A DNA stretch of 64,000 nucleotides from an uncultured Desulfuromonas sp. (GTDB taxonomy: Bacteria > Desulfobacterota > Desulfuromonadia > Desulfuromonadales > Desulfuromonadaceae). The position numbers were made by a program, and so were the translations under genes. The stretch covers positions 1,302,001 to 1,366,000 of the forward strand of contig NZ_OY787469.1 of NCBI RefSeq assembly GCF_963678835.1. The letters run 5' to 3'. How positions within the stretch are numbered: position 1 is the stretch's first letter; each line of letters begins with the position of its first letter. Below are positions 1-64,000 of this stretch, one piece after another. The notes under the pieces were generated by a model that did no database searches, was not told the origin of the DNA, and was given only the letters and a program-made list of their open reading frames with translations.

Positions 1-303
1 TCTGTCGATTCTGTTGCGGTGATCAACGCCGTATGTAAGGTATGTCAGGTCACTGAACTGGCGTTAAAGACGACAAGGCGGGGCACAACCAACCTTGCAA
101 GGGATTTGGCTGTTTATACTCTCAGGGCACACAGTCAAAAAACGCTTGCTGAAGTTGGCAACGTGATCGGGTGCGAGAATTATAGTACCGTCAGCTCTGC
201 CATTGAGCGCATGAAAAAAGAACGTAGAAAAGGGGTCAAGTCTGCTGTTGACTTATATTTAATGCGAGGTAAGCTGTTTCCATGTCGAGACCATTACGCA
301 TAG
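1..303 (+). pseudogene. C-terminal end of a Y1 transposase, cut by the left window edge and by a tandem-duplication junction
   Basis: The frame is open from base 1. Bases 1-220 are identical to 963-1182 inside the next transposase gene and encode its DnaA domain IV-like C-terminal region. After the shared sequence ending atgaaaaaag, this copy runs straight into the 5' end of the next element at 221, adding about 27 unrelated residues before the stop. This is what the junction of a 962-bp tandem duplication (unit 221-1182) looks like. The last 27 residues of the normal protein are missing. Its N-terminal HUH domain lies outside the window, so activity cannot be judged. Confidence 0.8.
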
Positions 304-1270
304 AATATCCGGGTGCCTGGTATCATGTGATGAATCGTGGGCGGCGGCGAGAAGACATTTATCAGGACGATGAGGATTTCCACCTGTTCTTGAAAGTATT
401 GCAAGATACCGCAAAGATGTGGAACTTGAAAGTGTCTGCCTATTGCCTGATGTCGAATCATTATCATCTGTTGGTTCAGACACCGGATGGCAACCTTTCT
501 CGTTGTATGCGCCATCTTAACGGTGTTTACACCCAGCGCTATAATCGCAGACACAGCACTGACGGCCAATTGTTCCGTGGCCGCTACAAAGCAGTGTTGG
601 TCGAAGAGGATAGCCATTTGTTGCAACTCTTACGTTATATCCATCGCAACCCTCTTGAGGCGTGTATCGTTTCAGAGTTGGATGCGTACAACTGGTGCAG
701 TCATCGCGGTTATCTTGCTGACGAGAAACACTGGCAGTGGTTGCACTGCACCCCATTGTTGAAGATGTTTTCATCGACAAGAAAAAAAGCTTTTGAAGAT
801 TATCTCTCTTTTGTGAGACAGCAAGACTCTGAAGAGGTGCAGCAATTTTTTTCACGCAAAAATCTTCCATCGATCTTTGGCTCTGAGGGGTTTATCGAGA
901 AGATAAGAAACAAGTACGAGTTCTTCCTTCAGGACAAAGAGATTGCAGGGCGAGATGTTTTATCTGTCGATTCTGTTGCGGTGATCAACGCCGTATGTAA
1001 GGTATGTCAGGTCACTGAACTGGCGTTAAAGACGACAAGGCGGGGCACAACCAACCTTGCAAGGGATTTGGCTGTTTATACTCTCAGGGCACACAGTCAA
1101 AAAACGCTTGCTGAAGTTGGCAACGTGATCGGGTGCGAGAATTATAGTACCGTCAGCTCTGCCATTGAGCGCATGAAAAAAGCGTTGGAGAGTGACTCGG
1201 GGGCGAGAAAATTGTATCAGAAGATTTGTTTAGAACTTAAGGTTGGTCAAAGGCAGACTTGACCCCTTTT
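229..1270 (+). mobile_element. Y1-transposase (RAYT-like) element, copy 1
   Basis: The element is bounded by inverted copies of AAAAGGGGTCAAGTCTGC. Each end also folds as a short hairpin of the form GTCAA-N8-TTGAC, at 235-252 on the left and 1246-1263 on the right. The right hairpin overlaps the stop codon of the transposase. A second copy with the same ends lies at 4053-5097. The layout, one Y1 transposase gene between inverted hairpins, matches REP-associated tyrosine transposases. The exact cleavage sites cannot be told from the sequence. Confidence 0.8.
282..1262 (+). CDS. REP-associated tyrosine (Y1/HUH) transposase with DnaA-like C-terminal domain
   Basis: This 326-residue protein begins MSRPLRIEYPGAWYHVMNRG, the typical start of the Y1_Tnp family. 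The HUH metal-binding motif is the HYH of SNHYHLLV near residue 62. The probable nucleophile is one of the tyrosines of GVYTQRYNRRH near residues 84-88. Residues about 255-300 resemble DnaA domain IV, the helix-turn-helix that binds DnaA boxes, so the C-terminus probably binds DNA. Family members cut and rejoin single-stranded hairpin ends. It is about 95 percent identical to the protein at 4109-5089. The gene fills the element and its stop lies inside the right-end hairpin. The ATG follows the aggtaag sequence shared by both copies. Confidence 0.9.
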   Translation: MSRPLRIEYPGAWYHVMNRGRRREDIYQDDEDFHLFLKVLQDTAKMWNLKVSAYCLMSNHYHLLVQTPDGNLSRCMRHLNGVYTQRYNRRHSTDGQLFRGRYKAVLVEEDSHLLQLLRYIHRNPLEACIVSELDAYNWCSHRGYLADEKHWQWLHCTPLLKMFSSTRKKAFEDYLSFVRQQDSEEVQQFFSRKNLPSIFGSEGFIEKIRNKYEFFLQDKEIAGRDVLSVDSVAVINAVCKVCQVTELALKTTRRGTTNLARDLAVYTLRAHSQKTLAEVGNVIGCENYSTVSSAIERMKKALESDSGARKLYQKICLELKVGQRQT

Positions 1271-1294
1271 TCTTAAAAGCTCAGTTTATCAATA

Positions 1295-1335
1295 GGTTAC
1301 AAATTATTTTCACAGTTTTTAACAGTGTTTTTTGT
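1295..1335 (+). repeat. A/T-rich segment repeated at 3749-3788
   Basis: The roughly 40 bases starting GGTTACA and containing CAGTTTTTAACAGT recur at about 80 percent identity at 3749-3788. Here the segment lies upstream of the adhesin gene; there it lies upstream of a decayed MITE. It probably marks an old duplication of a promoter region. Confidence 0.45.
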
Positions 1336-1404
1336 CCTTTTTTGCCGTCGTGCTGTTAGCATGAGGCGCGATGTTTGCAAAAAAGGAGGAAAAGTGATGA
1401 CCCG

Positions 1405-1527
1405 TTGTGTCGGGCCTCACGGTTGGTTGTGATCGTGTTTTTGTTCGTGACAACCTGTTTTACAAAGGATGTAAACGCGGCGGTAGACACGACGTCAACA
1501 GAAATGACTGATAAGAGTTCGTTGTAA
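1405..1527 (+). CDS. Possible small secreted peptide, perhaps frameshifted
   Basis: A 40-codon frame starting at TTG has a hydrophobic core (VVIVFLFVTT) followed by NAA, as in a signal peptide. A strong AAGGAGG (1383-1389) and an ATG at 1397 lie just upstream but in a different frame that closes after 11 codons. Either the true gene is frameshifted or the resemblance is chance. It sits directly before the adhesin gene in the same direction. No function is proposed. Confidence 0.2.
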   Translation: MCRASRLVVIVFLFVTTCFTKDVNAAVDTTSTEMTDKSSL

Positions 1528-1585
1528 AACGGTAATTTATTTTTATGATGACAAATAGACGGCACAACATCAAAGGGAGCTCAAG

Positions 1586-3298
1586 ATGAACACATGGCGA
1601 AATAAAATATTTACTCTTGCAGTGACTCTTCTCGTCAGCGGCGCGGCAATCCCGGCCCATGCGGACCAGGTTATCAATGATAATCTTATTGTTGATGGGA
1701 GTGTTTGCATCGGCAACGACTGCGATAATGGGGCGGCGTTCGGTGACACCACTCTTCTCTTTAGAGAAAACAACCTTCGCATCCTGTTTGAAGATACGTC
1801 TCTGCCTGATGGTATAGATTCGGGTCGTTATCCTGCAACAGACTGGCAAATCACCATTAATGATAGCGAGGCTGGAGGAAGCAACTATTTTGGTGTGGAT
1901 AATGTGACCAACTATCGATCCGCCTTACGTATCTACGAAGGCCTTGATGCCGCAGTGGTCATTGGTGAAGGTGCCACGTCAAGCGGCGACAATACCCTCT
2001 CCATTGGGACAAGCGGCCATGAACGACGGATCACCAACGTGGCGGACGGCGAAGATGCCACCGATGCCGCTACCTATGGCCAACTGACCACCGTGCAAAG
2101 CCAGGTGACGACCAACGCCACCAGCATCAGCACCAATGCCGATAATATCAGCCAGAACAGCAGCGACATTGTCACCAACAGCGCCGATATTGCCACCAAC
2201 GCCACCAGCATCAGCACCAATGCCGATAATATCAGCCAGAACAGCAGCGACATTGTCACCAACAGCGCCGATATTGCCACCAATGCCAGCGCTATCAGTA
2301 ACAACAGTGCCGCAATTGCCGTGAATACCGAGAGCATTTCGGCCAACACCACCAGCATCAACGCCAACAGCACCGCCATCAACGCCAATACCAGTGCCAT
2401 CAGCACCAACGCCGATAACATCAGCCAGAACACTAGCGATATCGCAGCCATCAATACCACCCTGTCGAGTTTGTCCGCAACGGGCAGCGACAGTGCCAGC
2501 GCCAGCGGCACCGACAGTCTGGCGTTGGGTTCCGGGGCTACGGCTTATGACTACGATACCGCTATTGGTGCCAATGCCACGGTCACGGCCGACGGTTCCA
2601 CGGCGGTTGGCTCCAATACCCTCATCGAATCGGAGAACGCTGTCTCCATTGGAGCCGATGCCACCGTGAACAGTGAGGCTGTTGGCGGTGTTGCCCTCGG
2701 TCAGAATGCGGTCGTGGAACAAGGAGCGACCAATGCCATTGCTTTGGGCAAAGACTCGGTGGCCGATGAAGCCAATACCGTGTCCGTCGGCAGCAGCGAC
2801 AACCAGCGGCGTATCACCAATATCGCCGACGGCGAAAACGACGGCGATGCGGTCAATGTCAGTCAGCTCAATCCGGTGAAAAGCGCTGTCAGCAGCAACA
2901 GCACGGCCATTGCCGATGAAGCTGAGACCCGCGCCGCCGCCGATGAAGCACAGCAAGAGGCGATTGACAACAATAGCCAAACCCTTGCCCGGAATATTCA
3001 GGATATCAGTGACAATCGCAGCGCCATTGTCGAGAATCGGCGGGATATCAAGCGCTTAAGCAAAGATGTCGATATTAACCGCGCCGGTATTGCGGCGGTG
3101 GCGGCCATGGCGGCCATTCCCGGTCCGGTGCCGGGCAAGCGCAATTCCTTCGGCATCGGTTACGGCACCTTTAAAGGGGAAGATGCCCTGGCTCTGGGTT
3201 TTAAAGCGGATTTGACGCAAAATCTGAGAATGACCACGGCCGTGTCCCACTCACGACATGATATGGCTGCCAATGTCGGTCTTGGCTGGAGCTGGTAG
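1586..3298 (+). CDS. YadA-type trimeric autotransporter adhesin
   Basis: This 570-residue protein has a signal peptide (about residues 1-26, ending PAHA). It has a YadA-head-like repeat region rich in AxGxxA/SxAxG turns (about 305-400). Two RRITNxADG...DA neck/stalk motifs lie near 147 and 410. A long coiled-coil stalk and a C-terminal beta-barrel anchor (about 500-570) complete it. The stalk is built of heptads of the form IxxNxxx, so asparagine recurs at core position d, a pattern known in trimeric autotransporters. The protein is expected to trimerise, insert its own barrel in the outer membrane and mediate attachment. AGGGAGC precedes the ATG by 7-8 bases. A strong terminator lies about 310 bases downstream. 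Confidence 0.9.
   Translation: MNTWRNKIFTLAVTLLVSGAAIPAHADQVINDNLIVDGSVCIGNDCDNGAAFGDTTLLFRENNLRILFEDTSLPDGIDSGRYPATDWQITINDSEAGGSNYFGVDNVTNYRSALRIYEGLDAAVVIGEGATSSGDNTLSIGTSGHERRITNVADGEDATDAATYGQLTTVQSQVTTNATSISTNADNISQNSSDIVTNSADIATNATSISTNADNISQNSSDIVTNSADIATNASAISNNSAAIAVNTESISANTTSINANSTAINANTSAISTNADNISQNTSDIAAINTTLSSLSATGSDSASASGTDSLALGSGATAYDYDTAIGANATVTADGSTAVGSNTLIESENAVSIGADATVNSEAVGGVALGQNAVVEQGATNAIALGKDSVADEANTVSVGSSDNQRRITNIADGENDGDAVNVSQLNPVKSAVSSNSTAIADEAETRAAADEAQQEAIDNNSQTLARNIQDISDNRSAIVENRRDIKRLSKDVDINRAGIAAVAAMAAIPGPVPGKRNSFGIGYGTFKGEDALALGFKADLTQNLRMTTAVSHSRHDMAANVGLGWSW
2114..2281 (+). repeat. Tandem 84-bp repeat in the adhesin stalk
   Basis: Two nearly identical 84-bp units (2114-2197, 2198-2281) encode 28 residues each, exactly four heptads. 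The unit length keeps both frame and heptad register, so stalk length can change by slippage or recombination without breaking the protein. Confidence 0.9.
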
Positions 3299-3436
3299 GT
3301 CGGGCATTGAATGACCTCATTGCGTAGCAAACTCGGGAGCGTCCCAAGCCCTACCTCGGGCTGTTTCAGATGCTTGCGGGCCATGGAACGGTGGCGGTTT
3401 GCACCGCAAAAGCCTGGGACAGCCCCCCGTGCGGGG

Positions 3437-3478
3437 ACAGTCCCGTTTTTGCTGCTCTTTCCCTTAAACTAGTCCCGA
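3437..3478 (+). repeat. Dispersed repeat, partner at 34051-34104
   Basis: The run GTCCCGTTTTTGCTG, then a short variable part, TTTCCCTT(T)AAAC and AGTCC, recurs at 34051-34104. A related piece (GCAAACTCGGG) occurs at 3325-3345. Function unknown. Confidence 0.5.
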
Positions 3479-3510
3479 GTCTACTTACAGCTTTAGACTT
3501 TGTTTATCCG

Positions 3511-3549
3511 TATTCAGGGGACACGTATCAAGTACATGTCCCCTGAATA
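3511..3549. repeat. 13-bp perfect inverted repeat (REP-like)
   Basis: TATTCAGGGGACA (3511-3523) is mirrored by TGTCCCCTGAATA (3537-3549) around a 13-base loop. There is no T-run, so it is not an obvious terminator. It is probably a solo end of a Y1-type element related in style to the others in this window. Confidence 0.6.
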
Positions 3550-3609
3550 TTCCTTTAAACCAGCGCCATACGAAGACACTCTCTTAATTTTTACAGTCGT
3601 TTTTTTCAT

Positions 3610-3656
3610 CCGCCCGGTGAACACTCATTTTGTCGTGTCACCGGGCGGTGTTTTTT
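3610..3656 (+). terminator. Rho-independent terminator
   Basis: An 11-bp GC-rich stem, CCGCCCGGTGA with TCACCGGGCGG, is followed by TGTTTTTTT. It is the first good terminator after the adhesin gene. Confidence 0.85.
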
Positions 3657-3874
3657 TAGCCCCTTTTGATGCCATATCCTTTTGAATACCTGGTTAGCAG
3701 GCTCTTTCAAGGACGACTTTTTCTCTTTAAACTCTTTGTATTTCATGTGGTTACAGATTGTTTTACCAGTTTTTAACAGTAGTTTTCCGCCATGTTTCCC
3801 TTTCTGGCTGTTAATGTTGGTCCTGATTGTTTTTAACGCGGGGATGCCGACTGTCGTTCATCTCTACGACTTAA

Positions 3875-4025
3875 CAGGCTGTTGCAAAACAGTCCGGCAG
3901 CCCAAGAACGGGCGGCCAAAATCAACAACTGATCCTCAACGACTTGATTTTGTGAGCAAGACGGAAACACTGTTTTCGGCTTGCGTCGTTGAGATGCCCC
4001 AAGATGGGATGTCTTCGACATCCTG
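3875..4025 (+). mobile_element. 152-bp MITE family 1, copy A (decayed)
   Basis: The element runs from CAGGCTGTTGCAAAACAG to ...CATCCTG, 151 bp, with the internal TTGATTTTGTGAGCAAGACGG block shared by all copies. The left flank is TTAA. It lies between the adhesin and the second Y1 element and has more changes than the other copies. Confidence 0.8.
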
Positions 4026-4052
4026 CCAACTTTTGCCGTGGAGGAGGCGCTA

Positions 4053-5097
4053 GGAAAAGGGGTCAAGTCTGCTGTTGACTTATGTTTAATGCGAGGTAAG
4101 CTGTTTCCATGTCGAGACCATTACGCATAGAATATCCGGGTGCCTGGTATCACGTGATGAATCGTGGGCGGCGGCGAGAAGACATTTATCAGGACGACGA
4201 GGATTTCCTCCTGTTCCTGAAAGTATTGCAAGATACTTCAAAGATGTGGAACTTGAAAGTGTCTGCCTATTGCCTGATGTCGAACCATTATCATCTATTA
4301 GTGCAGACACCGGATGGTAATCTCTCCCGTTGTATGCGCCATCTTAACGGTGTTTATACCCAGCGCTATAATCGCAGGCACAACACAGACGGCCAATTGT
4401 TCCGTGGTCGCTACAAAGCTGTGTTGGTCGAAGAGGACAGCCATTTGGTGGAAATCTTGCGTTATATCCACCGCAATCCTGTCGGAGCCGGTATTGTTTT
4501 AGAGTTGGATGCGTACACATGGTGTAGTCATTGCGGTTATCTTGCTGACGAGAAAGGCTGGCAGTGGTTGCACCGCACCCCATTATTGAAGATGTTTGCA
4601 TCAACAAAGAAAAAAGCTTTTAGCGATTATCTCTCTTTTGTGAGAAAGCAAGATTCTGAAGAGGTGCAGCAATTTTTTTCACGAAAAAATCTTCCGTCGA
4701 TTTTTGGCTCTGAGGGTTTTATCGAGAAGATAAGAAACAAGTACGAGTTCTTCCTTCAGGATAAAGAAATTGCAGGGCGAGATGTTTTATCTGTCGATTC
4801 TGCTGTGGTGATCAACGCCGTATGTAAGGTATGTCAGGTCACTGAACTGGCGTTAAAGACGACAAGGCGGGGCACAACCAACCTTGCAAGGGATTTGGCT
4901 GTTTATACTCTCAGGGCACACAGTCAAAAAACGCTTGCTGAAGTTGGCAACGTGATCGGGTGCGAGAATTATAGTACCGTCAGCTCTGCCATTGAGCGCA
5001 TGAAAAAAGCGTTGGAGAGTGACTCGGGGGCGAGAAAATTGTATCAGAAGATTTGTTTAGAACTTAAGGTTAGTCAAAGGCAGACTTGACCCCTTTT
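4053..5097 (+). mobile_element. Y1-transposase (RAYT-like) element, copy 2
   Basis: The ends are the same as in copy 1: AAAAGGGGTCAAGTCTGC on the left and its inverse on the right, with GTCAA-N8-TTGAC hairpins at 4062-4079 and 5073-5090. No tandem duplication is seen here. Copies 1 and 2 are in the same orientation and bracket the adhesin gene, so recombination between them could delete or duplicate it. Confidence 0.8.
4109..5089 (+). CDS. REP-associated tyrosine (Y1/HUH) transposase with DnaA-like C-terminal domain
   Basis: This 326-residue protein is a near copy of the one at 282-1262 and has the same HYH motif, tyrosine region (GVYTQRYNRRH) and DnaA domain IV-like C-terminus. Differences cluster in the middle (for example HLVEILRYIHRNPVGAG here against HLLQLLRYIHRNPLEAC there). 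This copy keeps the more usual NPVxAG motif, so it may be the healthier one. The gene is intact. Confidence 0.9.
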   Translation: MSRPLRIEYPGAWYHVMNRGRRREDIYQDDEDFLLFLKVLQDTSKMWNLKVSAYCLMSNHYHLLVQTPDGNLSRCMRHLNGVYTQRYNRRHNTDGQLFRGRYKAVLVEEDSHLVEILRYIHRNPVGAGIVLELDAYTWCSHCGYLADEKGWQWLHRTPLLKMFASTKKKAFSDYLSFVRKQDSEEVQQFFSRKNLPSIFGSEGFIEKIRNKYEFFLQDKEIAGRDVLSVDSAVVINAVCKVCQVTELALKTTRRGTTNLARDLAVYTLRAHSQKTLAEVGNVIGCENYSTVSSAIERMKKALESDSGARKLYQKICLELKVSQRQT

Positions 5098-5294
5098 TTT
5101 GTTTTGATTTTTATCGCGGATCTTATCCGATGTTATCGGGAGGGAATCGCGAAGCTAAAAACGCAAAGATATTGTTTTTGATGTGTCCGCTTATGTCCGC
5201 TCTTGTCTGTGGCAATAGGCTTTGACCCACTACGTGTCGGGTTGAGATATTTCAGGATACCGTTAGAGACTGACCACGAAAGAAACGCGGCTCC

Positions 5295-6593
5295 ATGGCG
5301 AAGGACTCTCAAAAATCTGTGAACAGGTCAACCGCTAGAACTGCTGCTGTCGGCTGGTTGGCCAGTGCCAGCGCCTTCACTTACCTGCTGAGTCTGAAGT
5401 TTCCACTCACTCCTATTGTCGCCGCCGTGTTGGCGTGGCTGGCAATAATCATCAGCTGGCCGCAGCTTAGCCGGTCAGCCCGGCAGCAGTCTTCAACGCT
5501 GCTTGCGGCAGGGATGATTCTTATCGGCTGGTCTCTGTTCAAGGGCACTGCCATCGATACGGTTGCGCTGCTGGGAAAAAATCTGCCGTTGCTGTCGATG
5601 TTTGTTGCGGTGTCGTTTCTCTCCCTTACCAATCCGCTGGTTCCGAACAGCACGCAGCCGCGTGGAAGAAAAGGGGTTTTGTCAACACTGCTCACCAGCC
5701 ATTTGCTGGGCTCGGTGATCAACATCTCCATTATTTTCGTCGTCGGCGACCGCCTGGCGCGTCACGGGAAATTGAAACCCGTCCAAGCGCAGGTGATGAT
5801 GCGCAGTTTCTGTTCTGCAGCTTTCTGGTCGCCGTTTTTTGTGGCCATCGGCGTGGCCATGACCTATGCGCCCGGCTCGGAGTGGCGGCATACGGTGCTC
5901 CCAGGGTTGATCATGACGTTGCCGATGTTTGCCATCAGTTTTATTGACGCCATGCGCCAAAGCGGCGAAGCGTTTGAAGGGTATCCTTTAAGTGTGGAAA
6001 GTCTCTTTATCCCTTTTGCGCTGGCAATCGCTGTACTCGTCGGCCATGCTCTTATCCATTCCGTCAGCATTCTCACCATTATCACCATCATGGCTCCCAT
6101 CGGCGCGCTGCTTTTTATGCGTGAGCGGCCCCGCCTGGGGAAAACCAGAGACTATGTGGAAACCCGTCTGGCGAATATTTCCAGTCAATTTGCCCTGTTT
6201 CTGACCGCGGGCGTTTTTTCAACCGGCATCTCTTCGCTCATCGCCAGCTACCCCGATGTTCTTTCGTTTGAAATTTCGCGGTTTTCACCACTGCTGTTTT
6301 TCGTCTTCAGCGCAGTGATGATGATTGTCGCGCTGTTCGGCATCCATCCGGTGGTCAGCATTGCGCTGGTGAGTCCCTTTCTGGCGCCTGTTGTCATCAA
6401 CCCCAGCCAACTCGCCTTTTTGTATCTCACAGTCTGGGGTATTGCCACGGGAGCCAGTCCATTGTCGGGCGTTGGCTTGGCCATTGTCGGGCGCTATCAC
6501 GTTCCCAGCCGTACTGTATTAAAAATGCAACTGAACTATATGGTGCTGATGTGGCTTTGCTCCGGTCTGGTCAACATGTTCTGGTTTGGGTGA
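5295..6593 (+). CDS. Polytopic membrane permease of unknown substrate
   Basis: This 432-residue protein is almost entirely hydrophobic, with roughly 10-12 predicted membrane segments. It resembles ion-transporter-superfamily permeases in style; the segment GIHPVVSIALVSPFLAPV is typical of a re-entrant or signature loop of such carriers. I cannot name the substrate. The ribosome site before the ATG is weak (aaagaaacgc). A damaged copy of its last roughly 85 codons is found at 17141-17393. The first gene of a cassette-like series starts 195 bp downstream. Confidence 0.6.
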   Translation: MAKDSQKSVNRSTARTAAVGWLASASAFTYLLSLKFPLTPIVAAVLAWLAIIISWPQLSRSARQQSSTLLAAGMILIGWSLFKGTAIDTVALLGKNLPLLSMFVAVSFLSLTNPLVPNSTQPRGRKGVLSTLLTSHLLGSVINISIIFVVGDRLARHGKLKPVQAQVMMRSFCSAAFWSPFFVAIGVAMTYAPGSEWRHTVLPGLIMTLPMFAISFIDAMRQSGEAFEGYPLSVESLFIPFALAIAVLVGHALIHSVSILTIITIMAPIGALLFMRERPRLGKTRDYVETRLANISSQFALFLTAGVFSTGISSLIASYPDVLSFEISRFSPLLFFVFSAVMMIVALFGIHPVVSIALVSPFLAPVVINPSQLAFLYLTVWGIATGASPLSGVGLAIVGRYHVPSRTVLKMQLNYMVLMWLCSGLVNMFWFG

Positions 6594-6787
6594 TGGCCGT
6601 TTGGTGGGGGCATTTTTATTCGGCCGCTTGATCCTCAATGATACCCCCTTTCCTGAGTATCCTGAATGGAATGTGGGGATTTTTTTTCTTAAGTTTGCAG
6701 ATTTTCTATTGATTCTAATGTTTTTGTCGTAACATTGTCAGACGGGCAAGCGCACTAATAACGTGTTAAGTTCCTTTTGGATGAAAT
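6594..6787 (+). other. Non-coding stretch before the first cassette-like gene
   Basis: The region is A/T-rich. Near its end it has CGTGTTAAGTTCC, which contains a match to the integron R' consensus GTTRRRY (GTTAAGT). It could be the 3' part of an attachment site, but no convincing paired arm was found. Otherwise nothing is recognised. Confidence 0.25.
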
Positions 6788-7105
6788 ATGAACCAGATTT
6801 CCAATACGCCAAAGCCTCCTTATTTTGCCGTAATTTTCACCTCACATCGCACTGCAGGTGATCAGGGCTATAGCGAGATGGCTCGTAGAATGGTTGCGTT
6901 AGCTTCGAAGCAGCCTGGGTTCCTTGGATTTGAATCAGCAAGAGAAGACGTCGGAATTACGGTATCGTATTGGTCTGACATGGACTCAATTCAAAACTGG
7001 AAAAACAACATTGACCACAAAATTGCTCAAAAATTGGGTCGAGAAAAGTGGTACTCATCGTTTAAAGTAAGAATTTCAAAAGTTGAAAAAGATTACGGCA
7101 TTTAA
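6788..7105 (+). CDS. Antibiotic biosynthesis monooxygenase (ABM)-fold protein
   Basis: This 105-residue single-domain protein has the ABM pattern: a beta strand (YFAVIFTSHR), a helix with MARRMVALASKQPGFLGFES, and the WSDMDSIQNWKNNIDHKIAQ helix. Members form ferredoxin-like dimers and include small oxygenases and heme-degrading enzymes; the substrate here is unknown. The gene is short, on the + strand, and followed immediately by an attC-like hairpin, as in an integron cassette. Confidence 0.75.
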   Translation: MNQISNTPKPPYFAVIFTSHRTAGDQGYSEMARRMVALASKQPGFLGFESAREDVGITVSYWSDMDSIQNWKNNIDHKIAQKLGREKWYSSFKVRISKVEKDYGI

Positions 7106-7168
7106 CAAAGGTATAAACACCGATGTTTTCACTGCGCTCAAAACGCGGGTCATGTCGGTGTTATGGCT
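7100..7168 (+). other. attC-like site 1
   Basis: Starting at the stop codon of the preceding gene, ATTTAAC fits the R'' consensus RYYYAAC. The arms AACACCGA and TCGGTGTT pair across a variable centre, and the site closes with GTTATGG. A MITE is inserted a few bases downstream, so the junction with the next gene is disturbed. Confidence 0.45.
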
Positions 7169-7175
7169 CCTATAA

Positions 7176-7328
7176 CAGGATGTTGAAAAAAGTCCCATCC
7201 GGGGCCTTTTTAATGACGCAAACCGAAAATGCGATTTCCGTCTCGCTTACAAAATCAAGGACTTGAAAACCTGTCCTTGATTTTGGCCGCCTGCCCATGG
7301 GCTCCACAGGCTGTTTTTTAACTGCCTG
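7176..7328 (-). mobile_element. 152-bp MITE family 1, copy B
   Basis: A 153-bp element runs CAGGATGTTGAAAAA...CCTG in the opposite orientation to copy A, with the shared central inverted repeat around CAAGGAC. The 4-base flanks are ATAA and ATAG, close to a target duplication. It separates an attC-like site from the next gene. Confidence 0.85.
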
Positions 7329-7342
7329 ATAGAGGTATCTGG

Positions 7343-7774
7343 ATGATCGAATATAAACATGCAGTAACATCTGATTTAGCCGAAATTGAGACGCTTCTAA
7401 CGTATTATGATTTACCGGCAAGTGACTGTTTTCTACATTTAGAAAACTTTGTTGTCGCATTCGCTGACGGTATGTTGGTGGGGGTAGGCGGTTTTGAAAG
7501 TTGCGGTAACTATGGTCTTGTGCGCTCTTTTGCTGTCTCACCGGAATTCAAAGGTCATGGCATCGCAAAGAGCCTATTTCAAATGGTCTACGATCTGGCG
7601 TTGGAACAAGGTAAGGAATCACTCTATCTACTTACCACCACCGCATCAGACTATTTTAAAAAGCTCGGTTTCTCAGAGTGTGTTCGCTCAAACTGCCCAG
7701 AGCCGATAACGTGTACCAAGCAGTTCTCTGAATTGTGCCCTGGCTCTGCGATTACAATGTTGCTTGCGCTATGA
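7343..7774 (+). CDS. GNAT acetyltransferase, ArsN2-like
   Basis: This 143-residue GNAT-fold protein has motif A in FAVSPEFKGHGIAKSL (acetyl-CoA binding, R/Q-x-x-G-x-G/A type). Its C-terminal signature YLLTTTASDYFKKLGF, then QFSELCPGSA, is characteristic of the ArsN2 group. Known relatives acetylate amino-group toxins such as arsenic-containing amino acids; the substrate here is an inference. AGAGG precedes the ATG. It is the second gene of the cassette-like block and is followed by a clear attC-like hairpin. Confidence 0.75.
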   Translation: MIEYKHAVTSDLAEIETLLTYYDLPASDCFLHLENFVVAFADGMLVGVGGFESCGNYGLVRSFAVSPEFKGHGIAKSLFQMVYDLALEQGKESLYLLTTTASDYFKKLGFSECVRSNCPEPITCTKQFSELCPGSAITMLLAL

Positions 7775-7782
7775 AAGTCCCA

Positions 7783-7837
7783 GCCATAACGAGCAAAGGC
7801 AGCGGATGTTACGCACCGCTGCTTTGAGCGTTAGCTC
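7783..7837 (+). other. attC-like site 2
   Basis: A 55-base imperfect palindrome. AACG-AGCAAAG-GCAGCGG pairs with CCGCTGC-TTTGA-GCGTT, leaving single extrahelical bases, and the site ends GTTAGCT. Size, arm pairing, bulged bases and position between two + strand genes fit an integron attC site. Confidence 0.65.
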
Positions 7838-7891
7838 TTAAATTATGATGATATTTATATGATGATATTTAATTCTGCAAATGGAGATCCA

Positions 7892-8233
7892 ATGCTTCTT
7901 GATTCAGTTCAAGGGCTTCGTGAGTTGCATAAGCAGTTTGAGGATTTCCTTTCTTCCTCTGCCGAGGAGGCTTCGTTTGGGGCCATCACAAACAGTGACC
8001 CCGCGCCATATGAAGAGCTGCTATGTGGGCTGCACGTAATGAAGAATGAGGGTTATAACGATCTCACATTCTCAGATGACAGGTGGCTTGTGCTGTCTGG
8101 CTCGCCAAGGGTCTTGTCTGACTTTAGTAAGAGTTTATTCGTTCAACATGACGGTGATCATAATCATTGGTATGGCAGTCCGGTCTCTCTAATTATTGAG
8201 GCAGATGGCTGGAGGGCTGGCAGTGAGGGCTAA
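7892..8233 (+). CDS. Small hypothetical protein in cassette-like block
   Basis: From the ATG at 7892 (GGAG five bases upstream) it encodes 113 residues; an in-frame ATG at 7859 has no ribosome site. It is acidic and soluble, with a C-terminal HDGDHNHWYGSPVSLIIEADGW segment rich in His and Asp. This faintly recalls small immunity proteins, but I do not recognise the family. An attC-like site begins at its stop codon. Confidence 0.6.
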   Translation: MLLDSVQGLRELHKQFEDFLSSSAEEASFGAITNSDPAPYEELLCGLHVMKNEGYNDLTFSDDRWLVLSGSPRVLSDFSKSLFVQHDGDHNHWYGSPVSLIIEADGWRAGSEG

Positions 8234-8299
8234 TCAGGTGCTCCAGTCGACCTAAAAAACGCTTCGCGCTTTTGGTCGGCAGAGCTGTTTCGTTAGGGG
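8228..8299 (+). other. attC-like site 3
   Basis: A 72-base imperfect palindrome starting at the stop codon of the preceding gene (GCTAATC). Arms around GCTCCAGTCGACC pair with GGTCGGCAGAGC, a CGCTTCGCGC mini-hairpin sits at the tip, and the site ends GTTAGGG, close to R' GTTRRRY. Confidence 0.6.
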
Positions 8300-8316
8300 C
8301 AACAAACGGAAGATCT

Positions 8317-9009
8317 ATGGAAGAAAATAAGTTTTTCAGGTACATCTGGCGTATTAACGGACTGATTTTATTGGTCGCTGGAGTCATGGCCATTGGCGTC
8401 TTAGCCTTTGCTGGATACCAGATCTACGCTAAAACTACTCGTGATAGAAACACCAGAAATATAGTCAATATTCAAGAAGACTCAGAACTCAAAGAGGAAT
8501 GGCGACTGGGCTATATGGCTGATATTCAGGGTACGTCTTATGTTATGGTTCCCCTGAACTCTGATCAAAGTTACGCACAATCTTATTACAGCAAGTCTTC
8601 GTCTTCTGCGAGAAACTATCTGTTTATAAATAGTAAGAATAATGAGCAACATTGGCTCTTGAAGAGCAATAAATATCTGATAGCCGATATGACGATGCTT
8701 TCTGAACATGGATATGGAGGCGAAGAGAGGAATATAAGAGCAATTCTTTACCAAGTCATAAAGAAGGACACAGATAAAGATAGTCGGCTCACAAACAAGG
8801 ATCTTAAAACGATATCAATTTCCCGCTCCGATGGCCGTGGATACAAAGAATTAATTCAAGGCGTTGATGTCTTTGTGGGCCAGCGCACTGTTGATGAGAA
8901 TACTTTGCTTATTGTTTACCAAAAACAAGGTGTGGGGTACTCAGCGAATGTTTCGCTTTCCAAGCTCGCTATATCCAATGAACAAGAACTACCCAAGGTC
9001 AGCCTCTAA
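8317..9009 (+). CDS. Hypothetical protein with N-terminal membrane anchor
   Basis: This 230-residue protein has one membrane segment near residues 13-33 (INGLILLVAGVMAIGVLAFAGY). A mostly hydrophilic C-terminal domain follows, with serine-rich (YYSKSSSSARNY) and charged stretches. A single-pass inner-membrane protein with a periplasmic domain is likely. No family is recognised. The ATG at 8317 follows GGAAG; the longer frame beginning in the attC-like site is unlikely. Fourth gene of the first cassette-like block. Confidence 0.6.
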   Translation: MEENKFFRYIWRINGLILLVAGVMAIGVLAFAGYQIYAKTTRDRNTRNIVNIQEDSELKEEWRLGYMADIQGTSYVMVPLNSDQSYAQSYYSKSSSSARNYLFINSKNNEQHWLLKSNKYLIADMTMLSEHGYGGEERNIRAILYQVIKKDTDKDSRLTNKDLKTISISRSDGRGYKELIQGVDVFVGQRTVDENTLLIVYQKQGVGYSANVSLSKLAISNEQELPKVSL

Positions 9010-9051
9010 CTAGGGTGCTTGGCAAGACCTGACCCTGCGGGATACTGTGAG

Positions 9052-9094
9052 GTTCGTGTGTCATTTCGCAATAATTACGAAATGACACACGAAC
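9052..9094. repeat. 17-bp perfect palindrome between convergent genes
   Basis: GTTCGTGTGTCATTTCG (9052-9068) and its exact inverse (9078-9094) enclose 9 bases. It lies between the 3' ends of the convergent genes at 9009 and 9149, where a bidirectional terminator would be, but lacks a T-run. It could also be the tip of a large attC-like site (TAAC at 9008, CGTTATGG near 9129). Confidence 0.7.
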
Positions 9095-9148
9095 TTTGAA
9101 CACTTCCTTCGCCGGTGAATTTCACGTTATGGCGAATAAAGAACACTA

Positions 9149-10585
9149 TTAGTATTTGTCGAAATTATCATCATCCAGCGATATGAAGCTGCGGGAACCG
9201 CTTTCACTTTCAAATTGTTTCACCGGGCTTTCTAATGGCGCGTCAGGTGCCGTAACCGTTCCTTCCGGTTTGGTTTGTTCGTCGCCAATATCTTCTGTAA
9301 CGGAAATTCCTTCGGTAAGTTTTAATAGCCGATTAACCTGAAATTTCAGTTCCTCTGAAGCGGAAGCGTTTTCTTCGGAAATTGACGCGTTTTGCTGGAC
9401 AACGGTATTGACTTGAGACAAACCGTTGCTGATTTCCTTCATACTGGAGTTCTGCTCATTTGAACTGCCGGAGATCTCGCTGACGAGATCGTTCATTTTT
9501 TCCATTGAGGAGACAATTTCATTCAAAATCAAGGCTGTCTCATTGGCGTTTTGCACTCCGGCTTCAACGCCCTTAATCGATTTTTCAATTAATTGAGTGG
9601 TATCCTGGGCCGCCTCACCGCTACGCCCAGCTAAGGCGCGAACTTCTTCAGCGACAACCGCGAACCCTTTGCCGTACTTTCCTGCTCTGGCGGCTTCGAT
9701 CGCGGCGTTTAGCGCGAGTAAATTTGTCTGGAAGGCAATTTCATCAATGACTTTAATTACTTTGCTCACCTCAGAACTGGTGTCATTTATATTTCTTACG
9801 GATTCGACCAAAACTTCCATTTGCTGATTACCTCGTTGAACGGTTTCTCTGGTCTCATTGGATAAATTTTTGGCCTGTTCCGCGTTCTCGCTGTTCATTC
9901 TTGTTTGATTTTCAACTTCATTTAATGACGCGCTGATCTCCTCGATCGATGCCGCCTGCTCTGTCGTCCCGGCGGATAAAGTCTGCGCGGAATTTGTCAG
10001 TTCATTTGAGCCAGACGCGACACTGGCCGCTGCTTGGCGAGCGCTTTTCAACAATTGACTCAATTGTTTTTGGGCGTGAATATTTGTGACAATCTCCGCG
10101 TGGCCGATCTTTTTGCCTTTTCGGTTTGTCAGATAATGTGTATTTACGCGAAAATCCATGTCCCACTGATTAAAGAATGATTTGGGCTTTCCTTTGCGCA
10201 GGCAGATGACTCCACAGTTATCAGTGTTACAGATATTCGCTCCCCAATTACTGCATTGTTGACCAAGTACCTCGGAACGTTTTTTCTTGAGCAAATCTTC
10301 AACTGTTTTATTGACGAATGTCCAGTTCATATCCATGTCGGTTATGGACAGGGGATTCTCCCAAAGATCGATGATTTGCTCATACCAGTGATATTTCTCC
10401 AGCACCTGATTTTCCACTTTGACGGTTAAGATCAGAGTAAAGATTAATACTCCTGTTAACGCCAAGAGTAAGATGGTCGATACATTGATACCCATACTTG
10501 TTGATTCGTCGGTGAAGGAAACGAAATATACACATAGTATGGACACTACGATGCCGATCACCTGAGATACTTTTATTAATTTCAT
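9149..10585 (-). CDS. Methyl-accepting chemotaxis protein with cytoplasmic PAS domain
   Basis: This 478-residue receptor has two membrane segments close together (about 8-24 and 35-55) with almost no periplasmic loop, so it senses inside the cell. A PAS domain (about 75-170) carries a cluster of four cysteines within [20 protein letters not shown] (about 110-130) that could bind a metal or cofactor. The C-terminal signalling domain contains the conserved hairpin tip ([20 protein letters not shown]). No methylation-receptor tether pentapeptide is seen at the C-terminus. AGGAAG precedes the ATG. It stands alone as a transcription unit. Confidence 0.9.
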
Positions 10586-10616
10586 ATCATCTTCCTTAAT
10601 TAACCTCTGATTCAGA

Positions 10617-11032
10617 TACCATAAAGTTGAAAATGAATGTGACGAAAGCCCTTGGATTTAATGACTTAATGTATGCCATTTTACAATGAAAAACATCAGT
10701 ATCATAACAGATCTTTTGGGTTTATCATCAATTTTTTGTTGCCGATTTTGTTTTTGAGGACGTTTAAGTGCCCAATTTTGTCGGGAATTATTATTTTCAA
10801 CCCGTTTTTTTAGAAACACGGAGTCAACAGCTAGCGGGTGGCAAGATATGAAATGTCGAAGGAGGGGGCGTTTGGAAGGTGCTCTTGGGGCATTGTCAGG
10901 GGGTGGACTGGCTCGATTTGCAGATATACCGCAGAAACATCAGGATGGGTGTCGGCAGGAGGAGAAGACATTCAGCCTGGCAATCTATCTCTATCGCCGA
11001 GATCTTCATGAGCATGTGATGCATGTGATCTT
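10617..11032. other. Intergenic region with no recognised gene
   Basis: About 415 bases between the chemoreceptor start and the AraC gene end. A + strand frame at 10848-11066 has basic, repetitive composition and runs into the AraC gene, so it is not supported. No clear terminator or repeat was found. Confidence 0.5.
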
Positions 11033-11845
11033 TCAGGCCTCCTGTTCGACTTTTTCGAAGAATTGATTGCGAAATTCAGATGGTGACACACCATACATTC
11101 TTTTAAATTGCCGATAAAAGTTAGGTAAGCTTGAAAACCCGCTCTGAAATGCTGCCTCGGCAACACCTTCACCTGTTGATGAAAGAATGATCCCGGCCTT
11201 TTGGAGGCGTCGGATATTGATATATTCAACAATGCTTGTATTCGTATAACTTCTAAATTCGCGTGTAAGCAAGCTTCGAGACAGTCCGAACCGCAACGCG
11301 ATCTCGTTTAAGTCTCCCGGGTCCTCTGGCTCTTTGTCAAGCCACTCACATATTTTTCTTATTGTATTCAGATGATTAGATCCTGAAGCCATCTCAAGGT
11401 CTCGTTTGTTTCCCATGCATGAGGCTAAGAGTAAACCAATGACGGCCCATGCAATGTGCACCTCACCGGGATCTTGATCTCCGAGACCATCCGGAATCAT
11501 CTCGACTAACTCCCATGGCAGAGATGTTTGTTCAGGAAAGTCAGTAAACGAGTATTCAGGTTTATTCAGATTATACAGAAACGATGATTGAGCTGCCGAC
11601 AAATGAGTCGCTATATCCGTAGGCGTAAAGCAGACAAATTTAAAATCTGCCGTTTCATTCTTTCGAAAAACAAACTTGTGACGTGCTTTTGACGCAATCA
11701 GGATCGCCCTCCGACTTACCAATTCAATATTTTCTTGATCGAGAATCAACAGTCCCGAGCCGGAACGACAGAGAATAAGTTCAAAAACGTCGTGAGAATG
11801 CCATTCAGAAGAATCCGACAGGGTCGTGGTTACGCTCCAAAACAT
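11033..11845 (-). CDS. AraC-family transcriptional regulator
   Basis: This 270-residue protein has an N-terminal cupin-like sensor domain (about 1-150) and a C-terminal AraC double helix-turn-helix (about 170-265). The second domain ends with the family signature GFSSLPNFYRQFKRMYGVSPSEFR. The ligand is unknown. It is divergent from the PAS-like gene at 11996 across a 150-bp gap, so regulation of that gene and of itself is plausible. Confidence 0.9.
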   Translation of the reverse strand: MFWSVTTTLSDSSEWHSHDVFELILCRSGSGLLILDQENIELVSRRAILIASKARHKFVFRKNETADFKFVCFTPTDIATHLSAAQSSFLYNLNKPEYSFTDFPEQTSLPWELVEMIPDGLGDQDPGEVHIAWAVIGLLLASCMGNKRDLEMASGSNHLNTIRKICEWLDKEPEDPGDLNEIALRFGLSRSLLTREFRSYTNTSIVEYINIRRLQKAGIILSSTGEGVAEAAFQSGFSSLPNFYRQFKRMYGVSPSEFRNQFFEKVEQEA

Positions 11846-11995
11846 TTTATGTCCAATTGATTATGATTAATATCCGATACGATAAGATAAAAGCGATAAA
11901 GCCTTGTACGATGCTTTTCACCGTAGCATGAGTTGCCCCGTATGGCAATGCGTGCAGAGAATAACAACGTCGTTGAATCTGATGGAGGATGAAAA

Positions 11996-12349
11996 ATGGT
12001 TGATGAAAGTGTGATTGATGCTTTTCAGATGATGTGGGGGAAATTTCCGGAAGGCGTGATGTTGGTTGACAAAAGTCGAACTGTCCTTGCTGTGAATGCT
12101 GCTTGTGCAACCTCCGGTTTAGAGGCAGGGATGGTCTGCTCTAAGCTCGGCTCGCCAGAATCCCATAGAGGTTGCCTTGCAAATCATGCGCTGGCTAATC
12201 AGAAAGCAAAATTTAAAAAAATCAGCATGAACGGAAAAGAGTTTATCAGTTTCTGGGTCCCTGTTGTTGGGCAAGATAATATTTTCCTTCATTTCACTGT
12301 TGGTATGACGGTTGACTACGGAAACTGTGAAGAAACGATTGAGAACTAG
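11996..12349 (+). CDS. Small PAS-like protein
   Basis: This 117-residue protein begins like a PAS domain (FPEGVMLVDKSRTVLAVNAAC). It has cysteines in a spacing reminiscent of redox-sensing PAS proteins (NAAC...MVCSK...HRGCLANH) and ends in beta strands. No output domain is present. It is divergent from an AraC regulator. Its stop codon TAG is formed by the left end of a MITE, so the original protein may have been slightly longer. GGAGG (11984-11988) precedes the ATG by 7 bases. Confidence 0.6.
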   Translation: MVDESVIDAFQMMWGKFPEGVMLVDKSRTVLAVNAACATSGLEAGMVCSKLGSPESHRGCLANHALANQKAKFKKISMNGKEFISFWVPVVGQDNIFLHFTVGMTVDYGNCEETIEN

Positions 12350-12494
12350 TGCTTTGTCAATGCTGAAAAATCGAGGGAATGGCACCGCATCGTGCCATTC
12401 ACACCAGGCGCGAAATCGCCGAAGTGGCCACTGCGCGCAGTGGGCATGGTGCGAGGCGAAGCCAGACCCGAAGATTTCGTGTTGTCAGAGCACT
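12348..12494 (+). mobile_element. MITE family 2 (IS630-related), copy 1
   Basis: A roughly 147-bp element from AGTGCTTTGTCAATGCTG to GTTGTCAGAGCACT. The interior has the inverted repeat GAATGGCAC...GTGCCATTC and the sequence CGAAGCCAGACCCGAAGATT, shared with copies at 16971 and 26217. The left flank gives TA(G), as expected for IS630-type TA targets. Confidence 0.8.
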
Positions 12495-12507
12495 GGACTT
12501 GAACACC

Positions 12508-12639
12508 GTCAATTTTGTCATTGGAGTGACGACCTGGTAGGAGCGAATTTATTCGCGAATTGTTCTGGTCATTGATCCTTATCCTGATGAGAATTCGCGG
12601 CTGAAGCCGCTCCTACAAGAGACAATTTCAATGGTGCTG
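12508..12639. repeat. BIME-like paired REP repeat, copy 1
   Basis: Two inverted REP-like units, TAGGAGCGAATTTATTCGCG and its partner GCGGCTGAAGCCGCTCCTAC, are separated by about 30 bases and framed by GTCAATTTTGTC and GACAATTTCAATG. A second copy in the same arrangement lies at 34114-34243. The core resembles REP elements described in pseudomonads. Confidence 0.8.
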
Positions 12640-12643
12640 AAGC

Positions 12644-12692
12644 ACGAGCAGGCTGTTGAAAAAACGCCTGCTCGTTTTGATATTTTTTTTTG
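12644..12692 (+). terminator. Terminator-like hairpin with T-run
   Basis: CGAGCAGGC (12644-12652) pairs with GCCTGCTCG (12666-12674), followed by TTTT and a longer T-run. It could end + strand transcription from the PAS-like gene. Confidence 0.65.
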
Positions 12693-12793
12693 GGCGGAAA
12701 TATAAGACAAATTTGATAAAAGCCGAGCAGGGGGGCAGGTCCTCTTATTCGAGAAAATGGTGTCATTGAAGGTCTTTGCGACAAGGCGATTGT

Positions 12794-13414
12794 TCACTGA
12801 TCCATGATCGAGATAAACTGCGGAAAAAAATTTGCCAGAAATGTCAGGCAGCCCTGAACTCCTTCTTCATAACTCAGATGTCCCGGAGCTATCAGGTATT
12901 GAACATGAATGCCATCAATCATGCTGGTCAACATCACGGCAATAGCTCGCAAGCTCATTCCATTAATCACTTCCCGACCATTTGCCAATGCTCTCATAAC
13001 CTCTTCAATGGACTCTTCATAGGCGAGATCACTTTCAGTAAAGAGTTCTAGATACGTCTTTCTGTGCGGCGCGACCCCCCAGTAAGCAACTAAAACTGCT
13101 AAGGCTTTGGGATCAGCGATGGGTTGACTCAGTAGAACTTTGATCATTGATGCCAGACGATTTTCAGGGGCCGCAACGGATTCTGTGAGGGCTGAGCGCC
13201 AAGCCATTTCATACTTTTTATACAGCATGCGCAAGGCCTCAAGCATTAACTGATCTTTGGTCTCAAAATGAAAGCTGCACAGCCCTCGTGAGAGTCCCGC
13301 ATAGCGAGATACCTTCGCAAATGTCACGCTATCCAAACCTTCTGAGGCAATAATGTCAATTGTGGCATCCAGTAGTTTGCGTCGACTCTTAAGTTTTTGC
13401 TCTGCACGTGTCAT
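12794..13414 (-). CDS. TetR-family regulator (BetI-like)
   Basis: This 206-residue protein has an N-terminal TetR helix-turn-helix (ATIDIIASEGLDSVTFAKVSRYAG, then SFHFETKDQL) and a BetI-type C-terminal ligand domain. It is divergent from the aminotransferase/SDR operon starting at 13787, with a long palindrome (13515-13558) between them, so it probably represses that operon. The inducer is unknown. Confidence 0.9.
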   Translation of the reverse strand: MTRAEQKLKSRRKLLDATIDIIASEGLDSVTFAKVSRYAGLSRGLCSFHFETKDQLMLEALRMLYKKYEMAWRSALTESVAAPENRLASMIKVLLSQPIADPKALAVLVAYWGVAPHRKTYLELFTESDLAYEESIEEVMRALANGREVINGMSLRAIAVMLTSMIDGIHVQYLIAPGHLSYEEGVQGCLTFLANFFPQFISIMDQ

Positions 13415-13514
13415 CTCAAAAGACCTTTTATCTAAAGCATGAAATCAGTAAATCATTGCACGTTTCTGTGACCAACCCAACGGTGTTGTGAAAAACATAT
13501 CCCTCATTCTTAGT

Positions 13515-13558
13515 GGTCGTGTCAAATTCAAAATATACAATTTGAACTTGACACGACC
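13515..13558. promoter_or_regulatory. Long palindrome, candidate operator or terminator
   Basis: GGTCGTGTCAA (13515-13525) is exactly mirrored at 13548-13558, with an inner ATTCAAA/TTTGAA pair. It lies about 100 bp upstream of the TetR start and 230 bp before the aminotransferase gene. Position and symmetry suit a TetR-type operator; a hairpin role is the alternative. Confidence 0.45.
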
Positions 13559-13614
13559 CACGGATATATCCAATATTTATTGGCTGGCCAGTCAGCCAGT
13601 GAATGCCAATGTAG

Positions 13615-13747
13615 CAGGATGTTGAAAACGTCCCGTCCGAGGATTTTCAACGACGCAAGCCGAAAATGCGATTTCCGTCTTGTTGAAACCTGTACTTGAT
13701 TTTTGGCGCCTGTCCATGGGCTCCACAGTCTGTTTTTCAACAGCCTG
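13615..13747 (-). mobile_element. 152-bp MITE family 1, copy C (shortened)
   Basis: The element runs CAGGATGTTGAAAA...TTTTTCAACAGCCTG, 133 bp, missing part of the central inverted repeat. The flanks are GTAG and ATAG. It sits between the palindrome and the aminotransferase gene, ending 40 bp before the ATG, so it may have displaced or replaced the promoter. Confidence 0.85.
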
Positions 13748-13786
13748 ATAGGTCACAAACCACCAATTGCCTTGAGGATTAACGTT

Positions 13787-15187
13787 ATGATAACCGACAA
13801 AAAATCACCTTACCGTCTCGTTAGCGATGAAAAACTTGTAGAACTCCGGGCTCGTGAAGATGCCCTTTTTTTGAAGCGCACTCCAAAAGCGGAAGAAACC
13901 TTTAACAACGCGAAGAAGATGCTGCTCAACGGTGTTCCCATGCCCTGGATGGGTGATTGGGGCACCACACATCCCATTTTCGTCAGAGAGGCTGTCGGGA
14001 ATCGGCTTACTGATATCGACGGCAACCAGTATATCGATTTCTGCCTTGGAGACACCGGTGCCATGTTTGGTCATTCTCCTGAAGCGGTTGCTGAGGTTGT
14101 CTCAAAACAAGTGCGTCTTGGCATCACGACCATGATGCCGACCACGGATGCTCTCGATATCGGTACGGAGTTGGGTAAACGCTTTAGTCTGCCGCTTTGG
14201 CAAGTCGCAATGACCGCTACGGAGGCAAACCGCTACGTAATTCGCATTTGCAGAACACTGACAGGGCGTCCGAAGGTTTTGTCCATGAACGAAAGCTATC
14301 ACGGCAGCCTGGATGAAACCCTGCCCCACATCGGACCTGAAGGCAAGCTTGAACTGCGTTCCGAATATGATATGAATCCAGCCGTTGCCAAGGATGCCCT
14401 GAGCCGAGTCGTTGAGTTCAATGACCTTGAACAGCTGGAGCGCGAACTGGCTCACAAGGATTGCGCCTGCGTGCTGGCCGAACCGGTCATGACCAACTGT
14501 GGCATGGTGTTACCTGATCCCGGTTATCATGAGAGACTGCGTGAACTCTGCACAAAATACGGGACCTATCTCGTCATCGATGAAACCCATACCTTTTCTA
14601 ACGGATACGGTGGTTACACCAGGGCATATGGACTAAAACCAGACTTCATCACCCTTGGGAAATCGATTGCAGGAGGCATCCCGGTTGCTGTTTATGGCTT
14701 CACTTCTGAAATAGCTACATTGATAAATCAATCCTTCGGCCATCAGGGGGTCTCGGACCCAATGGGCGTCGGTGGAACCTTATCCGCAAATGCTTTTGCC
14801 ATTGCTGCTATGCGTCAAACTCTTACAACGGTTGCCACTGAAGAAGCTTTTGAAAAGATGTTCGCTGGTCAAGAACGGCTATCCAATGGTCTTGATGATA
14901 TTTTAAAAAAGTACAGCATCCCCTGGAGCCTGACACGCAGTGGCGCTCGCTGCGAACTGCAATTTATGCCGACACAACCAAGAAATGGTTCTGAGGCCAA
15001 GAACCATTTTGACTGGGAGCTGATGTACTATACCCACATCTATCTGGCAAACAGAGGGGTGCTGATCACGCCTTTCCATAACATGATGCTGGTGCCACCT
15101 GTCGCTACGGATGAAGACATCGATTGCCTGATTCAGCTATGGCATGACTGTCTGGCTGAACTCGTTGAATGCTCTGAGGGAAACTAA
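13787..15187 (+). CDS. Class III aminotransferase, glutamate-1-semialdehyde-mutase-like
   Basis: This 466-residue PLP enzyme has the cofactor aspartate in YLVIDETHTF and the Schiff-base lysine in FITLGKSIAGG (about K292). Overall pattern and length fit the HemL-like subgroup, which includes mutases and omega/beta-amino acid transaminases. It is unlikely to be the heme enzyme because it is co-transcribed with two short-chain dehydrogenases and faces a TetR gene; a catabolic role on an amino compound is inferred. TTGAGGA precedes the ATG at 13787; the longer frame begins inside the MITE and was rejected. The next gene starts 1 base after its stop. Confidence 0.8.
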   Translation: MITDKKSPYRLVSDEKLVELRAREDALFLKRTPKAEETFNNAKKMLLNGVPMPWMGDWGTTHPIFVREAVGNRLTDIDGNQYIDFCLGDTGAMFGHSPEAVAEVVSKQVRLGITTMMPTTDALDIGTELGKRFSLPLWQVAMTATEANRYVIRICRTLTGRPKVLSMNESYHGSLDETLPHIGPEGKLELRSEYDMNPAVAKDALSRVVEFNDLEQLERELAHKDCACVLAEPVMTNCGMVLPDPGYHERLRELCTKYGTYLVIDETHTFSNGYGGYTRAYGLKPDFITLGKSIAGGIPVAVYGFTSEIATLINQSFGHQGVSDPMGVGGTLSANAFAIAAMRQTLTTVATEEAFEKMFAGQERLSNGLDDILKKYSIPWSLTRSGARCELQFMPTQPRNGSEAKNHFDWELMYYTHIYLANRGVLITPFHNMMLVPPVATDEDIDCLIQLWHDCLAELVECSEGN

Positions 15188-15188
15188 A

Positions 15189-15995
15189 ATGAGTGTTTCA
15201 AAGATCAACCCGAACCGTTTTACGGGACGATGTGCCCTGATAACCGGTTGCGGCAGCAATTCTGGTATCGGTTTTGCCACAGCTGAACTGCTGCTGCGAA
15301 GTGGTGCTAAAGTGGCAATTACCTCCACTACTGATCGTATCTTCGAACGTAAAGAAGAACTGGATAAACTGGGAGAAGTCGCTGCATTTGTCGCAGATCT
15401 CGTTGATTTGGGTCAGGTCGATACCTTGGTAAAAGGTGCCATGACAGCATTTAAGCAGATCGACATCCTGGTGAACAATGCCGGCATGTCACAGGTAGGC
15501 GACTCAGAAGATATTACCCCTCTGTCAAAAATGCTTCATAGAAAATGGCACACGGCAATCGATCGTAATCTTACCACCTGTTTTAACATTACCAGGGCCC
15601 TGCTGCCTGAAATGGTCAAAAATGGCTATGGTCGTGTCGTAAACGTTTCTTCGGTAACCGGACCGCTTGTCAGCAATCCAGGGGAATCCGCTTATAGCGC
15701 TGCTAAAGCCGCAATGGTTGGGATGAGTAAGAGTGTCGCTATCGAAGTTGGCAAATCAGGTGTTACCATTAACAATGTGGCTCCCGGTTGGATCGGCACG
15801 GACTCCAGCCTCGAAGAGGAGCGGGTCGCAGCACAGAACACACCAATGGGCCGTGCCGGATCACCTCGAGAAGTCGCCGATTTAATAGCTTTTTTATCTT
15901 CAGGTGAAGCAACGTACATCACCGGCCAAACCCTTGTGATCGACGGAGGCAATACGCTGCAGGAATATAAAGGGCCGAGTGAGCTTTACTACTGA
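15189..15995 (+). CDS. Short-chain dehydrogenase/reductase
   Basis: This 268-residue Rossmann enzyme has a nucleotide-binding TGCGSNSGIG (near 16-25), NNAG, the catalytic Ser in VVNVSSVTG, and YSAAK. The C-terminal PGW...GRAGSPREVADLIAFL...GQTLVIDGG block completes the FabG-like pattern. The substrate is unknown; neighbours suggest oxidation or reduction of a compound made or used by the aminotransferase. The start at 15189 has GAGGG upstream and follows the previous stop directly. Confidence 0.85.
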   Translation: MSVSKINPNRFTGRCALITGCGSNSGIGFATAELLLRSGAKVAITSTTDRIFERKEELDKLGEVAAFVADLVDLGQVDTLVKGAMTAFKQIDILVNNAGMSQVGDSEDITPLSKMLHRKWHTAIDRNLTTCFNITRALLPEMVKNGYGRVVNVSSVTGPLVSNPGESAYSAAKAAMVGMSKSVAIEVGKSGVTINNVAPGWIGTDSSLEEERVAAQNTPMGRAGSPREVADLIAFLSSGEATYITGQTLVIDGGNTLQEYKGPSELYY

Positions 15996-16006
15996 ACTAA
16001 GGGAAA

Positions 16007-16954
16007 ATGATGTTGATAAATACCAATTGGGCTGAAAAAGTTGTGCTGATCACAGGGGCCACTGGTGGAATTGGCTCTGCGGCAGCCAAGGCATTTAAAC
16101 AAGAGAGTGCTCGTCTAGCAGGCTGTTGAAAAACAGCCTGTGAAGCCCATGGACGGGCGACAAAAATCAAGGACATGTTTTCAAGTGCTTGATTTTGTGA
16201 GCAAGACGGAAATCGCATTTTCGGCTTGCGTCGTTGAAAAGGCCCCGGATGGGACTTTTTCAACACCCTGCTAGTACTGGCAGATATTAATGTGGAAGCA
16301 CTTGAAACAATGACGACTGCATTTAAAGACGCGGGAGATAGTGTTGCATCCGTTGTGTGTGATGTTTCAAATGTTGCCGACTGCGAAGCAGCCGTTGCAG
16401 CCGCTATTAAAGCTTATGGCCGTCTAGATATCGTTGTGAATGCTGCTGGGGTAATAGTTAAAGGTGATCCAACTAAGGTGACAGAAAAACAATGGGACCA
16501 GGTAATCGATATAAACCTGAAAGGGACCTTCTTCATGTGCCGTAGTGCAATTCCACATTTAAAGAAAACCAAGGGGTGTATCGTTAATATCTCTTCTGAT
16601 GCAGGAATCCAGGGACAAGTCGGCCATACTGTCTACTGCGCCAGTAAGGGTGGGGTTGCCAATATGACCCGTGCTTTGGCACTCGACCTGGCCAGCGACC
16701 TGGTGCGAGTCAATGCCGTCTGCCCCAGCGACGTCATGACGCCAATGCTTGAACATGAAGCAAAGACCAGTGGAATGCCAACAGAAGAATATCTCAGAGA
16801 TAATCTAAAGTCCTACCCCCAGGGAGAAAACTCCAGATACCTGCAGCCAGATGATATTGCTGATTTGATCCTCTACCTGAGTAGCGACTCGGCCAGAGGA
16901 ATCACCGGCGCAGCCATCCCTATCGACTATGGCACCAGCGCTGGACTTTGGTAA
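16007..16954 (+). pseudogene. Short-chain dehydrogenase split by a MITE
   Basis: Codons from ATG 16007 encode a normal Rossmann start (VVLITGATGGIGSAAAKAF, then SARL). The MITE at 16119-16270 follows, with a stop (TGA) five codons after the junction. The frame resumes exactly at 16275 (VLADINVEAL) and continues through NAAGVI, NISSDAG, YCASK and a C-terminal GAAIPIDYG. Removing 156 bases (element plus one CTAG) restores a continuous gene of about 263 codons. The downstream part has an in-frame GTG at 16292 but lacks the nucleotide-binding loop, so it is probably inactive. Confidence 0.9.
16119..16270 (+). mobile_element. 152-bp MITE family 1 inside an SDR gene, with CTAG duplication
   Basis: The element runs CAGGCTGTTGAAAAACAG...TTTTTCAACACCCTG. 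It is flanked on both sides by CTAG (16115-16118, 16271-16274). Because the host reading frame is known, this copy fixes the element ends and a 4-bp target duplication. The interior carries the inverted pair AAATCAAGGAC / TTGATTT and no coding frame. Confidence 0.95.
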
Positions 16955-16970
16955 GACCTGCTCTCTACTT

Positions 16971-17130
16971 AGTGCTCTGTCAATGCTGAAAATTCGTGTA
17001 AATGGCACGGCATCGTGCCATTCACACAAGGCGCGAAATCGCCGAAGTGGCCATTCCACTTCAAGATTTTGCAACGCAGTGGGAATGGTGCGAGGCGAAG
17101 CCAGACCCGAAGATTTCGTGTTGTCAGAGC
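16971..17130 (+). mobile_element. MITE family 2 (IS630-related), copy 2
   Basis: The element starts AGTGCTCTGTCAATGCTG after a T (TA target) and runs about 160 bp to TTGTCAGAGC. The last bases of the right end are lost where it abuts a permease fragment. The interior inverted repeat GGAATGG...CCATTCC is intact. Confidence 0.8.
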
Positions 17131-17140
17131 CTTTTACGTT

Positions 17141-17393
17141 CCCGGCATCCATCCGGTGGTCAGCATCGCGCTGGTCAGCCCCTTTCTGGCGCCTGTCGTT
17201 GCCAACCCCAGCCAGCTCGCCTTTCTCTATCTCACGGTGTGGGGCATTGTCACGGGAGTCAGCCCATTATCAGGCGTTGGCTTGGCCGTTGTCGGTCGCT
17301 ATCACATTCCCAGCCGCACAGTATAAAAATGCAACTGAATTATATGGTGCTTGGCTTTGCTCCGGTCTGGTCAACATGCTCTGGTTTGGGTGA
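17141..17393 (+). pseudogene. 3' fragment of a permease like that at 5295-6593
   Basis: The sequence matches the last roughly 85 codons of the upstream permease at high identity (GIHPVVSIALVSPFLAPV is kept). It has a 1-base loss giving TAA within the SRTVLKM region and a small deletion near MVLMWLC. The left end is cut at the MITE. Only a relic remains. Confidence 0.85.
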
Positions 17394-17582
17394 TAGCAGT
17401 TCAGACGGGACCATGTCCGTTGCAACGCGCAATGCCAATATGGTGACCTTTGTCGATTCTTTCGGATAAAGCCTTGATTATTAATTGTGGTTTAAGTAGG
17501 TTGGATTTTGTTGATGCCGAGGGTGAGGCCCAGCCCATAGTGCTTTCCACCTTTGCTTCATAATATCGCGATAAGTGGAAAA
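17394..17582. other. Intergenic region, no gene recognised
   Basis: No supported frame. GATAAGTGGAAAATATT near 17571 opens the inverted-repeat block that follows. Confidence 0.4.
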
Positions 17583-17764
17583 TATTGAAATGGCAAACAT
17601 GGAAAATTGGTTTCCATGTTTAGCGTTAAATATTTCAATAGGTGGAAAATTTTCCACCTATCAGCACTGATAAGTGGACCGCTCCGCGCTCCACTTATCG
17701 GGGCCGGGCTGTCGTACCTCACACCATTGAGAGGTTCCGCGCTACGCGCTCCACCTATCAATGG
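17583..17764. repeat. Cluster of nested inverted repeats
   Basis: Four symmetric structures follow one another. TATTGAAAT...ATTTCAATA (17583-17640) encloses AAACATGGAAA/TTTCCATGTTT. A perfect 24-bp palindrome lies at 17638-17661. GATAAGTGGA/TCCACTTATC spans 17669-17699. CCATTGA/TCAATGG spans 17724-17764 with a CGCGCTACGCGC tip. GGGGCCGGGCTGT near 17699 is mirrored 150 bases away at 17838-17850. The CGC-rich tips resemble attC terminal structures, so damaged attachment sites are one reading. Confidence 0.6.
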
Positions 17765-17796
17765 CGTTCGAGCCGACTGCGGTTCTCGGCCCGTAA

Positions 17797-17858
17797 AATA
17801 TAAGCCCATTTTCCGGGCCTGCGAGCCTTGCGGCTCAACAGCCCGGCCCCGTTATATT
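17797..17858 (+). other. attC-like site 4
   Basis: Outer arms AATATAA and TTATATT, middle arms CCGGGCCTG and CAGCCCGG, and inner GAGCC/GGCTC form a long bulged hairpin ending CCGTTATATT six bases before the next start codon. The shape fits attC; the end sequence departs from GTTRRRY. Confidence 0.45.
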
Positions 17859-17863
17859 TGCCT

Positions 17864-18250
17864 ATGAAAGAAATTCATCAAAGCAGATTTAGACCGGTTT
17901 TGGTTGCCATATTCTGGTGCTGGTTGCTCCTTTCCACTCCTGAATGGAAGGTCGCCCCATCTGATAGTGTTATTTTCCCAGAGATAGTTGCAATAATCCT
18001 TCTTTTGTCTTTGCTTGTCTTTAAAATTAAAGAAAAAATTTCGATTACCAGTAATTACTTAATTTTAGACCTTTGTAAAAATAGTACAAAAATAAATCTG
18101 CACACAATTCAAGGAATTGATTTTGAAGATTGCTTTAATATCCTCAATATAGTTACTAGTGACACACATATGTCAATAAATATTGCCCAGTTTGATAGCC
18201 GAAAAGTTGAAAAATTGTTTAGTGAAAGTGGGCTATATAAGACAAAATGA
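17864..18250 (+). CDS. Small hypothetical membrane protein in cassette-like block
   Basis: This 128-residue protein has two hydrophobic N-terminal segments (VLVAIFWCWLLL and IVAIILLLSLLVF) and a short C-terminal soluble part. The gene is clearly richer in A/T than the chromosomal genes to the right. The longer frame upstream begins inside the attC-like hairpin and was rejected. No family recognised. Confidence 0.6.
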   Translation: MKEIHQSRFRPVLVAIFWCWLLLSTPEWKVAPSDSVIFPEIVAIILLLSLLVFKIKEKISITSNYLILDLCKNSTKINLHTIQGIDFEDCFNILNIVTSDTHMSINIAQFDSRKVEKLFSESGLYKTK

Positions 18251-18340
18251 ATATAACCAGGCAAATGCACTCGGACGTTTAAAAAGCGCCGCTCGTTCCT
18301 CGCTCTGCTTTTTTACGCCGGTGATTTGCGACGTTAGGTT
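18251..18340 (+). other. attC-like site 5
   Basis: The site begins at the stop of the preceding gene (ATATAAC). Arms GCAAATGCACTCGG and CCGGTGATTTGC pair with bulged bases, a GCGCCGCTCG tip sits in the middle, and the 3' end ACGTTAGGT contains an exact GTTRRRY match (GTTAGGT). Confidence 0.7.
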
Positions 18341-18349
18341 TAAAAGAAA

Positions 18350-19306
18350 ATGAAAAGAGCTAATTTGAGAAAAACCGTTACGATACTAATGCTTTTTTTA
18401 TTTTTGTTGGCGTCGTTGACCTACTCTTCATACTCTTATTCTAAGAGAAGCGCAGAGAAATTGGTGGGAGAAACACTGCAATATTTTTCTTTATCACAAG
18501 TTAGGATTACCCTCGTGCCATTCCACAGAAAATATCCTGTTTGGATGTTCCGATTTTCATTTCCAGATAGTTTTGACGAAAAATTTGAAATTTACACATC
18601 TATATTTGGGAATATCGAAATGACAAACCCTAGAGATATAGAGCATAGGCTTCGAGAATTTGAGAAAATTGTACCTCATCCTTATTCCAAAGAAGCCATA
18701 GAACAAGCAAGATTGGAGCAAATTGAAAGCAAAAGGAAAGCATACGAAAAAGGGTTAATGCTTTTTGAGGAAAGTTCTTTCAAAAACGCATTCAAAAAAC
18801 ACTTTTTAATTTCTGAAATTGAAGCTCCAGAGAACTCTAGTACGTATGGAGTTTATTTTTTTACACTACCTGAGTGGCAAGCTTCCCTATCTCCCCAAAA
18901 AAGCTATCCAATTCCTTTTGAGGTGAAGGCAGTATTTCCGATCAAAAATAATAGAATTGAAGCATCGATAACACCTGAAGAGATAGAAAAAGCCATTGAC
19001 AAGTGCTTATCCCACCCACACGTATTGAATTACATTTCAAACAATCCAACTCCCGGAATTAGGCTCCGCATTACTGGTGATCGGCTCCATTGGAACACTC
19101 CTGAACTCCAAGAATTTCTTTCTGAGCTGAAAGGGAGCAGAGCAGAAGAAAAAGAAATACGAAACTGGGCAAGGGTAATCATCGACGGCAAAGAGCATCA
19201 ATACTTCTCTTTCTATTTGAATAGCATTTCTGGTGAACTAATTTATACCGATACTGCTGCAAATGGCTCTAAGCCTTTATTGGTAACTATGGAAGCAACT
19301 AATTGA
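18350..19306 (+). CDS. Hypothetical exported or anchored protein in cassette-like block
   Basis: This 318-residue protein has an N-terminal hydrophobic segment (about 10-28, LMLFLFLLASLTYSSYSYS) that could be a signal peptide or anchor. A charged region with probable coiled-coil character follows (about 115-145), then a mixed alpha/beta C-terminal domain. It is A/T-rich. AAAAGAAA precedes the ATG. I do not recognise the family. Confidence 0.6.
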   Translation: MKRANLRKTVTILMLFLFLLASLTYSSYSYSKRSAEKLVGETLQYFSLSQVRITLVPFHRKYPVWMFRFSFPDSFDEKFEIYTSIFGNIEMTNPRDIEHRLREFEKIVPHPYSKEAIEQARLEQIESKRKAYEKGLMLFEESSFKNAFKKHFLISEIEAPENSSTYGVYFFTLPEWQASLSPQKSYPIPFEVKAVFPIKNNRIEASITPEEIEKAIDKCLSHPHVLNYISNNPTPGIRLRITGDRLHWNTPELQEFLSELKGSRAEEKEIRNWARVIIDGKEHQYFSFYLNSISGELIYTDTAANGSKPLLVTMEATN

Positions 19307-19319
19307 AATAAAATATAAA

Positions 19320-19401
19320 ACACATAGCAAAACGTTCAACGTCGCTTCTTCGTCGCTTGGACGCGGCAAACAGCGCCGCGCCGGTTAACTCTACGTTAGG
19401 A
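19320..19401 (+). other. attC-like site 6
   Basis: A GC-rich palindromic stretch with CGTCGCTTCTTCGTCGC and GGCAAACAGCGCCGCGCCGG tips ends ACGTTAGGA, which departs from GTTRRRY only at the last base. It lies between two + strand small genes. Confidence 0.55.
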
Positions 19402-19428
19402 AATACAGCATGTTGGAACAGTGTAAAA

Positions 19429-19797
19429 ATGTTTATACGCTTTGAAGCAAAATTGTTTAATCAAAAAACTAAGAGCAACATTGGGGTTTTTGGCGCAATC
19501 ACGGAATTAATAGAAAACGAGAAAATCAGTCCAAAACTCAAATTGGAAGCTCAAAATATCCTTTCTTGGTTCAGTGAAAACTTGCTTTCTCCTAGGCCTC
19601 TTCGGATTGAAGGCGATGAGTATTATGGGACATGTTGGTTCCGTATCACCGCATTGGATCATGTACAAAGGACTCAAAGAATATGTGCCATTCTTAACAA
19701 AATTGGCGTGCAAACAAGAAAGCGTTCATCAGGACAATTCGATGAGATTATTTATTCAGACGAATATCAGATTGTCTCTAGGACACTAAATCCCTAA
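19429..19797 (+). CDS. Small hypothetical protein in cassette-like block
   Basis: This 122-residue soluble protein has the features ITELIENEKISPKLKLEAQN (helical) and a C-terminal alpha/beta part with YYGTCWFRITALDH. The longer frame begins in the preceding attC-like site, so the ATG at 19429 is preferred; the ribosome site is weak. The stop TAA forms the start of an attC-like arm (CCCTAACG) that is interrupted by a Y1 element. Family unknown. Confidence 0.5.
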   Translation: MFIRFEAKLFNQKTKSNIGVFGAITELIENEKISPKLKLEAQNILSWFSENLLSPRPLRIEGDEYYGTCWFRITALDHVQRTQRICAILNKIGVQTRKRSSGQFDEIIYSDEYQIVSRTLNP

Positions 19798-19804
19798 CGA
19801 ATAA

Positions 19805-20148
19805 GTGCACTATGGGGACGTAGTTGATATTTTGACATTCTATGCTAAACTCCCACCATGCCACGCCAACCACGCATAGACATATCCGGCCTTTTGCAGC
19901 ATGTGATCATAAGAGGCATTGAACGCAGGAATATCTTTATCTCCGATGCTGATCGCAGAGACTTTGTGCGCCGTCTGTGCACTATGGGGACGTAGTTGAT
20001 ATTTTGACATTCTATGCTAAACTCCCACCATGCCACGCCAACCACGCATAGACATATCCGGCCTTTTGCAGCATGTGATCATAAGAGGCATTGAACGCAG
20101 GAATATCTTTATCTCCGATGCTGATCGCAGAGACTTTGTGCGCCGTCT
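19805..20148 (+). repeat. 172-bp tandem duplication of a Y1 element's 5' end
   Basis: Bases 19805-19976 are repeated at 19977-20148 with essentially no change. The unit begins at the element's left end (GTGCACTATGGGGACG) and stops 40 codons into the transposase gene. Because 172 is not a multiple of 3, the first copy codes only a short dead frame from ATG 19858. Confidence 0.95.
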
Positions 20149-20998
20149 GGTACTATTGCTTCAGGAGACGAAAACCCTCTGCTATGCATGGACGTTGCTT
20201 GATAACCATGTTCACCTGCTCCTGATGCCAACCCAAGCCCCCCTTGCTTCCATGATGCGGCGCTTACTGACCGGCTATGCCGTGTCATTCAACCGGCGGC
20301 ACAATCGTTCCGGCCATCTGTTTCAGAACCGTTACAAATCGATCGTGTGTGATGAGGAGGTATATCTGCTGGAGCTGGTGCGCTATATCCACCTCAACCC
20401 CGTGCGAGCCGGTAAGGTCGCAGGACTAGACGCGTTGGCGAATTATCCCTGGAGTGGCCATCAGCAACTGTTGGGCAAGGGGGAATACGGCCTTGTGGCT
20501 GAAAAAGAGGTTTTATCCCTGTTCGGGCGCACCCCAAAAGTCGCGCGTAAAGCGTATGTGCAATTTTTGTATGACGGCCTGCAGCAAGATATGCCGTGCT
20601 TGTCAACAGGAGGACGGCAAACCAGCCAAACCATGGACGCATCATTGACCGATCAGGATTATTATGATGAACGTATCCTCGGCGGCGGTTTTTTTGTTGA
20701 ACGCATTATGAACAGGGTGACACCGAATGAGGCCAGACATGTGTCGCTTGAAGAGATAATCAAATCCGTGGCTGATTATTATGAAATGGAAACAGAGCGG
20801 TTGTGCTGGCCCAGCAAGGTGCGCACAATTGCCGATGCCCGAGCGGTGATTTGCTTCTTAGCAACGCGTCGCTACAGGATAACCGGGAGAGAGGTTGGAG
20901 ACAAATTGAGGTATACGCCATCGGCAGTGAGCAAAGCGGCTCAACGCGGGTTGAAGATATACGACGTCGATGACCATTTGCAGGATAGTCTTGGTTAA
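20030..20998 (+). CDS. Y1/HUH transposase, second type
   Basis: This 322-residue protein starts MPRQPRIDISGLLQHVIIRG. The HUH motif is the HVH of DNHVHLLL near residue 63, and the tyrosine region is TGYAVSFNRRH. NPVRAGKV follows. The C-terminal region (SLEEIIKSVADYYEME...DARAVICFLATRR...YTPSAVSKAAQRG) again resembles DnaA domain IV, though diverged from the proteins at 282 and 4109. The gene is intact. It belongs to a different subfamily with different end sequences. Confidence 0.9.
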   Translation: MPRQPRIDISGLLQHVIIRGIERRNIFISDADRRDFVRRLVLLLQETKTLCYAWTLLDNHVHLLLMPTQAPLASMMRRLLTGYAVSFNRRHNRSGHLFQNRYKSIVCDEEVYLLELVRYIHLNPVRAGKVAGLDALANYPWSGHQQLLGKGEYGLVAEKEVLSLFGRTPKVARKAYVQFLYDGLQQDMPCLSTGGRQTSQTMDASLTDQDYYDERILGGGFFVERIMNRVTPNEARHVSLEEIIKSVADYYEMETERLCWPSKVRTIADARAVICFLATRRYRITGREVGDKLRYTPSAVSKAAQRGLKIYDVDDHLQDSLG

Positions 20999-21040
20999 AT
21001 ATCAATAAATCAACAACGTCCCCGACATTCTTGACCCACA

Positions 21041-21083
21041 AAAGCTGACTCTTTTACGGTCGGCTAACCCTTAACGTTAGCTT
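21041..21083 (+). other. Right arm of an attC-like site split by the Y1 element
   Basis: CGGCTAACCCTTAACGTTAGCT contains GTTAGCT, the same closing sequence as site 2. The matching left arm CCCTAACGA lies at 19793-19800 on the other side of the Y1 element. Together they read as one interrupted attachment site. Confidence 0.5.
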
Positions 21084-21102
21084 AGTCATTAAAAGGAACA
21101 AT

Positions 21103-21687
21103 ATGGATCCTCTCGCACTTGCTGGAGCATTTGCAACAATCGTCGGCCTCCTCTCCAATTTCAAGGCAGAACGTTCCGGGTCTGACCTATCTGACTTTAT
21201 GCAGTGGCTACACGAACAGCATCAGGAACATATAGCTCAAGCAATTTCCCAGAACAAAGCCCTTTCAACAGAATTATCTACACTCCTTGCGACAAAGCAT
21301 GACGAGTTAGTTACAAAAATTACCGCGATAAATGACCAAATTTCCTGTGTCGCAATGCAAATTGACGGATTCTCTGGCCTTGCGAAGATATTACGCCCCT
21401 CTCCTGCGCTATCAAACCAAGCGAAGTCAATACTCAGGCAAATAGTCGAGTCTGGAGCAAAGTTTGTCATGGAACACAAATTAGGTACCGGTAACCCAGC
21501 AGAGTTCATCTTTATTGATGGGGCCACAGGAAAGGTTCAATACGATGAACCACAGTTTATAAACGAAGATTTTGAGACACTTGTTGCTATGGGCCTGTTG
21601 CGACTTGAGCTTGCAAGTAAAGGTTCTAGGAGGTTCATACCAAGCAGAGCAGGTGCCGAATATGTAAAAGCTAAAAATAATGGCTAA
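21103..21687 (+). CDS. Hypothetical protein in cassette-like block
   Basis: This 194-residue protein has a short hydrophobic start (LALAGAFATIVGLLSNF) and a long helical middle (about 30-105) of probable coiled coil. The C-terminal domain looks like a winged helix (ILRQIVESGAKFVM...LVAMGLLRLE...SRRFIPSRAGAEYV). AAAAGGAAC precedes the ATG. GGCTAAC at the stop could start another attC arm, but the following sequence is a REP-like hairpin. Function unknown. Confidence 0.6.
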   Translation: MDPLALAGAFATIVGLLSNFKAERSGSDLSDFMQWLHEQHQEHIAQAISQNKALSTELSTLLATKHDELVTKITAINDQISCVAMQIDGFSGLAKILRPSPALSNQAKSILRQIVESGAKFVMEHKLGTGNPAEFIFIDGATGKVQYDEPQFINEDFETLVAMGLLRLELASKGSRRFIPSRAGAEYVKAKNNG

Positions 21688-21690
21688 CAG

Positions 21691-21752
21691 AAGAGGCAAA
21701 GAGGTCAAGTCTACGGTTGACGTAAGAACAGTAGGGCAGGCTTGATTTGTGA
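21691..21752 (+). repeat. Direct repeat with REP-like hairpin, left copy
   Basis: The roughly 60 bases beginning AAGAGG contain the hairpin GTCAAGTCTACGGTTGAC (21704-21721), a variant of the ends of the Y1 elements at 229 and 4053. The block recurs at 22686-22740 in the same orientation on the other side of the gene at 21920. Confidence 0.75.
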
Positions 21753-21919
21753 AGAAAAAGGTGACGTTATTTCCTTAAGTATTTCGTCACTGGTGACATG
21801 GAGGGTCGGATAGATTGCCCCGCTTGCAGTTGGAAGGAAAACACAGGGGCTTTTCTAAAAAAGCAATAAAGCAAGAAGTTCCCTTTGAGGTGTACATATC
21901 AAGGTTATGAGTGGAAGAT

Positions 21920-22684
21920 ATGAGCAATAAGTACCCGGGCGGACATGTAGAATATGCATTCGAAATGTCTATAGACCATAGGCAATCTCTCAGTTCTCAA
22001 ATCACTGACCCCCGCGTCAAAGAGCTTGTTTTCGATAAATCATCGCCTAACGATCCATATGATTACGAATGGAAACTGGTTATTGTTCTTTGTGAAATCT
22101 CTTCTCTCGAAGAGGCTGACAGTATCGGCGCTGAGATAATAGACACCATTTTCAACTTGCTCAGTCTCAAGCTTCGGACGGCGGTGTATAACATTCGCCA
22201 AACAGGCCATGGAGTAATCCCCAGAGAAGGAGAAGGGGCTCAATGCCATATCATTGCGCCCACACCAACTTGCAACGTCATGATTAAGAGCGGTGGGCGA
22301 AAACTAAGCCAAACAGAAATAATTGATGTAAGCAATCTTCTATCTAGCCGGAGCATTTCAAATACCAATGCGCTCGTCAACATATTCAGCTACGCTATGC
22401 GAATAGACGAGCCAGTAGTTAAGTTTATGTTGCTATATCTAATATTGTATGAATTATACAGAGATCAAAGGGCAATAGACAACTTTATCATGATGGCGTC
22501 TCCGAGCACGGTTCAAATGCCAAGCCCCCACAATGGAAGGCCGGAGACAGTATTCACAAAGCTGAGAAATGAGCTTACGCATAGAGTTGATAATCCACCC
22601 GAAAACACAAGAATTGAGATAATTACAAACACACCCGAGCTGGTAAATATCGCACATAAGGCCGTCATGTCGAAGTTGATATAA
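21920..22684 (+). CDS. HEPN-like protein of unknown role (MauJ-like in outline)
   Basis: This protein has about 254 residues from ATG 21920; a GTG at 21911 in the same frame is equally possible. The N-terminal half is mixed alpha/beta. The C-terminal half is helical and ends with the motif LRNELTHR (about residue 220), which matches R-x4-H of HEPN domains, often RNases in defence and toxin systems. Overall length and layout recall MauJ-like proteins, but this is an impression. It lies between 60-bp direct repeats and next to mobile elements. Confidence 0.5.
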   Translation: MSNKYPGGHVEYAFEMSIDHRQSLSSQITDPRVKELVFDKSSPNDPYDYEWKLVIVLCEISSLEEADSIGAEIIDTIFNLLSLKLRTAVYNIRQTGHGVIPREGEGAQCHIIAPTPTCNVMIKSGGRKLSQTEIIDVSNLLSSRSISNTNALVNIFSYAMRIDEPVVKFMLLYLILYELYRDQRAIDNFIMMASPSTVQMPSPHNGRPETVFTKLRNELTHRVDNPPENTRIEIITNTPELVNIAHKAVMSKLI

Positions 22685-22685
22685 A

Positions 22686-22740
22686 AGAGGAAGTGGGGTC
22701 TACGATTGACGTAAGAGCAGAGGGGGCAGGCCTTGAATTG
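22686..22740 (+). repeat. Direct repeat with decayed REP-like hairpin, right copy
   Basis: It aligns with 21691-21752 (AAGAGG...GGGTC-TACG-ATTGACGTAAGA...GGGCAGG). The hairpin has lost part of its left arm, so this copy is more decayed. Confidence 0.7.
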
Positions 22741-22791
22741 CCATATTTTGTACATGACATAAAGGAACGCTGACTACCACCTTAAATAAAC

Positions 22792-22828
22792 GAGCGGGGA
22801 ATCAATAACCTTGATTCCCCGCTTTGCT
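22792..22828. terminator. Terminator at the 3' end of the malonyl-CoA decarboxylase gene
   Basis: AGCGGGGAATCA and its exact inverse enclose 7 bases, with T-rich sequence on both sides. It can serve the - strand gene ending at 22856 and + strand transcription from the left. Confidence 0.75.
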
Positions 22829-22855
22829 TTTCTCCGTGTCTCAGTGACTCCGTGG

Positions 22856-24322
22856 TTAACTCGAACCCTTCCCCTTACGATTCCCCCAGCGTCGCAGGCC
22901 GGATAATGGCCCCTGCTTTGCCTCCTGCTCGTTAAGCAGCTTGCGGATGCGTGGGGCGGCGGCAATCTGTTTTTCCTGCGAATAGGCTTCGATGTTGTTT
23001 TTGATGTCATCCAGCGCATAGAGGTAATTGATCATCAGGCCACACGATTCACGCATCCCTTTGCTGGACACATCTCCCAGCCAGTTGAGTTGCTCAATAT
23101 GCGCACCGTTGCCGAGATGGAAGCGGGCGACCGGGTCGAGGGGGGCGCTATCCCGCGCACGGCGCTCGTGCAGATAGCGGGCACACAGGGTGAGCAGTGG
23201 CTCTTTGAGCAGGTCGCAGACTTCTGGGTTTTCTGTCCAACGCGGATCGTCAATGACATGGGCTAACGTGGGTTCGACGTCCAACAGTTGGGCGGCTTCG
23301 GCCAACACCGTGGCAAAAGAATCTTTATCGTGTTGTGAGCCGTTATCGGCCAGCCGTTTTTCCAGCCAGCGGCGGAAGCCGGGGATCGGCGACAGGGTGG
23401 AAAAGGTCTTCAGGTTGGGCCGACTGTGGCTGAGTGAATCGACTACTTTCTTGATCAGAAACGGCCCGAAGCTGATCCCTTTGAGTCCGGTCTGGGCATT
23501 GGAGATGGAGTAGAAGATGGCGGTGTCGGCTTGTTGCGGATCGACATCTTCGCGCTGATCATCGAGCAGACTCTGGATGCTGGACGCGAGACCTTTGACC
23601 AGCGCCACTTCGATAAAAATCAGCGGTTCGCCGGGCAGCACCGGGTGAAAAAAGGCATAACACTGGCGATCCCATTCGAGGCGGTGGCGCATGTCGCGCC
23701 ACGAGCTGATGGCGTGGACGGCTTCGTAAGCCATCAGTTTTTCCAGCAGGGCAGCCGGGCTTTGCCAGCCGAGTTGTTTGACGCGCAAAAATCCAACGTC
23801 AAACCAGGTGGCGAGCAGTTGTTGCAGGTCGTAGTCGAGCCGTTTGAGGTTGGGGGAATCGTGGAGAAATCCCAACAATTCGGCGCGCATGTCGATGAGA
23901 AATTTCACCCCTTGGGGCAGAGCATTAAACTGTTGCAGCAGTTGCTGGCGTGGAGAGATCAGGGCTTCGCGCAGCTCCAGCACCTGCTGACGGAAGGTTT
24001 CGTCATCGTCGCTGTGCGCCAGGCGGTGGGACACCTCGCGCACCTGATCCTGATCGACGGCAAATTGATCGGCGAGAATTTCGAGAAAATGGCGTCTGCC
24101 GGTGGCATTGAGAGTCAGGTACAGTTCACCGATACCGGCGGCATGCTGGCGCGCGGTAACCGCGCCATGACGGGCGGCAACACATTCGTTGAGCAGTTTT
24201 GTGACGGTGTCTCTTTCCTCTTCGGGCAGATCCGGCGAGATGCCGGGCAGGCCGTCGCTGCCGCGCCAGTCGCTCCAGGTGCGTTGCAGGGTTTTCCAAC
24301 TGAAAATAAAGCGGTTGTTCAT
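22856..24322 (-). CDS. Malonyl-CoA decarboxylase
   Basis: This 488-residue enzyme converts malonyl-CoA to acetyl-CoA and CO2. Recognition rests on the long conserved C-terminal half: FLRVKQLGWQSPA, WDRQCYAFFHP, FIEVALVKG, GISFGPFLIKKVV. The presumed catalytic serine lies in TLSPIPGF (about 309) and the histidine in ARFHLGNGA (about 398). The N-terminal helical oligomerisation domain is present and there is no targeting signal. AGGAGG precedes the ATG. It is a single gene; no malonate transporter or CoA ligase lies beside it. Confidence 0.93.
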   Translation of the reverse strand: MNNRFIFSWKTLQRTWSDWRGSDGLPGISPDLPEEERDTVTKLLNECVAARHGAVTARQHAAGIGELYLTLNATGRRHFLEILADQFAVDQDQVREVSHRLAHSDDDETFRQQVLELREALISPRQQLLQQFNALPQGVKFLIDMRAELLGFLHDSPNLKRLDYDLQQLLATWFDVGFLRVKQLGWQSPAALLEKLMAYEAVHAISSWRDMRHRLEWDRQCYAFFHPVLPGEPLIFIEVALVKGLASSIQSLLDDQREDVDPQQADTAIFYSISNAQTGLKGISFGPFLIKKVVDSLSHSRPNLKTFSTLSPIPGFRRWLEKRLADNGSQHDKDSFATVLAEAAQLLDVEPTLAHVIDDPRWTENPEVCDLLKEPLLTLCARYLHERRARDSAPLDPVARFHLGNGAHIEQLNWLGDVSSKGMRESCGLMINYLYALDDIKNNIEAYSQEKQIAAAPRIRKLLNEQEAKQGPLSGLRRWGNRKGKGSS

Positions 24323-24770
24323 GGTGTTCCTCCTGGACAGGTCGTTTCCAATCGCTCAGTAACAATAATAATAGCAGGCATTTGCATGGATGGTAGAGTA
24401 CTGTGCAATTCAAATGTTGTTAAGACCTGTTATGCTTGCAGTCATGACAACAACGCTTTTGCGAAAGGATAGACATCATGAAAACACGTATTTTTCTGAC
24501 ACTGCTGTTGTGTTGTCTGTTTGCCTGGACAGCGGCCGCACAGCAGTTTGAACACGATACCATGGACACCAGCGCCGGGCCGGTGGAGATCACCTTTATC
24601 GGTCACGCGACGCTGATGCTGACCTTCGCCGGTCACACCATTCACATCGACCCGTGGGCTAGACATAATGGCTGACAGTTAGAAACAAAAAAGGACCTGC
24701 CCCTTGCAAACGTGGGTTATGTTGAAAATTTAATAACCCCAACACAGAGCCAAAACCAAGGAGGCAGGTC

Positions 24771-25886
24771 TTGAAAAATTCTAGCATGTTTATCGGATTG
24801 GACGTCCATAAAAAATCTATTGAGATAGCCATTGCCGAGGACGGTCGCACTGGCGAAGTTCGCCGATACGGTGAAATTGCCGGTGACTTGTCTGCTCTGG
24901 ACAAGGTGGTTAGGAAACTTATTTCAAAAGGAGCTGAACTGCACTTTGTCTACGAAGCCGGTCCTTGCGGCTATGAGATTTACCGCCACCTGACAGCTCA
25001 GGGATTCGATTGCCAGGTGGTGGCCCCCTCAAAGATTCCAAGGAAAAGCGGCGAGCGGATAAAAAATGACCGCCGGGATGCGCAGATGCTTGCCCGCCTG
25101 CATCGGGCCGGTGAACTGTCCGGCGTCTTTGTCCCTGCGGCGGAAGATGAAGCGATGCGGGATCTCACCCGCTCGAGAGAAGATGCCAAAATAACGCAGA
25201 AAAAAGCCAAGCAGCGCATTCTGGCTTTCCTGCTTCGGCATGGGTTCAGATACAACGGACGAACTCCTTGGAGTCAGGCCCATATGCGGTGGATCGCTGA
25301 GATTAAAATGCCCCATCCCGCTCAGCAAATCGCTCTTCAGGAATATGTCGACACATTAACTGAGAGCACGTGCCGGGTGAAACGCCTTACGGATCAGATT
25401 CAGCAACTTTTGCCGCAATGGCGTATGTTTGAGGTCACCAAGGCCTATCAGTCACTACGCGGTGTCTCTTTAATTGTTGCTGCGACCACAGTTGCGGAAA
25501 TCGGCGACCTGACACGTTTTGATAGTCCCGTTGAACTGATGTCCTATCTTGGTCTGGTTCCATCGGAACACTCCAGTGGCGAGAAGACGAAACGAGGCGC
25601 CATCACCAAGACAGGTAATGGCCATGTGCGCCGGGTTCTTGTGGAAGTAGCCTGGGCTTACCGCCTTCCTGCCCGCATCAGTCGGGTGTTACATAAACGC
25701 CAAGAAGGTTTATCACAAGAGATTTGCGCTATTTCCTGGAAAGCCCAACTCCGGCTCTGTGCCCGCTACAAATACATGCTGGAACGGGGAAAATGCAAGC
25801 AGGTGATTGTAACGGCCATCGCCCGGGAACTCTGTGCCTTCATGTGGGCCATCGCCCATGAGGTTGACATTCCGGAAGTGGTATAA
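24771..25886 (+). CDS. IS110/IS1111 family transposase
   Basis: This 371-residue protein has the N-terminal DEDD RuvC-like domain (FIGLDVHKKSIEIAI for the first D, YEAGPCGYEIYR for the E, KNDRRDAQMLARL for the D pair). The C-terminal Transposase_20 domain has the conserved serine region (LRGVSLIVAAT...SYLGLVPSEHSSGEKTKRGAITKTGN). The TTG at 24771 is six bases after AAGGAGG and is preferred to ATG 24786. The gene is intact, so the element may be active. Such enzymes use a structured RNA from the element's own non-coding end. Confidence 0.93.
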   Translation: MKNSSMFIGLDVHKKSIEIAIAEDGRTGEVRRYGEIAGDLSALDKVVRKLISKGAELHFVYEAGPCGYEIYRHLTAQGFDCQVVAPSKIPRKSGERIKNDRRDAQMLARLHRAGELSGVFVPAAEDEAMRDLTRSREDAKITQKKAKQRILAFLLRHGFRYNGRTPWSQAHMRWIAEIKMPHPAQQIALQEYVDTLTESTCRVKRLTDQIQQLLPQWRMFEVTKAYQSLRGVSLIVAATTVAEIGDLTRFDSPVELMSYLGLVPSEHSSGEKTKRGAITKTGNGHVRRVLVEVAWAYRLPARISRVLHKRQEGLSQEICAISWKAQLRLCARYKYMLERGKCKQVIVTAIARELCAFMWAIAHEVDIPEVV

Positions 25887-26200
25887 CAAAGGTCAGAAAA
25901 AACACTCCAAAATAGGCAGGAGAAAGCATAACGCACAAGAACATACATTCCATGGCAGTTGAAGGGGCGCAACCACGGTCAGGAGAATCCTCGTGAGCAC
26001 TATTGGATAAGGCCTTTGGCCGAACTCACGATACTAGACAGAGGCAGCTCCGCGACGAAGACAAGTCTGGCGGTATCCAACCCGCGAATATCAGTCTGAT
26101 GAGCCGTCGCAACAACGGTTCCGCCCCTGCAAGTGCCATGGAACATAAACAGAATAAAACCGCTGAATCAGTTGGGCAGGCAAAGAATATTCTTCTTGAC
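25887..26200 (+). ncRNA. Candidate bridge/seeker RNA region of the IS1111-type element
   Basis: About 315 bases follow the transposase gene within the element without a supported frame. In IS1111-group elements the long non-coding 3' end encodes the guide RNA that selects target and donor DNA. The position fits; RNA boundaries and loops were not worked out. Confidence 0.5.
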
Positions 26201-26216
26201 AACTGTCAGCCATATC

Positions 26217-26379
26217 AGTGCTCTGACAACACTAAATCTTCGGGTCTGGCTTCGCCTCGCACCATTCCCACTGCGTTGCAAAATCTTGAAGTGGAATGGC
26301 CACTTCGGCGATTTCGCGCCTTGTGTGAATGGCACGATGCTATGCCATACACTCGAATTTTTAGCATTGACAGAGCACT
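26217..26379 (-). mobile_element. MITE family 2 (IS630-related), copy 3
   Basis: The element runs AGTGCTCTGACAACAC...GCATTGACAGAGCACT, in the opposite orientation to copies 1 and 2, about 163 bp with both ends intact. Its right end is joined directly to the TA target of the IS630 element. Confidence 0.85.
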
Positions 26380-26453
26380 AGTGCACTGTCACTGCTAAAG
26401 ATTCGGATAAATTGTGCCGATAAGTCCTCCAAAATCTTTTTGGAGGAGAAACC

Positions 26454-26897
26454 ATGGTCAAAAAATATATCGTCCGCCTGTCGGATCAAGAACGTCAACA
26501 CTTAGAGGAAATCGTCAAGCGTCTAAAAGGGTCGTCACAGAAGGTACGGCGAGCCAACATTCTTCTTAAAGCGAATGTAGACGGAGCCAATTGGAACGAT
26601 GCCAAAATCGCCGAAGCCCTGTCTTGCCGTACCCGCACAGTTGAAAATCTCAGAAAAAGATTTGTTCTGGAGGGCTTTGATTCAGTGCTGAATCGTAAAA
26701 AACGCGAAACACCTCCCATTGCAAAGAAACTTGACGGGAAACAGGAAGCTGAAATCATCGCGTTACGTTTGGGACCGGCTCCCAGCGGCTTTGCCAACTG
26801 GTCGTTACGCCTTTTAGCTGAGCGCGTCGTGGAGCTTGGAATCGTTGAATCGATCAGCCATGAAACGTTACGTAGGACGTTAAAAAGGGGGGCATGA
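26454..26897 (+). CDS. IS630 transposase, ORF A (DNA-binding part)
   Basis: This 147-residue protein has an N-terminal helix-turn-helix (DAKIAEALSCRTRTVENLRKRFVLEGF), then a winged-helix linker region (WSLRLLAERVVELGIVESISHETLRRTL). It ends at tga overlapping the ATG of ORF B (atga). The upstream run ttaaaaagggggg could allow -1 frameshifting to give a fused transposase. Strong GGAGG precedes the ATG. Confidence 0.88.
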   Translation: MVKKYIVRLSDQERQHLEEIVKRLKGSSQKVRRANILLKANVDGANWNDAKIAEALSCRTRTVENLRKRFVLEGFDSVLNRKKRETPPIAKKLDGKQEAEIIALRLGPAPSGFANWSLRLLAERVVELGIVESISHETLRRTLKRGA

Positions 26898-27589
26898 CTC
26901 CGCGTAAAATACAATACTGGGTCATTCCACCACATGTTGATGCTGAGTTTACGGCCGCGATGGAGGATGTCCTTGATGTCTATGCCCAGCCCTACGATGA
27001 GGCCTACCCCGTCATCTGTATGGATGAACAGCCTGTTCAATTGACCCGGGAAACACGCACACCGATTGCCGCGACCAAAGAGCATCCGCGACGCGTGGAT
27101 TATGAATATGAACGGGCCGGAACTGCCTGTATTTTCATGTTTACAGAGCCATTATCCGGTTGGCGTAACGTGACAGCTCGTCCGCATCGAACCAAAGTCG
27201 ACTGGGCTTTGGAAATGGAAGAGCTGCTGCGAACGCGCTATGCCAAAGCCCGGAAGGTTATTGTGGTGTGTGATAACCTCAACACCCATACACGCGGAGC
27301 CTTTTATGAAGCTTTTGAACCTGAAAAAGCCCGCCAACTGGTAAAACGTGTCGAGTTTCACTATACACCCAAACATGGCAGCTGGTTGAATATCGCGGAG
27401 AACGAACTGAGTTCAATGACTCGCCAGTGTCTGTCGGGACGCAGAATCGAAAGCATAGAGATGCTACGCAAAGAGACTGCGGCTTGGGCTGGCGCAAGCA
27501 ATAAGAAACAACGCGGCGTTGACTGGCAGTTTACAATTGACAACGCTCGCAATAAATTGAAATCGCTTTACCCGAAAATTAAGATGTGA
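26894..27589 (+). CDS. IS630 transposase, ORF B (DDE catalytic part)
   Basis: This 231-residue protein has the catalytic triad D in VICMDEQPVQL, D in VVCDNLNTH and E in GSWLNIAENELSSM. It starts at the ATG overlapping the ORF A stop. It may be made by coupling or as the second half of a frameshift fusion. Both frames are open and undamaged. Confidence 0.9.
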   Translation: MTPRKIQYWVIPPHVDAEFTAAMEDVLDVYAQPYDEAYPVICMDEQPVQLTRETRTPIAATKEHPRRVDYEYERAGTACIFMFTEPLSGWRNVTARPHRTKVDWALEMEELLRTRYAKARKVIVVCDNLNTHTRGAFYEAFEPEKARQLVKRVEFHYTPKHGSWLNIAENELSSMTRQCLSGRRIESIEMLRKETAAWAGASNKKQRGVDWQFTIDNARNKLKSLYPKIKM

Positions 27590-28241
27590 CAGTGCACTAG
27601 GCTGGCGGACTACAGTCAATTGCCTAAGGCGGACCTGATTCTCATTACTCATGAATATCGTGATCATCTGGATACCAAGGCGGTGGACGTCATTCGCACA
27701 GCGGATACCGAGGTGGTGCTGACCGAGGTGTGCGCTGAACAGGTGCGCGGCGGTATTGTCATGCACAACGGCAATGTCAAACAGGTCAAGGGCCTCAAGA
27801 TCGAAGCGGTTCCGGCCTACAACAATGTGCATATGCGTAGCCCCGGCGTGCCCTATCATCCCAAAGGGCGGGGCAACGGCTATGTGCTGACGTTTGGCGA
27901 TAAAAAAATTTACATTGGCGGCGACACCGAGAATATTGCCGAGATGAAGGATTTGAAAAACATTGCCGTGGCATTTCTGCCGATGAATCTGCCCTACACC
28001 ATGATCCCGGCCATGGTGGCGGATGCGGCACGGATGTTTAAACCGGCGATCCTTTATCCGTACCATTATGGTCAGACGGATACCTCAGAGCTTATTGAAC
28101 TGCTGAAAGGGGATCAAGAGATCGAGATGCGGATTCGCAAGATGAACCTATAAAATCTCAGCGTGGCGATAACTTCGGATAAAAGCCTTGGTCGCAAGAG
28201 GGGCTCTCGTAAGGTTATTGGCGACACTATTGTGATGTTGA

Positions 28242-28275
28242 AACGGGAACTCGGCATGGCGGGTTCCCGTTCTTT
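28242..28275 (+). terminator. Terminator downstream of the MBL gene
   Basis: AACGGGAAC pairs with GTTCCCGTT across 12 bases, followed by CTTT. It lies about 90 bp after the MBL stop. Confidence 0.65.
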
Positions 28276-28383
28276 ATGGATCTCTCTTGACACGTTTTGA
28301 CCATCCCCTGCCGGGGCTCTTGTGTGGTACATATAGAGAGTCTTCTCTTCTGATGCTCTTCATCCGGGAATTTTTCACGCGCT

Positions 28384-29754
28384 ATGGCGACGCAGCAACC
28401 ACGACAACTGAATACACTGACGCAGAAAAATGTGACCAAAACGCTGCTACGTATGGCTCTACCCATGCTGGCGGGGACGTTCGCCATGAACGCCTACAAC
28501 CTGACGGACACCTGGTTTGTGTCGCGGCTGGGCACGACATCTCTGGCGGCCATGTCCTTCACCTTTCCGGTGGTGATGATTTTGCGTTTTGTGACCATGG
28601 GGCTGGGTACCGGCGCGCTGACTCTGGTCGGCCATGCCCTCGGGCGTGGAGACCGCGACACTTCGGCGCGACTGACCACTCATGCGTTGCTGTTGTCTTT
28701 GCTGCTTTCCCTGATCATTACGCTAGCCGGTTTTTTGACGTTGCAACCGCTGTTTACCTTGTTGGGCGCTTCCGGTGAGGTGTTGACCCAGGCCTGTCAA
28801 TATATGGCGATCTGGTATGGTGGGGCTGTGGTGATGGCGGTACCGTCGATCATGGGACAGATTTTGATGGGAACCGGCGACACCCGTTCGGCCAGTATCA
28901 GCATGGTGACGGGGACCCTGATCAACCTGATCCTTGATCCCTTGCTGATCTTCGGTGCCTGGGGCATTCCGGCCATGGGTATTACCGGCGCAGCGCTGGC
29001 GACCATTGTGTCCCAGTTGTTTTCGCTGTTTTTTCCGCTGTACGTGCTGAGTCGAAAGCACCGGCTGATCGATTGGAGTGTTCCACGTCTTAAGCGCCTG
29101 CTTGATTCATGGCGTAATATTTTGAAGCTGGGCATCCCCAGCGTACTCAATAACTTGCTGACGCCGCTGTCCATGGCCGTGATCACGCGTCTGATTGCCG
29201 GTTATGGCGCGTTTGCTGTGGCCGCCATCGGCGCGACCAGCCGATTGGAACTGTTTGCCTTTATGGTGCCGATGTCCATCGGCATGTCGCTGGTGCCGTT
29301 TGTTTCGCAAAACTATGGTGCCGCTGCCTTTGACCGTATTCTTCAAGCGCAAAGGGAAACCCGCCTGTTTGCCTTGATCTATGGTGCCGGGGCGACCCTG
29401 CTTTTCTTTGTATTTGCGCCGCAGATGGCAGGACTGTTTTCCGAAGATCCGGCGGTGGTCACCGTTATGGTGGAATATTTGCGCATTAGCTGCTTCGGCT
29501 ACGGTCTGTTGGAGGCGTTTCGCTACAGCAGCTTTTGCCTGACCGGCGTGCAGAAACCCTTGTCATCCGCTTTGCTCACCCTGGTCCGCACCTTGGTGCT
29601 GCTGGTGCCGCTCTCTTATCTGGGTTCCTGGTGGTGGGGCCTGACGGGGATCTTTGTTGCACGGCTGGTGACGGATGTGCTTTCGTCAACCGTTGCTATG
29701 AGCTATTCCCGCCGGGTGATCCTGACGATGCAACGCCGGGAGAACAGAGGGTAG
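28384..29754 (+). CDS. MATE-family multidrug/sodium antiporter
   Basis: This 456-residue inner-membrane transporter has about 12 membrane segments in two pseudo-symmetric halves (LPMLAGTFAMNAYNLTDTWF in the first, LGIPSVLNNLLTPLSMAVI in the second). MGQILMGTGDTRSA and FMVPMSIGMSLVPFVSQNYGA are typical MATE segments. The probable role is export of cationic compounds driven by Na+ or H+. The ribosome site is poor. It is a single gene after the terminator. Confidence 0.9.
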   Translation: MATQQPRQLNTLTQKNVTKTLLRMALPMLAGTFAMNAYNLTDTWFVSRLGTTSLAAMSFTFPVVMILRFVTMGLGTGALTLVGHALGRGDRDTSARLTTHALLLSLLLSLIITLAGFLTLQPLFTLLGASGEVLTQACQYMAIWYGGAVVMAVPSIMGQILMGTGDTRSASISMVTGTLINLILDPLLIFGAWGIPAMGITGAALATIVSQLFSLFFPLYVLSRKHRLIDWSVPRLKRLLDSWRNILKLGIPSVLNNLLTPLSMAVITRLIAGYGAFAVAAIGATSRLELFAFMVPMSIGMSLVPFVSQNYGAAAFDRILQAQRETRLFALIYGAGATLLFFVFAPQMAGLFSEDPAVVTVMVEYLRISCFGYGLLEAFRYSSFCLTGVQKPLSSALLTLVRTLVLLVPLSYLGSWWWGLTGIFVARLVTDVLSSTVAMSYSRRVILTMQRRENRG

Positions 29755-29801
29755 ACGTTTAACATGGCAGCGGTAACGTTCTGAAAATGTTTCTACCCCA
29801 A

Positions 29802-31157
29802 TCAGGTCAGCAAACGCGGTCCGGTTGCTGTATCCAGAACGGCAAGGTGTTCGGCCTGGCGTTGGGCAATAATCTGAAATTCGTTTGAAACTCTCGGATC
29901 GCTAGCTACGTTCCCCCAAAATGTTCTCGCCCAGGAAATGGTATCAGACCAGTAAGGTTGGAGTTTTACATCAGGCTCCGGGATCGTGTAAGGCCGGTCA
30001 ATGAGTTCTCCAGATGCTGCTGGACGGTAATGCATGGGCAGCATGTCATAGACCGGACAGAGGCGAAACGGTAGAGCGTCGGTAAAAAACGAGATGTTGC
30101 CAAAGTGGCGATCCGTGTTGGCAATGAGTCTGCCAAATGCTTCCAGCCAGCACATGTTTTCGACGTCACCATCTCTGATAATCCCTGAGTTGTTTAACCT
30201 AAAGGCGGACAAATGCCAGCGATCACGCGCTTCGCCACTGAATTCATCCTCTAATACCCCTAAATGGGTTATGCCTCTTCGGCCAATGCCGCCTATGCGG
30301 TCAAAGCGCTGGACTTCCAGAAAGGCTCGTTCGCCGAAAAAAAACAGTTGGCTCTGTGCCGCTTCGCGATCTGCAGCAGTGATGGCTTGTAACGCAAGGT
30401 GCTCGCAGATCAGCAGGTCGGCCCAGCGTCGTCCTTCGTTCGTGTGGATAGGAGGCGTGAATTTGACCAGCACATGATGTGGGACACCGTTGTCAATGCG
30501 GATACAGAATTTTGGTTGTTCGCCGCCCGCGGAAGACCCTGGCGGGTCGCCGGCCATGGCTTCCTCCGCCAATTGCGGATAGCGTGACTCTCGTTCGCTT
30601 TCTTTGATGCTGATTGTCGAGTTTCCCTGGTTGCCCAAGTACGCTCCAAGCGTTACGTCACCGATAATGAGATTTCCGGGAAGATCGCAGCCGCCTTTGG
30701 CCAGAACTGTCAGAAGGTGCTGATCAGACCAGTCGGCAAGGCGATCCGGCAAGTTTTGGCTTTGACACCGTCCGGCAAAGGCGCGACCGAGAAAACCTTC
30801 TGGTCGTAGATTTTCAATGAACCAGGGCAGATGGTTGTAAAGTTGCCCGCGCTCTTGTGTTGGTTGCCAGTAATATTGCCTGTTCGCCAGAGCGTAGAGC
30901 ATTGCGTACTTGCGGACATCGCCACTGGCTTGCACTTGGTAAACGGGAATGATGTGACCTAAATCGCCTATTGGGCGCGCCAGCGCATAGAGAGTCGCAC
31001 GCGCTTGCCCGAGTGTCACAACCTGGTGGCGGTTGCGCTGAATGATGCGTGATAGAGTCGGTTGGCTGACGCCGAGCCGCTGCTGCAATTCAGCGGCGTT
31101 TTTCGCTCCCGAGTTCAGGATTGTTTTGAGATGGCTGTCTTGTTCGCTCTGTGTCAT
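29802..31157 (-). CDS. yjjJ: HipA-like Ser/Thr kinase with fused HTH (YjjJ type)
   Basis: This 451-residue protein has an N-terminal helix-turn-helix (about 15-45, AAELQQRLGVSQPTLSRIIQR) and then a HipA-type kinase. It shows a glycine-rich GGEQPKF loop (about 210), the catalytic ANTDRHFGN (about 345) and the metal-binding PVYDMLP (about 365). HipA kinases phosphorylate tRNA synthetases; this single-chain type, known as YjjJ in E. coli, needs no separate HipB. Two direct repeats upstream (31167-31264) probably serve autoregulation. trpS, the next locus, is related to HipA targets only by class. The target here is unknown. Confidence 0.85.
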   Translation of the reverse strand: MTQSEQDSHLKTILNSGAKNAAELQQRLGVSQPTLSRIIQRNRHQVVTLGQARATLYALARPIGDLGHIIPVYQVQASGDVRKYAMLYALANRQYYWQPTQERGQLYNHLPWFIENLRPEGFLGRAFAGRCQSQNLPDRLADWSDQHLLTVLAKGGCDLPGNLIIGDVTLGAYLGNQGNSTISIKESERESRYPQLAEEAMAGDPPGSSAGGEQPKFCIRIDNGVPHHVLVKFTPPIHTNEGRRWADLLICEHLALQAITAADREAAQSQLFFFGERAFLEVQRFDRIGGIGRRGITHLGVLEDEFSGEARDRWHLSAFRLNNSGIIRDGDVENMCWLEAFGRLIANTDRHFGNISFFTDALPFRLCPVYDMLPMHYRPAASGELIDRPYTIPEPDVKLQPYWSDTISWARTFWGNVASDPRVSNEFQIIAQRQAEHLAVLDTATGPRLLT

Positions 31158-31166
31158 TTGTTTTCC

Positions 31167-31264
31167 GTTGTGAATAGATAATTGAATAAAAGACTATCTA
31201 TCTTTATTTGATAAATCAATATGTTATTTGTTTTATTCCGAAAGTTGTGAATAGATATTTGAAT
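31167..31264. promoter_or_regulatory. 21-bp direct repeats upstream of the HipA-like gene
   Basis: GTTGTGAATAGATA.TTGAAT occurs at 31167-31187 and 31244-31264, 77 bp apart (about seven helical turns), in A/T-rich DNA just upstream of the start. This is a likely operator pair for the protein's own helix-turn-helix. Confidence 0.55.
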
Positions 31265-31291
31265 TTGTATTTTAGGATGAAGATGAAAGGT

Positions 31292-31626
31292 GGCCATGAA
31301 GACGTTGAGGCAAAACACATCCTTTGCTTCTCGATAACTTCACGGTCAAATCGGATAAAGGCCACGATGTGAACCCCCATGTTTTGACTTTATCGGGAAG
31401 TCATCGAGGACTTTATCGGAGGCTAAAAAAGGTCTTTAAATTAAAAAGAGGGAAATCGATGATTCGATTTCCCTCTTTTGCATCCTGAGGCCATGAAGAC
31501 TTTGAAGCAAAACACATCCTTTGCTTCTCGATAACTTCACGGTCAAATCGGATAAAGACCACGATGTGAACCCCCATGTTTTGACCTTATCGTGAAGCCA
31601 TCGAGGAATTTATCGCGAGGCTAAAG
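31292..31626 (+). repeat. Pair of ~135-bp direct repeats around a terminator
   Basis: About 135 bases starting GGCCATGAAGAC (31292-31427) recur at 31490-31626 with about 93 percent identity, including ACATCCTTTGCTTCTCGATA and CACGATGTGAACCCCCATG. Each unit contains the inner inverted pair CGATAACTTCACGG / TTATCGNGAAG. No coding frame. Confidence 0.8.
31445..31482. terminator. Bidirectional terminator after trpS
   Basis: A 15-bp perfect stem, AAAGAGGGAAATCGA with its inverse, has A-run and T-run flanks. It lies about 175 bases beyond the trpS stop on the - strand. Confidence 0.8.
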
Positions 31627-31655
31627 AGTTTTTGTATCCTAATTTTCTGGACGCC

Positions 31656-32621
31656 TTAATAGGCGATCCCCGCCTTTTTCCGCACCTTGCGCATGACTTT
31701 GGATGCGGCATAACGCGCTTTTTGCGCGCCCATCTCTAAGGTTTTGTGCAGGGTTTCCTTGTCTTCGAGAATCGCATTGCGCCGTTCGGTGAACGGGGTG
31801 AAATAATCGCGTACCGTCTCGAACAACTCCTGCTTCACATCGCCGTAGCCGAGACCGCCGGCCAGGTAGCGCTGGCGCAGGGCGTCCTGCTGCTCTTTGT
31901 CGAGGAACAGACGATAGATCTGGAACACGTTGCAGGTGTCGGGATCTTTGGGGTCTTCCACCGGGGTCGGGTCGGTGACAATGCGCATGATCTGCTTGCG
32001 CAGTTGTTTTTCATTTTGGAACAGGTCGATGGTGTTGCCGTAGCTCTTGCTCATCTTCTGACCGTCGAGGCCGGGAACCGTGGCCACGTCATCGTCGATG
32101 TCCGGCTCGGGCAGGGTAAAGATCTCACCGTATTCGTTGTTGACCTTGGCGGCGATGTCGCGGGTGACCTCCACGTGCTGCTTCTGGTCTTTGCCGACCG
32201 GCACTTTGTCACTATTGAAGATCAGGATGTCGGCACTCATCAGCACTGGATAGGCGAACAGTCCGTGGTTGGCGGCAATCCCTTTGGCAATTTTGTCTTT
32301 GTAGCTGTGGCAGCGCTCCAGCAGGCCCATGGGGGTGAAGTTGGACAGAAACCAGGCCAGCTCCTGCACTTCGGGCACGTCGGACTGCACCCAGAAGGTG
32401 CTGCGCTCCGGGTCCATGCCGAGGGCAAGAAAGTTGGCGGCGGCTTCCAGGGTGCCTTTGGCCAGAGACTTGCCGTCCGACACGCTGGTCATGGCGTGGT
32501 AGTTGGCAATGAAACAGAACAGTTCGCCCTGCTCCTGATAGTCGATCATTTTTTTCATCATGCCGAAGTAGTTGCCCAGATGCAGGGAACCGGACGGCTG
32601 GATACCGGAAAGAATGCGCAT
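31656..32621 (-). CDS. trpS: Tryptophanyl-tRNA synthetase
   Basis: This 321-residue class I synthetase has the HIGH-type motif in GIQPSGSLHLGNYFG (residues 6-20) and the KMSKS loop in DGQKMSKSYGN (about 188). It charges tRNA-Trp in the cytoplasm. The ATG at 32621 has AAGGACC upstream and starts exactly at the family's usual MRILSG; a longer frame upstream is not conserved in character. A terminator precedes it, so it is its own transcription unit. Confidence 0.96.
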   Translation of the reverse strand: MRILSGIQPSGSLHLGNYFGMMKKMIDYQEQGELFCFIANYHAMTSVSDGKSLAKGTLEAAANFLALGMDPERSTFWVQSDVPEVQELAWFLSNFTPMGLLERCHSYKDKIAKGIAANHGLFAYPVLMSADILIFNSDKVPVGKDQKQHVEVTRDIAAKVNNEYGEIFTLPEPDIDDDVATVPGLDGQKMSKSYGNTIDLFQNEKQLRKQIMRIVTDPTPVEDPKDPDTCNVFQIYRLFLDKEQQDALRQRYLAGGLGYGDVKQELFETVRDYFTPFTERRNAILEDKETLHKTLEMGAQKARYAASKVMRKVRKKAGIAY

Positions 32622-32680
32622 GGTGTGGTCCTTGTGGTGAAAGTCGTCGTTATTGTTCAGTGAATGGTCCAAAAACAAAA

Positions 32681-32708
32681 CAAGCCGCGATACGATCATC
32701 GCGGCTTG
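32681..32708 (-). terminator. Terminator of the transglutaminase-like gene
   Basis: CAAGCCGCGAT pairs with ATCGCGGCTTG; on the - strand it is followed by TTTTGTTTTT. It separates the upstream gene from trpS. Confidence 0.8.
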
Positions 32709-32877
32709 TGTGATTTCAATGTTGCCGCGCCGTGCCCGGCGCAGTCTGTGATGTCAAAAAAGCGGAAGGCACGCGATCAGTCCATAAAGGCTGAACGCCA
32801 CCACCATCGCTGTAATGTCATCGTTTGTGTTTTCATAGCGCGCAGAGTAACAGGTTCGGGTGGTGCGGTCAATGGCC

Positions 32878-33450
32878 TTACTCAACATCGGGAAGGTTGT
32901 GGTAGACCTCCTCGAATGTCTGGTAGCCGGTCAACACCGCCACGATCTGGGGTAACGGCTCGGTATGACGCTCAGGAAGATCGTATTCGCCACCGACAAT
33001 GGTCGGAAAGGCCAATTGCTCGACGGGCGGGCAGAACTGGGCGTCCACACCGGACTTGTTGCCGCGCGGATCGATGCGATACCAACCGTAGTCGTCCAGC
33101 CATACCGCGACCAACCCATGCAGACAAAAAGACACGGGCTGTTGCGTTTCATCGAGAATCAGGCGCTGGTAGCATAGAGCCGCGGGAATGCCGTTGGCAC
33201 GCAGCAGGGCAACGAGCAGGTGGCTCTTGGCGTAACAGTAGCCGGTGCCGTGCTCCAGCACATCGGAGGCGATGCAGGTGACCGGATTGAGACGGTAATC
33301 CCAGCTGTGTTTGATGGTGTCTCGGACATATTCAAAGCAGTTTTTCGCTGTTTGCTGGTTATCGCCGGCCACGCACAATTCAACGGCTTTCGCCTGGATG
33401 GCCGGGTGTTGATAGTTGATGATGGCGGTGTGAGCGAGATACGCTTCCAT
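32878..33450 (-). CDS. Transglutaminase-like cysteine protease-fold protein
   Basis: This 190-residue protein has the catalytic triad pattern Cys in HGTGYCYAKSHLL (about 73), His in SFCLHGLVAVW (about 110) and Asp in WYRIDPRGN (about 126). Bacterial members are usually peptidases or amidases, not cross-linkers. No signal peptide is seen, so it is probably cytoplasmic. The ATG at 33450 has CGGAGC upstream; the longer start was rejected. Confidence 0.85.
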   Translation of the reverse strand: MEAYLAHTAIINYQHPAIQAKAVELCVAGDNQQTAKNCFEYVRDTIKHSWDYRLNPVTCIASDVLEHGTGYCYAKSHLLVALLRANGIPAALCYQRLILDETQQPVSFCLHGLVAVWLDDYGWYRIDPRGNKSGVDAQFCPPVEQLAFPTIVGGEYDLPERHTEPLPQIVAVLTGYQTFEEVYHNLPDVE

Positions 33451-33549
33451 AAAAGGGCTCCGTGTGATTAAGAGTAGCTGTATTTCCAACACTTATCATC
33501 ATGGTTTGACCTGGTAAAGAGAAATCATGATGCCGTGGCAACGTGTTGA

Positions 33550-33972
33550 TTACAACGGCACCTGTTGGCGGTTTTTGCCCTTTTCCAGATCAAAGCTGAA
33601 CACATCCATGGACATCTGATTGATGCGGTCGCCGTTGCGGCCGACGGTGTCGTTAAGAAAGACCGCGGTTTCACCGGGAGCCAGTGTCCGGCAACCCTGC
33701 GGACCTTTGACTTCCTTGCGAGCATGACTGAGGATGTACACGCGTTTGCCGAGTTGGGCACAATAGATGGTTTGCTTGGAACGGTTGGTGGCGCGCCATT
33801 GAGCCCGTGGCGGCCAGTTGCGCGAGTAAAAGTTACGTACTTCAATGGTGAGAAACGGTTTCTCTTCGGCGCTGATGGTGGTGTATTCCTGCCACAGAGA
33901 CCAGTCTGCGTGAGCTGGAACTGCGCAGATCAGGACAAAGAACAGCAGCAGGATGGAGCGCAAAGATCGCAT
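33550..33972 (-). CDS. Hypothetical secreted protein
   Basis: This 140-residue protein has a clear signal peptide (about 1-22, LLLFFVLICAVPAHA). The mature part is about 118 residues with two cysteines (YCAQ, GCRTL) that could pair in the periplasm. AAAGGAGC precedes the ATG. No family recognised. Confidence 0.7.
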   Translation of the reverse strand: MRSLRSILLLFFVLICAVPAHADWSLWQEYTTISAEEKPFLTIEVRNFYSRNWPPRAQWRATNRSKQTIYCAQLGKRVYILSHARKEVKGPQGCRTLAPGETAVFLNDTVGRNGDRINQMSMDVFSFDLEKGKNRQQVPL

Positions 33973-34050
33973 CGCTTGCTCCTTTCGCTGATAGGTGAAA
34001 GAGACGTTTTTTCAAGGTGCACACCGAATGGCGCTAGTTTAAGCACTTTC

Positions 34051-34104
34051 GCAGCAAACTCGGGGCTGTCCCGTTTTTGCTGGTTTTTCCCTTTAAACGA
34101 GTCC
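34051..34104 (+). repeat. Dispersed repeat, partner at 3437-3478
   Basis: GCAGCAAACTCGGGGCTGTC, then CCGTTTTTGCTG and CTTTAAAC.AGTCC, matches the region after the adhesin gene. It lies directly beside a BIME-like repeat. Confidence 0.5.
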
Positions 34105-34113
34105 TTAAACATA

Positions 34114-34243
34114 GTCAATTTTGTCATCGGAGTGCCCCCCTGTAGGAGCGAATTTATTCGCGAATGGTTCTGGTTATTGCCCCTTTTCATGATGGGAATT
34201 CGCGGCTGAAACCGCTCCTACAATGGACAATTTCAATGATGCT
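34114..34243. repeat. BIME-like paired REP repeat, copy 2
   Basis: Same structure as 12508-12639: GTAGGAGCGAATTTATTCGC and GCGGCTGAAACCGCTCCTAC, inverted, with identical framing sequences (GTCAATTTTGTCAT, GACAATTTCAATG). Confidence 0.8.
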
Positions 34244-34331
34244 GACGTACTTGCCCAGTTCAGGTGTACTCCTACTGTTTCGACTGTTGGCGGGAAAAGA
34301 TTAAGTCTGTTGCGAAAATTGAAACAAAAGA

Positions 34332-34381
34332 AAAATCCTGTTGCCGAGTTGTCAATTACACGGTTCGGCAACAGGATTTTT
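34332..34381. terminator. Terminator of the exeA-gspB operon
   Basis: AAAATCCTGTTGCCGA and its 16-base exact inverse enclose 17 bases, with T-rich tails both ways; it lies 10 bases after the gspB stop. Confidence 0.85.
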
Positions 34382-34389
34382 AAAGAGAG

Positions 34390-35181
34390 TCAGGCTCCGC
34401 GACGCGGAACCAGGAAGTAATAGCCCTGGTAACTGAAAATGGCACCGTCCGTGGTGATTTCTTCAAGACGGTAGCGGTTTTCGAGGATGCTGCCTGCACG
34501 CATGATGCGGTCATTGAGGCGAATCAGACTGGTGCTCTGGTCGCCGGTAAAGGCGTGGACCGACATGTGCAGGCGGGGCAGTTGTTGCTGAATGCCGCCG
34601 GGCAGTTCGGTTAAGGCCAGAATTTTGCGCGCCGGGGGCTGGGGTGCAGCCACGGGTTGAGCGACCGGCTTGGCAACGTCAGCCGTTTGTTCAGGTTGTG
34701 GCGGCTCGGGAGCAGTGATGACTGGCGCGGGCTTCTCCACCGGTAGCGGTTGCGTCATTTCTGCCGCAGGTTGGGTGGTCACAACGCTCTGCACCACGGG
34801 CTCAACCGGTGGTGTCATTGCGGGTTCTGATGGCGCGACCTGTGGTTCCGGGGTGACGGCCGCTGTTGCAGCAGCAGGCTGTGCCGGTGGTTGCACGGCA
34901 GGGCGGGGAGCTGCTGTCGTCATTGGTGCGGTTGGCGCTACGGCAGCGGTTTCCGTGACCGGAGCTGTTGTTGCCGCCGGAGCCTTTTTGTGACTCCAGG
35001 GTCCGAACAGCCACAGCAGAATTCCGCCGTTCAGGAGCAGAACAAAGACCAGAATCAGGGGCCAGATCGGGCGTTTTTGCGGTGTCGGTGTTGCGCTGTC
35101 GTGCTGACTGTCCAGGGTTGGGGTGGTGTTTTCCTGACGATTTTTTTCCGATTTCTTCAGGGCTTCGAGAATGAAAGACAT
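34390..35181 (-). CDS. gspB: General secretion pathway protein B (GspB) domain protein
   Basis: This 263-residue protein has the conserved start MSFILEALKKSEKNR and one membrane segment (about 40-60, WPLILVFVLLLNGGILLWLF). A long Pro/Ala/Thr-rich periplasmic linker (about 68-195) follows, and a C-terminal GspB domain (about 198-263, LPRLHMSVHAFTGD...YQGYYFLVPR). With ExeA it helps place the type II secretin in peptidoglycan. It starts 6 bases after the exeA stop, so the two are one operon. No other secretion genes lie nearby. Confidence 0.88.
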   Translation of the reverse strand: MSFILEALKKSEKNRQENTTPTLDSQHDSATPTPQKRPIWPLILVFVLLLNGGILLWLFGPWSHKKAPAATTAPVTETAAVAPTAPMTTAAPRPAVQPPAQPAAATAAVTPEPQVAPSEPAMTPPVEPVVQSVVTTQPAAEMTQPLPVEKPAPVITAPEPPQPEQTADVAKPVAQPVAAPQPPARKILALTELPGGIQQQLPRLHMSVHAFTGDQSTSLIRLNDRIMRAGSILENRYRLEEITTDGAIFSYQGYYFLVPRRGA

Positions 35182-35187
35182 GGTCGG

Positions 35188-36846
35188 TTAGCCCTCCGTA
35201 GGCGCCGTCAGTTGCGGGTGCTGAACGGCGAGATGATTGTTAAGGTGGATCAGGGTGATGGGGCCGATAATGCCATCGGCCGCCAGACCTTCGGATTGCT
35301 GGAACTGCTGCAGTTCGTCGAGCAGTAAGCCATTGAGACGCAGGGTGGCATCCGGCCGCGGCTCGCGCTGCATCAGGTGCGCCAGCTGTTGTTCCAGCCA
35401 CAGCACCATCGGCCCGCTTTCATCGGGAGGAACCGCTCCGCTGTAGGCCGTGGGTGGTTGCCACAGCAGGGTAAACTCACCGTACCACTGCTCCATCAGG
35501 TCACTGGTGGCGACGGTGTGGATCTGATCGCCGATGACAAAGGTGGCGACATCGGCATTAAGCCCGGTCAGGGTCGCGTAAAAACGTTGGCCATGTTGGT
35601 CCTGCAGGGTGAGGATGGCAGGTCGGTTCAACTGGCGCAAACTGCCTAGGCTGCCGCGTTTGTTGAGAAAACGCAGGCCCTGTTGCAGGGCATAGTCGCC
35701 GGGAAGCATCTGCCCGACCTGATAGTCCTGGCCCCAAATGCGAAACAACGTCTGGTAGGCCATTTGCTGACTTTGGGCCATGGGAAGATGGCTGGGCCAG
35801 GCGAGAACATCGACTTCAGGTGTTTGTGGCTTCGCTGGAGACGTCGCAACCGCCGGCAGTTCGACAACGGCTTGCTCGACCACCCTGGCCGGGGTCATGG
35901 GATGTTGCGACGCTGGAGGTGTGTCTTGGCCGGGTTTCCAGGTGGTGGCCACGACTGCGGCGACACTGGCTAGAGCTACGGTGCCGAGGAGCCAATTCCA
36001 GCGCCGCGCTGATTTTTGCTGGTGGGACTTTGTGGATGGATCGCCGAAAACTTCGCGTGCTGTGGTGGCCATGAGTTTATGGCTGACCGTGTTCTGCTCT
36101 TTGACATAGGCGCCGAGCAGGGCGCGGTCGCAGAGCAGGTTGATCAGGCGTGGCACACCGCCACTGAGACGATACAATTTGCGGATGGTGGCTGCCGGGA
36201 ACAGAGGCCGTTCCACTCCGGCGACTTTGAGACGGTGGCTGATATAGCCGACCATCTCCTGTTGCGACAGCGGCTCAAGATGATAGCGGGCGGTAATACG
36301 TTGTGCCAACTGGCGCAGCTCAGGGCGCTCGAGCATCGCCTTGAGTTCCGGCTGGCCGAGCATAATGACTTGAAGAAGCTTTTGGGTGTTGGTTTCGAGA
36401 TTGGTCAGCAGACGGATCTGTTCCAGTACATCAACGGACAGGTTTTGCGCCTCGTCAATGATTAGTACCGTCTTGCGCCCTTTGGCGTGGGTATCAAGGA
36501 GGTACTGGTTAATACCGTCGACAAAGACCTTGATGCTCTGGTTGTCCTCTGGGTAACGGATGCCCAGCTCATCGCAGATGGTCGCCAGCAGCTCGGCGGC
36601 GGTCACTTTGGGATTGAGTACGAAGGCGATCTCGGCGTCTTCAGGCACCTGTTCGAGCAGGCAGCGACACACGGTGGTTTTGCCGGTGCCGACTTCGCCG
36701 GTGAGCAGCACAAAACCGCCATCGGACTGTAAGCCGTAAATCAAGTGGGCCAGCGCTTCGCGATGGCGTTCACTCATGTAGAGATATTGGGGATCCGGTG
36801 CGATGGAGAAGGGTTTGTCTTTGAGACCGAAATAGTCTTTGTACAT
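35188..36846 (-). CDS. exeA: ExeA/GspA-type AAA ATPase with peptidoglycan-binding domain
   Basis: This 552-residue protein begins MYKDYFGLKDKPFSIAPDP, the family signature. It has Walker A in GEVGTGKT (about 50) and Walker B in TVLIIDEAQNL (about 130). One membrane segment (about 285-303) precedes a periplasmic part that ends in a peptidoglycan-binding domain (about 470-545, LRLNGLLLDELQQFQQSEGLAADGIIGPITL). Partner of GspB. The long intergenic gap before the HI0933-type gene suggests its own promoter. Confidence 0.9.
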   Translation of the reverse strand: MYKDYFGLKDKPFSIAPDPQYLYMSERHREALAHLIYGLQSDGGFVLLTGEVGTGKTTVCRCLLEQVPEDAEIAFVLNPKVTAAELLATICDELGIRYPEDNQSIKVFVDGINQYLLDTHAKGRKTVLIIDEAQNLSVDVLEQIRLLTNLETNTQKLLQVIMLGQPELKAMLERPELRQLAQRITARYHLEPLSQQEMVGYISHRLKVAGVERPLFPAATIRKLYRLSGGVPRLINLLCDRALLGAYVKEQNTVSHKLMATTAREVFGDPSTKSHQQKSARRWNWLLGTVALASVAAVVATTWKPGQDTPPASQHPMTPARVVEQAVVELPAVATSPAKPQTPEVDVLAWPSHLPMAQSQQMAYQTLFRIWGQDYQVGQMLPGDYALQQGLRFLNKRGSLGSLRQLNRPAILTLQDQHGQRFYATLTGLNADVATFVIGDQIHTVATSDLMEQWYGEFTLLWQPPTAYSGAVPPDESGPMVLWLEQQLAHLMQREPRPDATLRLNGLLLDELQQFQQSEGLAADGIIGPITLIHLNNHLAVQHPQLTAPTEG

Positions 36847-37011
36847 AGCAATCCTGTCGCGGGAGTCGTCGAAACACTGGGGGCTGATCGAAAACCGATC
36901 TGCACATCATAGTCAATTAGAACGTCTATTCCCAGTGTTTTCTAAACATGGTCAGCAACAGGATTTATGGCAACGGGGGACCGGGAAACCGGACAGCATT
37001 CCTGCTGCTGG

Positions 37012-38262
37012 TTACTCCGGTTGAATAGCTGCCGCACTCTGGCCAGCGACAAAGCCGGTTGAAAAAGCGGCTTGAAGGTTGTAACCGCCGGTGTCGGCCT
37101 GGAGATCAAGCAGTTCGCCGATCAGGTACAGACCTTTGACTTTGCGCGATTCCATGGTGCGCGGGTCCACTTCTTTGAGACGGATGCCGCCGGCAGTGAT
37201 GATCGCTTCTTTGAACGGTCGGTGGTCAGTGACCGTGAGGCGGAAGTTCTTCAACCATACCCGCAGTCGCTTGCGTTCATCAGCGGTGACATCCTGACCG
37301 AGGCGTTGCGGAGAAATGCCGGTGAGGTTAAGGCAGACCGCCACCATCTCTTTGGGTAGCAGGCCGCGCAGGATACTCGAAAGCTCCTCTTTGTTGCGTT
37401 TGGCAAAATCGCGCAGCAGCCGGGCATCAAGTTTCTTATCGACAAGGGCGGGTTTCAGATCCAACACCAGTTCCACCGGCTTGTCGGCGCGCAGGGCATC
37501 GACGGCTTGGAGACTCAGGGTTAAAATCACCGGACCGGTGACGCCGTGTTTGTGGAACACCAACTCGCCAAAATCCTGATCGGCCTTTTTACCGCTGATA
37601 TACAAACTGGCGTTGATATTGCGCAGGTTCAGGCCATCCATCTGTCCGCAGATCTCCGGTTCGGCAATCAGTGGCACCAGGGCCGGGCGGATGGTTTCGA
37701 TGGTGTGGCCGAGCGGTTCCACCAGTGCATAGCCGTCGCCAGTGGAGCCGGTGGCCGGATAGGAGGCCCCGCCGGTGGCGAGAATCACGGCATCGCCGAG
37801 CAGCTTGCGTGTTCCATAGCCAACACCGCGTATCTCTGCGTTGTCGACAAGCAGACGGTCTACCGGAGCATCACGGATGATTGTGACACCACACTGAGTG
37901 AGCCAGTCGCTCATGATGGTGACCACATGCTGGGCTTTGCCGTCGCTGGGAAAGACCCGCCCACCCCGTTCGGTGGTGAGTTGAAGACCTTGCTTCTTGA
38001 AAAACTCACACAACTCCGTGTTGAAGAAGCGGTGAAACGATTGGCGCAAAAAGCGACCGTTTTTGCCGAAATGGCCGATGAATTCAGGAATTTCGGCACT
38101 GTTGGTCAGGTTGCAACGCCCTTTGCCGGTAATGGCCAGTTTGAGACCGGGACGGCGCATTTTTTCAATCAGAATGGTTTCGGCTCCGGCCAGCGCGGCC
38201 TGCCCGGCGGCCATCATGCCCGCGGCTCCGGCTCCGACAACAATCACTTTGTTTTTTTTCAT
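37012..38262 (-). CDS. HI0933/BaiN-family NAD(P)/FAD-dependent oxidoreductase
   Basis: This 416-residue flavoprotein has the FAD-binding VIVVGAGAAGMMAAGQAA (about 5-22), the family signature KLAITGKGRCNLTN, and a second nucleotide motif VILATGGASYPATGSTGDGY. The C-terminal AGGIRLKEVDPRTMESRKVKGLYLIGE closes the domain. The physiological substrate of this family is mostly unknown. GGAG precedes the ATG at 38262. It is a single gene downstream of, and separate from, the thi operon. Confidence 0.88.
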   Translation of the reverse strand: MKKNKVIVVGAGAAGMMAAGQAALAGAETILIEKMRRPGLKLAITGKGRCNLTNSAEIPEFIGHFGKNGRFLRQSFHRFFNTELCEFFKKQGLQLTTERGGRVFPSDGKAQHVVTIMSDWLTQCGVTIIRDAPVDRLLVDNAEIRGVGYGTRKLLGDAVILATGGASYPATGSTGDGYALVEPLGHTIETIRPALVPLIAEPEICGQMDGLNLRNINASLYISGKKADQDFGELVFHKHGVTGPVILTLSLQAVDALRADKPVELVLDLKPALVDKKLDARLLRDFAKRNKEELSSILRGLLPKEMVAVCLNLTGISPQRLGQDVTADERKRLRVWLKNFRLTVTDHRPFKEAIITAGGIRLKEVDPRTMESRKVKGLYLIGELLDLQADTGGYNLQAAFSTGFVAGQSAAAIQPE

Positions 38263-38382
38263 CCGGTTCTCCACGGGGAAGGTCTCATCGGCTGAGAACA
38301 ATGGTGTTCGGGGGCGTTATTGTCGCACTGTGGCGACGAAAAAGATAGCCCGATCATTGTGCTGTAAAACGTCACAAAACGA

Positions 38383-38994
38383 TCAGGAACGCAGTGCTTT
38401 TGCTGCCTGGCAGGGGTCGTTGGCGGCAAGGATTGCCGAGATTACGGCGCAGCCGGTAGCACCGGCGGCTAATACCGCCTGGCGGCGTTGTGCGTTGATG
38501 CCGCCCAGAGCGATGACCGGAAGGCTGACCTGCCGACAGAGGTTCCGTAGCTTGTCGAGTCCTTGGGGGGCACCATAAGCGGCCTTGGAGGGGGTGGCAT
38601 AGATGGGACTGAAGGTGATGAAATCAGCGCCCTGTTGTTCCACGGCCACGGCCCGGTCAACGTGGTGGGTGGAAACGCCGATCAGTTTGTCGGGACCGAG
38701 TAACTGGCGGGCCACGCCCACCTCCAGCGATTGCTCGGTGAGGTGAACGCCATCCGCATCTACGGCCAGGGCGATGTCAATGCGGTCATTGATTAACAAT
38801 CTGGCCTGGTAACGCCGGGTCAGCTCACGCAGGGCGCATCCAAGGGTGTAAAGCTCGCGGCTTGAGAGATCTTTTTCGCGCAACTGAACGGCCTGAACTC
38901 CGCCGTGCAGTGCTGCTTCAATGACGTCAAGAAGATCGCGACCGCCGGTTTGGCGGCGGTCGCTGATCAGATACAGGGAAAAATCAACCGCCAT
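38383..38994 (-). CDS. thiE: Thiamine phosphate synthase
   Basis: This 203-residue TIM-barrel enzyme joins HMP-PP and thiazole phosphate to thiamine phosphate. Motifs: VQLREKDL (pyrophosphate side), LLINDRIDIALAVDADGVHLTEQSL, GVSTHH, FSPIYATPSKAAYG and ALGGIN. The ATG at 38994 is two bases after the thiH stop; the longer frame overlapping thiH is unlikely. Last gene of the thi operon. Confidence 0.95.
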   Translation of the reverse strand: MAVDFSLYLISDRRQTGGRDLLDVIEAALHGGVQAVQLREKDLSSRELYTLGCALRELTRRYQARLLINDRIDIALAVDADGVHLTEQSLEVGVARQLLGPDKLIGVSTHHVDRAVAVEQQGADFITFSPIYATPSKAAYGAPQGLDKLRNLCRQVSLPVIALGGINAQRRQAVLAAGATGCAVISAILAANDPCQAAKALRS

Positions 38995-38996
38995 AG

Positions 38997-40121
38997 TTAC
39001 ATGGACGAGGCGTTGAGAAAGGCGGTGTCCCAATCTTTCCACACCGCTTCGTAGCCTTTGGCGCGGATCATCTCGCTCATCTGTTCGGGACTGCGGTCGT
39101 CATCAATGACAAACTGCTCCTTGTTTTTACCTTCATCGGCGTGACCACCGGGGGCGGTGCACGAACCAGCGCTCATGTGGGTGATGCCCAGTGGCATGAG
39201 GCTGTCGCGAAATTGCGAGCTTTCACGGGTGGAAAGGAACAGTGCCGCATCCGGTATCAGCAAGCGTGACGCACACACCGCCTGTACCAGTTGTTTGTCG
39301 TTGACCGGATTGATCGGGGCAAAGCCGCCATCGGCCGGACGGATGCGCGGGAACGAGATGCTGACATGGCTGCGCCAGTAGCGGTGGGCCAGATAGTAGG
39401 CGTGCAGACCGGTGTAGAACGCTTCGTTTTCAAACGGGCCGAGGCCGAGCAGAGCACCGACGCCGATGCGGCGCAGTCCGGCTTCACCGGCACGGTCCGG
39501 CGCTTCAAGGCGGTAGCGATAATCACGCTTTTTTCCGTAAGGATGCAATTGCTCGTAGAGCACCGGATCGTAGGTCTCCTGATACAAGGTCAGTCCATCC
39601 ACCCCGGCGGCGACCATTTTTTGGTAGCCATCGGTGTCCATGGGGTAGACCTCGATACTGATGGAGCTGAACAACGGCTTGATCCGTTCGACGGCTTGTG
39701 CCAGATAGCTGTTGTCATCCATTTTGCTGTGTTCTCCGGTGAGCAGCAGGATGGCACGAAAGCCATAATCGTGAATAATCTGTGCCTCTTTCTCGATCTG
39801 GTCAAAGGTCAGGGTGGCACGCGGAATCTTGTTGCTGGCGTTGAACCCACAGTATTTACAGCCGTTGCTGCACTCGTTGGACAGATAGAGCGGCGTGTAC
39901 AACTGGATGATGTTGCCGAAACGCTGGCGGGTGACTTGATGAGCACGTTGCGCCATGGGTTCCAGATAGTCCTGCGCAGCAGGTGACAGCAGAGCGAGGT
40001 AATCGTCGGGTGTCAGGCGTTCGGCATAGAGTGCCTGTTCAACACGCAACGGCGTGGTGTTGGTCATCTGCTCACGAATCTGTTCAGCCGGATATTTGAG
40101 GATTTCATCGGCAAAGCTCAT
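38997..40121 (-). CDS. thiH: 2-iminoacetate synthase, radical SAM
   Basis: This 374-residue enzyme cleaves tyrosine to give dehydroglycine for the thiazole ring. The radical SAM cluster motif is CSNGCKYC (about 84-91), followed by GF. The anaerobic ThiH route (rather than oxygen-dependent ThiO) fits an anaerobic organism. It starts 2 bases after thiG and overlaps nothing. Confidence 0.95.
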   Translation of the reverse strand: MSFADEILKYPAEQIREQMTNTTPLRVEQALYAERLTPDDYLALLSPAAQDYLEPMAQRAHQVTRQRFGNIIQLYTPLYLSNECSNGCKYCGFNASNKIPRATLTFDQIEKEAQIIHDYGFRAILLLTGEHSKMDDNSYLAQAVERIKPLFSSISIEVYPMDTDGYQKMVAAGVDGLTLYQETYDPVLYEQLHPYGKKRDYRYRLEAPDRAGEAGLRRIGVGALLGLGPFENEAFYTGLHAYYLAHRYWRSHVSISFPRIRPADGGFAPINPVNDKQLVQAVCASRLLIPDAALFLSTRESSQFRDSLMPLGITHMSAGSCTAPGGHADEGKNKEQFVIDDDRSPEQMSEMIRAKGYEAVWKDWDTAFLNASSM

Positions 40122-40123
40122 GA

Positions 40124-40897
40124 TTATTCCTCCCGTAAGAAGCCGGTGAGGGGACTGGACGCTTCGGCTTGGTTGCGTTGCTTGCCGAGCCCGGCCAGAT
40201 AGCCCATGCGTCCGGCTTCGACGGCCTTGCCAAAGGCTGCGGCCATCAGAGTCGGATTCCCGGCAACGGCCATGGCGGTATTAACCAGTACCGCATCGGC
40301 ACCGAGTTCCATGGCTTCGGCGGCGTGCGACGGCGCACCGAGTCCGGCATCGACCACTACCGGAACCGTGGCCTGTTCGATAATGATGGCGATGTTGTCA
40401 CGGGTTTTCAGACCCTTGTTGGTGCCGATGGGCGCACCGAGTGGCATGACCGTGGCCACACCGACTTCCTGCAGGTGCTTGGCGAGCACGGGATCGGCGT
40501 TGATGTAGGGCAGAACAATAAATCCCTCTTTGACCAGCACTTCTGCGGCTTTCAGGGTTTCTATGGGATCGGGCAGCAGGTAATAGGGATCCGGGGTCAC
40601 CTCAAGCTTGACCCACGGTTCGCAACCGGCGGCTCGGGCCAATCGCGCCAGGCGGATCGCTTCTTCGGCATCGCGGGCACCACTGGTATTGGGTAGCAGC
40701 AGGTATTTGTCGCGATCGATATGATTGAGCAGGTCATCCTGCTGATCTTCAACATTGACGCGGCGCAGGGCCACGGTGACGATTTCAGCGCCGGAGGCGG
40801 CGATGGTGTCAGCCATCTGTTGATTTGAGGCGAATTTTCCGGTTCCAACCATCAGGCGGGAGCGGAACGTCCGGCCGGCGATTGTCAGTTGATCCAT
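40124..40897 (-). CDS. thiG: Thiazole synthase
   Basis: This 257-residue TIM-barrel enzyme forms the thiazole from deoxyxylulose phosphate, dehydroglycine and ThiS thiocarboxylate. Conserved features: [10 protein letters not shown], a catalytic lysine in [25 protein letters not shown] and [21 protein letters not shown]. The ATG at 40897 follows AAAGGATA. An 84-base gap separates it from thiS. Confidence 0.95.
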
Positions 40898-40981
40898 GGT
40901 ACTATCCTTTCTCGTGGCGAACATCTGTTTCGTCACGGATAAATAAAAGTGCAGACGAGAGCGTGGTTGTCGGTCGTGAGG

Positions 40982-41182
40982 TTAGCCGCCACCGACGAAG
41001 TTAACGATCTCGATAACATCTCCCTCGTGCAGGGAAATTTCGGGAAGTTGTTCGCGCGTCAGGATGGCACGGTTGTATTCCACGGCAATGCGTGTTGCAT
41101 CCAGTTTCATGTCGTTGATCAGGTCCGCCAGGGTCTGACCTTGCGTGACGATGCGCAACTGGTTGTTGACGGTGATATTCAT
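40982..41182 (-). CDS. thiS: Sulfur carrier protein ThiS
   Basis: This 66-residue ubiquitin-like protein ends FVGGG, giving the C-terminal Gly-Gly needed for adenylation and thiocarboxylation. The ATG at 41182 has GAGGAGGAT upstream, the best ribosome site of the operon, which suits the need for many copies of a carrier. It lies immediately after thiF. Confidence 0.92.
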   Translation of the reverse strand: MNITVNNQLRIVTQGQTLADLINDMKLDATRIAVEYNRAILTREQLPEISLHEGDVIEIVNFVGGG

Positions 41183-41183
41183 A

Positions 41184-42002
41184 TTACGGATCCTCCTCAA
41201 CGGGGTCGAGCCCGAGTAACAAGCGAATAACCACATTGGCCTGATGGTGGGCGGCAATGCCGACACGCGGTGCCATCAGACCGTGATCGGCGTCCACTTC
41301 ACTGGTGCCGTCGCCGCACAGGTAGAGTTGGCCCATGGCGCGGCGGGTGCGAATGGTGTTGCCTGGTCCGTAACCGGCCATCCCCGATCCGGCCACCAGA
41401 GGGGTGCCGGGGCAGGTGCGCAACCATTGCCCGGTGATCATCGCCTTGGTTTCGGCGCAGTCCACTGCCTCAACGAGGATGTCGACATCGGCGAACAAAT
41501 CGGTGAGGTTTTGGCTGGTGAGAAAACGGTGTTGGGCATCAATGGTCATAAACGGGTTGATCCGCTTGAGGTTGTCTTTGAGCGCGTCGACTTTGTTCAT
41601 GCCGATCTGGTCGATGAAGAACTGCTGGCGGTTGAGGTTGGACGGTTCCACCACATCGTAATCGGCGATAATGAGATGGCCGATACCGGCACGGGCCAGG
41701 GCCGTGGCAATGGAGGAACCAAGGCCACCGGCACCGGCAATACCAATGGTCGCCTGCTTTAGCGGCTCATGGACTTCGGGGGAGTGGCGGGCGACCAGAA
41801 AGGCTTCCATCTCGGCTTCCGAAGGGATCTCTCCGCGACGAATGAGGATGACGTGATCAAACGGCTGCAATGCCCGATCACTTTGAATCGGCAGACCGTT
41901 GCAGATCAGGACATCCGCCTCGGGTTTGATCTGGTCGCGCAAATCGAACAGGCTCTGGTTTTCATCCACCTGTATTTTCTTTTCATTGAGAACGATAATC
42001 AT
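41184..42002 (-). CDS. thiF: ThiS adenylyltransferase ThiF with N-terminal ThiS-like domain
   Basis: This 272-residue E1-like enzyme has a Rossmann loop in GIAGAGGLGSSIATALARAG (about 87-106), ADYDVVEPSNLNRQ and the typical C-terminal Rossmann half. Residues 1-65 look like a second ThiS/ubiquitin-like domain (VLNEKKIQVDENQSLFDLRD...PFDHVILIRRGE) without a Gly-Gly end. It activates the C-terminus of ThiS. First gene of the operon, directly behind the TPP riboswitch. A CxxC zinc pair is not evident. Confidence 0.9.
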   Translation of the reverse strand: MIIVLNEKKIQVDENQSLFDLRDQIKPEADVLICNGLPIQSDRALQPFDHVILIRRGEIPSEAEMEAFLVARHSPEVHEPLKQATIGIAGAGGLGSSIATALARAGIGHLIIADYDVVEPSNLNRQQFFIDQIGMNKVDALKDNLKRINPFMTIDAQHRFLTSQNLTDLFADVDILVEAVDCAETKAMITGQWLRTCPGTPLVAGSGMAGYGPGNTIRTRRAMGQLYLCGDGTSEVDADHGLMAPRVGIAAHHQANVVIRLLLGLDPVEEDP

Positions 42003-42047
42003 GACATATTGACGAGCAGACAGTGCTCTTGGATCCACAAATAGAAA

Positions 42048-42070
42048 AAGGTCGCGAAAGCGACCTTCGA
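42048..42070 (-). terminator. Riboswitch-controlled attenuator hairpin
   Basis: On the - strand AAGGTCGC and GCGACCTT enclose a four-base loop and are followed by TTTTTC. It sits between the TPP aptamer and thiF, as expected of an expression-platform terminator. A second hairpin, ACGGGATTTTTCCCGT (42072-42087), lies just before it and may belong to the switch. Confidence 0.8.
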
Positions 42071-42086
42071 CGGGAAAAATCCCGTA

Positions 42087-42178
42087 TCAAGTGCCGCTTC
42101 CCTACGCCGGTATAATCCGGATCAGGTTCTAAGGGTCGTCCCGCAATAGGACTCTCAGTAATAAACTCCCCCAGGGCT
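42087..42178 (-). promoter_or_regulatory. TPP riboswitch (thi box)
   Basis: Read on the - strand: GGGGGAG, ACTGAGAGTCC, GACCC, GAACCTGATCCGGATTATAC and GGCGTAGGGAAG follow in the thi-box order. CTGAGA and ACCTGATC are the TPP pyrimidine- and pyrophosphate-sensing elements. With TPP bound, transcription should stop at the hairpin next to thiF. Confidence 0.95.
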
Positions 42179-42363
42179 TTTCACAATTTTTCAAACAAAA
42201 AACTAACGTCCGTATACCTTAAAGTCAACTTTTTTATCGGTTTGCCGTTGTTTTTCAGGGCGGCTTTCCACTAGTATGGGCGCAACCCAAATGAAGACGG
42301 TTCGGCCGCGTGTTTTTCGTGCGTTCGACTTATGATAAATGAACATTGTAAAGGAGTGTCGTG

Positions 42364-42684
42364 ATGAGTATTTCCGAGCGTTACCGTGATCTGGTCGATG
42401 AGGTTGATGTGATGATCAAGTCCTTTCAGACCGACGAAGCGATCCGTGAGGCCAAACGGGCGTTGCAGGTGCTCAATCAGGCACGCAAAACTCTGGCTGA
42501 TCTGGCGGAGGATGTTGGTGAGATCCCCCGCATGAAGATTGAGGTGCAGTTGAGTCCGGTGTTACTTGATGCCCATAATCTGCTTGATCGCGGACGCCTG
42601 CTTCTGGAAGAGCAGCAGCTCGCTGCGGCACATAAAGTGTGGGACATCCAGAAGAAGCTCTACCGGCTGCTCAACGATTTATAA
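42364..42684 (+). CDS. Small hypothetical helical protein
   Basis: This 106-residue protein is almost all helical and charged (EAIREAKRALQVLNQARKTLADLAEDVG; LLLEEQQLAAAHKVWDIQKKLYRLL), probably a helical bundle or coiled coil. It has no membrane segment. AAAGGAG precedes the ATG at 42364; a GTG three bases earlier is possible. It is convergent with the diguanylate cyclase gene. No family recognised. Confidence 0.7.
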   Translation: MSISERYRDLVDEVDVMIKSFQTDEAIREAKRALQVLNQARKTLADLAEDVGEIPRMKIEVQLSPVLLDAHNLLDRGRLLLEEQQLAAAHKVWDIQKKLYRLLNDL

Positions 42685-42699
42685 TCTGATCGGGTTCGT

Positions 42700-43659
42700 T
42701 CAGGCGATGCCCGATGCATCGCAATCCTGATTGGTGGCGATCTGCGAGGCACAGACCACTTGATCGCGCCCGGCTTCTTTAGCGGCATACAGCGCTTCGT
42801 CAGCGAGTCTCAGCAGGTCATCCTCCTCCTCCACACCATCGGCAGGGCAGGTGGTAACGCCGATGCTGATGGTGATCTCCAGATCGCGAATCTCGCCACT
42901 GAACCGCAACTCTTTTGCGGCCAATCGCAGGCGTTCCGCGACTTCGCGGGCACATTCCATGTTGGTGTTCGGTAAAATCAGGGCAAATTCTTCGCCGCCG
43001 AAACGGGTGGGGACATCGTAAGGGCGCAGATAGCTGCGCAGCATACGGGCGAGATTGATGAGAACCGTATCGCCGTTAAGATGGCCGTAGCGGTCGTTGA
43101 TGTTTTTAAAGTGATCAACATCCACCATCAGAAGTGAGAATGATTCTTCGGTGCGTATTTGACGCTGAAACTCTTTTCTTAACGTGCGCATCAGCACGCG
43201 GCGATTGTAAAGCTGGGTCAGGGAGTCGGTGCTGGATAAGTTGAGGAGCAGACGATTGCTGCGTTTGAGATTGTCCTGCAGGGTTTTGACTTTCAACTGA
43301 ACCTTGATGCGGGCAACCAACTCTCCAATGTCCACCGGCTGGACGATATAATCGCTGGCACCCTGTTCAAGCAGGTTGATCTTGGTCTTGGTTCGATTGT
43401 CCTCGGCCAGCACGACAAAGGGGATATCGCACAGCTCCGGGTCCTGCTGCATGTGGCGCAGCAATTCCAGGCCCGACAACTGATACACGTGCAATCCACA
43501 GACGATCACGTCGATCGGCTCCTTCTCAAGAATCTCCAAGCCCTCGCGACCACTGTTTGTTTCAAAATAGCGGCTGAACGGTGACGTATCTTTGAGTGCG
43601 TCTATGATTGTCTGGCGCGTTGACGCAGATAGCGCAACGACCAGGATTCCCGGTCCCAT
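42700..43659 (-). CDS. Diguanylate cyclase with degenerate receiver domain
   Basis: This 319-residue protein has an N-terminal receiver fold (about 1-120) and a C-terminal GGDEF domain (about 150-300). The active-site loop is RFGGEEFALIL, and RPYD five residues upstream is the product-inhibition I-site, so c-di-GMP synthesis is expected. The receiver lacks the phosphate-accepting aspartate: the strand reads DVIVCGLHVYQLSG, with Gly where Asp should be. Control must therefore be by other means, such as dimerisation or binding. The ATG at 43659 follows AGGGAA. Confidence 0.9.
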   Translation of the reverse strand: MGPGILVVALSASTRQTIIDALKDTSPFSRYFETNSGREGLEILEKEPIDVIVCGLHVYQLSGLELLRHMQQDPELCDIPFVVLAEDNRTKTKINLLEQGASDYIVQPVDIGELVARIKVQLKVKTLQDNLKRSNRLLLNLSSTDSLTQLYNRRVLMRTLRKEFQRQIRTEESFSLLMVDVDHFKNINDRYGHLNGDTVLINLARMLRSYLRPYDVPTRFGGEEFALILPNTNMECAREVAERLRLAAKELRFSGEIRDLEITISIGVTTCPADGVEEEDDLLRLADEALYAAKEAGRDQVVCASQIATNQDCDASGIA

Positions 43660-43799
43660 AAGCAATTCCCTGATCCAGTGAAAATCAAATTAAAACAGCA
43701 TGACAGTCGTTGTCTTCCGCAAGACACTGCGGATTCTTTTTTTCCTATCGACAGAATTGTCCAGGGACTTTATCTGTTTTTATTGGCCGGCATCTTTAG

Positions 43800-43951
43800 C
43801 AGGATGTTGAAAAACAGTCTGTGCCGTGTCTGGACGGGCGACCAAAATCAAGGAGCGTTTTTTAAGTCCTTGATTTTGTAAAGAAGACGGAAATTGCATT
43901 TTTGGATGCCACCGTTGAAAAGCCCACGGAAGGGATTTTTTCAACATCCTG
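43800..43951 (+). mobile_element. 152-bp MITE family 1, copy D
   Basis: The element runs CAGGATGTTGAAAAACAGTC...TTTTTTCAACATCCTG, exactly 152 bp, with flanks TTAG and TCAG. It sits in the gap between the diguanylate cyclase and the MerR-like gene. Confidence 0.9.
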
Positions 43952-44103
43952 TCAGTTAAGCAACACTCTTCTCGCTCTGCTCTGGAACGTTTTGACAAAG
44001 AGAATTTTTTGCTTTGGCTAGGCAGCTGGTGTATACGAGATATAATAGAGAAAACGGGCCGTATTTTTACAGTGTAATGAAGTAGTCAAAAAGGAGTAAA
44101 GCG

Positions 44104-44301
44104 ATGGCGTTGGTTAAAACCTGGTACGACATTGATGCTGCTGCCGAAAAGTTCGGTATCAAAGAAGCCACCCTTAAATTTTGGGCGTTGGAAGGCTTGG
44201 TGCGCAGCGAGCGGGAAGAGGGTGACATTGTTCGTGTGCATATCGATGACGTCCGTTTGCAGGTCGCGGATATGATCAAGGAAGCCGAATCTAAATCCTA
44301 A
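44104..44301 (+). CDS. Small MerR/excisionase-like DNA-binding protein
   Basis: This 65-residue protein is a single winged-helix domain: WYDIDAAAEKFGIKEATLKFWALEGLVRSEREEGDIVRVHIDDV fits MerR-type helix-turn-helix proteins without a dimerisation helix. AAGGAG precedes the ATG. It lies 18 bp before lhgO and is probably co-transcribed with it; the regulatory target is unknown. Confidence 0.7.
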   Translation: MALVKTWYDIDAAAEKFGIKEATLKFWALEGLVRSEREEGDIVRVHIDDVRLQVADMIKEAESKS

Positions 44302-44319
44302 GCCTTTCAGGATGTTCCC

Positions 44320-45531
44320 ATGTCATGTGATGTTGTTGTAATCGGTGGCGGTATTGTCGGTACCGCGACCGCGTTGGCCTTAACCTCCCAGGTCAAGGAT
44401 TGCCGAGTTCTCGTTGTTGAAAAAGAAGCCACCCTTGCCGCCCATCAGACGGGCAATAACAGTGGTGTGATCCATTCCGGGCTCTATTATCGTCCCGGTT
44501 CTCTCAAAGCGAAAAACTGTGTTGAAGGGCGTGATGCCCTGTATGCGTTTTGTGCTGAGCACTCCATTCCACATGAACAGTGCGGCAAGGTGGTCGTGGC
44601 CACCAGTGAAGAAGAATTGCCGGCATTGGCCGAGTTGGAACGGCGTGGCCGCGCCAACGGGCTTAAAGGGGTTGAACGCCTTGACGCCGAGGGGATTCGT
44701 CGCCGCGAACCCCATGTTCAAGGTGTTGCCGGATTGCTGGTGGCGGAAACCGGCATCGTCGACTTTGTCCAAGTCGTGCAAACCTATGCGCGTCTGATCA
44801 AAGAGCGTGGTGGTGATATTCGTCTCAACTGTGTGGTGGAGCGAGTGGAGCGTCACGACCAGGGCTTTGTCTTGCATACCAGCCAGGGACGGATAGAGGC
44901 TCCTTTTATCATCAACTGTGCCGGGCTGCAGTGTGACCGGGTGGCATTGATGTGTGGTTCTCAGCCGCACATGCGCATTGTACCGTTTCGTGGTGAATAC
45001 TACACCCTGGCTGAACGCTGCCGCTCCAAGGTCAAACACCTGATCTATCCGGTCCCCGATGCAAAATTTCCTTTCCTCGGCGTGCATTATACCCGCATGA
45101 TTAACGGTGAGGTCGAAGCCGGGCCCAACGCGGTTCTCTCCTTCAAACGCGAAGGGTATCAGCGCAGTAGCTTTTCTTTGCGCGATACCCTCGAAACCCT
45201 GACCTATCCGGGTTTTCTGTCGATGGCGCGCCGATTCTGGCGGGTGGGCCTGCATGAATACCATCGCTCGTTTTCCAAACGCAAATTTGTGGCCGATCTG
45301 CAGAAACTGATGCCCGATCTGGTTGGTGAGGATATCGTCCGAGGCGGTGCCGGAGTACGGGCTCAGGCCGTGGCTGAAGACGGCTCCCTGCTCGATGATT
45401 TCAAAATCCTTGATGAACCGGGTTTGATCCATGTGCTTAACGCACCCTCTCCGGCAGCGACCGCTTCGTTGAGTATTGGTAAAACTATTGCCGAAAAAGC
45501 TGCTGCGCATTTTGCCTTGACACCGGTGTAA
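44320..45531 (+). CDS. lhgO: L-2-hydroxyglutarate oxidase/dehydrogenase (LhgO family)
   Basis: This 403-residue FAD enzyme has the Rossmann VVVIGGGIVGTATALAL at the start and the family signature QTGNNSGVIHSGLYYRPGSLKA (about 46-67). RIVPFRGEYYTL, DAKFPFLGVHYTR and GAGVRAQAV lie in the substrate domain. It oxidises L-2-hydroxyglutarate to 2-oxoglutarate, passing electrons to the quinone pool. Nearby decayed HgdB/HgdC genes also concern 2-hydroxyacyl compounds but lie 6 kb away. Confidence 0.92.
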   Translation: MSCDVVVIGGGIVGTATALALTSQVKDCRVLVVEKEATLAAHQTGNNSGVIHSGLYYRPGSLKAKNCVEGRDALYAFCAEHSIPHEQCGKVVVATSEEELPALAELERRGRANGLKGVERLDAEGIRRREPHVQGVAGLLVAETGIVDFVQVVQTYARLIKERGGDIRLNCVVERVERHDQGFVLHTSQGRIEAPFIINCAGLQCDRVALMCGSQPHMRIVPFRGEYYTLAERCRSKVKHLIYPVPDAKFPFLGVHYTRMINGEVEAGPNAVLSFKREGYQRSSFSLRDTLETLTYPGFLSMARRFWRVGLHEYHRSFSKRKFVADLQKLMPDLVGEDIVRGGAGVRAQAVAEDGSLLDDFKILDEPGLIHVLNAPSPAATASLSIGKTIAEKAAAHFALTPV

Positions 45532-45620
45532 TCTCAGAAAAAACGGTGCCTGTTCTCTTTTGCGGCAACGTCTGTTTTTTTGATTGTCTAACATATTGTA
45601 ACTTTAGCCGGGGTAGTCCT

Positions 45621-47357
45621 ATGACCCAACGCATCCATCTGATTGAATCGAGTGTTCTGCTGTATCTGGTTATCGGCTTTGTTCAGGGGTGTGTCGGCTG
45701 GGCCGGGGTGTTCTGGTGGCCTAAAAGTCATCCTCTCGCGGCGAGTGTGGTGTTGTGTGCGATGACGGCAACTGCCGTTATGGGGCTGACTGCACAGTTG
45801 ACTGCAGGGAAGCATTTTAATCGTCAGGTGCTGGTTTTGACCCTTCTTCTCGGTGGTGTTGTGGCTCTGGCCTCAGTCTGGGTGCTGTGGCAGATGGCGG
45901 GCTCCTCTCAACCGTCCAACCGGGGGGTGACGGTTTTAATGACCAGTTGGACGGTCTCTTCATTTGTGCTGGCCTATATTCTGATCCCCTTTATTCAGGC
46001 CTGGCCGACACGCAAGCAGGGTCGCTATCGGTACTCTGACCTTTACCGCCACAGTTGGGATAATTTTTTTATTCTGCTGGTGGCGGCAATGTTGACTCTA
46101 GGCTTCTGGCTGTTGATTGTTCTGTGGGTCATGCTGTTCAAGATGGTGGGGATTGAGTTGTTTGAAACTCTATTCTTCAATGCCGTGTTCCCCTGGCTGA
46201 GTCTGGCAATGGTGTTCTCACTGGGGATTCGTCTGGCACGCAACCATGAGTCTGTGATCGGTGCCCTGCGTAAGATCGCTCTGTCGTTGTGCGCCTTTTT
46301 GATGCCGCTGACGGCGGTTATTACCATCCTGCTGGGGGGCAGCTTGCCCTTTACCGGACTCAGTCCGATTTGGGATACAGGCTATTCAACACCGATTCTG
46401 CTGTGCCTGATCAGCGCCAATCTGCTGTTTGTTAATGGCATTGTTCAGGATGGCACGTCGCGGTCATTGTCCGGTGGTCTGGCCAGATTGTACGAACTCT
46501 CCATGGTGTTGTTGCCTGTTTATGCCGTGATCGGAATCTATTCCGTCTATCTGCGTATTGATCAGTATGGTCTGACGCCCAATCGAGTCTTTCTGCTGGT
46601 TCTGGTTGTTGTTGCCACCTGTTACAGCGTGGTTTACGCAAGCGCTGTTTTGTGGCGATCTGCGATTTGGATGGGGATCATTCGTCAAGGGAATATGGTC
46701 ATTGCTTTGATGATCTGCGCTTTTATCCTATTGCTGCACAGCCCGGTGCTGAATCCGATGGCGCTGAGTGCCCGCGACCAGTATCAGCGCTTAGTGACCC
46801 AAAGAATTTTGCCGCAGGAGTTTGATTTTGGTGCGTTAAAGTTTCATTTGGGCTCTCCCGGTCTGGCGTATTTACAGCAGCTTAAACAGTTACCTGCCGA
46901 GCATCCGTTGACGCCAACACTGCGAACATGGTTACTGGCGGTTGACGAGGCCACAAGCTATTCTCAATGGAAGAGGCATAAGCAAAGCGAAGGCATTGCT
47001 GACCATCCACTGGTTGAATTCGTGACGGATAGCCATACGGTCCCACAAGACTTTCTTCAAATGTTGGATGAGGATCAATGTCGCAAAGCGACCTGTTATC
47101 TTTTTCCGGTTGATCTCGATCGCGATGGCGTCGAAGAACTGGTGCTGTTTAATATGCAGGAGCGCTGGTCGGTGCTGGAACTTTATGATGTTGATGACAC
47201 GGGACAATGGGTGCAACAGGGAAGGCTGGGCAATTCCATGAGAAAGGAGCAACGGCAGGCCTTGGTTGATCAGCTCAGGCAGCAGCAACACCGCGTTGTC
47301 TCTCCGCACTACCAGAACCTTGAAATTGGTGATGAGGTTTTCATTTTTGAGCGTTAG
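45621..47357 (+). CDS. Large polytopic membrane protein, DUF4153-like
   Basis: This 578-residue protein has about 12 membrane segments over residues 10-390 (the FPWLSLAMVFSLGIRLARNHE region fits DUF4153). A C-terminal soluble domain (about 400-578) contains VDLDRDGVEELVLF, a calcium-loop-like repeat as in VCBS/FG-GAP proteins. Function unknown. The ribosome site is weak (cggggtag). A strong terminator follows. Confidence 0.7.
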   Translation: MTQRIHLIESSVLLYLVIGFVQGCVGWAGVFWWPKSHPLAASVVLCAMTATAVMGLTAQLTAGKHFNRQVLVLTLLLGGVVALASVWVLWQMAGSSQPSNRGVTVLMTSWTVSSFVLAYILIPFIQAWPTRKQGRYRYSDLYRHSWDNFFILLVAAMLTLGFWLLIVLWVMLFKMVGIELFETLFFNAVFPWLSLAMVFSLGIRLARNHESVIGALRKIALSLCAFLMPLTAVITILLGGSLPFTGLSPIWDTGYSTPILLCLISANLLFVNGIVQDGTSRSLSGGLARLYELSMVLLPVYAVIGIYSVYLRIDQYGLTPNRVFLLVLVVVATCYSVVYASAVLWRSAIWMGIIRQGNMVIALMICAFILLLHSPVLNPMALSARDQYQRLVTQRILPQEFDFGALKFHLGSPGLAYLQQLKQLPAEHPLTPTLRTWLLAVDEATSYSQWKRHKQSEGIADHPLVEFVTDSHTVPQDFLQMLDEDQCRKATCYLFPVDLDRDGVEELVLFNMQERWSVLELYDVDDTGQWVQQGRLGNSMRKEQRQALVDQLRQQQHRVVSPHYQNLEIGDEVFIFER

Positions 47358-47398
47358 CCACATGAGACAAGGGAACGCACATCATAGCGTTAAAAACA

Positions 47399-47428
47399 AA
47401 AGGGGCTGCGTTGCACGCAGCCCCTTTA
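47399..47428. terminator. Terminator after the DUF4153-like gene
   Basis: AAAGGGGCTGCGT pairs with ACGCAGCCCCTTT across 3 bases; strong in both directions. Confidence 0.85.
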
Positions 47429-47440
47429 AACTGAGTACAG

Positions 47441-47592
47441 CAGGATGTTGAAAATGCCCATCCTGATAATTTTCAACGACGAAAACTGAAACGACGATTT
47501 CCGTCTCGCTTGCAAAATCAAGGACTTTAAAGTCCGTTCTTGATTTTGTTCGACAGTCTATGGGTTCCACAGGCTGTTTTATTACCCGCCTG
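47441..47592 (-). mobile_element. 152-bp MITE family 1, copy E
   Basis: The element runs CAGGATGTTGAAAATGCC...CCTG, 152 bp, orientation as copies B and C. The flanks are ACAG and CTAA. It lies just beyond a terminator. Confidence 0.88.
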
Positions 47593-47827
47593 CTAAGGGA
47601 GATGGGTTTTTCTGCCGGGTGTGGTTTTCTGCCAACCTTTTTGGTTCGCCTGGAGTTTAAATCGTGGGCAGATCTTCAACAGCCCCCCCCTTCCCATAGC
47701 CAAATTTATTTTTAGACATCGGTATAAAATATTTTTTTATAGACTTTTGGTACGTCATAAAATTGTCTTCTGTTAATTTTATTGCTTAATATCAATAAGT
47801 TAATTGGTCTTTTTGTGGTGTGTTCTA
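47593..47827. other. Intergenic region, no gene recognised
   Basis: About 235 bases that become strongly A/T-rich toward the psp-like promoter. No supported frame. Confidence 0.5.
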
Positions 47828-47896
47828 TTGATTGACAAATTGATTGACTGCTCTTGACAAAACGATTGACTGTTGACAAAATAAATAAAAATTCAT
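47828..47896 (+). promoter_or_regulatory. Promoter region with five phased TTGAC repeats
   Basis: TTGAC occurs at 47832, 47844, 47854, 47866 and 47873, mostly 10-12 bases apart, so most copies lie on one face of the helix. One copy (TTGACA, 47854) is placed like a -35 box, 17 bases before CAAAAT. The cluster suggests an activator or repressor array for the operon starting at 47914. Confidence 0.5.
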
Positions 47897-47913
47897 AAAG
47901 AGGAGTGCTGCTT

Positions 47914-48555
47914 ATGGCTTTTGAGCGGTTTGAGCGTCCCGGAGAACGGGTGTCAAAAAAGATCTCCGTATGGAAACAAGGTGTTATCCATCTTAGTAAA
48001 GGAACGATAAATGCCTTTGCTTTAAACGGGCTGGATTTTTGCAGTTTGTATTATGACCGAGACACCAAGAGGGTCGGGCTGCAATTTCTGGGTTCCGCAG
48101 AGCTCTGCGGAACGGTGAAACTCTCCTATCGGGATGTTGGCGCGGTGATCCCGGCGAAAAGCTTCTTTGATTGCTACCAGATCAGCTACAACCCGTCACG
48201 GCAATATTTTCTGGATCGGGATGTCGAGAGCGGGCTGCTGTTTTTTGACCTCGGGGCTCCCGTGGCAGACGGTTATGTTGAGCATCCCGATGGCCGCTGG
48301 GTAGAAGATGCTTTTATGACATTGAGCGATTTTATTGAGGAACGGCAGTGGGCATTGTCGCCACAGGACTCTGCAGTGGTTGGACGTTATCTATTTGAAT
48401 CTGGTGTCTATTTTAACTGGAGCGCTTTTGAGATGAGAAAATGCCTGGAAGAGATGGCGCATGTGGCCAGAACAGCAATGACGCATGAACCTTTTGATAT
48501 TCCGCTGGGGAAGAAGGTGTTTGAAATTCTGCAACATGGTCTGAACCAAAAGTAA
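47914..48555 (+). CDS. Unknown protein, first gene of the pspA-yqiJ-yqiK operon
   Basis: This 213-residue soluble protein has an N-terminal beta-rich region (KKISVWKQGVIHLSKGTINAFAL...FCSLYYDRDTKRVGLQF) that recalls a small widespread domain of unknown function. A C-terminal helical part (EMRKCLEEMAHVARTAM) follows. AGAGGAG precedes the ATG at 47914. It is followed by pspA at 50 bp, so it is probably part of the same envelope-stress operon. Confidence 0.7.
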   Translation: MAFERFERPGERVSKKISVWKQGVIHLSKGTINAFALNGLDFCSLYYDRDTKRVGLQFLGSAELCGTVKLSYRDVGAVIPAKSFFDCYQISYNPSRQYFLDRDVESGLLFFDLGAPVADGYVEHPDGRWVEDAFMTLSDFIEERQWALSPQDSAVVGRYLFESGVYFNWSAFEMRKCLEEMAHVARTAMTHEPFDIPLGKKVFEILQHGLNQK

Positions 48556-48604
48556 TCCTGAACATAACTCACCAGTTTTTAACGTGAAAAAGGAGAGAAT
48601 ACGG

Positions 48605-49288
48605 ATGAAAGAAAGCATCACTGGAAGAGTCGGACGAATTGTCAGCAGCAGTATGAATGCCTTGATGGACGCCATTGAGAATGTTGCTCCCGAGATGGTT
48701 ATGGAAGAGGCGATCCGGGAAGTTGATGGTGCGTTGGACGATGTGCGTGCCGAATTGGGCAAGACCCTGGCACACAAACATCTTGCCGAGCAGCGGTTGG
48801 CTGAGAGTCGTAAAAATCACGCAGACCTTTCAGAAAAAATCCAATTGGCTGTTACAGAACGTCGAGATGACCTGGCCGAGGCCGCCATTGCCCAACAGAT
48901 GGATATCGAAGCACAACTTCCTGTTCTGGAAAAGTCTGTTGCTGAAGCAGCTGCCCAAGAGAAGGAACTTAACGGATTTGTTTCAGCCTTGCAGGCGAAA
49001 CGTCGTGAAATGAAGGAAGAGTTACAGCGTTTTATTACTGCTGAGAACGCAAAGGGTTCCTTAGCGCCGAATGCACCGCAGGGCGGATCCACTCAGACCC
49101 GCTATGCTGACAAGGCCGCCCGCGCAGGTTCTGCCTTTGAGCGGATCATGGAAAAAAATACCGGTCTTCCCGGTCAGTCGGTATCGACGAACACGGCGGC
49201 AAAATTGGCTGAGTTGGAAGAATTGTCGCGCAAAAACCGCATTAAAGAGCGCCTTGCTGCGGTAAAGGCCGGTGAGACCCTGGAATGA
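48605..49288 (+). CDS. pspA: PspA/IM30-family membrane-remodelling protein
   Basis: This 227-residue protein is a long helical hairpin of the PspA/ESCRT-III fold. It starts ITGRVGRIVSSSMNALMDAIENVAPEMVMEEAIREVD (amphipathic helix 0-1) and has an extended coiled coil to about 155. The C-terminal helical part (SAFERIMEKNTGLPG) is spaced by a flexible Thr/Gly-rich linker. It binds stressed inner membrane. GGAGAG precedes the ATG at 48605. Confidence 0.9.
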   Translation: MKESITGRVGRIVSSSMNALMDAIENVAPEMVMEEAIREVDGALDDVRAELGKTLAHKHLAEQRLAESRKNHADLSEKIQLAVTERRDDLAEAAIAQQMDIEAQLPVLEKSVAEAAAQEKELNGFVSALQAKRREMKEELQRFITAENAKGSLAPNAPQGGSTQTRYADKAARAGSAFERIMEKNTGLPGQSVSTNTAAKLAELEELSRKNRIKERLAAVKAGETLE

Positions 49289-49950
49289 TGGTTTTCATCT
49301 CTTCCAGCCCGAATCTGCCGTTTTCGATAGCTTTAGCGGTTCTGTTGCTGATTGCTCTGCTCGAAGGGGTGGGAATGTTATTTGGCCTGGGGCTCTCAAC
49401 GCTGTTTGAGGGGCTGATCCCTGACATAGACCTTGATTTTGAAGCGGATTTGCCTGACAACACCTCGCCGTTTGCCCTGTCCCGTCTTCTCGGCTGGCTT
49501 CGCTTTGGCGAAGTTCCTGCTCTGATGCTGCTGGTAATTTTTTTGACGGCATTCGGTCTCATTGGCTTGGCTGGGCAAATGATTGTGCACAAAAGTTTTG
49601 GTGCTTTTTTGCCCGCCTCTCTGGCCAGTGTGCTGTCCATGACCGCCAGTCTTCCGCTTGTGCGTGTTCTTGGAGGAGGGTTGGCCAAAATCCTGCCCAA
49701 AGACGAAACCAGCGCTGTCAGCGACCAATCCTTCATTGGTCGGGTGGCGGTGATCACTCTGGGAACGGCCCGACAAGGGGCTGCTGCTGAAGGCAAGCTG
49801 GTTGATAAGTATGGTCAAACCCATTACCTGATGATTGAGCCGGATGTGGTTGATGATGCCTTTCCGCAGGGGGAACAGGTGCTGGTCGTAAGTAAACGGG
49901 AGGGCGTGTTTCGGGCGATCCGAAACGTGAATCAGAGCCTGGTCGATTAA
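49285..49950 (+). CDS. yqiJ: YqiJ/NfeD-like inner-membrane OB-fold protein
   Basis: This 221-residue protein has three or four membrane segments (about 12-35, 72-100, 105-125) and a cytoplasmic OB-fold at the C-terminus (about 145-215, SFIGRVAVITLGTARQG...GEQVLVVSKREG). Its ATG overlaps the pspA stop (ATGA), indicating coupling. YqiJ partners YqiK in E. coli. Confidence 0.85.
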   Translation: MMVFISSSPNLPFSIALAVLLLIALLEGVGMLFGLGLSTLFEGLIPDIDLDFEADLPDNTSPFALSRLLGWLRFGEVPALMLLVIFLTAFGLIGLAGQMIVHKSFGAFLPASLASVLSMTASLPLVRVLGGGLAKILPKDETSAVSDQSFIGRVAVITLGTARQGAAAEGKLVDKYGQTHYLMIEPDVVDDAFPQGEQVLVVSKREGVFRAIRNVNQSLVD

Positions 49951-49997
49951 AAGGTGACAGCGACAGGCGATCAACAACTTTTCAGGGAGACACTTCT

Positions 49998-51752
49998 ATG
50001 GATGGATTGATAACCATTGCCGGATTTGCACTTGTTTGTGTCCTGGCACTGATCGTGATCGGAATGATTTTTGCTCGGCTTTACAAACGGGCCAGTAAAG
50101 AACAGTCGTTTGTTCGTACCGGTTTCGGTGGGCAAAAGATTATTATGAACGGTGGCGCTTTGGTACTTCCGGTGTTGCATGAAACGATTCCGGTCAATAT
50201 GAATACCTTACGACTGGCCGTTCACCGCGCCAACGAGCAGGCGTTGATCACCCGGGATCGCATGCGGGTCGATGTGTTGGCGGAGTTTTATGTCCGGGTG
50301 AAGCCTGAAGCTGAATCTATTGCCAATGCCGCGCAGACGCTCGGCCTGCGTACTGTTCAGCCTGAAGCGCTGAAAGAGTTGGTGGAGGGGAAGTTTGTCG
50401 ACGCTTTGCGCGCCGTTGCCGCGGAAATGGCCATGGAAGAGCTACATGAAAAGCGGGTCGATTTTGTTCAGAAAGTTCAACAGGTGGTATCCGAGGACTT
50501 GCTGAAAAACGGCTTGGAGCTTGAATCCGTCTCCTTAACCGGGCTCGATCAGACCAGCAAGGAATACTTCAACCCTGACAACGCCTTCGATGCTGAAGGT
50601 TTAACCATGCTCACGGACGCCATTGAGTCGCGCCGCAAAAAACGCAATGACATTGAACAGGACACCAAGGTTGCCATTCAAAATAAGAACCTCGAAGCGG
50701 AACGGCAAAAGCTTGAATTGAGTAAAGAGGAAGAATACGCGCGTCTGCAGCAGGAACGGGAAATCGAAGTCCGACGGGCGGCTCAGGCTTCCGAGATCGC
50801 CATGGAACGTGCGGCGAAGAAGAAAGAGGCTGAACAGGCGGATATCCAGGCCAATCAACAAATTGAACAATCCCGGATCACCTCGGAACGGGCCATCGAA
50901 GAAGAGCGGATTGCCAAGGAAAAACTGGTTCAATCCAAAGATATTGAGAAAGCCAGGACAATTGAGGCGGCGGAAGTTGAAAAAAGGAAAACGATTGAAC
51001 TGGCGGAACAGGATCGGGCCATAGCCATTGCCGAGAAATCAAAAGCACAGTCGGTTGCCCAGGCTGAAGCGGATACGGCCCGTTCCGAAGCAGTAAAAGC
51101 GGAAGAGAAGGTGGTCACGGTGCGTGAAACCGAGATTGCCGAACGGCAGAAAAGTATTGAACTTGTCGAAGCGCGCAAACAGGCCGAGCGCGAGGCGATT
51201 TCTGTTACCGTTGCCGCTGAGGCCAAAAAACAGGCTGCGGATGATTATGCCGAAGCCGCACGCATTCAGGCCAAAGGGGATGCGGATATGGAGCGCCTGA
51301 CGGCGGAAGGTAAATCGGAAGCGATCAAATTAGAAGCCGATGCTGCGGCAAAACGTTATGCCGTTGATGCCGAAGGTAAAAAAGCGATTAACGAAGCGGA
51401 CAATACTCTTTCGGCTGATCAGATCGCCATGCAGGTCAAACTGGCTCTGATCGAGCATTTGCCGGCCATCATTGCCGAGAGTGTTAAGCCCATGCAGAAT
51501 ATCGATGGTATCAAGATTTTCCAGGTTGAGGGGATTAATGGGGGCGCCGGAAGCGCGGGAAACATCGACACAGCAGCTTCTCCGGGACAGGGGAACCTCG
51601 CCGATCAGGTTGTCAACAGCGCTCTGCGCTATCGAGCTCAGGCTCCCATGGTAGAGTCTTTGCTTAAAGAAATCGGCATTGACGGAACGAATATTAATGG
51701 TTTGACACAGGCCCTTTCCACAAATGGGCCCGATGTGGCCCCCCAGGAGTAG
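49998..51752 (+). CDS. yqiK: Flotillin-like protein YqiK
   Basis: This 584-residue protein has one N-terminal membrane segment (about 5-28) and an SPFH/band-7 domain (about 40-210, VPVNMNTLRLAVHRANEQALITRDRMRVDV-type). A long Ala/Glu-rich coiled coil (about 215-480) and a short C-terminal tail follow. It forms membrane microdomain scaffolds. GGGAGA precedes the ATG. Last gene of the operon, followed by a terminator. Confidence 0.93.
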   Translation: MDGLITIAGFALVCVLALIVIGMIFARLYKRASKEQSFVRTGFGGQKIIMNGGALVLPVLHETIPVNMNTLRLAVHRANEQALITRDRMRVDVLAEFYVRVKPEAESIANAAQTLGLRTVQPEALKELVEGKFVDALRAVAAEMAMEELHEKRVDFVQKVQQVVSEDLLKNGLELESVSLTGLDQTSKEYFNPDNAFDAEGLTMLTDAIESRRKKRNDIEQDTKVAIQNKNLEAERQKLELSKEEEYARLQQEREIEVRRAAQASEIAMERAAKKKEAEQADIQANQQIEQSRITSERAIEEERIAKEKLVQSKDIEKARTIEAAEVEKRKTIELAEQDRAIAIAEKSKAQSVAQAEADTARSEAVKAEEKVVTVRETEIAERQKSIELVEARKQAEREAISVTVAAEAKKQAADDYAEAARIQAKGDADMERLTAEGKSEAIKLEADAAAKRYAVDAEGKKAINEADNTLSADQIAMQVKLALIEHLPAIIAESVKPMQNIDGIKIFQVEGINGGAGSAGNIDTAASPGQGNLADQVVNSALRYRAQAPMVESLLKEIGIDGTNINGLTQALSTNGPDVAPQE

Positions 51753-51781
51753 TTTTTGGGGGGGGCAAAGAATGACGTTTG

Positions 51782-51814
51782 AAAAGGGGCTGCACGGTGC
51801 AGCCCCTTTTTTAT
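51782..51814 (+). terminator. Terminator of the psp-yqi operon
   Basis: AAAAGGGGCTGCAC and GTGCAGCCCCTTTT are separated by one base, then TT; very strong. Confidence 0.9.
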
Positions 51815-51960
51815 GTTTTGGGGCCTGGAGCAACAGCAGCCCGTGACAAAAGATACGCAGTTTAGATTTTTATGGTGGAAAACGATTGGAAGTATTTATT
51901 GGTTGTCGGCGTTTATGAAACTGATTGAACCTTTCCTGATTCAACCAAAGGAGCTGGATA

Positions 51961-52312
51961 ATGAATGATTTTTCCAGAATGTGGTCTGAGCTTGGAATCA
52001 ACCTTCCGGATCATGATCAGCTGATGATGGCCTTACCGGAGTTGTCTTAGCAGGTCTATCTGTCCCTCATTTGAAATTGCCGATCAGGTTGTCGATGAGA
52101 CGACCTGCGATAGCAAAAAGAAAAGTTTTGAGGTGTTGGCCGATGACATCCCGGTTCATATGGCGATGTTTGCCGGAGGCGGTGCGAATAACCGATGTTA
52201 GCGGGATAAAATTTCAGCTGTGGTCGGTGGTGCGTTTCAGGTACCGGCCTGGCCGCAATGGATCGGGGCCATTGGCGTCGCCAGTGAGCCCTGCCGACTG
52301 TTGCGCTGTTAA
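51961..52312 (+). pseudogene. Relic of 2-hydroxyacyl-CoA dehydratase and its activator
   Basis: Three fragments are fused. From the ATG at 51961 (AAAGGAGC upstream) MNDFSRMWSELGINLPDHDQ fits the start of an HgdB-like subunit; a TAG at 52048 interrupts the frame where LSQQVYLS would continue. From about 52070, FEIADQVVDETTCDSKKKSFEVL matches the HgdB iron-sulfur region (ETTCDGKKK). From about 52160, AMFAGGGANN and then VPAWPQWIGAIGVA match the C-terminus of the HgdC/BadF-type activator (GGVAKN...VPxxPQxxGAxGAA). Several hundred codons are missing between the pieces. Confidence 0.75.
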
Positions 52313-52343
52313 CACCCTTCTTTATCACTGAATGCAATGCATC

Positions 52344-52391
52344 AAAACAGCAAAGGAACTGTGTTTATCACCACAGTTCCTTTGCTGTTTT
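52344..52391. terminator. Bidirectional terminator after the DAHP synthase gene
   Basis: A 20-base perfect stem, AAAACAGCAAAGGAACTGTG with its inverse, encloses an 8-base loop. It lies about 24 bases beyond the - strand stop. Confidence 0.9.
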
Positions 52392-52414
52392 CGCGGTAAT
52401 CTTCCGAGTTCTCT

Positions 52415-53476
52415 TTACAACGACCGTCCATTGTTTTTTTTCAAACTGCTGTGAATCATGCGCAACAGCCGGTCGGTTGTCTCCCAGCCAATGCACTTGT
52501 CTGTAATCGAAACCCCGTATTTCAATTCCTCCTGAGGACCGATGGGCTGGTTGCCCTCTTCGATGTTGCTTTCAATCATCAGGGCACGAATGGTGTTGTT
52601 GCCGTTGGCGATTTGATCGAGAACGTTCACAATTACCTCCTCTTGGCGGTTGTGATCCTTGCAGGAATTGGCGTGGCTGCAGTCGACCATGATGGCGGTG
52701 TTGAGGTTTTGGTCGGCCAGTTTTTTTTCAGTAAATGCGATGGCTTCAGGCTGATAGTTCGGACCATTGCTGCCGCCGCGTAAGACAATGTGAGCATCGG
52801 GATTGCCGCAGGTCTCGACAATGGAAATTTTCCCCTGGCGGTTGATGCCGAGGAAACTATGGCCATGCCGTGCCGCGCTCATGGCATCCATGGCAATCTG
52901 CAGATTGCCGTCGGTGCTATTCTTAAAGCCGACCGGAAACGACAGGCCGCTGGACATTTCACGATGGGGTTGCGATTCAGTGGTCCGTGCGCCGATGGCC
53001 CCCCAACTGATCAGGTCAGCAAAATATTCCGGGGTGATGGTGTCGAGCATTTCGGTGGCAATCGGCAGTTCCAGCTCCGTAATGGCACAAAACAGTTGCC
53101 GGGCAATGCCGAGACCTTTGGAGATCAGGTGGCTGCCGTCGAGATCCGGGTCGTTGATCAGACCTTTCCAGCCCACGGTGGTGCGCGGTTTTTCAAAATA
53201 AACGCGCATGACAATGTGCAGCTGATCATCGAGTTCATGGGACAGCTTGCTCAAACGGCGGGCATAGTCGAGGGCGGCTTCCGGATCGTGGATGGAACAT
53301 GGGCCGACCACGATCATCAGACGTTGGTCTTGGTTATGGAGAATATCTTGGATTTCGTTACGTGCTCTGGTGACGAAGGCAGCCGATTGCTCGGAAAGCG
53401 GGAACACCTGTCTGAGTTCGGATGGAGCGATAACTTCGGTGATGCCCTTGATGTTGAGATTGTTTGTACGGTACAT
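52415..53476 (-). CDS. aroG: 3-deoxy-7-phosphoheptulonate synthase, class I
   Basis: This 353-residue enzyme condenses erythrose 4-phosphate and PEP, the first step of the shikimate pathway. Motifs: VVGPCSIHDPEAALDYA (PEP/metal region), MRVYFEKPRTTVGWKGLINDP, the metal cysteine here, GARTTESQPHREMSSGLSFPVGFKN and DCSHANS. It is closest in pattern to AroF/AroG/AroH; which amino acid inhibits it cannot be told. The ATG at 53476 follows AAGGGGAA. Confidence 0.93.
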   Translation of the reverse strand: MYRTNNLNIKGITEVIAPSELRQVFPLSEQSAAFVTRARNEIQDILHNQDQRLMIVVGPCSIHDPEAALDYARRLSKLSHELDDQLHIVMRVYFEKPRTTVGWKGLINDPDLDGSHLISKGLGIARQLFCAITELELPIATEMLDTITPEYFADLISWGAIGARTTESQPHREMSSGLSFPVGFKNSTDGNLQIAMDAMSAARHGHSFLGINRQGKISIVETCGNPDAHIVLRGGSNGPNYQPEAIAFTEKKLADQNLNTAIMVDCSHANSCKDHNRQEEVIVNVLDQIANGNNTIRALMIESNIEEGNQPIGPQEELKYGVSITDKCIGWETTDRLLRMIHSSLKKNNGRSL

Positions 53477-53766
53477 GATGGATTGTTCCCCTTGCCGCTT
53501 CATGTTAGTTTATCGAAACGTCACATGGCGGCAGTCGCGTGATTTGTGTGGTGAATATGAACGGTGCCATCTCTTTAGTCGGCACGAGTCTCCATACGGA
53601 TATGGTGTGGAAAACCCCGTCAGAGTACAGTAATTTCTGGATGAGGTGAACCTTTTTTGCCCGGTTTGTCGGCGAAGATTAAAAAAAGTTTTCAGTGTTC
53701 AACGAGAGTGATCTGTTCGTTCGAAATGATCGATAATGGGACGTTTTTTTGTGAAAGAGAGTGACA

Positions 53767-54060
53767 ATGATTTTGCGTGAATTATTTTTGGCCATTGCTG
53801 GTCTGGTTGATTTGGTGTTCAGTATTTATGTTCTGATTCTGGTGGGACGCGCCCTGATCTCGTGGGTGAACCCCGATCCGTATAACCCGATTGTCCGATT
53901 CTTGCACAGTGCCACCGACCCGGTGTTGTATCGCATTCAGCGTTTGGTGCCGCTGCAATTTGGTGGCATTGATTTCAGTCCGTTGGTGTTACTGCTGGCG
54001 CTGTCCTTTGTTCAGCGGATTCTGGTCGTTGTCCTGCGCTCCATTGCCTACAGTTTTTGA
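53767..54060 (+). CDS. yggT: YggT-family membrane protein
   Basis: This 97-residue protein has two membrane segments (about 5-30 and 66-90) with the family loop RALISWVNPDPYNPIVRFLHSATDPVL between them. Role unclear; members sit in envelope or division-related clusters. The ATG at 53767 is preferred to a GTG six bases earlier. It is followed 3 bases later by yggU, a common pairing. Confidence 0.9.
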   Translation: MILRELFLAIAGLVDLVFSIYVLILVGRALISWVNPDPYNPIVRFLHSATDPVLYRIQRLVPLQFGGIDFSPLVLLLALSFVQRILVVVLRSIAYSF

Positions 54061-54063
54061 TCC

Positions 54064-54375
54064 ATGGCGTGTGATGACCTGAATGTCTGCGTCAGCACAC
54101 AGAAGGGCGGTGTGGCGATTGCCCTTTTTGTTCAGCCGCGGGCAAGTAAGAACAGCCTGTGCGGTTTGCAAGGCGATGAACTCAAGGTGCGGTTGACGTC
54201 TCCGCCGGTCGAGGGTGCTGCCAATAAGCTGTGCTGCACTTTTTTTGCGAAGTTACTGGGTGTGTCAAAAAGCTCTGTGACGTTGATTCGCGGCGATAAA
54301 AGCCGTCATAAACAGATTGTTGTCGAAGGTGTTTCGCTTGACGAGGTAAAACAGCGTCTGGCAAAAGCCTTTTAG
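54064..54375 (+). CDS. yggU: DUF167/YggU-family protein
   Basis: This 103-residue protein fits the family over its whole length: LFVQPRASKNSL, VRLTSPPVEGAANKLCCTFFAKLLGVSKSSV and GDKSRHKQI. The fold is known; the function is not. It is co-transcribed with yggT. Confidence 0.9.
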   Translation: MACDDLNVCVSTQKGGVAIALFVQPRASKNSLCGLQGDELKVRLTSPPVEGAANKLCCTFFAKLLGVSKSSVTLIRGDKSRHKQIVVEGVSLDEVKQRLAKAF

Positions 54376-54495
54376 GTGTGTGGGGTGACTAAACGCTCAG
54401 TCAGCCCGTGGCGCGATGTCTGAATGAATCGGTTCGTTGGGAACCCTTTGTTCTGGGAAAATTTCTAATTGATTTGCGACAGGAGGAGAGTCGTC

Positions 54496-55659
54496 ATGCA
54501 ACCGTTTGTGTTTCACAATCCGACTGAAATTGTTTTTGGTGTCGGCACGGCCGACAACGTGGGGAAATATGCCGCTCGTCAGGGCGGTAAAGCGTTGCTG
54601 GTCTATGGCCGCAACAGTATCAAGACCACCGGACTTTACGATCGGGTTACGGCATCGTTGCAGGCCGCCGGTTTAAGCTGGGTGGATCATGGTGGTGTCA
54701 AGTCCAACCCGGTGCTCAGCCATGTGCGCGAAGGGGTGGCTGTGGCCAAGCGGGAACAGGTGGATGTGATTGTTGCCGTTGGCGGCGGCAGTGTGCTCGA
54801 TGAATCGAAAGCCATTGCCGCCGGCGCTCTGTGCGACCATGATGTCTGGGAGTTTTTTGTGCAGGCCAAGGTGGAGAAGGCTTTGCCGCTGGTGACGCTG
54901 TTGACCCTGGCGGCGACCGGATCGGAGATGAACTCCGGTGGTGTGGTAACCAATGAGGACACTGCCCAGAAGTTTAATATTAATTCGCCGTTGCTGTTTC
55001 CGAAAACTTCAATCCTTGACCCGGCATTGACCTATACGGTGCCGAAGGATTATACCGCCTATTCAGCTGTTGACGCGATTTCCCATATCATCGAAGGTTA
55101 TTTCACCAGCAACGATCAGGCGACGCCGTTGCAAGATCGCTTTGTCGAGGGGCTGGTGAAAACGATTATGGAAAGCACCGAGCAGATTCTGCACCAGCCG
55201 GATCATGCCGACGCACGGGCAACCATGATGTGGTCGGCAACCTGGGCACTGAACGGATTGTCCACGGCTGGGATTGGTTTGTACCAGTTTCCCAATCACA
55301 TGATTGAACACTCGCTGAGCGCCATGTATGACATTGCCCATGGTGCCGGGCTGTCCATTGTCATCCCCGGGTGGATGGACTATGCGGCCGCACAGAATCC
55401 GGCCAAGTTTGCCCAGTTTGCCCGGCGGGTGTTTGATTGCGAACTGAACGATGATCTGGAGTGCGCCCGCTACGGCATTACGGCGCTGAAAACCTGGTTC
55501 CATTCCATCGGCAGCCCGGTCACCTTGGCGCAGGGGAATATCCCTGATGAGGAGATTGGTGCCATTGCTGACAATGCGGTGATGTTGGCCCGCAAGTGGG
55601 GACTCAAGGCCTACACTGCTGAGGTGATTGCCGATATCCTCAGCCGCTGTCGAAGCTGA
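54496..55659 (+). CDS. Iron-containing alcohol dehydrogenase (YqhD/BDH type)
   Basis: This 387-residue protein has the NAD(P) loop VGGGSVLDESKAIA (about 95-108). Metal ligands fall in AYSAVDAISHIIEGYF, FPNHMIEHSLSAM and DIAHGAGLSIVIPGWM. The pattern follows NAD(P)H-dependent butanol or aldehyde reductases. It probably reduces aldehydes; the substrate is not readable. GGAGGAG precedes the ATG at 54496. xth follows 13 bases later, perhaps in the same transcript. Confidence 0.9.
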   Translation: MQPFVFHNPTEIVFGVGTADNVGKYAARQGGKALLVYGRNSIKTTGLYDRVTASLQAAGLSWVDHGGVKSNPVLSHVREGVAVAKREQVDVIVAVGGGSVLDESKAIAAGALCDHDVWEFFVQAKVEKALPLVTLLTLAATGSEMNSGGVVTNEDTAQKFNINSPLLFPKTSILDPALTYTVPKDYTAYSAVDAISHIIEGYFTSNDQATPLQDRFVEGLVKTIMESTEQILHQPDHADARATMMWSATWALNGLSTAGIGLYQFPNHMIEHSLSAMYDIAHGAGLSIVIPGWMDYAAAQNPAKFAQFARRVFDCELNDDLECARYGITALKTWFHSIGSPVTLAQGNIPDEEIGAIADNAVMLARKWGLKAYTAEVIADILSRCRS

Positions 55660-55672
55660 TCAGGAGCTGGAT

Positions 55673-56485
55673 GTGAAAATTATATCCTTCAATGTCAATG
55701 GGTTGCGTGCCCGCCATCACCAGGTTAAAGCGGTGATTGACGCCTACCAGCCCGACGTTCTGGCGTTACAGGAAACCAAGGTCCATGACGACCAGTTTCC
55801 GTTGGCGGAGGTTGAATCGTTGGGCTACGAGGTGCGCTATTATGGTCAAAAAGGCCATTACGGTGTCGCCTTATTGTCGCGTCAAGCCCCCGTGGATGTG
55901 CAGTACGGTTTTGTTGATGATGATGACGAGGCCCAGCGTCGATTGATTGTCGGGCGCTATGCGTTTGGCGATCAGATGGTCACGGTGGTCAACGGTTATT
56001 TCCCTCAAGGGGAGAACCGTTCCCATGCGGTAAAATTTCCGGCCAAGGAGACGTTTTACCGCGACCTGCGCCAGATGCTGGAAAATTATGACCCCCGCAA
56101 CGATGCGCTTCTGGTGGTTGGAGATATGAATGTGGCTCCACTGGCGGAAGATATTGGTATCGGGCCGGACAATGAAAAGCGTTGGCTGGCGCAGGGCAAG
56201 AGTTGTTTCCTTCCCGAGGAGCGTGCCTGGCTGCAGAGCGTGACAGACTGGGGGCTACACGACAGTTTTCGCCATTGCTATCCTGATGTGGATGACCGGT
56301 TCAGTTGGTTTGATTACCGCAGCCGCGGGTTTGAGCGTGAGCCGAAGCGCGGGTTGCGTATTGATCTGATTCTGGCCAGTCAGGCGCTCATTTCCCGTTG
56401 TCAGGATGCCGGGATTGATTACGATATTCGCGCCATGGAAAAACCTTCCGACCACTGCCCTGTCTGGGCGGAATTTTCACTTTAA
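55673..56485 (+). CDS. xth: Exodeoxyribonuclease III / AP endonuclease
   Basis: This 270-residue enzyme acts in base-excision repair. Motifs: SFNVNGLRAR, LALQETKV (metal Glu), NGYFPQGENRSH, VVGDMNVAP (Asp, Asn), IDLILAS and the terminal SDHCPVW (His). It starts at GTG 55673 with AGGAG seven bases upstream, right after the dehydrogenase gene. Confidence 0.94.
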   Translation: MKIISFNVNGLRARHHQVKAVIDAYQPDVLALQETKVHDDQFPLAEVESLGYEVRYYGQKGHYGVALLSRQAPVDVQYGFVDDDDEAQRRLIVGRYAFGDQMVTVVNGYFPQGENRSHAVKFPAKETFYRDLRQMLENYDPRNDALLVVGDMNVAPLAEDIGIGPDNEKRWLAQGKSCFLPEERAWLQSVTDWGLHDSFRHCYPDVDDRFSWFDYRSRGFEREPKRGLRIDLILASQALISRCQDAGIDYDIRAMEKPSDHCPVWAEFSL

Positions 56486-56495
56486 CCTGTTCTGT

Positions 56496-56533
56496 GGCCG
56501 GGCCGAACCAGACGTATTCGGCCCGGCCGCTTG
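56496..56533 (+). terminator. Terminator after xth
   Basis: GGCCGGGCCGAA and its exact 12-base inverse enclose 9 bases; the T content afterwards is modest. Confidence 0.7.
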
Positions 56534-56706
56534 TCTCTGTTTCAAGGACACAACGAAATTTTATACGCTGTTCTTCGTTGATCCGATAAGACCTCCCCCC
56601 CTCAAGCGAAGGCCTTTGAAAAGATGATTGATTTTGCGACTTTTCAAAAGCGTGCTAAGATCGTAGAATTCTATCATGAAGTGATGTGGTCGAAGGGGAA
56701 ATGCTT

Positions 56707-57519
56707 ATGCACAAAATCATGTTCGTTGATGATGAGCCGAACGTCCTACGCTCTTTACGGCGTCTTTTTATGGATGAAGGGGGCTACGAACTGTTTTTCG
56801 CCAACTCGGGGAGTGAAGGTCTTCAACTGCTGGAAGACGAGCCGGACGTGTGTGTCGTGGTTTCGGATTATCGTATGCCGGAGATGAATGGTGTCGAATT
56901 CCTGAGCCAGGTGCATGCCCGCAAGCCCGATACAATCCGCATTGTGTTGTCCGGTTACGCGGATACCGCCTCCGTGGTTGAAGCGATCAATATCGGTCAT
57001 ATCTACCGCTTTATCCCCAAACCATGGAATGATGACGAGTTGCTGGTTAGCATTGCCAATGCCGTCGACACCTATGATCTCAGTTGCAATAACAAGCAGC
57101 TCTCCGAGGCGTTGGAGCAGCGCAACGATCAACTCGAACAGGTCAATGCCAACCTTGAAGAAACGATTCTCGAGCGCACCGAAGCTTTGGAGCTGCGCAG
57201 TGAAGTTCTACAGATGGCTCAGGATATTCTCGACAGCATGCCGGTGGCGGTCATCGGCGTGGATCTTGAGGACCAGATCGTCCAGGCCAATGTTGCGGCA
57301 ACCCGCCTGTTGAAACCGCGTGGTCTTCTGCTTGGCGAACAAACCTCGTCCGTACTTAATGACGGAATTCTCGCCTTTATTGAGCAGGTGAAGTTAACCG
57401 ACATCTCAACCGATCGCATCGTGATTAACGGTGGCACGTATCGGGCCAACGGTCAGTATCTTAACGATGATCGCAGTCGGGGAATCGTGATCACTCTGGT
57501 TCCTGTTGAAACGGAGTAG
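56707..57519 (+). CDS. Response regulator with receiver, coiled coil and PAS-like domain
   Basis: This 270-residue protein has a receiver domain (about 1-125) with intact Asp in VVVSDYRMPEMNG (about 51), VLSGYAD and FIPKPW. A coiled coil (about 130-175, QLSEALEQRNDQLEQVNANLEE) and a PAS-like domain (about 180-265) follow. There is no DNA-binding, HD-GYP or kinase domain, so it probably acts by protein contact. AGGGGAA is 8 bases before the ATG at 56707 and only 2 before ATG 56701. No kinase gene is next to it. Confidence 0.85.
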   Translation: MHKIMFVDDEPNVLRSLRRLFMDEGGYELFFANSGSEGLQLLEDEPDVCVVVSDYRMPEMNGVEFLSQVHARKPDTIRIVLSGYADTASVVEAINIGHIYRFIPKPWNDDELLVSIANAVDTYDLSCNNKQLSEALEQRNDQLEQVNANLEETILERTEALELRSEVLQMAQDILDSMPVAVIGVDLEDQIVQANVAATRLLKPRGLLLGEQTSSVLNDGILAFIEQVKLTDISTDRIVINGGTYRANGQYLNDDRSRGIVITLVPVETE

Positions 57520-57540
57520 AGAGCGATAAGTCGCTTTTTT
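57519..57540 (+). terminator. Terminator after the response regulator
   Basis: AGCGA/TCGCT with a 4-base loop followed by six T; short but well placed. Confidence 0.6.
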
Positions 57541-57548
57541 CTCTGGAG

Positions 57549-57680
57549 ATGTCGTGTGACGAAGCCATTGTGACAACAATTCACTCCGACATCGGCATGC
57601 CGCTGGGTGCGTACAAGGTCTTGGACCTGATGCATTCCGGCCAGGTTGATGATTTCACGCTGCTCTGCCCCTCGGATTAA
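57549..57680 (+). CDS. Possible 43-residue peptide or gene relic
   Basis: An open frame MSCDEAIVTTIHSDIGMPLG...LLCPSD has ordinary amino-acid composition but a ribosome site that abuts the start. It may be the remnant of a larger gene. No family recognised. Confidence 0.2.
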   Translation: MSCDEAIVTTIHSDIGMPLGAYKVLDLMHSGQVDDFTLLCPSD

Positions 57681-57786
57681 GCCGCAGTTTCTTGAAGCGC
57701 GTGACCGGTGTTACGATCCTTTGCCGTTTTCATTCCGTTAACAATCAGGACCAGAGTGAGCTCTGATGACCGTGTTGACCGTGGCC

Positions 57787-58149
57787 TCAGTTGGCTTTGG
57801 GTGCATTGGCCGTCTGGCTTTGCGGAAACTCTTGGGAGATTTTGGTCATAGCGGCTTTGACCTCAATGTGCATCGTATTCCAGCCGGCGTTGGTCAGTTG
57901 CAGTGTCTTTACATCCACCTCTTCTACCAGCCCTTTTTTTTGCAGTGCGGCCAGGGCTTTGTTCAGGGTGTTTTTCATTTTTTCCGGCGGGGTGGTGTTG
58001 CCGGTCATCTGGGCAAACTTGTTGGCCAGTTCGACGTTCTTGGCGTTGATCAGGTCTTTTTTGGCAAACGGCGTCTGGGCCTGTTTGACAAATTTACTCA
58101 GAAATAAAAAAAGAATCGATTGCCACAATTCATGATTGGTCGATGCCAT
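57787..58149 (-). CDS. Hypothetical protein
   Basis: This 120-residue protein is mostly helical and basic (FVKQAQTPFAKKDLINAKNVELANKFAQM; MKNTLNKALAALQKKGLVEEV). A winged-helix-like C-terminal half (LQKKGLVEEVDVKTLQLTNAGW) is possible. GAAAGGAT precedes the ATG at 58149. Its neighbour YigZ is on the same strand. Function unknown. Confidence 0.65.
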   Translation of the reverse strand: MASTNHELWQSILFLFLSKFVKQAQTPFAKKDLINAKNVELANKFAQMTGNTTPPEKMKNTLNKALAALQKKGLVEEVDVKTLQLTNAGWNTMHIEVKAAMTKISQEFPQSQTANAPKAN

Positions 58150-58222
58150 AAAAATATCCTTTCGTAAACGCAATAGCACCGGATTGTAGCGGGGACGGCA
58201 AGGAATGTCCAGAGGTGAGCGG

Positions 58223-58837
58223 TCAGGCTGGCGCGGCGATGGTGATACGGCCGTGACTCACGTCGGTGATATGGGTGGAGAAGCGTGTCAGGTGCTCCTC
58301 GGGCAGCCGCAAAAACAGGGTAACCTGATCGGCAAACTGTTGATCGTCAACCACAACTTCATACGCGTCAAAAAGCCGTTGCAGCGGTTCAAGCAGTGCA
58401 TAGTCACAGCTGATCTCTACTGCGCAGTAGTCAATTTTTTCTTTTGTTGTCACCCCTGACAAGGCCGCGAGAACGGCATCGGTATAGGCGCGGGCCATGC
58501 CGCCTTTGCCGAGACGGGTGCCGCCGAAGTAACGAGTGACCACCACGGTGATATCGCCAAGACCGCTGTGCTGCAGCGCGGTGAGCATTGGTTTGCCTGC
58601 GGCACCGTGGGGTTCGCCATCGTCGCTCATGGCGGTATCCGCAGTGGCGCCGGGCGCGCCGACAACGCACGCCCAGCAGTTATGGTTGGCATCAGGAAAT
58701 TCCTGTTGCATGGTGCGAATGAAGTTACGCGATTGTTCGACGGTTGGCGTGGCGGCCACCGTGGCGATAAACCGGCTGCGTTTTACCTCAATTTCACAGC
58801 GATAGCGCTGGGCCGGAACTGTGTAACGTGGTGTCAT
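58223..58837 (-). CDS. yigZ: YigZ/IMPACT-family protein
   Basis: This 204-residue protein has an N-terminal UPF0029 domain with EVKRSRFIATVA, NHNCWACVVG, MSDDGEPHGAAGKPML and VVVTRYFGGTRLGKGGMARAY, all diagnostic. The C-terminal DUF1949-type half follows. Relatives bind ribosomes or translation factors; the bacterial role is unclear. Its ATG overlaps the lemA stop by one base, so it is coupled to lemA. Confidence 0.92.
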   Translation of the reverse strand: MTPRYTVPAQRYRCEIEVKRSRFIATVAATPTVEQSRNFIRTMQQEFPDANHNCWACVVGAPGATADTAMSDDGEPHGAAGKPMLTALQHSGLGDITVVVTRYFGGTRLGKGGMARAYTDAVLAALSGVTTKEKIDYCAVEISCDYALLEPLQRLFDAYEVVVDDQQFADQVTLFLRLPEEHLTRFSTHITDVSHGRITIAAPA

Positions 58838-59406
58838 TATGAATGGTCGAATGACACGTCGACATCGGCGCGGTGTTCCGGTTGGATCTCCCACAGGTCG
58901 CGGGCGGTGAAGTTGAATTTGCCGGCGACCAGCACATCCGGAAACTGGGCGATGCGAATATTGTAGATGGTGATATATTCGTTAAACAGTTCGCGGCGAT
59001 CGGCGATCTGATCTTCCAGTTCGGAGATGCGGTTGCCGAGGCTGCGAAATGCCGTATCCGCTTTGAGATCCGGATATTGCTCAGTGACGGCAAATAGCGA
59101 TTTGAGCGTGTCGGTCAGCATGTTTTGAGCCTCGAGTTGCTCTTTCTCCGAGCGAGCCTGCCCCACCATGGAACGGGCTTTGATCACCGCTTCCAGGGTG
59201 GCTTTCTCGTGCTTCATATACCCTTCGCACACCTTGATCAGCTTGGGCAGTTCATCGAAGCGTTGCTTGAGGAGCACGTCGATGTTGCTCCATGACTTAT
59301 CCGCTTCGTTTTTCAAACGGACCAAACCATTGTAGATCATGATCACATAGCCGATCACCACAACCAGCAGCAGAACTAGAACACCCAGAACAATCAACGT
59401 TGTCAT
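58837..59406 (-). CDS. lemA: LemA-family protein
   Basis: This 189-residue protein has one N-terminal membrane segment (about 3-26) and a long helical bundle with the family features YNGLVRLKNEADKSWSNIDVLLKQR, LPKLIKVCEGYMKHE and YNIRIAQFPDVLVA. Role unknown. It lies between a GIDE-domain gene and yigZ in one operon, and LemA with GIDE is a recurring pair. Confidence 0.93.
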   Translation of the reverse strand: MTTLIVLGVLVLLLVVVIGYVIMIYNGLVRLKNEADKSWSNIDVLLKQRFDELPKLIKVCEGYMKHEKATLEAVIKARSMVGQARSEKEQLEAQNMLTDTLKSLFAVTEQYPDLKADTAFRSLGNRISELEDQIADRRELFNEYITIYNIRIAQFPDVLVAGKFNFTARDLWEIQPEHRADVDVSFDHS

Positions 59407-59437
59407 CGCTTTTTCTCCTTAGCTAGAGAGCACACGT

Positions 59438-61348
59438 TTAGATGAGATGGAAATACGTGACACCGGCTTTAATGGCCCAGGCAAAAGCAGCCAGTCCGGC
59501 AATCAGCAGAAGCGGTACCTGCCACGAGTAGTGACTGACCAGGCTGGCTTCCGATTCGGTTTCAGCAATAATAAACGGCAGATCTTTTTGCGGTGGCGCA
59601 CTGAGCACCAGTTGTTCGTTGGAGCGCTTCTGGCTCTGTTGCAGCTTTTCGTGCAGTGCCTGCTGCTCCATATCAGCGCGTGCTTCATCCCATTCGGCTG
59701 AGCTGACATGACCGTCGCCGTCGCGGTCATAGGTCATCATCTGTTCGCGGTTGCCTTTGAGTTCGCGCAGTTTTTCCGCAACCCGCTGGCCTAGTGAACT
59801 CTGGTGTTTGCGGGCTGTTGAGGCGAAACCCAGCACGTAGACCATGCTGTTCTCGTAGATCACCTCTTCCACCCACTTTTCGTTGGCCGAAGTCAAATCA
59901 CTGCTGCTGTGGCTGTTTTTTAAGCGGAATGTTGCTCCGTGCGGGTTGACGCTGATGCGTCCGGTATCATCTTCGAGAATGAACGGCACCGTATCGCTGG
60001 TGGTGATGCTGGTCAACCGCCAGTGATCCTTGTGGGTGCGGCGGTAGCGTTTGAGCGAGTAGTAGACACAGGGCTGCAGGGTGTTGGGAGAGACCAGTGC
60101 GTATTGGCGTTTGGCTTTGCCGTAAAGTTCGACCATGCCCATGGCGGCGGACCGGGCCTTGCTGGTGGCGGTATTTTTGATGTGCTGGCGCAGTCGCCAG
60201 AAAAACAGAGCGTTCCACAAACACAGGCCGCTGACGCCCAGCGGGGCGAGTCCGGTGGAAAATCCGTAGTGGTAAAAGCTGCCGGCGGCCTTGTGATTGA
60301 CCTCGACAAAGAAGAACAGTGCCACCGCCCCAAGGTTTGCCAGCAGACGCCAACCGTTAAAGTGCAGTGAAAGCCCGGTCAGCATGCGTGGCGAGGGTGG
60401 TGCGGGTAATGAGGGGCGCGGGGCTTTTTGGGGTGTTGGCGGTTTCTGCTGTGACTGGCCGGGGGTGACGCCCGACAGTTGAAAGGCCGTAGCCAGACTG
60501 ATCACCGTATTGGTGGCTTGCTGGGCTGCGCCCGCTGTTGTGTGCTGGCGGTGGAGGTTGTCTTGCGCCATGTCGAGCAGCAGGACGGTGTAGCGGGTCA
60601 GGGTCGCTAAATTTTTGTTGATGCCGCTGTGATCTGCCGCATCGCATGGAAACACGCGGTAGTCGGGCAGAAAGCCGATGCCGAAATTGGTGTCAAGGTG
60701 ATGTTTCGGACACAGCTGGCAGACGACTTCGAGAAATTCAAACAGATTCCATTTGCGGCTCGGTCGTGCCTTGTCGCCGAGAATTTCCGGAGGAATATCC
60801 CAGACGGACAGATAGAGCAGGTGGTCCGGTTGCTGTGGTGTTCCACCCCAGGCCAAAACAATCCGTGGTTGCTGGCGGAAAATTTCGCGTCGCAGATCGT
60901 CATGGTTCTGATCGGTATGGACGCCGCCGGTGTAAGCATATTGGACCTGAGAGCGCTTGATGATCCGTTCCACCACCTGGCCGGTGATATCGACAAGGAC
61001 AATTAACGGCTCGCTGTTTTTGCTGAGCAGATGCTTGTGGCCATCCTGGGTAAAAACAAGTCCTTGTGCCGTGCGATGAATGGTATCGGGAGAGCCGAGA
61101 TCGAGTGGCTCTCGTTGGGCAACCATCCAGTTGGCAATCTGATGGCGTGACAGGATGGCCGCCACAGGTTCCAGCACCTCACGGGAGCCTTTGTAAAGCA
61201 TGTTGACGGCGTGGCCGGTCAAACGCATACGCAGGGTATACAGATCGAGGATCTTCAATGGTTTCAGATCGTCGAGCAGTGCATCCAGGTCCGCTTGGGG
61301 CGATTGTCCTTCAACCAGCAGCAAGATGTCGTTGTTTTCAGAGGTCAT
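59438..61348 (-). CDS. GIDE-domain membrane protein with EF-hand
   Basis: This 636-residue protein has an N-terminal alpha/beta region (about 1-220) and two central membrane segments (about 330-380). A GIDE-like domain (about 395-535) comes next, with an EF-hand loop YDRDGDGHVSSAEW (about 550) and a C-terminal membrane segment (about 610-630). GIDE domains are known from the mitochondrial ligase MULAN; this bacterial protein has no RING. It pairs with LemA. The ATG at 61348 follows TGGAG. Confidence 0.75.
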   Translation of the reverse strand: MTSENNDILLLVEGQSPQADLDALLDDLKPLKILDLYTLRMRLTGHAVNMLYKGSREVLEPVAAILSRHQIANWMVAQREPLDLGSPDTIHRTAQGLVFTQDGHKHLLSKNSEPLIVLVDITGQVVERIIKRSQVQYAYTGGVHTDQNHDDLRREIFRQQPRIVLAWGGTPQQPDHLLYLSVWDIPPEILGDKARPSRKWNLFEFLEVVCQLCPKHHLDTNFGIGFLPDYRVFPCDAADHSGINKNLATLTRYTVLLLDMAQDNLHRQHTTAGAAQQATNTVISLATAFQLSGVTPGQSQQKPPTPQKAPRPSLPAPPSPRMLTGLSLHFNGWRLLANLGAVALFFFVEVNHKAAGSFYHYGFSTGLAPLGVSGLCLWNALFFWRLRQHIKNTATSKARSAAMGMVELYGKAKRQYALVSPNTLQPCVYYSLKRYRRTHKDHWRLTSITTSDTVPFILEDDTGRISVNPHGATFRLKNSHSSSDLTSANEKWVEEVIYENSMVYVLGFASTARKHQSSLGQRVAEKLRELKGNREQMMTYDRDGDGHVSSAEWDEARADMEQQALHEKLQQSQKRSNEQLVLSAPPQKDLPFIIAETESEASLVSHYSWQVPLLLIAGLAAFAWAIKAGVTYFHLI

Positions 61349-61490
61349 GAAGCTCCACGGTCTGGTTCTGATGATTGTACTGGGCGATGTTGCAACTTTT
61401 GACAATGACGGCAAACGCCATCAACGCCAGTATGAGAAGAAAAAAAGCCAGATAGTTTTCGTTCTTTAGACCGTTGTTTTTATGGTTCAT
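61338..61490 (-). CDS. Small single-pass membrane protein
   Basis: This 50-residue protein has one membrane segment (NYLAFFLLILALMAFAVIV). Its 3' end overlaps the start of the GIDE gene by 11 bases and it follows the AI-2E gene by about 30, so it is very probably translated in this operon. GGATAT precedes the ATG weakly. Function unknown. Confidence 0.6.
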   Translation of the reverse strand: MNHKNNGLKNENYLAFFLLILALMAFAVIVKSCNIAQYNHQNQTVELHDL

Positions 61491-61519
61491 CAAGGGATAT
61501 CCTTTAAGCGCCGGCCGAG

Positions 61520-62533
61520 TCATCCAAGAAGAATGGCGATCCAGCGCAGGTCTTCGGTTGTTTCAAGAGCAATTTTAACAATCATGGTGAGAGGGACGGA
61601 CAGCAGCATTCCAACCGGGCCGAGTACCCAACCCCAGACGATTAATGACAACAGAACCACCAGGGGCGACAGGCCCAACTGCTTGCCCATGAAACGCGGT
61701 TCAATGATGTTGCCTACCACAACGTTGACAATAACGTAACCTCCGGCGACCAGCAGAGCGGTGCCCACACCGTGTTGGACAATCGCCAGAAGGATCGCGG
61801 GAATCGAGGCAATGATGGAGCCGATGTTCGGGACAAAGTTAAGCAGAAAGGCTAACAGCCCCCACAAAATCGGATAATCGACATCGAGAATAATCAGCCA
61901 GATGATCACCGCTGCACCCGTGAGCAGACTGACTGCGGTTTTGATCACCAGGTAGCCCTGGACACTTTGGGTAATGCGGGAGAACTGGGCAAACGACTGT
62001 TCTGGATTTTTCAGCGCCTGTTTGAGTTTTTTCGGCATGGCGCTGGCTTCAAACAGGATAAAAATGACAGTTAGTAAAATCAGAAATCCGTCGGTTAATA
62101 CCGCTCCGACGCCGCTGAGGGTGTTGGCGGCAATTTTCATTGCCGCGCTCGGGTCAAAATAGTCGAGAACAATCTGCGACGAAATATCGATGCCGCGCTG
62201 ATTGAGCCAATCGAACAGGGTGCGTGTCTGATCATGAAGACGCGCCTGATAGGTCGGCAATGTTCGGGAAAAATCGTGCAGCGAGCTGCCGACAAAGACG
62301 GCCAACAGCAAACCGGCAAGCAACGCGACAGAAATGACGATGAAAATGTTCAGAGTCGTTGGCAGGTGTCGCCGTTCCAGCCAGTGGAGGGACGGCAGGC
62401 ATAAAATGGCAATAAAGGCCGCCAGCAGGAACGGAACAATCAGATCCTGAGCGCTTTTCAGCCCGGCAATAATGATAATCAGGCTGGCAAATGCTGTGAG
62501 GATGCGACCACAGGAGGGGCTGGTTGTTGTCAT
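61520..62533 (-). CDS. AI-2E-family transporter
   Basis: This 337-residue inner-membrane protein has about 7-8 segments and the family signature LLNFVPNIGSIIASIPAILLA (about 228-248), then GNIIEPRFMGKQLGLSPLVVLLSL. Members export small molecules (autoinducer-2 in one case) or act as antiporters. First gene of the cluster leading to yigZ. Confidence 0.9.
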   Translation of the reverse strand: MTTTSPSCGRILTAFASLIIIIAGLKSAQDLIVPFLLAAFIAILCLPSLHWLERRHLPTTLNIFIVISVALLAGLLLAVFVGSSLHDFSRTLPTYQARLHDQTRTLFDWLNQRGIDISSQIVLDYFDPSAAMKIAANTLSGVGAVLTDGFLILLTVIFILFEASAMPKKLKQALKNPEQSFAQFSRITQSVQGYLVIKTAVSLLTGAAVIIWLIILDVDYPILWGLLAFLLNFVPNIGSIIASIPAILLAIVQHGVGTALLVAGGYVIVNVVVGNIIEPRFMGKQLGLSPLVVLLSLIVWGWVLGPVGMLLSVPLTMIVKIALETTEDLRWIAILLG

Positions 62534-62915
62534 GACGTCACCGTTCGAGTAGGCATAGCATTGAAGTTCGCTAAATCAGCAAAATCTCATCATAAACAAT
62601 CGCTGGCAACGGTTCAATATCTATTGGAATAAACAGTTTTTTTTCATCCGTTCATGTAGGAAATATCAGTATGGGATGAGAATGACTCCTGCGTAGTTTT
62701 TGTTGGCAACGAAAATCATTTTTAAGTTTTATCGCGTGCCGGACATGCTGTGGTGAAAACAATGGTGTCGTTTGTCTCATTGCTCAGATGATAACACTTG
62801 CTTTGCTCCATGAAATAAGAGGCATTGCTGGTCGCTGAAGATGTTTTGGTTTATAATTGACCACATGCTATTCATGTGAATTCAACAAAGTCATAAGACT
62901 TGTGGGGAGGTTGGG
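62534..62915. other. Divergent promoter region, no gene
   Basis: About 380 bases between the AI-2E gene (-) and the porin gene (+), A/T-rich. A GGGGAGG ribosome site (62903-62909) lies at the right end. No repeats or hairpins of note were found. Confidence 0.5.
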
Positions 62916-64000
62916 GTGCGCTATCAGGTGAATATCCTGCGGGTGTGGATAGGTCAGGTTGTACTGGGCATGCTTCTGCTTTTCTGTGGCGACGTGCTGT
63001 GCCCGGACTCGGCGGGAGCCGTTAACTGGCTGATGTTGCAAGGGGTGGAAAAAAAGACAGCCCCCATCCGCCTTGGTGGTTTTATACTGCTCGATTATAT
63101 CAATGCCGGTGGCGGCGACCTCCCGGCGGGACCATTTACCGGCACGTCACTGAACTCAGGGGTGGTGACACCGAATCAGCGCTCTTCTGCCGAATTTAAT
63201 CTGAGAAAATTGCAGTTGGGAATTCGTGGTGCCCTGACGGACAAGATCAATTACAGTCTGAAAACCATCAGTGGCAATAACTCGGCCTCGCGCATTGATG
63301 ACCACAATCGTATCCGCCTGATCGAAAGCAGTGTGACGTTGAACCATCTGCCCGGTGCGCGTATCCGCATCGGCATGTTTAAAACGCCTGCCGTTGAAGA
63401 ATCCCTCGGCTTTGTCCCACCTTGTAATTACATCAATCTGACCAATATGACCAACATGCTGATGCAGGAACGTTTTTTCGATGCCGATGGCAGCGATCCC
63501 ACCGATGTCAATGCCCCAGGGGTTGCCGGCTGTTGTCGAGATATCGGTCTCATGGTTTTCAACACGTTTAATTTTAAACCGTGGGAGTTGACCTACGCCG
63601 CCATGCTCGCCAATGGCCACGGCCTCAACCTGCAGGACGATAATGACAACCCCGATCTGTATCTGTATCTGGCGGCGGAACGGTTGCGCGGGGTTGGAAA
63701 AGGGACCCGGCGTCAGGGCTGGAAACTGTTTGGCTGGTATCAAGAGGGCCAACGCAGCCTTGATGTCGGCATCAATCATACGGAACGGGTGTTCCGGCGG
63801 TGCCGTTACGGCGTGGGCACCACATTATTGTGGCAAAACCTGCGCATCGAAAGTGAGATCATCAAGGCGAACGGGATGATTTTTGCTGGAACGGATGGCG
63901 GTGCGGTTTCAGGAACCGTCAGTAATAACGGCCTGTCGGTCTCTGGATATAACGTGTTGCCTGAGGACCAGGCCTTGGGCTGGTATTTTGACATCGGCTG
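62916..64000 (+). CDS. Outer-membrane porin (phosphate-selective porin O/P-like), partial
   Basis: The frame is open from GTG 62916 to the window edge, 361 codons. It has an N-terminal signal segment (VLGMLLLFCGDVL, cleavage probably near AGA). Alternating beta-strand sequence follows: LGIRGALTDKINYSLKTIS, GARIRIGMFKTPAVEESLGF and LTYAAMLANGHG, as in OprO/OprP-type porins. GFILLDYINAGGG at the mature start is typical of such barrels. Eighteen-odd strands are expected, so about one quarter of the gene may lie outside the window. Confidence 0.8.
   Translation, partial: MRYQVNILRVWIGQVVLGMLLLFCGDVLCPDSAGAVNWLMLQGVEKKTAPIRLGGFILLDYINAGGGDLPAGPFTGTSLNSGVVTPNQRSSAEFNLRKLQLGIRGALTDKINYSLKTISGNNSASRIDDHNRIRLIESSVTLNHLPGARIRIGMFKTPAVEESLGFVPPCNYINLTNMTNMLMQERFFDADGSDPTDVNAPGVAGCCRDIGLMVFNTFNFKPWELTYAAMLANGHGLNLQDDNDNPDLYLYLAAERLRGVGKGTRRQGWKLFGWYQEGQRSLDVGINHTERVFRRCRYGVGTTLLWQNLRIESEIIKANGMIFAGTDGGAVSGTVSNNGLSVSGYNVLPEDQALGWYFDIG

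What the first reader, a model, noticed from the sequence alone, without database searches (positions are those of the whole stretch)
6788..21700. Two blocks of integron-like gene cassettes without an integrase
Short + strand genes at 6788, 7343, 7892 and 8317, and again at 17864, 18350, 19429 and 21103, are separated by imperfect palindromes. Each starts at or near a stop codon, has bulged arms and (in sites 2, 3, 5, 6 and the split site) ends in GTTAG. The genes are unrelated, mostly unknown, and include ABM and ArsN2-like proteins, a typical cassette mix. No integrase gene is in the window, so this would be a CALIN (attC cluster lacking integrase). The unnamed cassette genes are the most likely place for undescribed functions.
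Basis: partly seen in the sequence, partly recalled or inferred. Interest (0 to 1): 0.8.

Follow-up and report, generated by a model that had tools for sequence, protein, structure and literature searches.

The report
Two integrons that lost their integrase
This stretch holds the remains of two bacterial gene-collecting devices (integrons) that kept captured genes and a docking site but no longer have the enzyme that moved them; such remains are a known kind, but related genomes carry unusually many of them with the docking site still recognisable.

Summary
Two are strong, two moderate, one weak, one only the ends of a split site. The window has no integron integrase; the genome has three, one with an internal stop.

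"CALIN" fits by definition but misses how the blocks begin. Each starts with an attI-like stretch. Block 1 also keeps a short piece of the 5' end of an intI of the C2:394 type; block 2 has the leader/attI of the C1:3478 type, with no intI coding match found. Both follow copies of the same permease 3' end. Between permease and malonyl-CoA decarboxylase, three related species carry different integron remains, and the block 1 intI piece ends at the same nucleotide in G002.

Orphan attI copies recur in the genus: I counted 20, of which 15 have an attC within 1 kb downstream. The one-contig genome G002 has six and no integrase over the cut-off. Decayed chromosomal integrons are known; the number of attI-headed arrays and the tandem of two lineages are unusual. 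Six of eight cassette proteins remain unnamed.

The parts
5295..6593 (+). permease-like membrane protein gene (432 aa, no Pfam or NCBIfam match) that borders block 1; name 'permease' is by eye
   Evidence: 98, 91 and 92% identical in G008, G002, G007
6619..6675 (-). piece of the 5' end of an intI frame of the C2:394 type (start codon uncertain)
   Evidence: 88% identical over 57 bp to L028 11784-11840; nt 24-80 of that frame, ending at the same nt 80 as the copy in G002
6676..6770 (+). shortened type A attI-like stretch; core ACTAATAACGTGTTA at 6754-6768
   Evidence: alignment with L028 and G002 (core match by eye)
6788..7105 (+). cassette 1, ABM-domain protein
   Evidence: PF03992 28.4 bits, cut-off 23.1
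7100..7164 (+). attC of cassette 1
   Evidence: R2 20.2 bits, R1 21.5
7173..7333 (.). dispersed repeat of about 160 bp between cassettes 1 and 2
   Evidence: relatives in the window at 3872, 13612, 16114, 43794, 47441
7343..7774 (+). cassette 2, ArsN2-like acetyltransferase
   Evidence: NF040501 136.6 bits, cut-off 125
7784..7834 (+). attC of cassette 2
   Evidence: R2 28.8 bits
7892..8233 (+). cassette 3, 113 aa, unnamed
   Evidence: no family over cut-off
8228..8296 (+). weak attC of cassette 3
   Evidence: R2 12.0 bits, E 1.3; not listed by R1
8317..9009 (+). cassette 4, 230 aa, unnamed; no attC hit behind it
17143..17401 (+). second copy of the permease 3' end
   Evidence: 88% over 264 columns to 6338-6601
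17570..17668 (+). type B leader/attI-like stretch, ending at CACT before the G at 17669
   Evidence: 17570-17656 84% to L027 8514-8427; alignment
17669..17859 (+). gene-less unit with a palindrome (17796-17859); recurs in other arrays
   Evidence: 97.8% over 186 bp to L137 2561-2376, where it follows an attC, and also behind the attI at L137 8396-8065
17864..18250 (+). cassette 5, 128 aa, unnamed
18251..18337 (+). attC of cassette 5
   Evidence: R2 45.9 bits, E 7.3e-9
18350..19306 (+). cassette 6, 318 aa, unnamed
19322..19399 (+). attC of cassette 6
   Evidence: R2 16.8 bits, E 0.089
19429..19797 (+). cassette 7, 122 aa, unnamed
19791..21080 (+). attC of cassette 7 split by an insertion; Y1 transposase gene 20030-20998, left end partly doubled
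   Evidence: ends by eye, R2 11.0 bits at 21062-21080, PF01797, 98.9% doubling of 181 bp
21103..21687 (+). cassette 8, 194 aa, unnamed; a 39% homolog elsewhere lies in an attC array
22856..24322 (-). malonyl-CoA decarboxylase gene, right border of the slot
   Evidence: PF05292 347 bits; synteny

Best explanation
The two blocks are decayed chromosomal integrons. Each once had intI, attI and a cassette array; intI was lost and attI and cassettes stayed. Block 1 descends from an integron like that at C2:394 (type A), block 2 from one like that at C1:3478 (type B). They stand in tandem because two versions of the same permease-next locus, seen singly in G002 (type A) and G007 (type B), came together in this genome. 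Shown: attC sites, cassette genes, attI homology, an intI piece in block 1, its end shared with G002, no intI nearby. Inferred: capture of the cassettes by IntI at attI; the joining of two versions; any present expression from the leader; that the arrays are frozen unless an IntI from elsewhere in the genome acts on them.
For: Six best attC hits of the window all in the blocks and on one strand. No integron integrase in the window, three elsewhere. Block 1: 88% over 57 bp to the intI 5' end of C2:394, and 90% over 200 bp between that locus and the G002 copy behind the same permease; both pieces end at intI nt 80. Block 2: 84% over 88 bp to the leader/attI of C1:3478 and 89% over 250 bp to the place behind the permease in G007. 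Copies agree up to GTTA and then differ (identities). Permease and malonyl-CoA decarboxylase border different integron remains in G002, G007 and G008. At G002 416 kb nt 1-519 and the last 30 nt of intI remain, an internal deletion. 15 of 20 orphan attI copies have an attC within 1 kb downstream.
Against: Two of the six attC hits have E above 1. No intI coding match was found for block 2, and only 2 of 9 type B copies have one. The intI start codon of the type A frame is uncertain (candidate ATG at nt 16 and 64); if nt 64 is the start, block 1 keeps only about six codons. Block 1 attI is shortened. 5 of 20 orphan copies lack an attC within 1 kb, among them the G002 copy in this very slot. No promoter above chance was found.
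Confidence: 0.85

Rival explanations
1. Integrase-less arrays served in trans: the orphan attI loci are not dead but satellites that an intact IntI of the same genome still reads.
For: Two IntI frames without internal stop in this genome. The attI end is the best conserved part among orphan copies: 0.89 against 0.80 and 0.73 in six type A copies, 0.84 in the last 20 bp of seven type B copies. A gene-less unit is 97.8% identical over 186 bp in block 2 and in a G002 array, while the permease region is 86.5% identical between the two genomes, so units moved after the species split.
Against: G002 has no integron integrase over the cut-off and still has six orphan copies. The window attI copies are shortened (block 1) or altered at the crossover (block 2). 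Ordinary gene transfer would also explain the shared unit.
Confidence: 0.1
2. CALIN made by insertion of cassettes at secondary, non-attI sites by an integrase elsewhere.
For: Known as an alternative from the Xanthomonas paper's mention of attG sites (PMC12444791, passages). IntI genes exist elsewhere.
Against: Both blocks are headed by attI-like stretches and block 1 by an intI piece.
Confidence: 0.04
3. The palindromes are chance or ordinary dispersed repeats, not attC.
For: Several dispersed repeats in the window; two weak scores.
Against: 45.9 and 28.8 bits from a model without sites of this genome, and the six best hits all in the blocks.
Confidence: 0.01

Closest known systems
[quoted passage not shown]
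   Same: At least two attC sites without a neighbouring intI; CALINs are there proposed to be degraded integrons
   Different: Here each block also has an attI-like head; that paper says attI sites outside class 1 are not detected by the program, so such heads would not be reported
Xanthomonas chromosomal integrons behind ilvD (PMC12444791, passages read)
   Same: One conserved chromosomal place; intI often deleted or truncated; arrays retained; further CALINs elsewhere
   Different: Here attI of two lineages stand in tandem at one place, and attI-headed integrase-less loci are many per genome
Integron loss in Treponema (PMC3607928, passages read)
   Same: attC sites kept at the syntenic place after loss of intI
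   Different: One locus, and attI was not analysed in the passages seen

Membership tests
[quoted passage not shown]
   Block 1: 28.8 and 20.2 bits plus a weak third; block 2: 45.9 and 16.8 bits plus split ends
CALIN | no integron integrase nearby | tested here: met
   TIGR02249 and PF00589 have no match in the window; nearest IntI 2.15 Mb along the contig, or 1.53 Mb the other way if it is circular
Complete integron | intI gene next to attI | tested here: not met
   Only a 57-bp match to the intI 5' end in block 1, none in block 2
Complete integron | attI site | tested here: inconclusive
   Homologous to stretches beside resident intI genes, ending at the crossover in relatives, but shortened or altered in the window; function untested
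Complete integron | cassettes of one gene plus attC in one orientation | tested here: met
   Eight + strand genes, + strand attC hits; the last gene of each block lacks a recognisable attC
Complete integron | cassette promoter Pc | tested here: inconclusive
   One + strand promoter-like site in the C2:394 leader, not above chance; none on + in the window leaders
attC site | R''/R' and L''/L' pairing with extrahelical bases | tested here: met
   Alignments to the model for 18251, 7784 and, with mismatches, 7100 and 19322
Functional integron | cassette excision or capture | not testable with these tools
   needs a recombination assay

The most novel reading that the evidence does not exclude
The genus runs a dispersed integron system: many attI-headed cassette arrays without their own integrase, of two attI types, kept as satellites that one or two resident integrases load and shuffle in trans, with attI conserved by that use while the local intI genes are lost again and again.
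Probability: 0.1. Interest if true: 0.75.

Novelty: new member of a known kind. Interest (0 to 1): 0.45.

Why it matters
The origin of CALINs is mostly inferred. Here intI pieces, attI heads and a shared deletion end let the decay be followed across related species, and a one-contig genome (G002) has six attI-headed loci without an integrase over the cut-off. It gives sets of natural attI sites of two lineages outside class 1, and makes it testable whether integrase-less arrays are served in trans. The cargo adds six proteins without a named family.

Tried and rejected
A strict R''/R' pattern scan found none of the sites and gave two other places. A looser arm scan found one of the sites (18251) among three + strand window hits and served to collect training sites. 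A first training alignment was dropped because two attC subtypes were out of register. PADLOC gave one match for nine proteins, at E 0.02, and PHROGs only acetyltransferases for cassette 2 below 0.05. Plasmid searches: no match for cassettes 3, 6 and 7, one for cassette 8, 199 records for cassette 2; cassettes 1, 4 and 5 were not searched there. A 23-bp stretch repeated on both sides of the gene at 21911 was considered as another kind of cassette border; it has only two copies in the genome and was not pursued. The doubled permease end was considered as the attachment site of an island; 88% identity over 264 columns looks rather like a diverged version. Of the paper searches, searches were usable; one search returned unrelated papers because 'atti' matches 'attitude'. 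I make no claim that anything is absent from print.

Full report
Setting.

attC test. IntegronFinder's model was not on hand, so I built one. IntI genes of relatives were found with TIGR02249 and their surroundings fetched. attC candidates were picked by arm pairing, and 22 sites from relatives and one plasmid, none from this genome, gave model R1. R1 over the whole window, filters off, lists seven hits up to E 10: 25.3 bits at 7784, 21.5 at 7100, 18.7 at 18262, 12.5 at 21062, then 11.9, 11.4 and 9.8 bits outside the named sites. As a yardstick R1 also finds, weakly, a site in a class 1 integron (L082, 19.1 bits). From 59 R1 matches at E up to 0.02 in 19 loci I built R2. In the whole genome both models find attC beside resident IntI genes, R2 beside all three, and clusters without IntI near C1 867 kb, 929-945 kb and 3364-3367 kb. 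These lists score only the 150 best candidates per genome and are lower bounds.

Integrases. PF00589 and TIGR02249 find nothing in the window. Three integron integrases lie elsewhere: C1:3478575-3479522 (453 bits), C2:535434-536369 (447 bits) and C2:394483-395424 (371 bits, one TGA inside).

Head of block 1. Window 6619-6675 is 88% identical to L028 11784-11840, which lies in the 5' end of the intI frame of the C2:394 integron. The corresponding stretch in G002, right behind the same permease, is 90% identical to that locus over 200 bp, up to the GTTA where cassettes begin. Both pieces end at nt 80 of the intI frame, so they probably share one deletion. The frame is counted from the longest open start; candidate ATG codons lie at nt 16 and 64, so the coding part kept may be as short as six codons. 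Behind it the window is shortened and keeps, by eye, ACTAATAACGTGTTA against ACTAATAACTTGTTA.

Head of block 2. Window 17570-17656 is 84% identical to the leader/attI of the C1:3478 integron, and 17413-17661 is 89% identical to the place behind the permease in G007. No intI coding match was found. At 17669 begins a gene-less unit of about 190 bp. It is 97.8% identical over 186 bp to a stretch inside a G002 array (L137 2561-2376), where it follows an attC hit; a copy also follows the type B attI of that array, and two partial copies lie in another array of this genome (L138). The permease region is 86.5% identical between the two genomes, so this unit moved after they split.

The slot. The permease and malonyl-CoA decarboxylase (PF05292) border the place in this genome and in G002, G007 and G008, the 3 of 14 other genomes searched that have the permease. 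Between them G007 has a type B head and two attC hits; G008 two attC hits; G002 a type A head and no attC hit. This genome has a type A block, about 8 kb of other genes, a second permease 3' end (88% identical to the first) and a type B block. I infer that two versions of the locus came together.

Orphan attI in the genus. Searches of 10 genomes, this one included, with the two attI regions matched 5 (type A) and 6 (type B) of 10. I fetched 20 regions and counted 20 copies without an intact intI beside them, 11 type A and 9 type B, the window's two, L090 and L092 included. Short partial matches were left out: L144, L145, L146, G001:C157, and those inside the arrays of L027 and L028. 15 of 20 have an attC hit within 1 kb downstream on the same strand. 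Of the others, L132 is at a contig end, L133a has a weak hit at 2.5 kb, L138 the first at 8.6 kb, and L090 and L140 none. By blastn 11 of 11 type A copies keep an intI 5' piece of 57 to 519 nt, and 2 of 9 type B copies have an intI match. At G002 416 kb the last 30 nt of intI remain too, an internal deletion. Beside L133a lies a tyrosine recombinase 27% identical to integron integrases, which is not over the integron cut-off.

Conservation. Mean pairwise identity among six type A copies is 0.80 (intI piece and leader), 0.73 (spacer), 0.89 (last 45 bp of attI) and 0.32 (first 30 bp of the cassette) (L132, L135, L136, L149 and the window left out). Among seven type B copies it is 0.28 (left of the intI start), 0.71 (leader), 0.73 (last 60 bp), 0.84 (last 20 bp) and 0.27 (cassette) (L143 and the window left out). 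The fall at GTTA is what different cassettes joined to one attI would give.

G002. It is one contig, 100% complete by the table, with no TIGR02249 match over the cut-off. It has six of the 20 copies, five with an attC within 1 kb. Of its 16 attC hits at E up to 0.05, I count 13 downstream of an attI copy; of 20 in G007, 11 (counted by hand).

Cargo. Cassette 1 has an ABM domain and cassette 2 matches ArsN2. The other six match no Pfam or NCBIfam family over a cut-off. Cassette 8 has homologs in 2 of 135 other genomes searched of the order. One (39% identical, L151) lies among three attC hits, one next to the gene. The other (L152), and one in Variovorax (L129), showed no attC. So cassette 8 is probably of cassette origin although no attC follows it here.

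Reading. The blocks meet the definition of CALIN. Their heads show a likely origin: loss of intI from two lineages of resident integrons. That CALINs are degraded integrons has been proposed (PMC9024848), and lost or truncated intI with kept arrays is described for Xanthomonas (PMC12444791) and Treponema (PMC3607928); I saw passages of each. I file this as a new member of a known kind. Unusual are the many attI-headed, integrase-less loci, the tandem of two lineages and the conserved attI end. A recombination test would decide between dead remains and arrays served in trans.

Noticed in passing
L029 8985-10382; L028 10481-11863: Integron integrases with a long N-terminal extension: the C2:535 protein (466 aa) matches the SAM-like domain twice; several relatives have frames of 430-500 aa.
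   Followed up: partly
L028 13734-13775; L027 2573-2616: The last 42-44 bp of attI occur again inside the cassette arrays beside the resident intI genes, like the partial attI cassettes named in the abstract listing of PMC12901181.
   Followed up: no
282-1262, 4109-5089, 20030-20998: Three Y1-type transposase genes with a DnaA-C-like domain; the third splits an attC.
   Followed up: partly
21709-21731 and 22698-22720: A 23-bp stretch repeated on both sides of the unnamed gene 21911-22684; only these two copies in the genome.
   Followed up: partly
1586-3298: YadA-type trimeric autotransporter between two Y1 transposase genes.
   Followed up: no
42082-42182: TPP riboswitch on the - strand.
   Followed up: no
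3872-4026, 7173-7333, 13612-13751, 16114-16273, 43794-43952, 47441-47595: Dispersed repeat of about 160 bp in six copies in the window, 68-89% alike.
   Followed up: no
L133 about 9307-10176: A tyrosine recombinase gene beside an orphan type A attI in G007, 27% identical to integron integrases.
   Followed up: no
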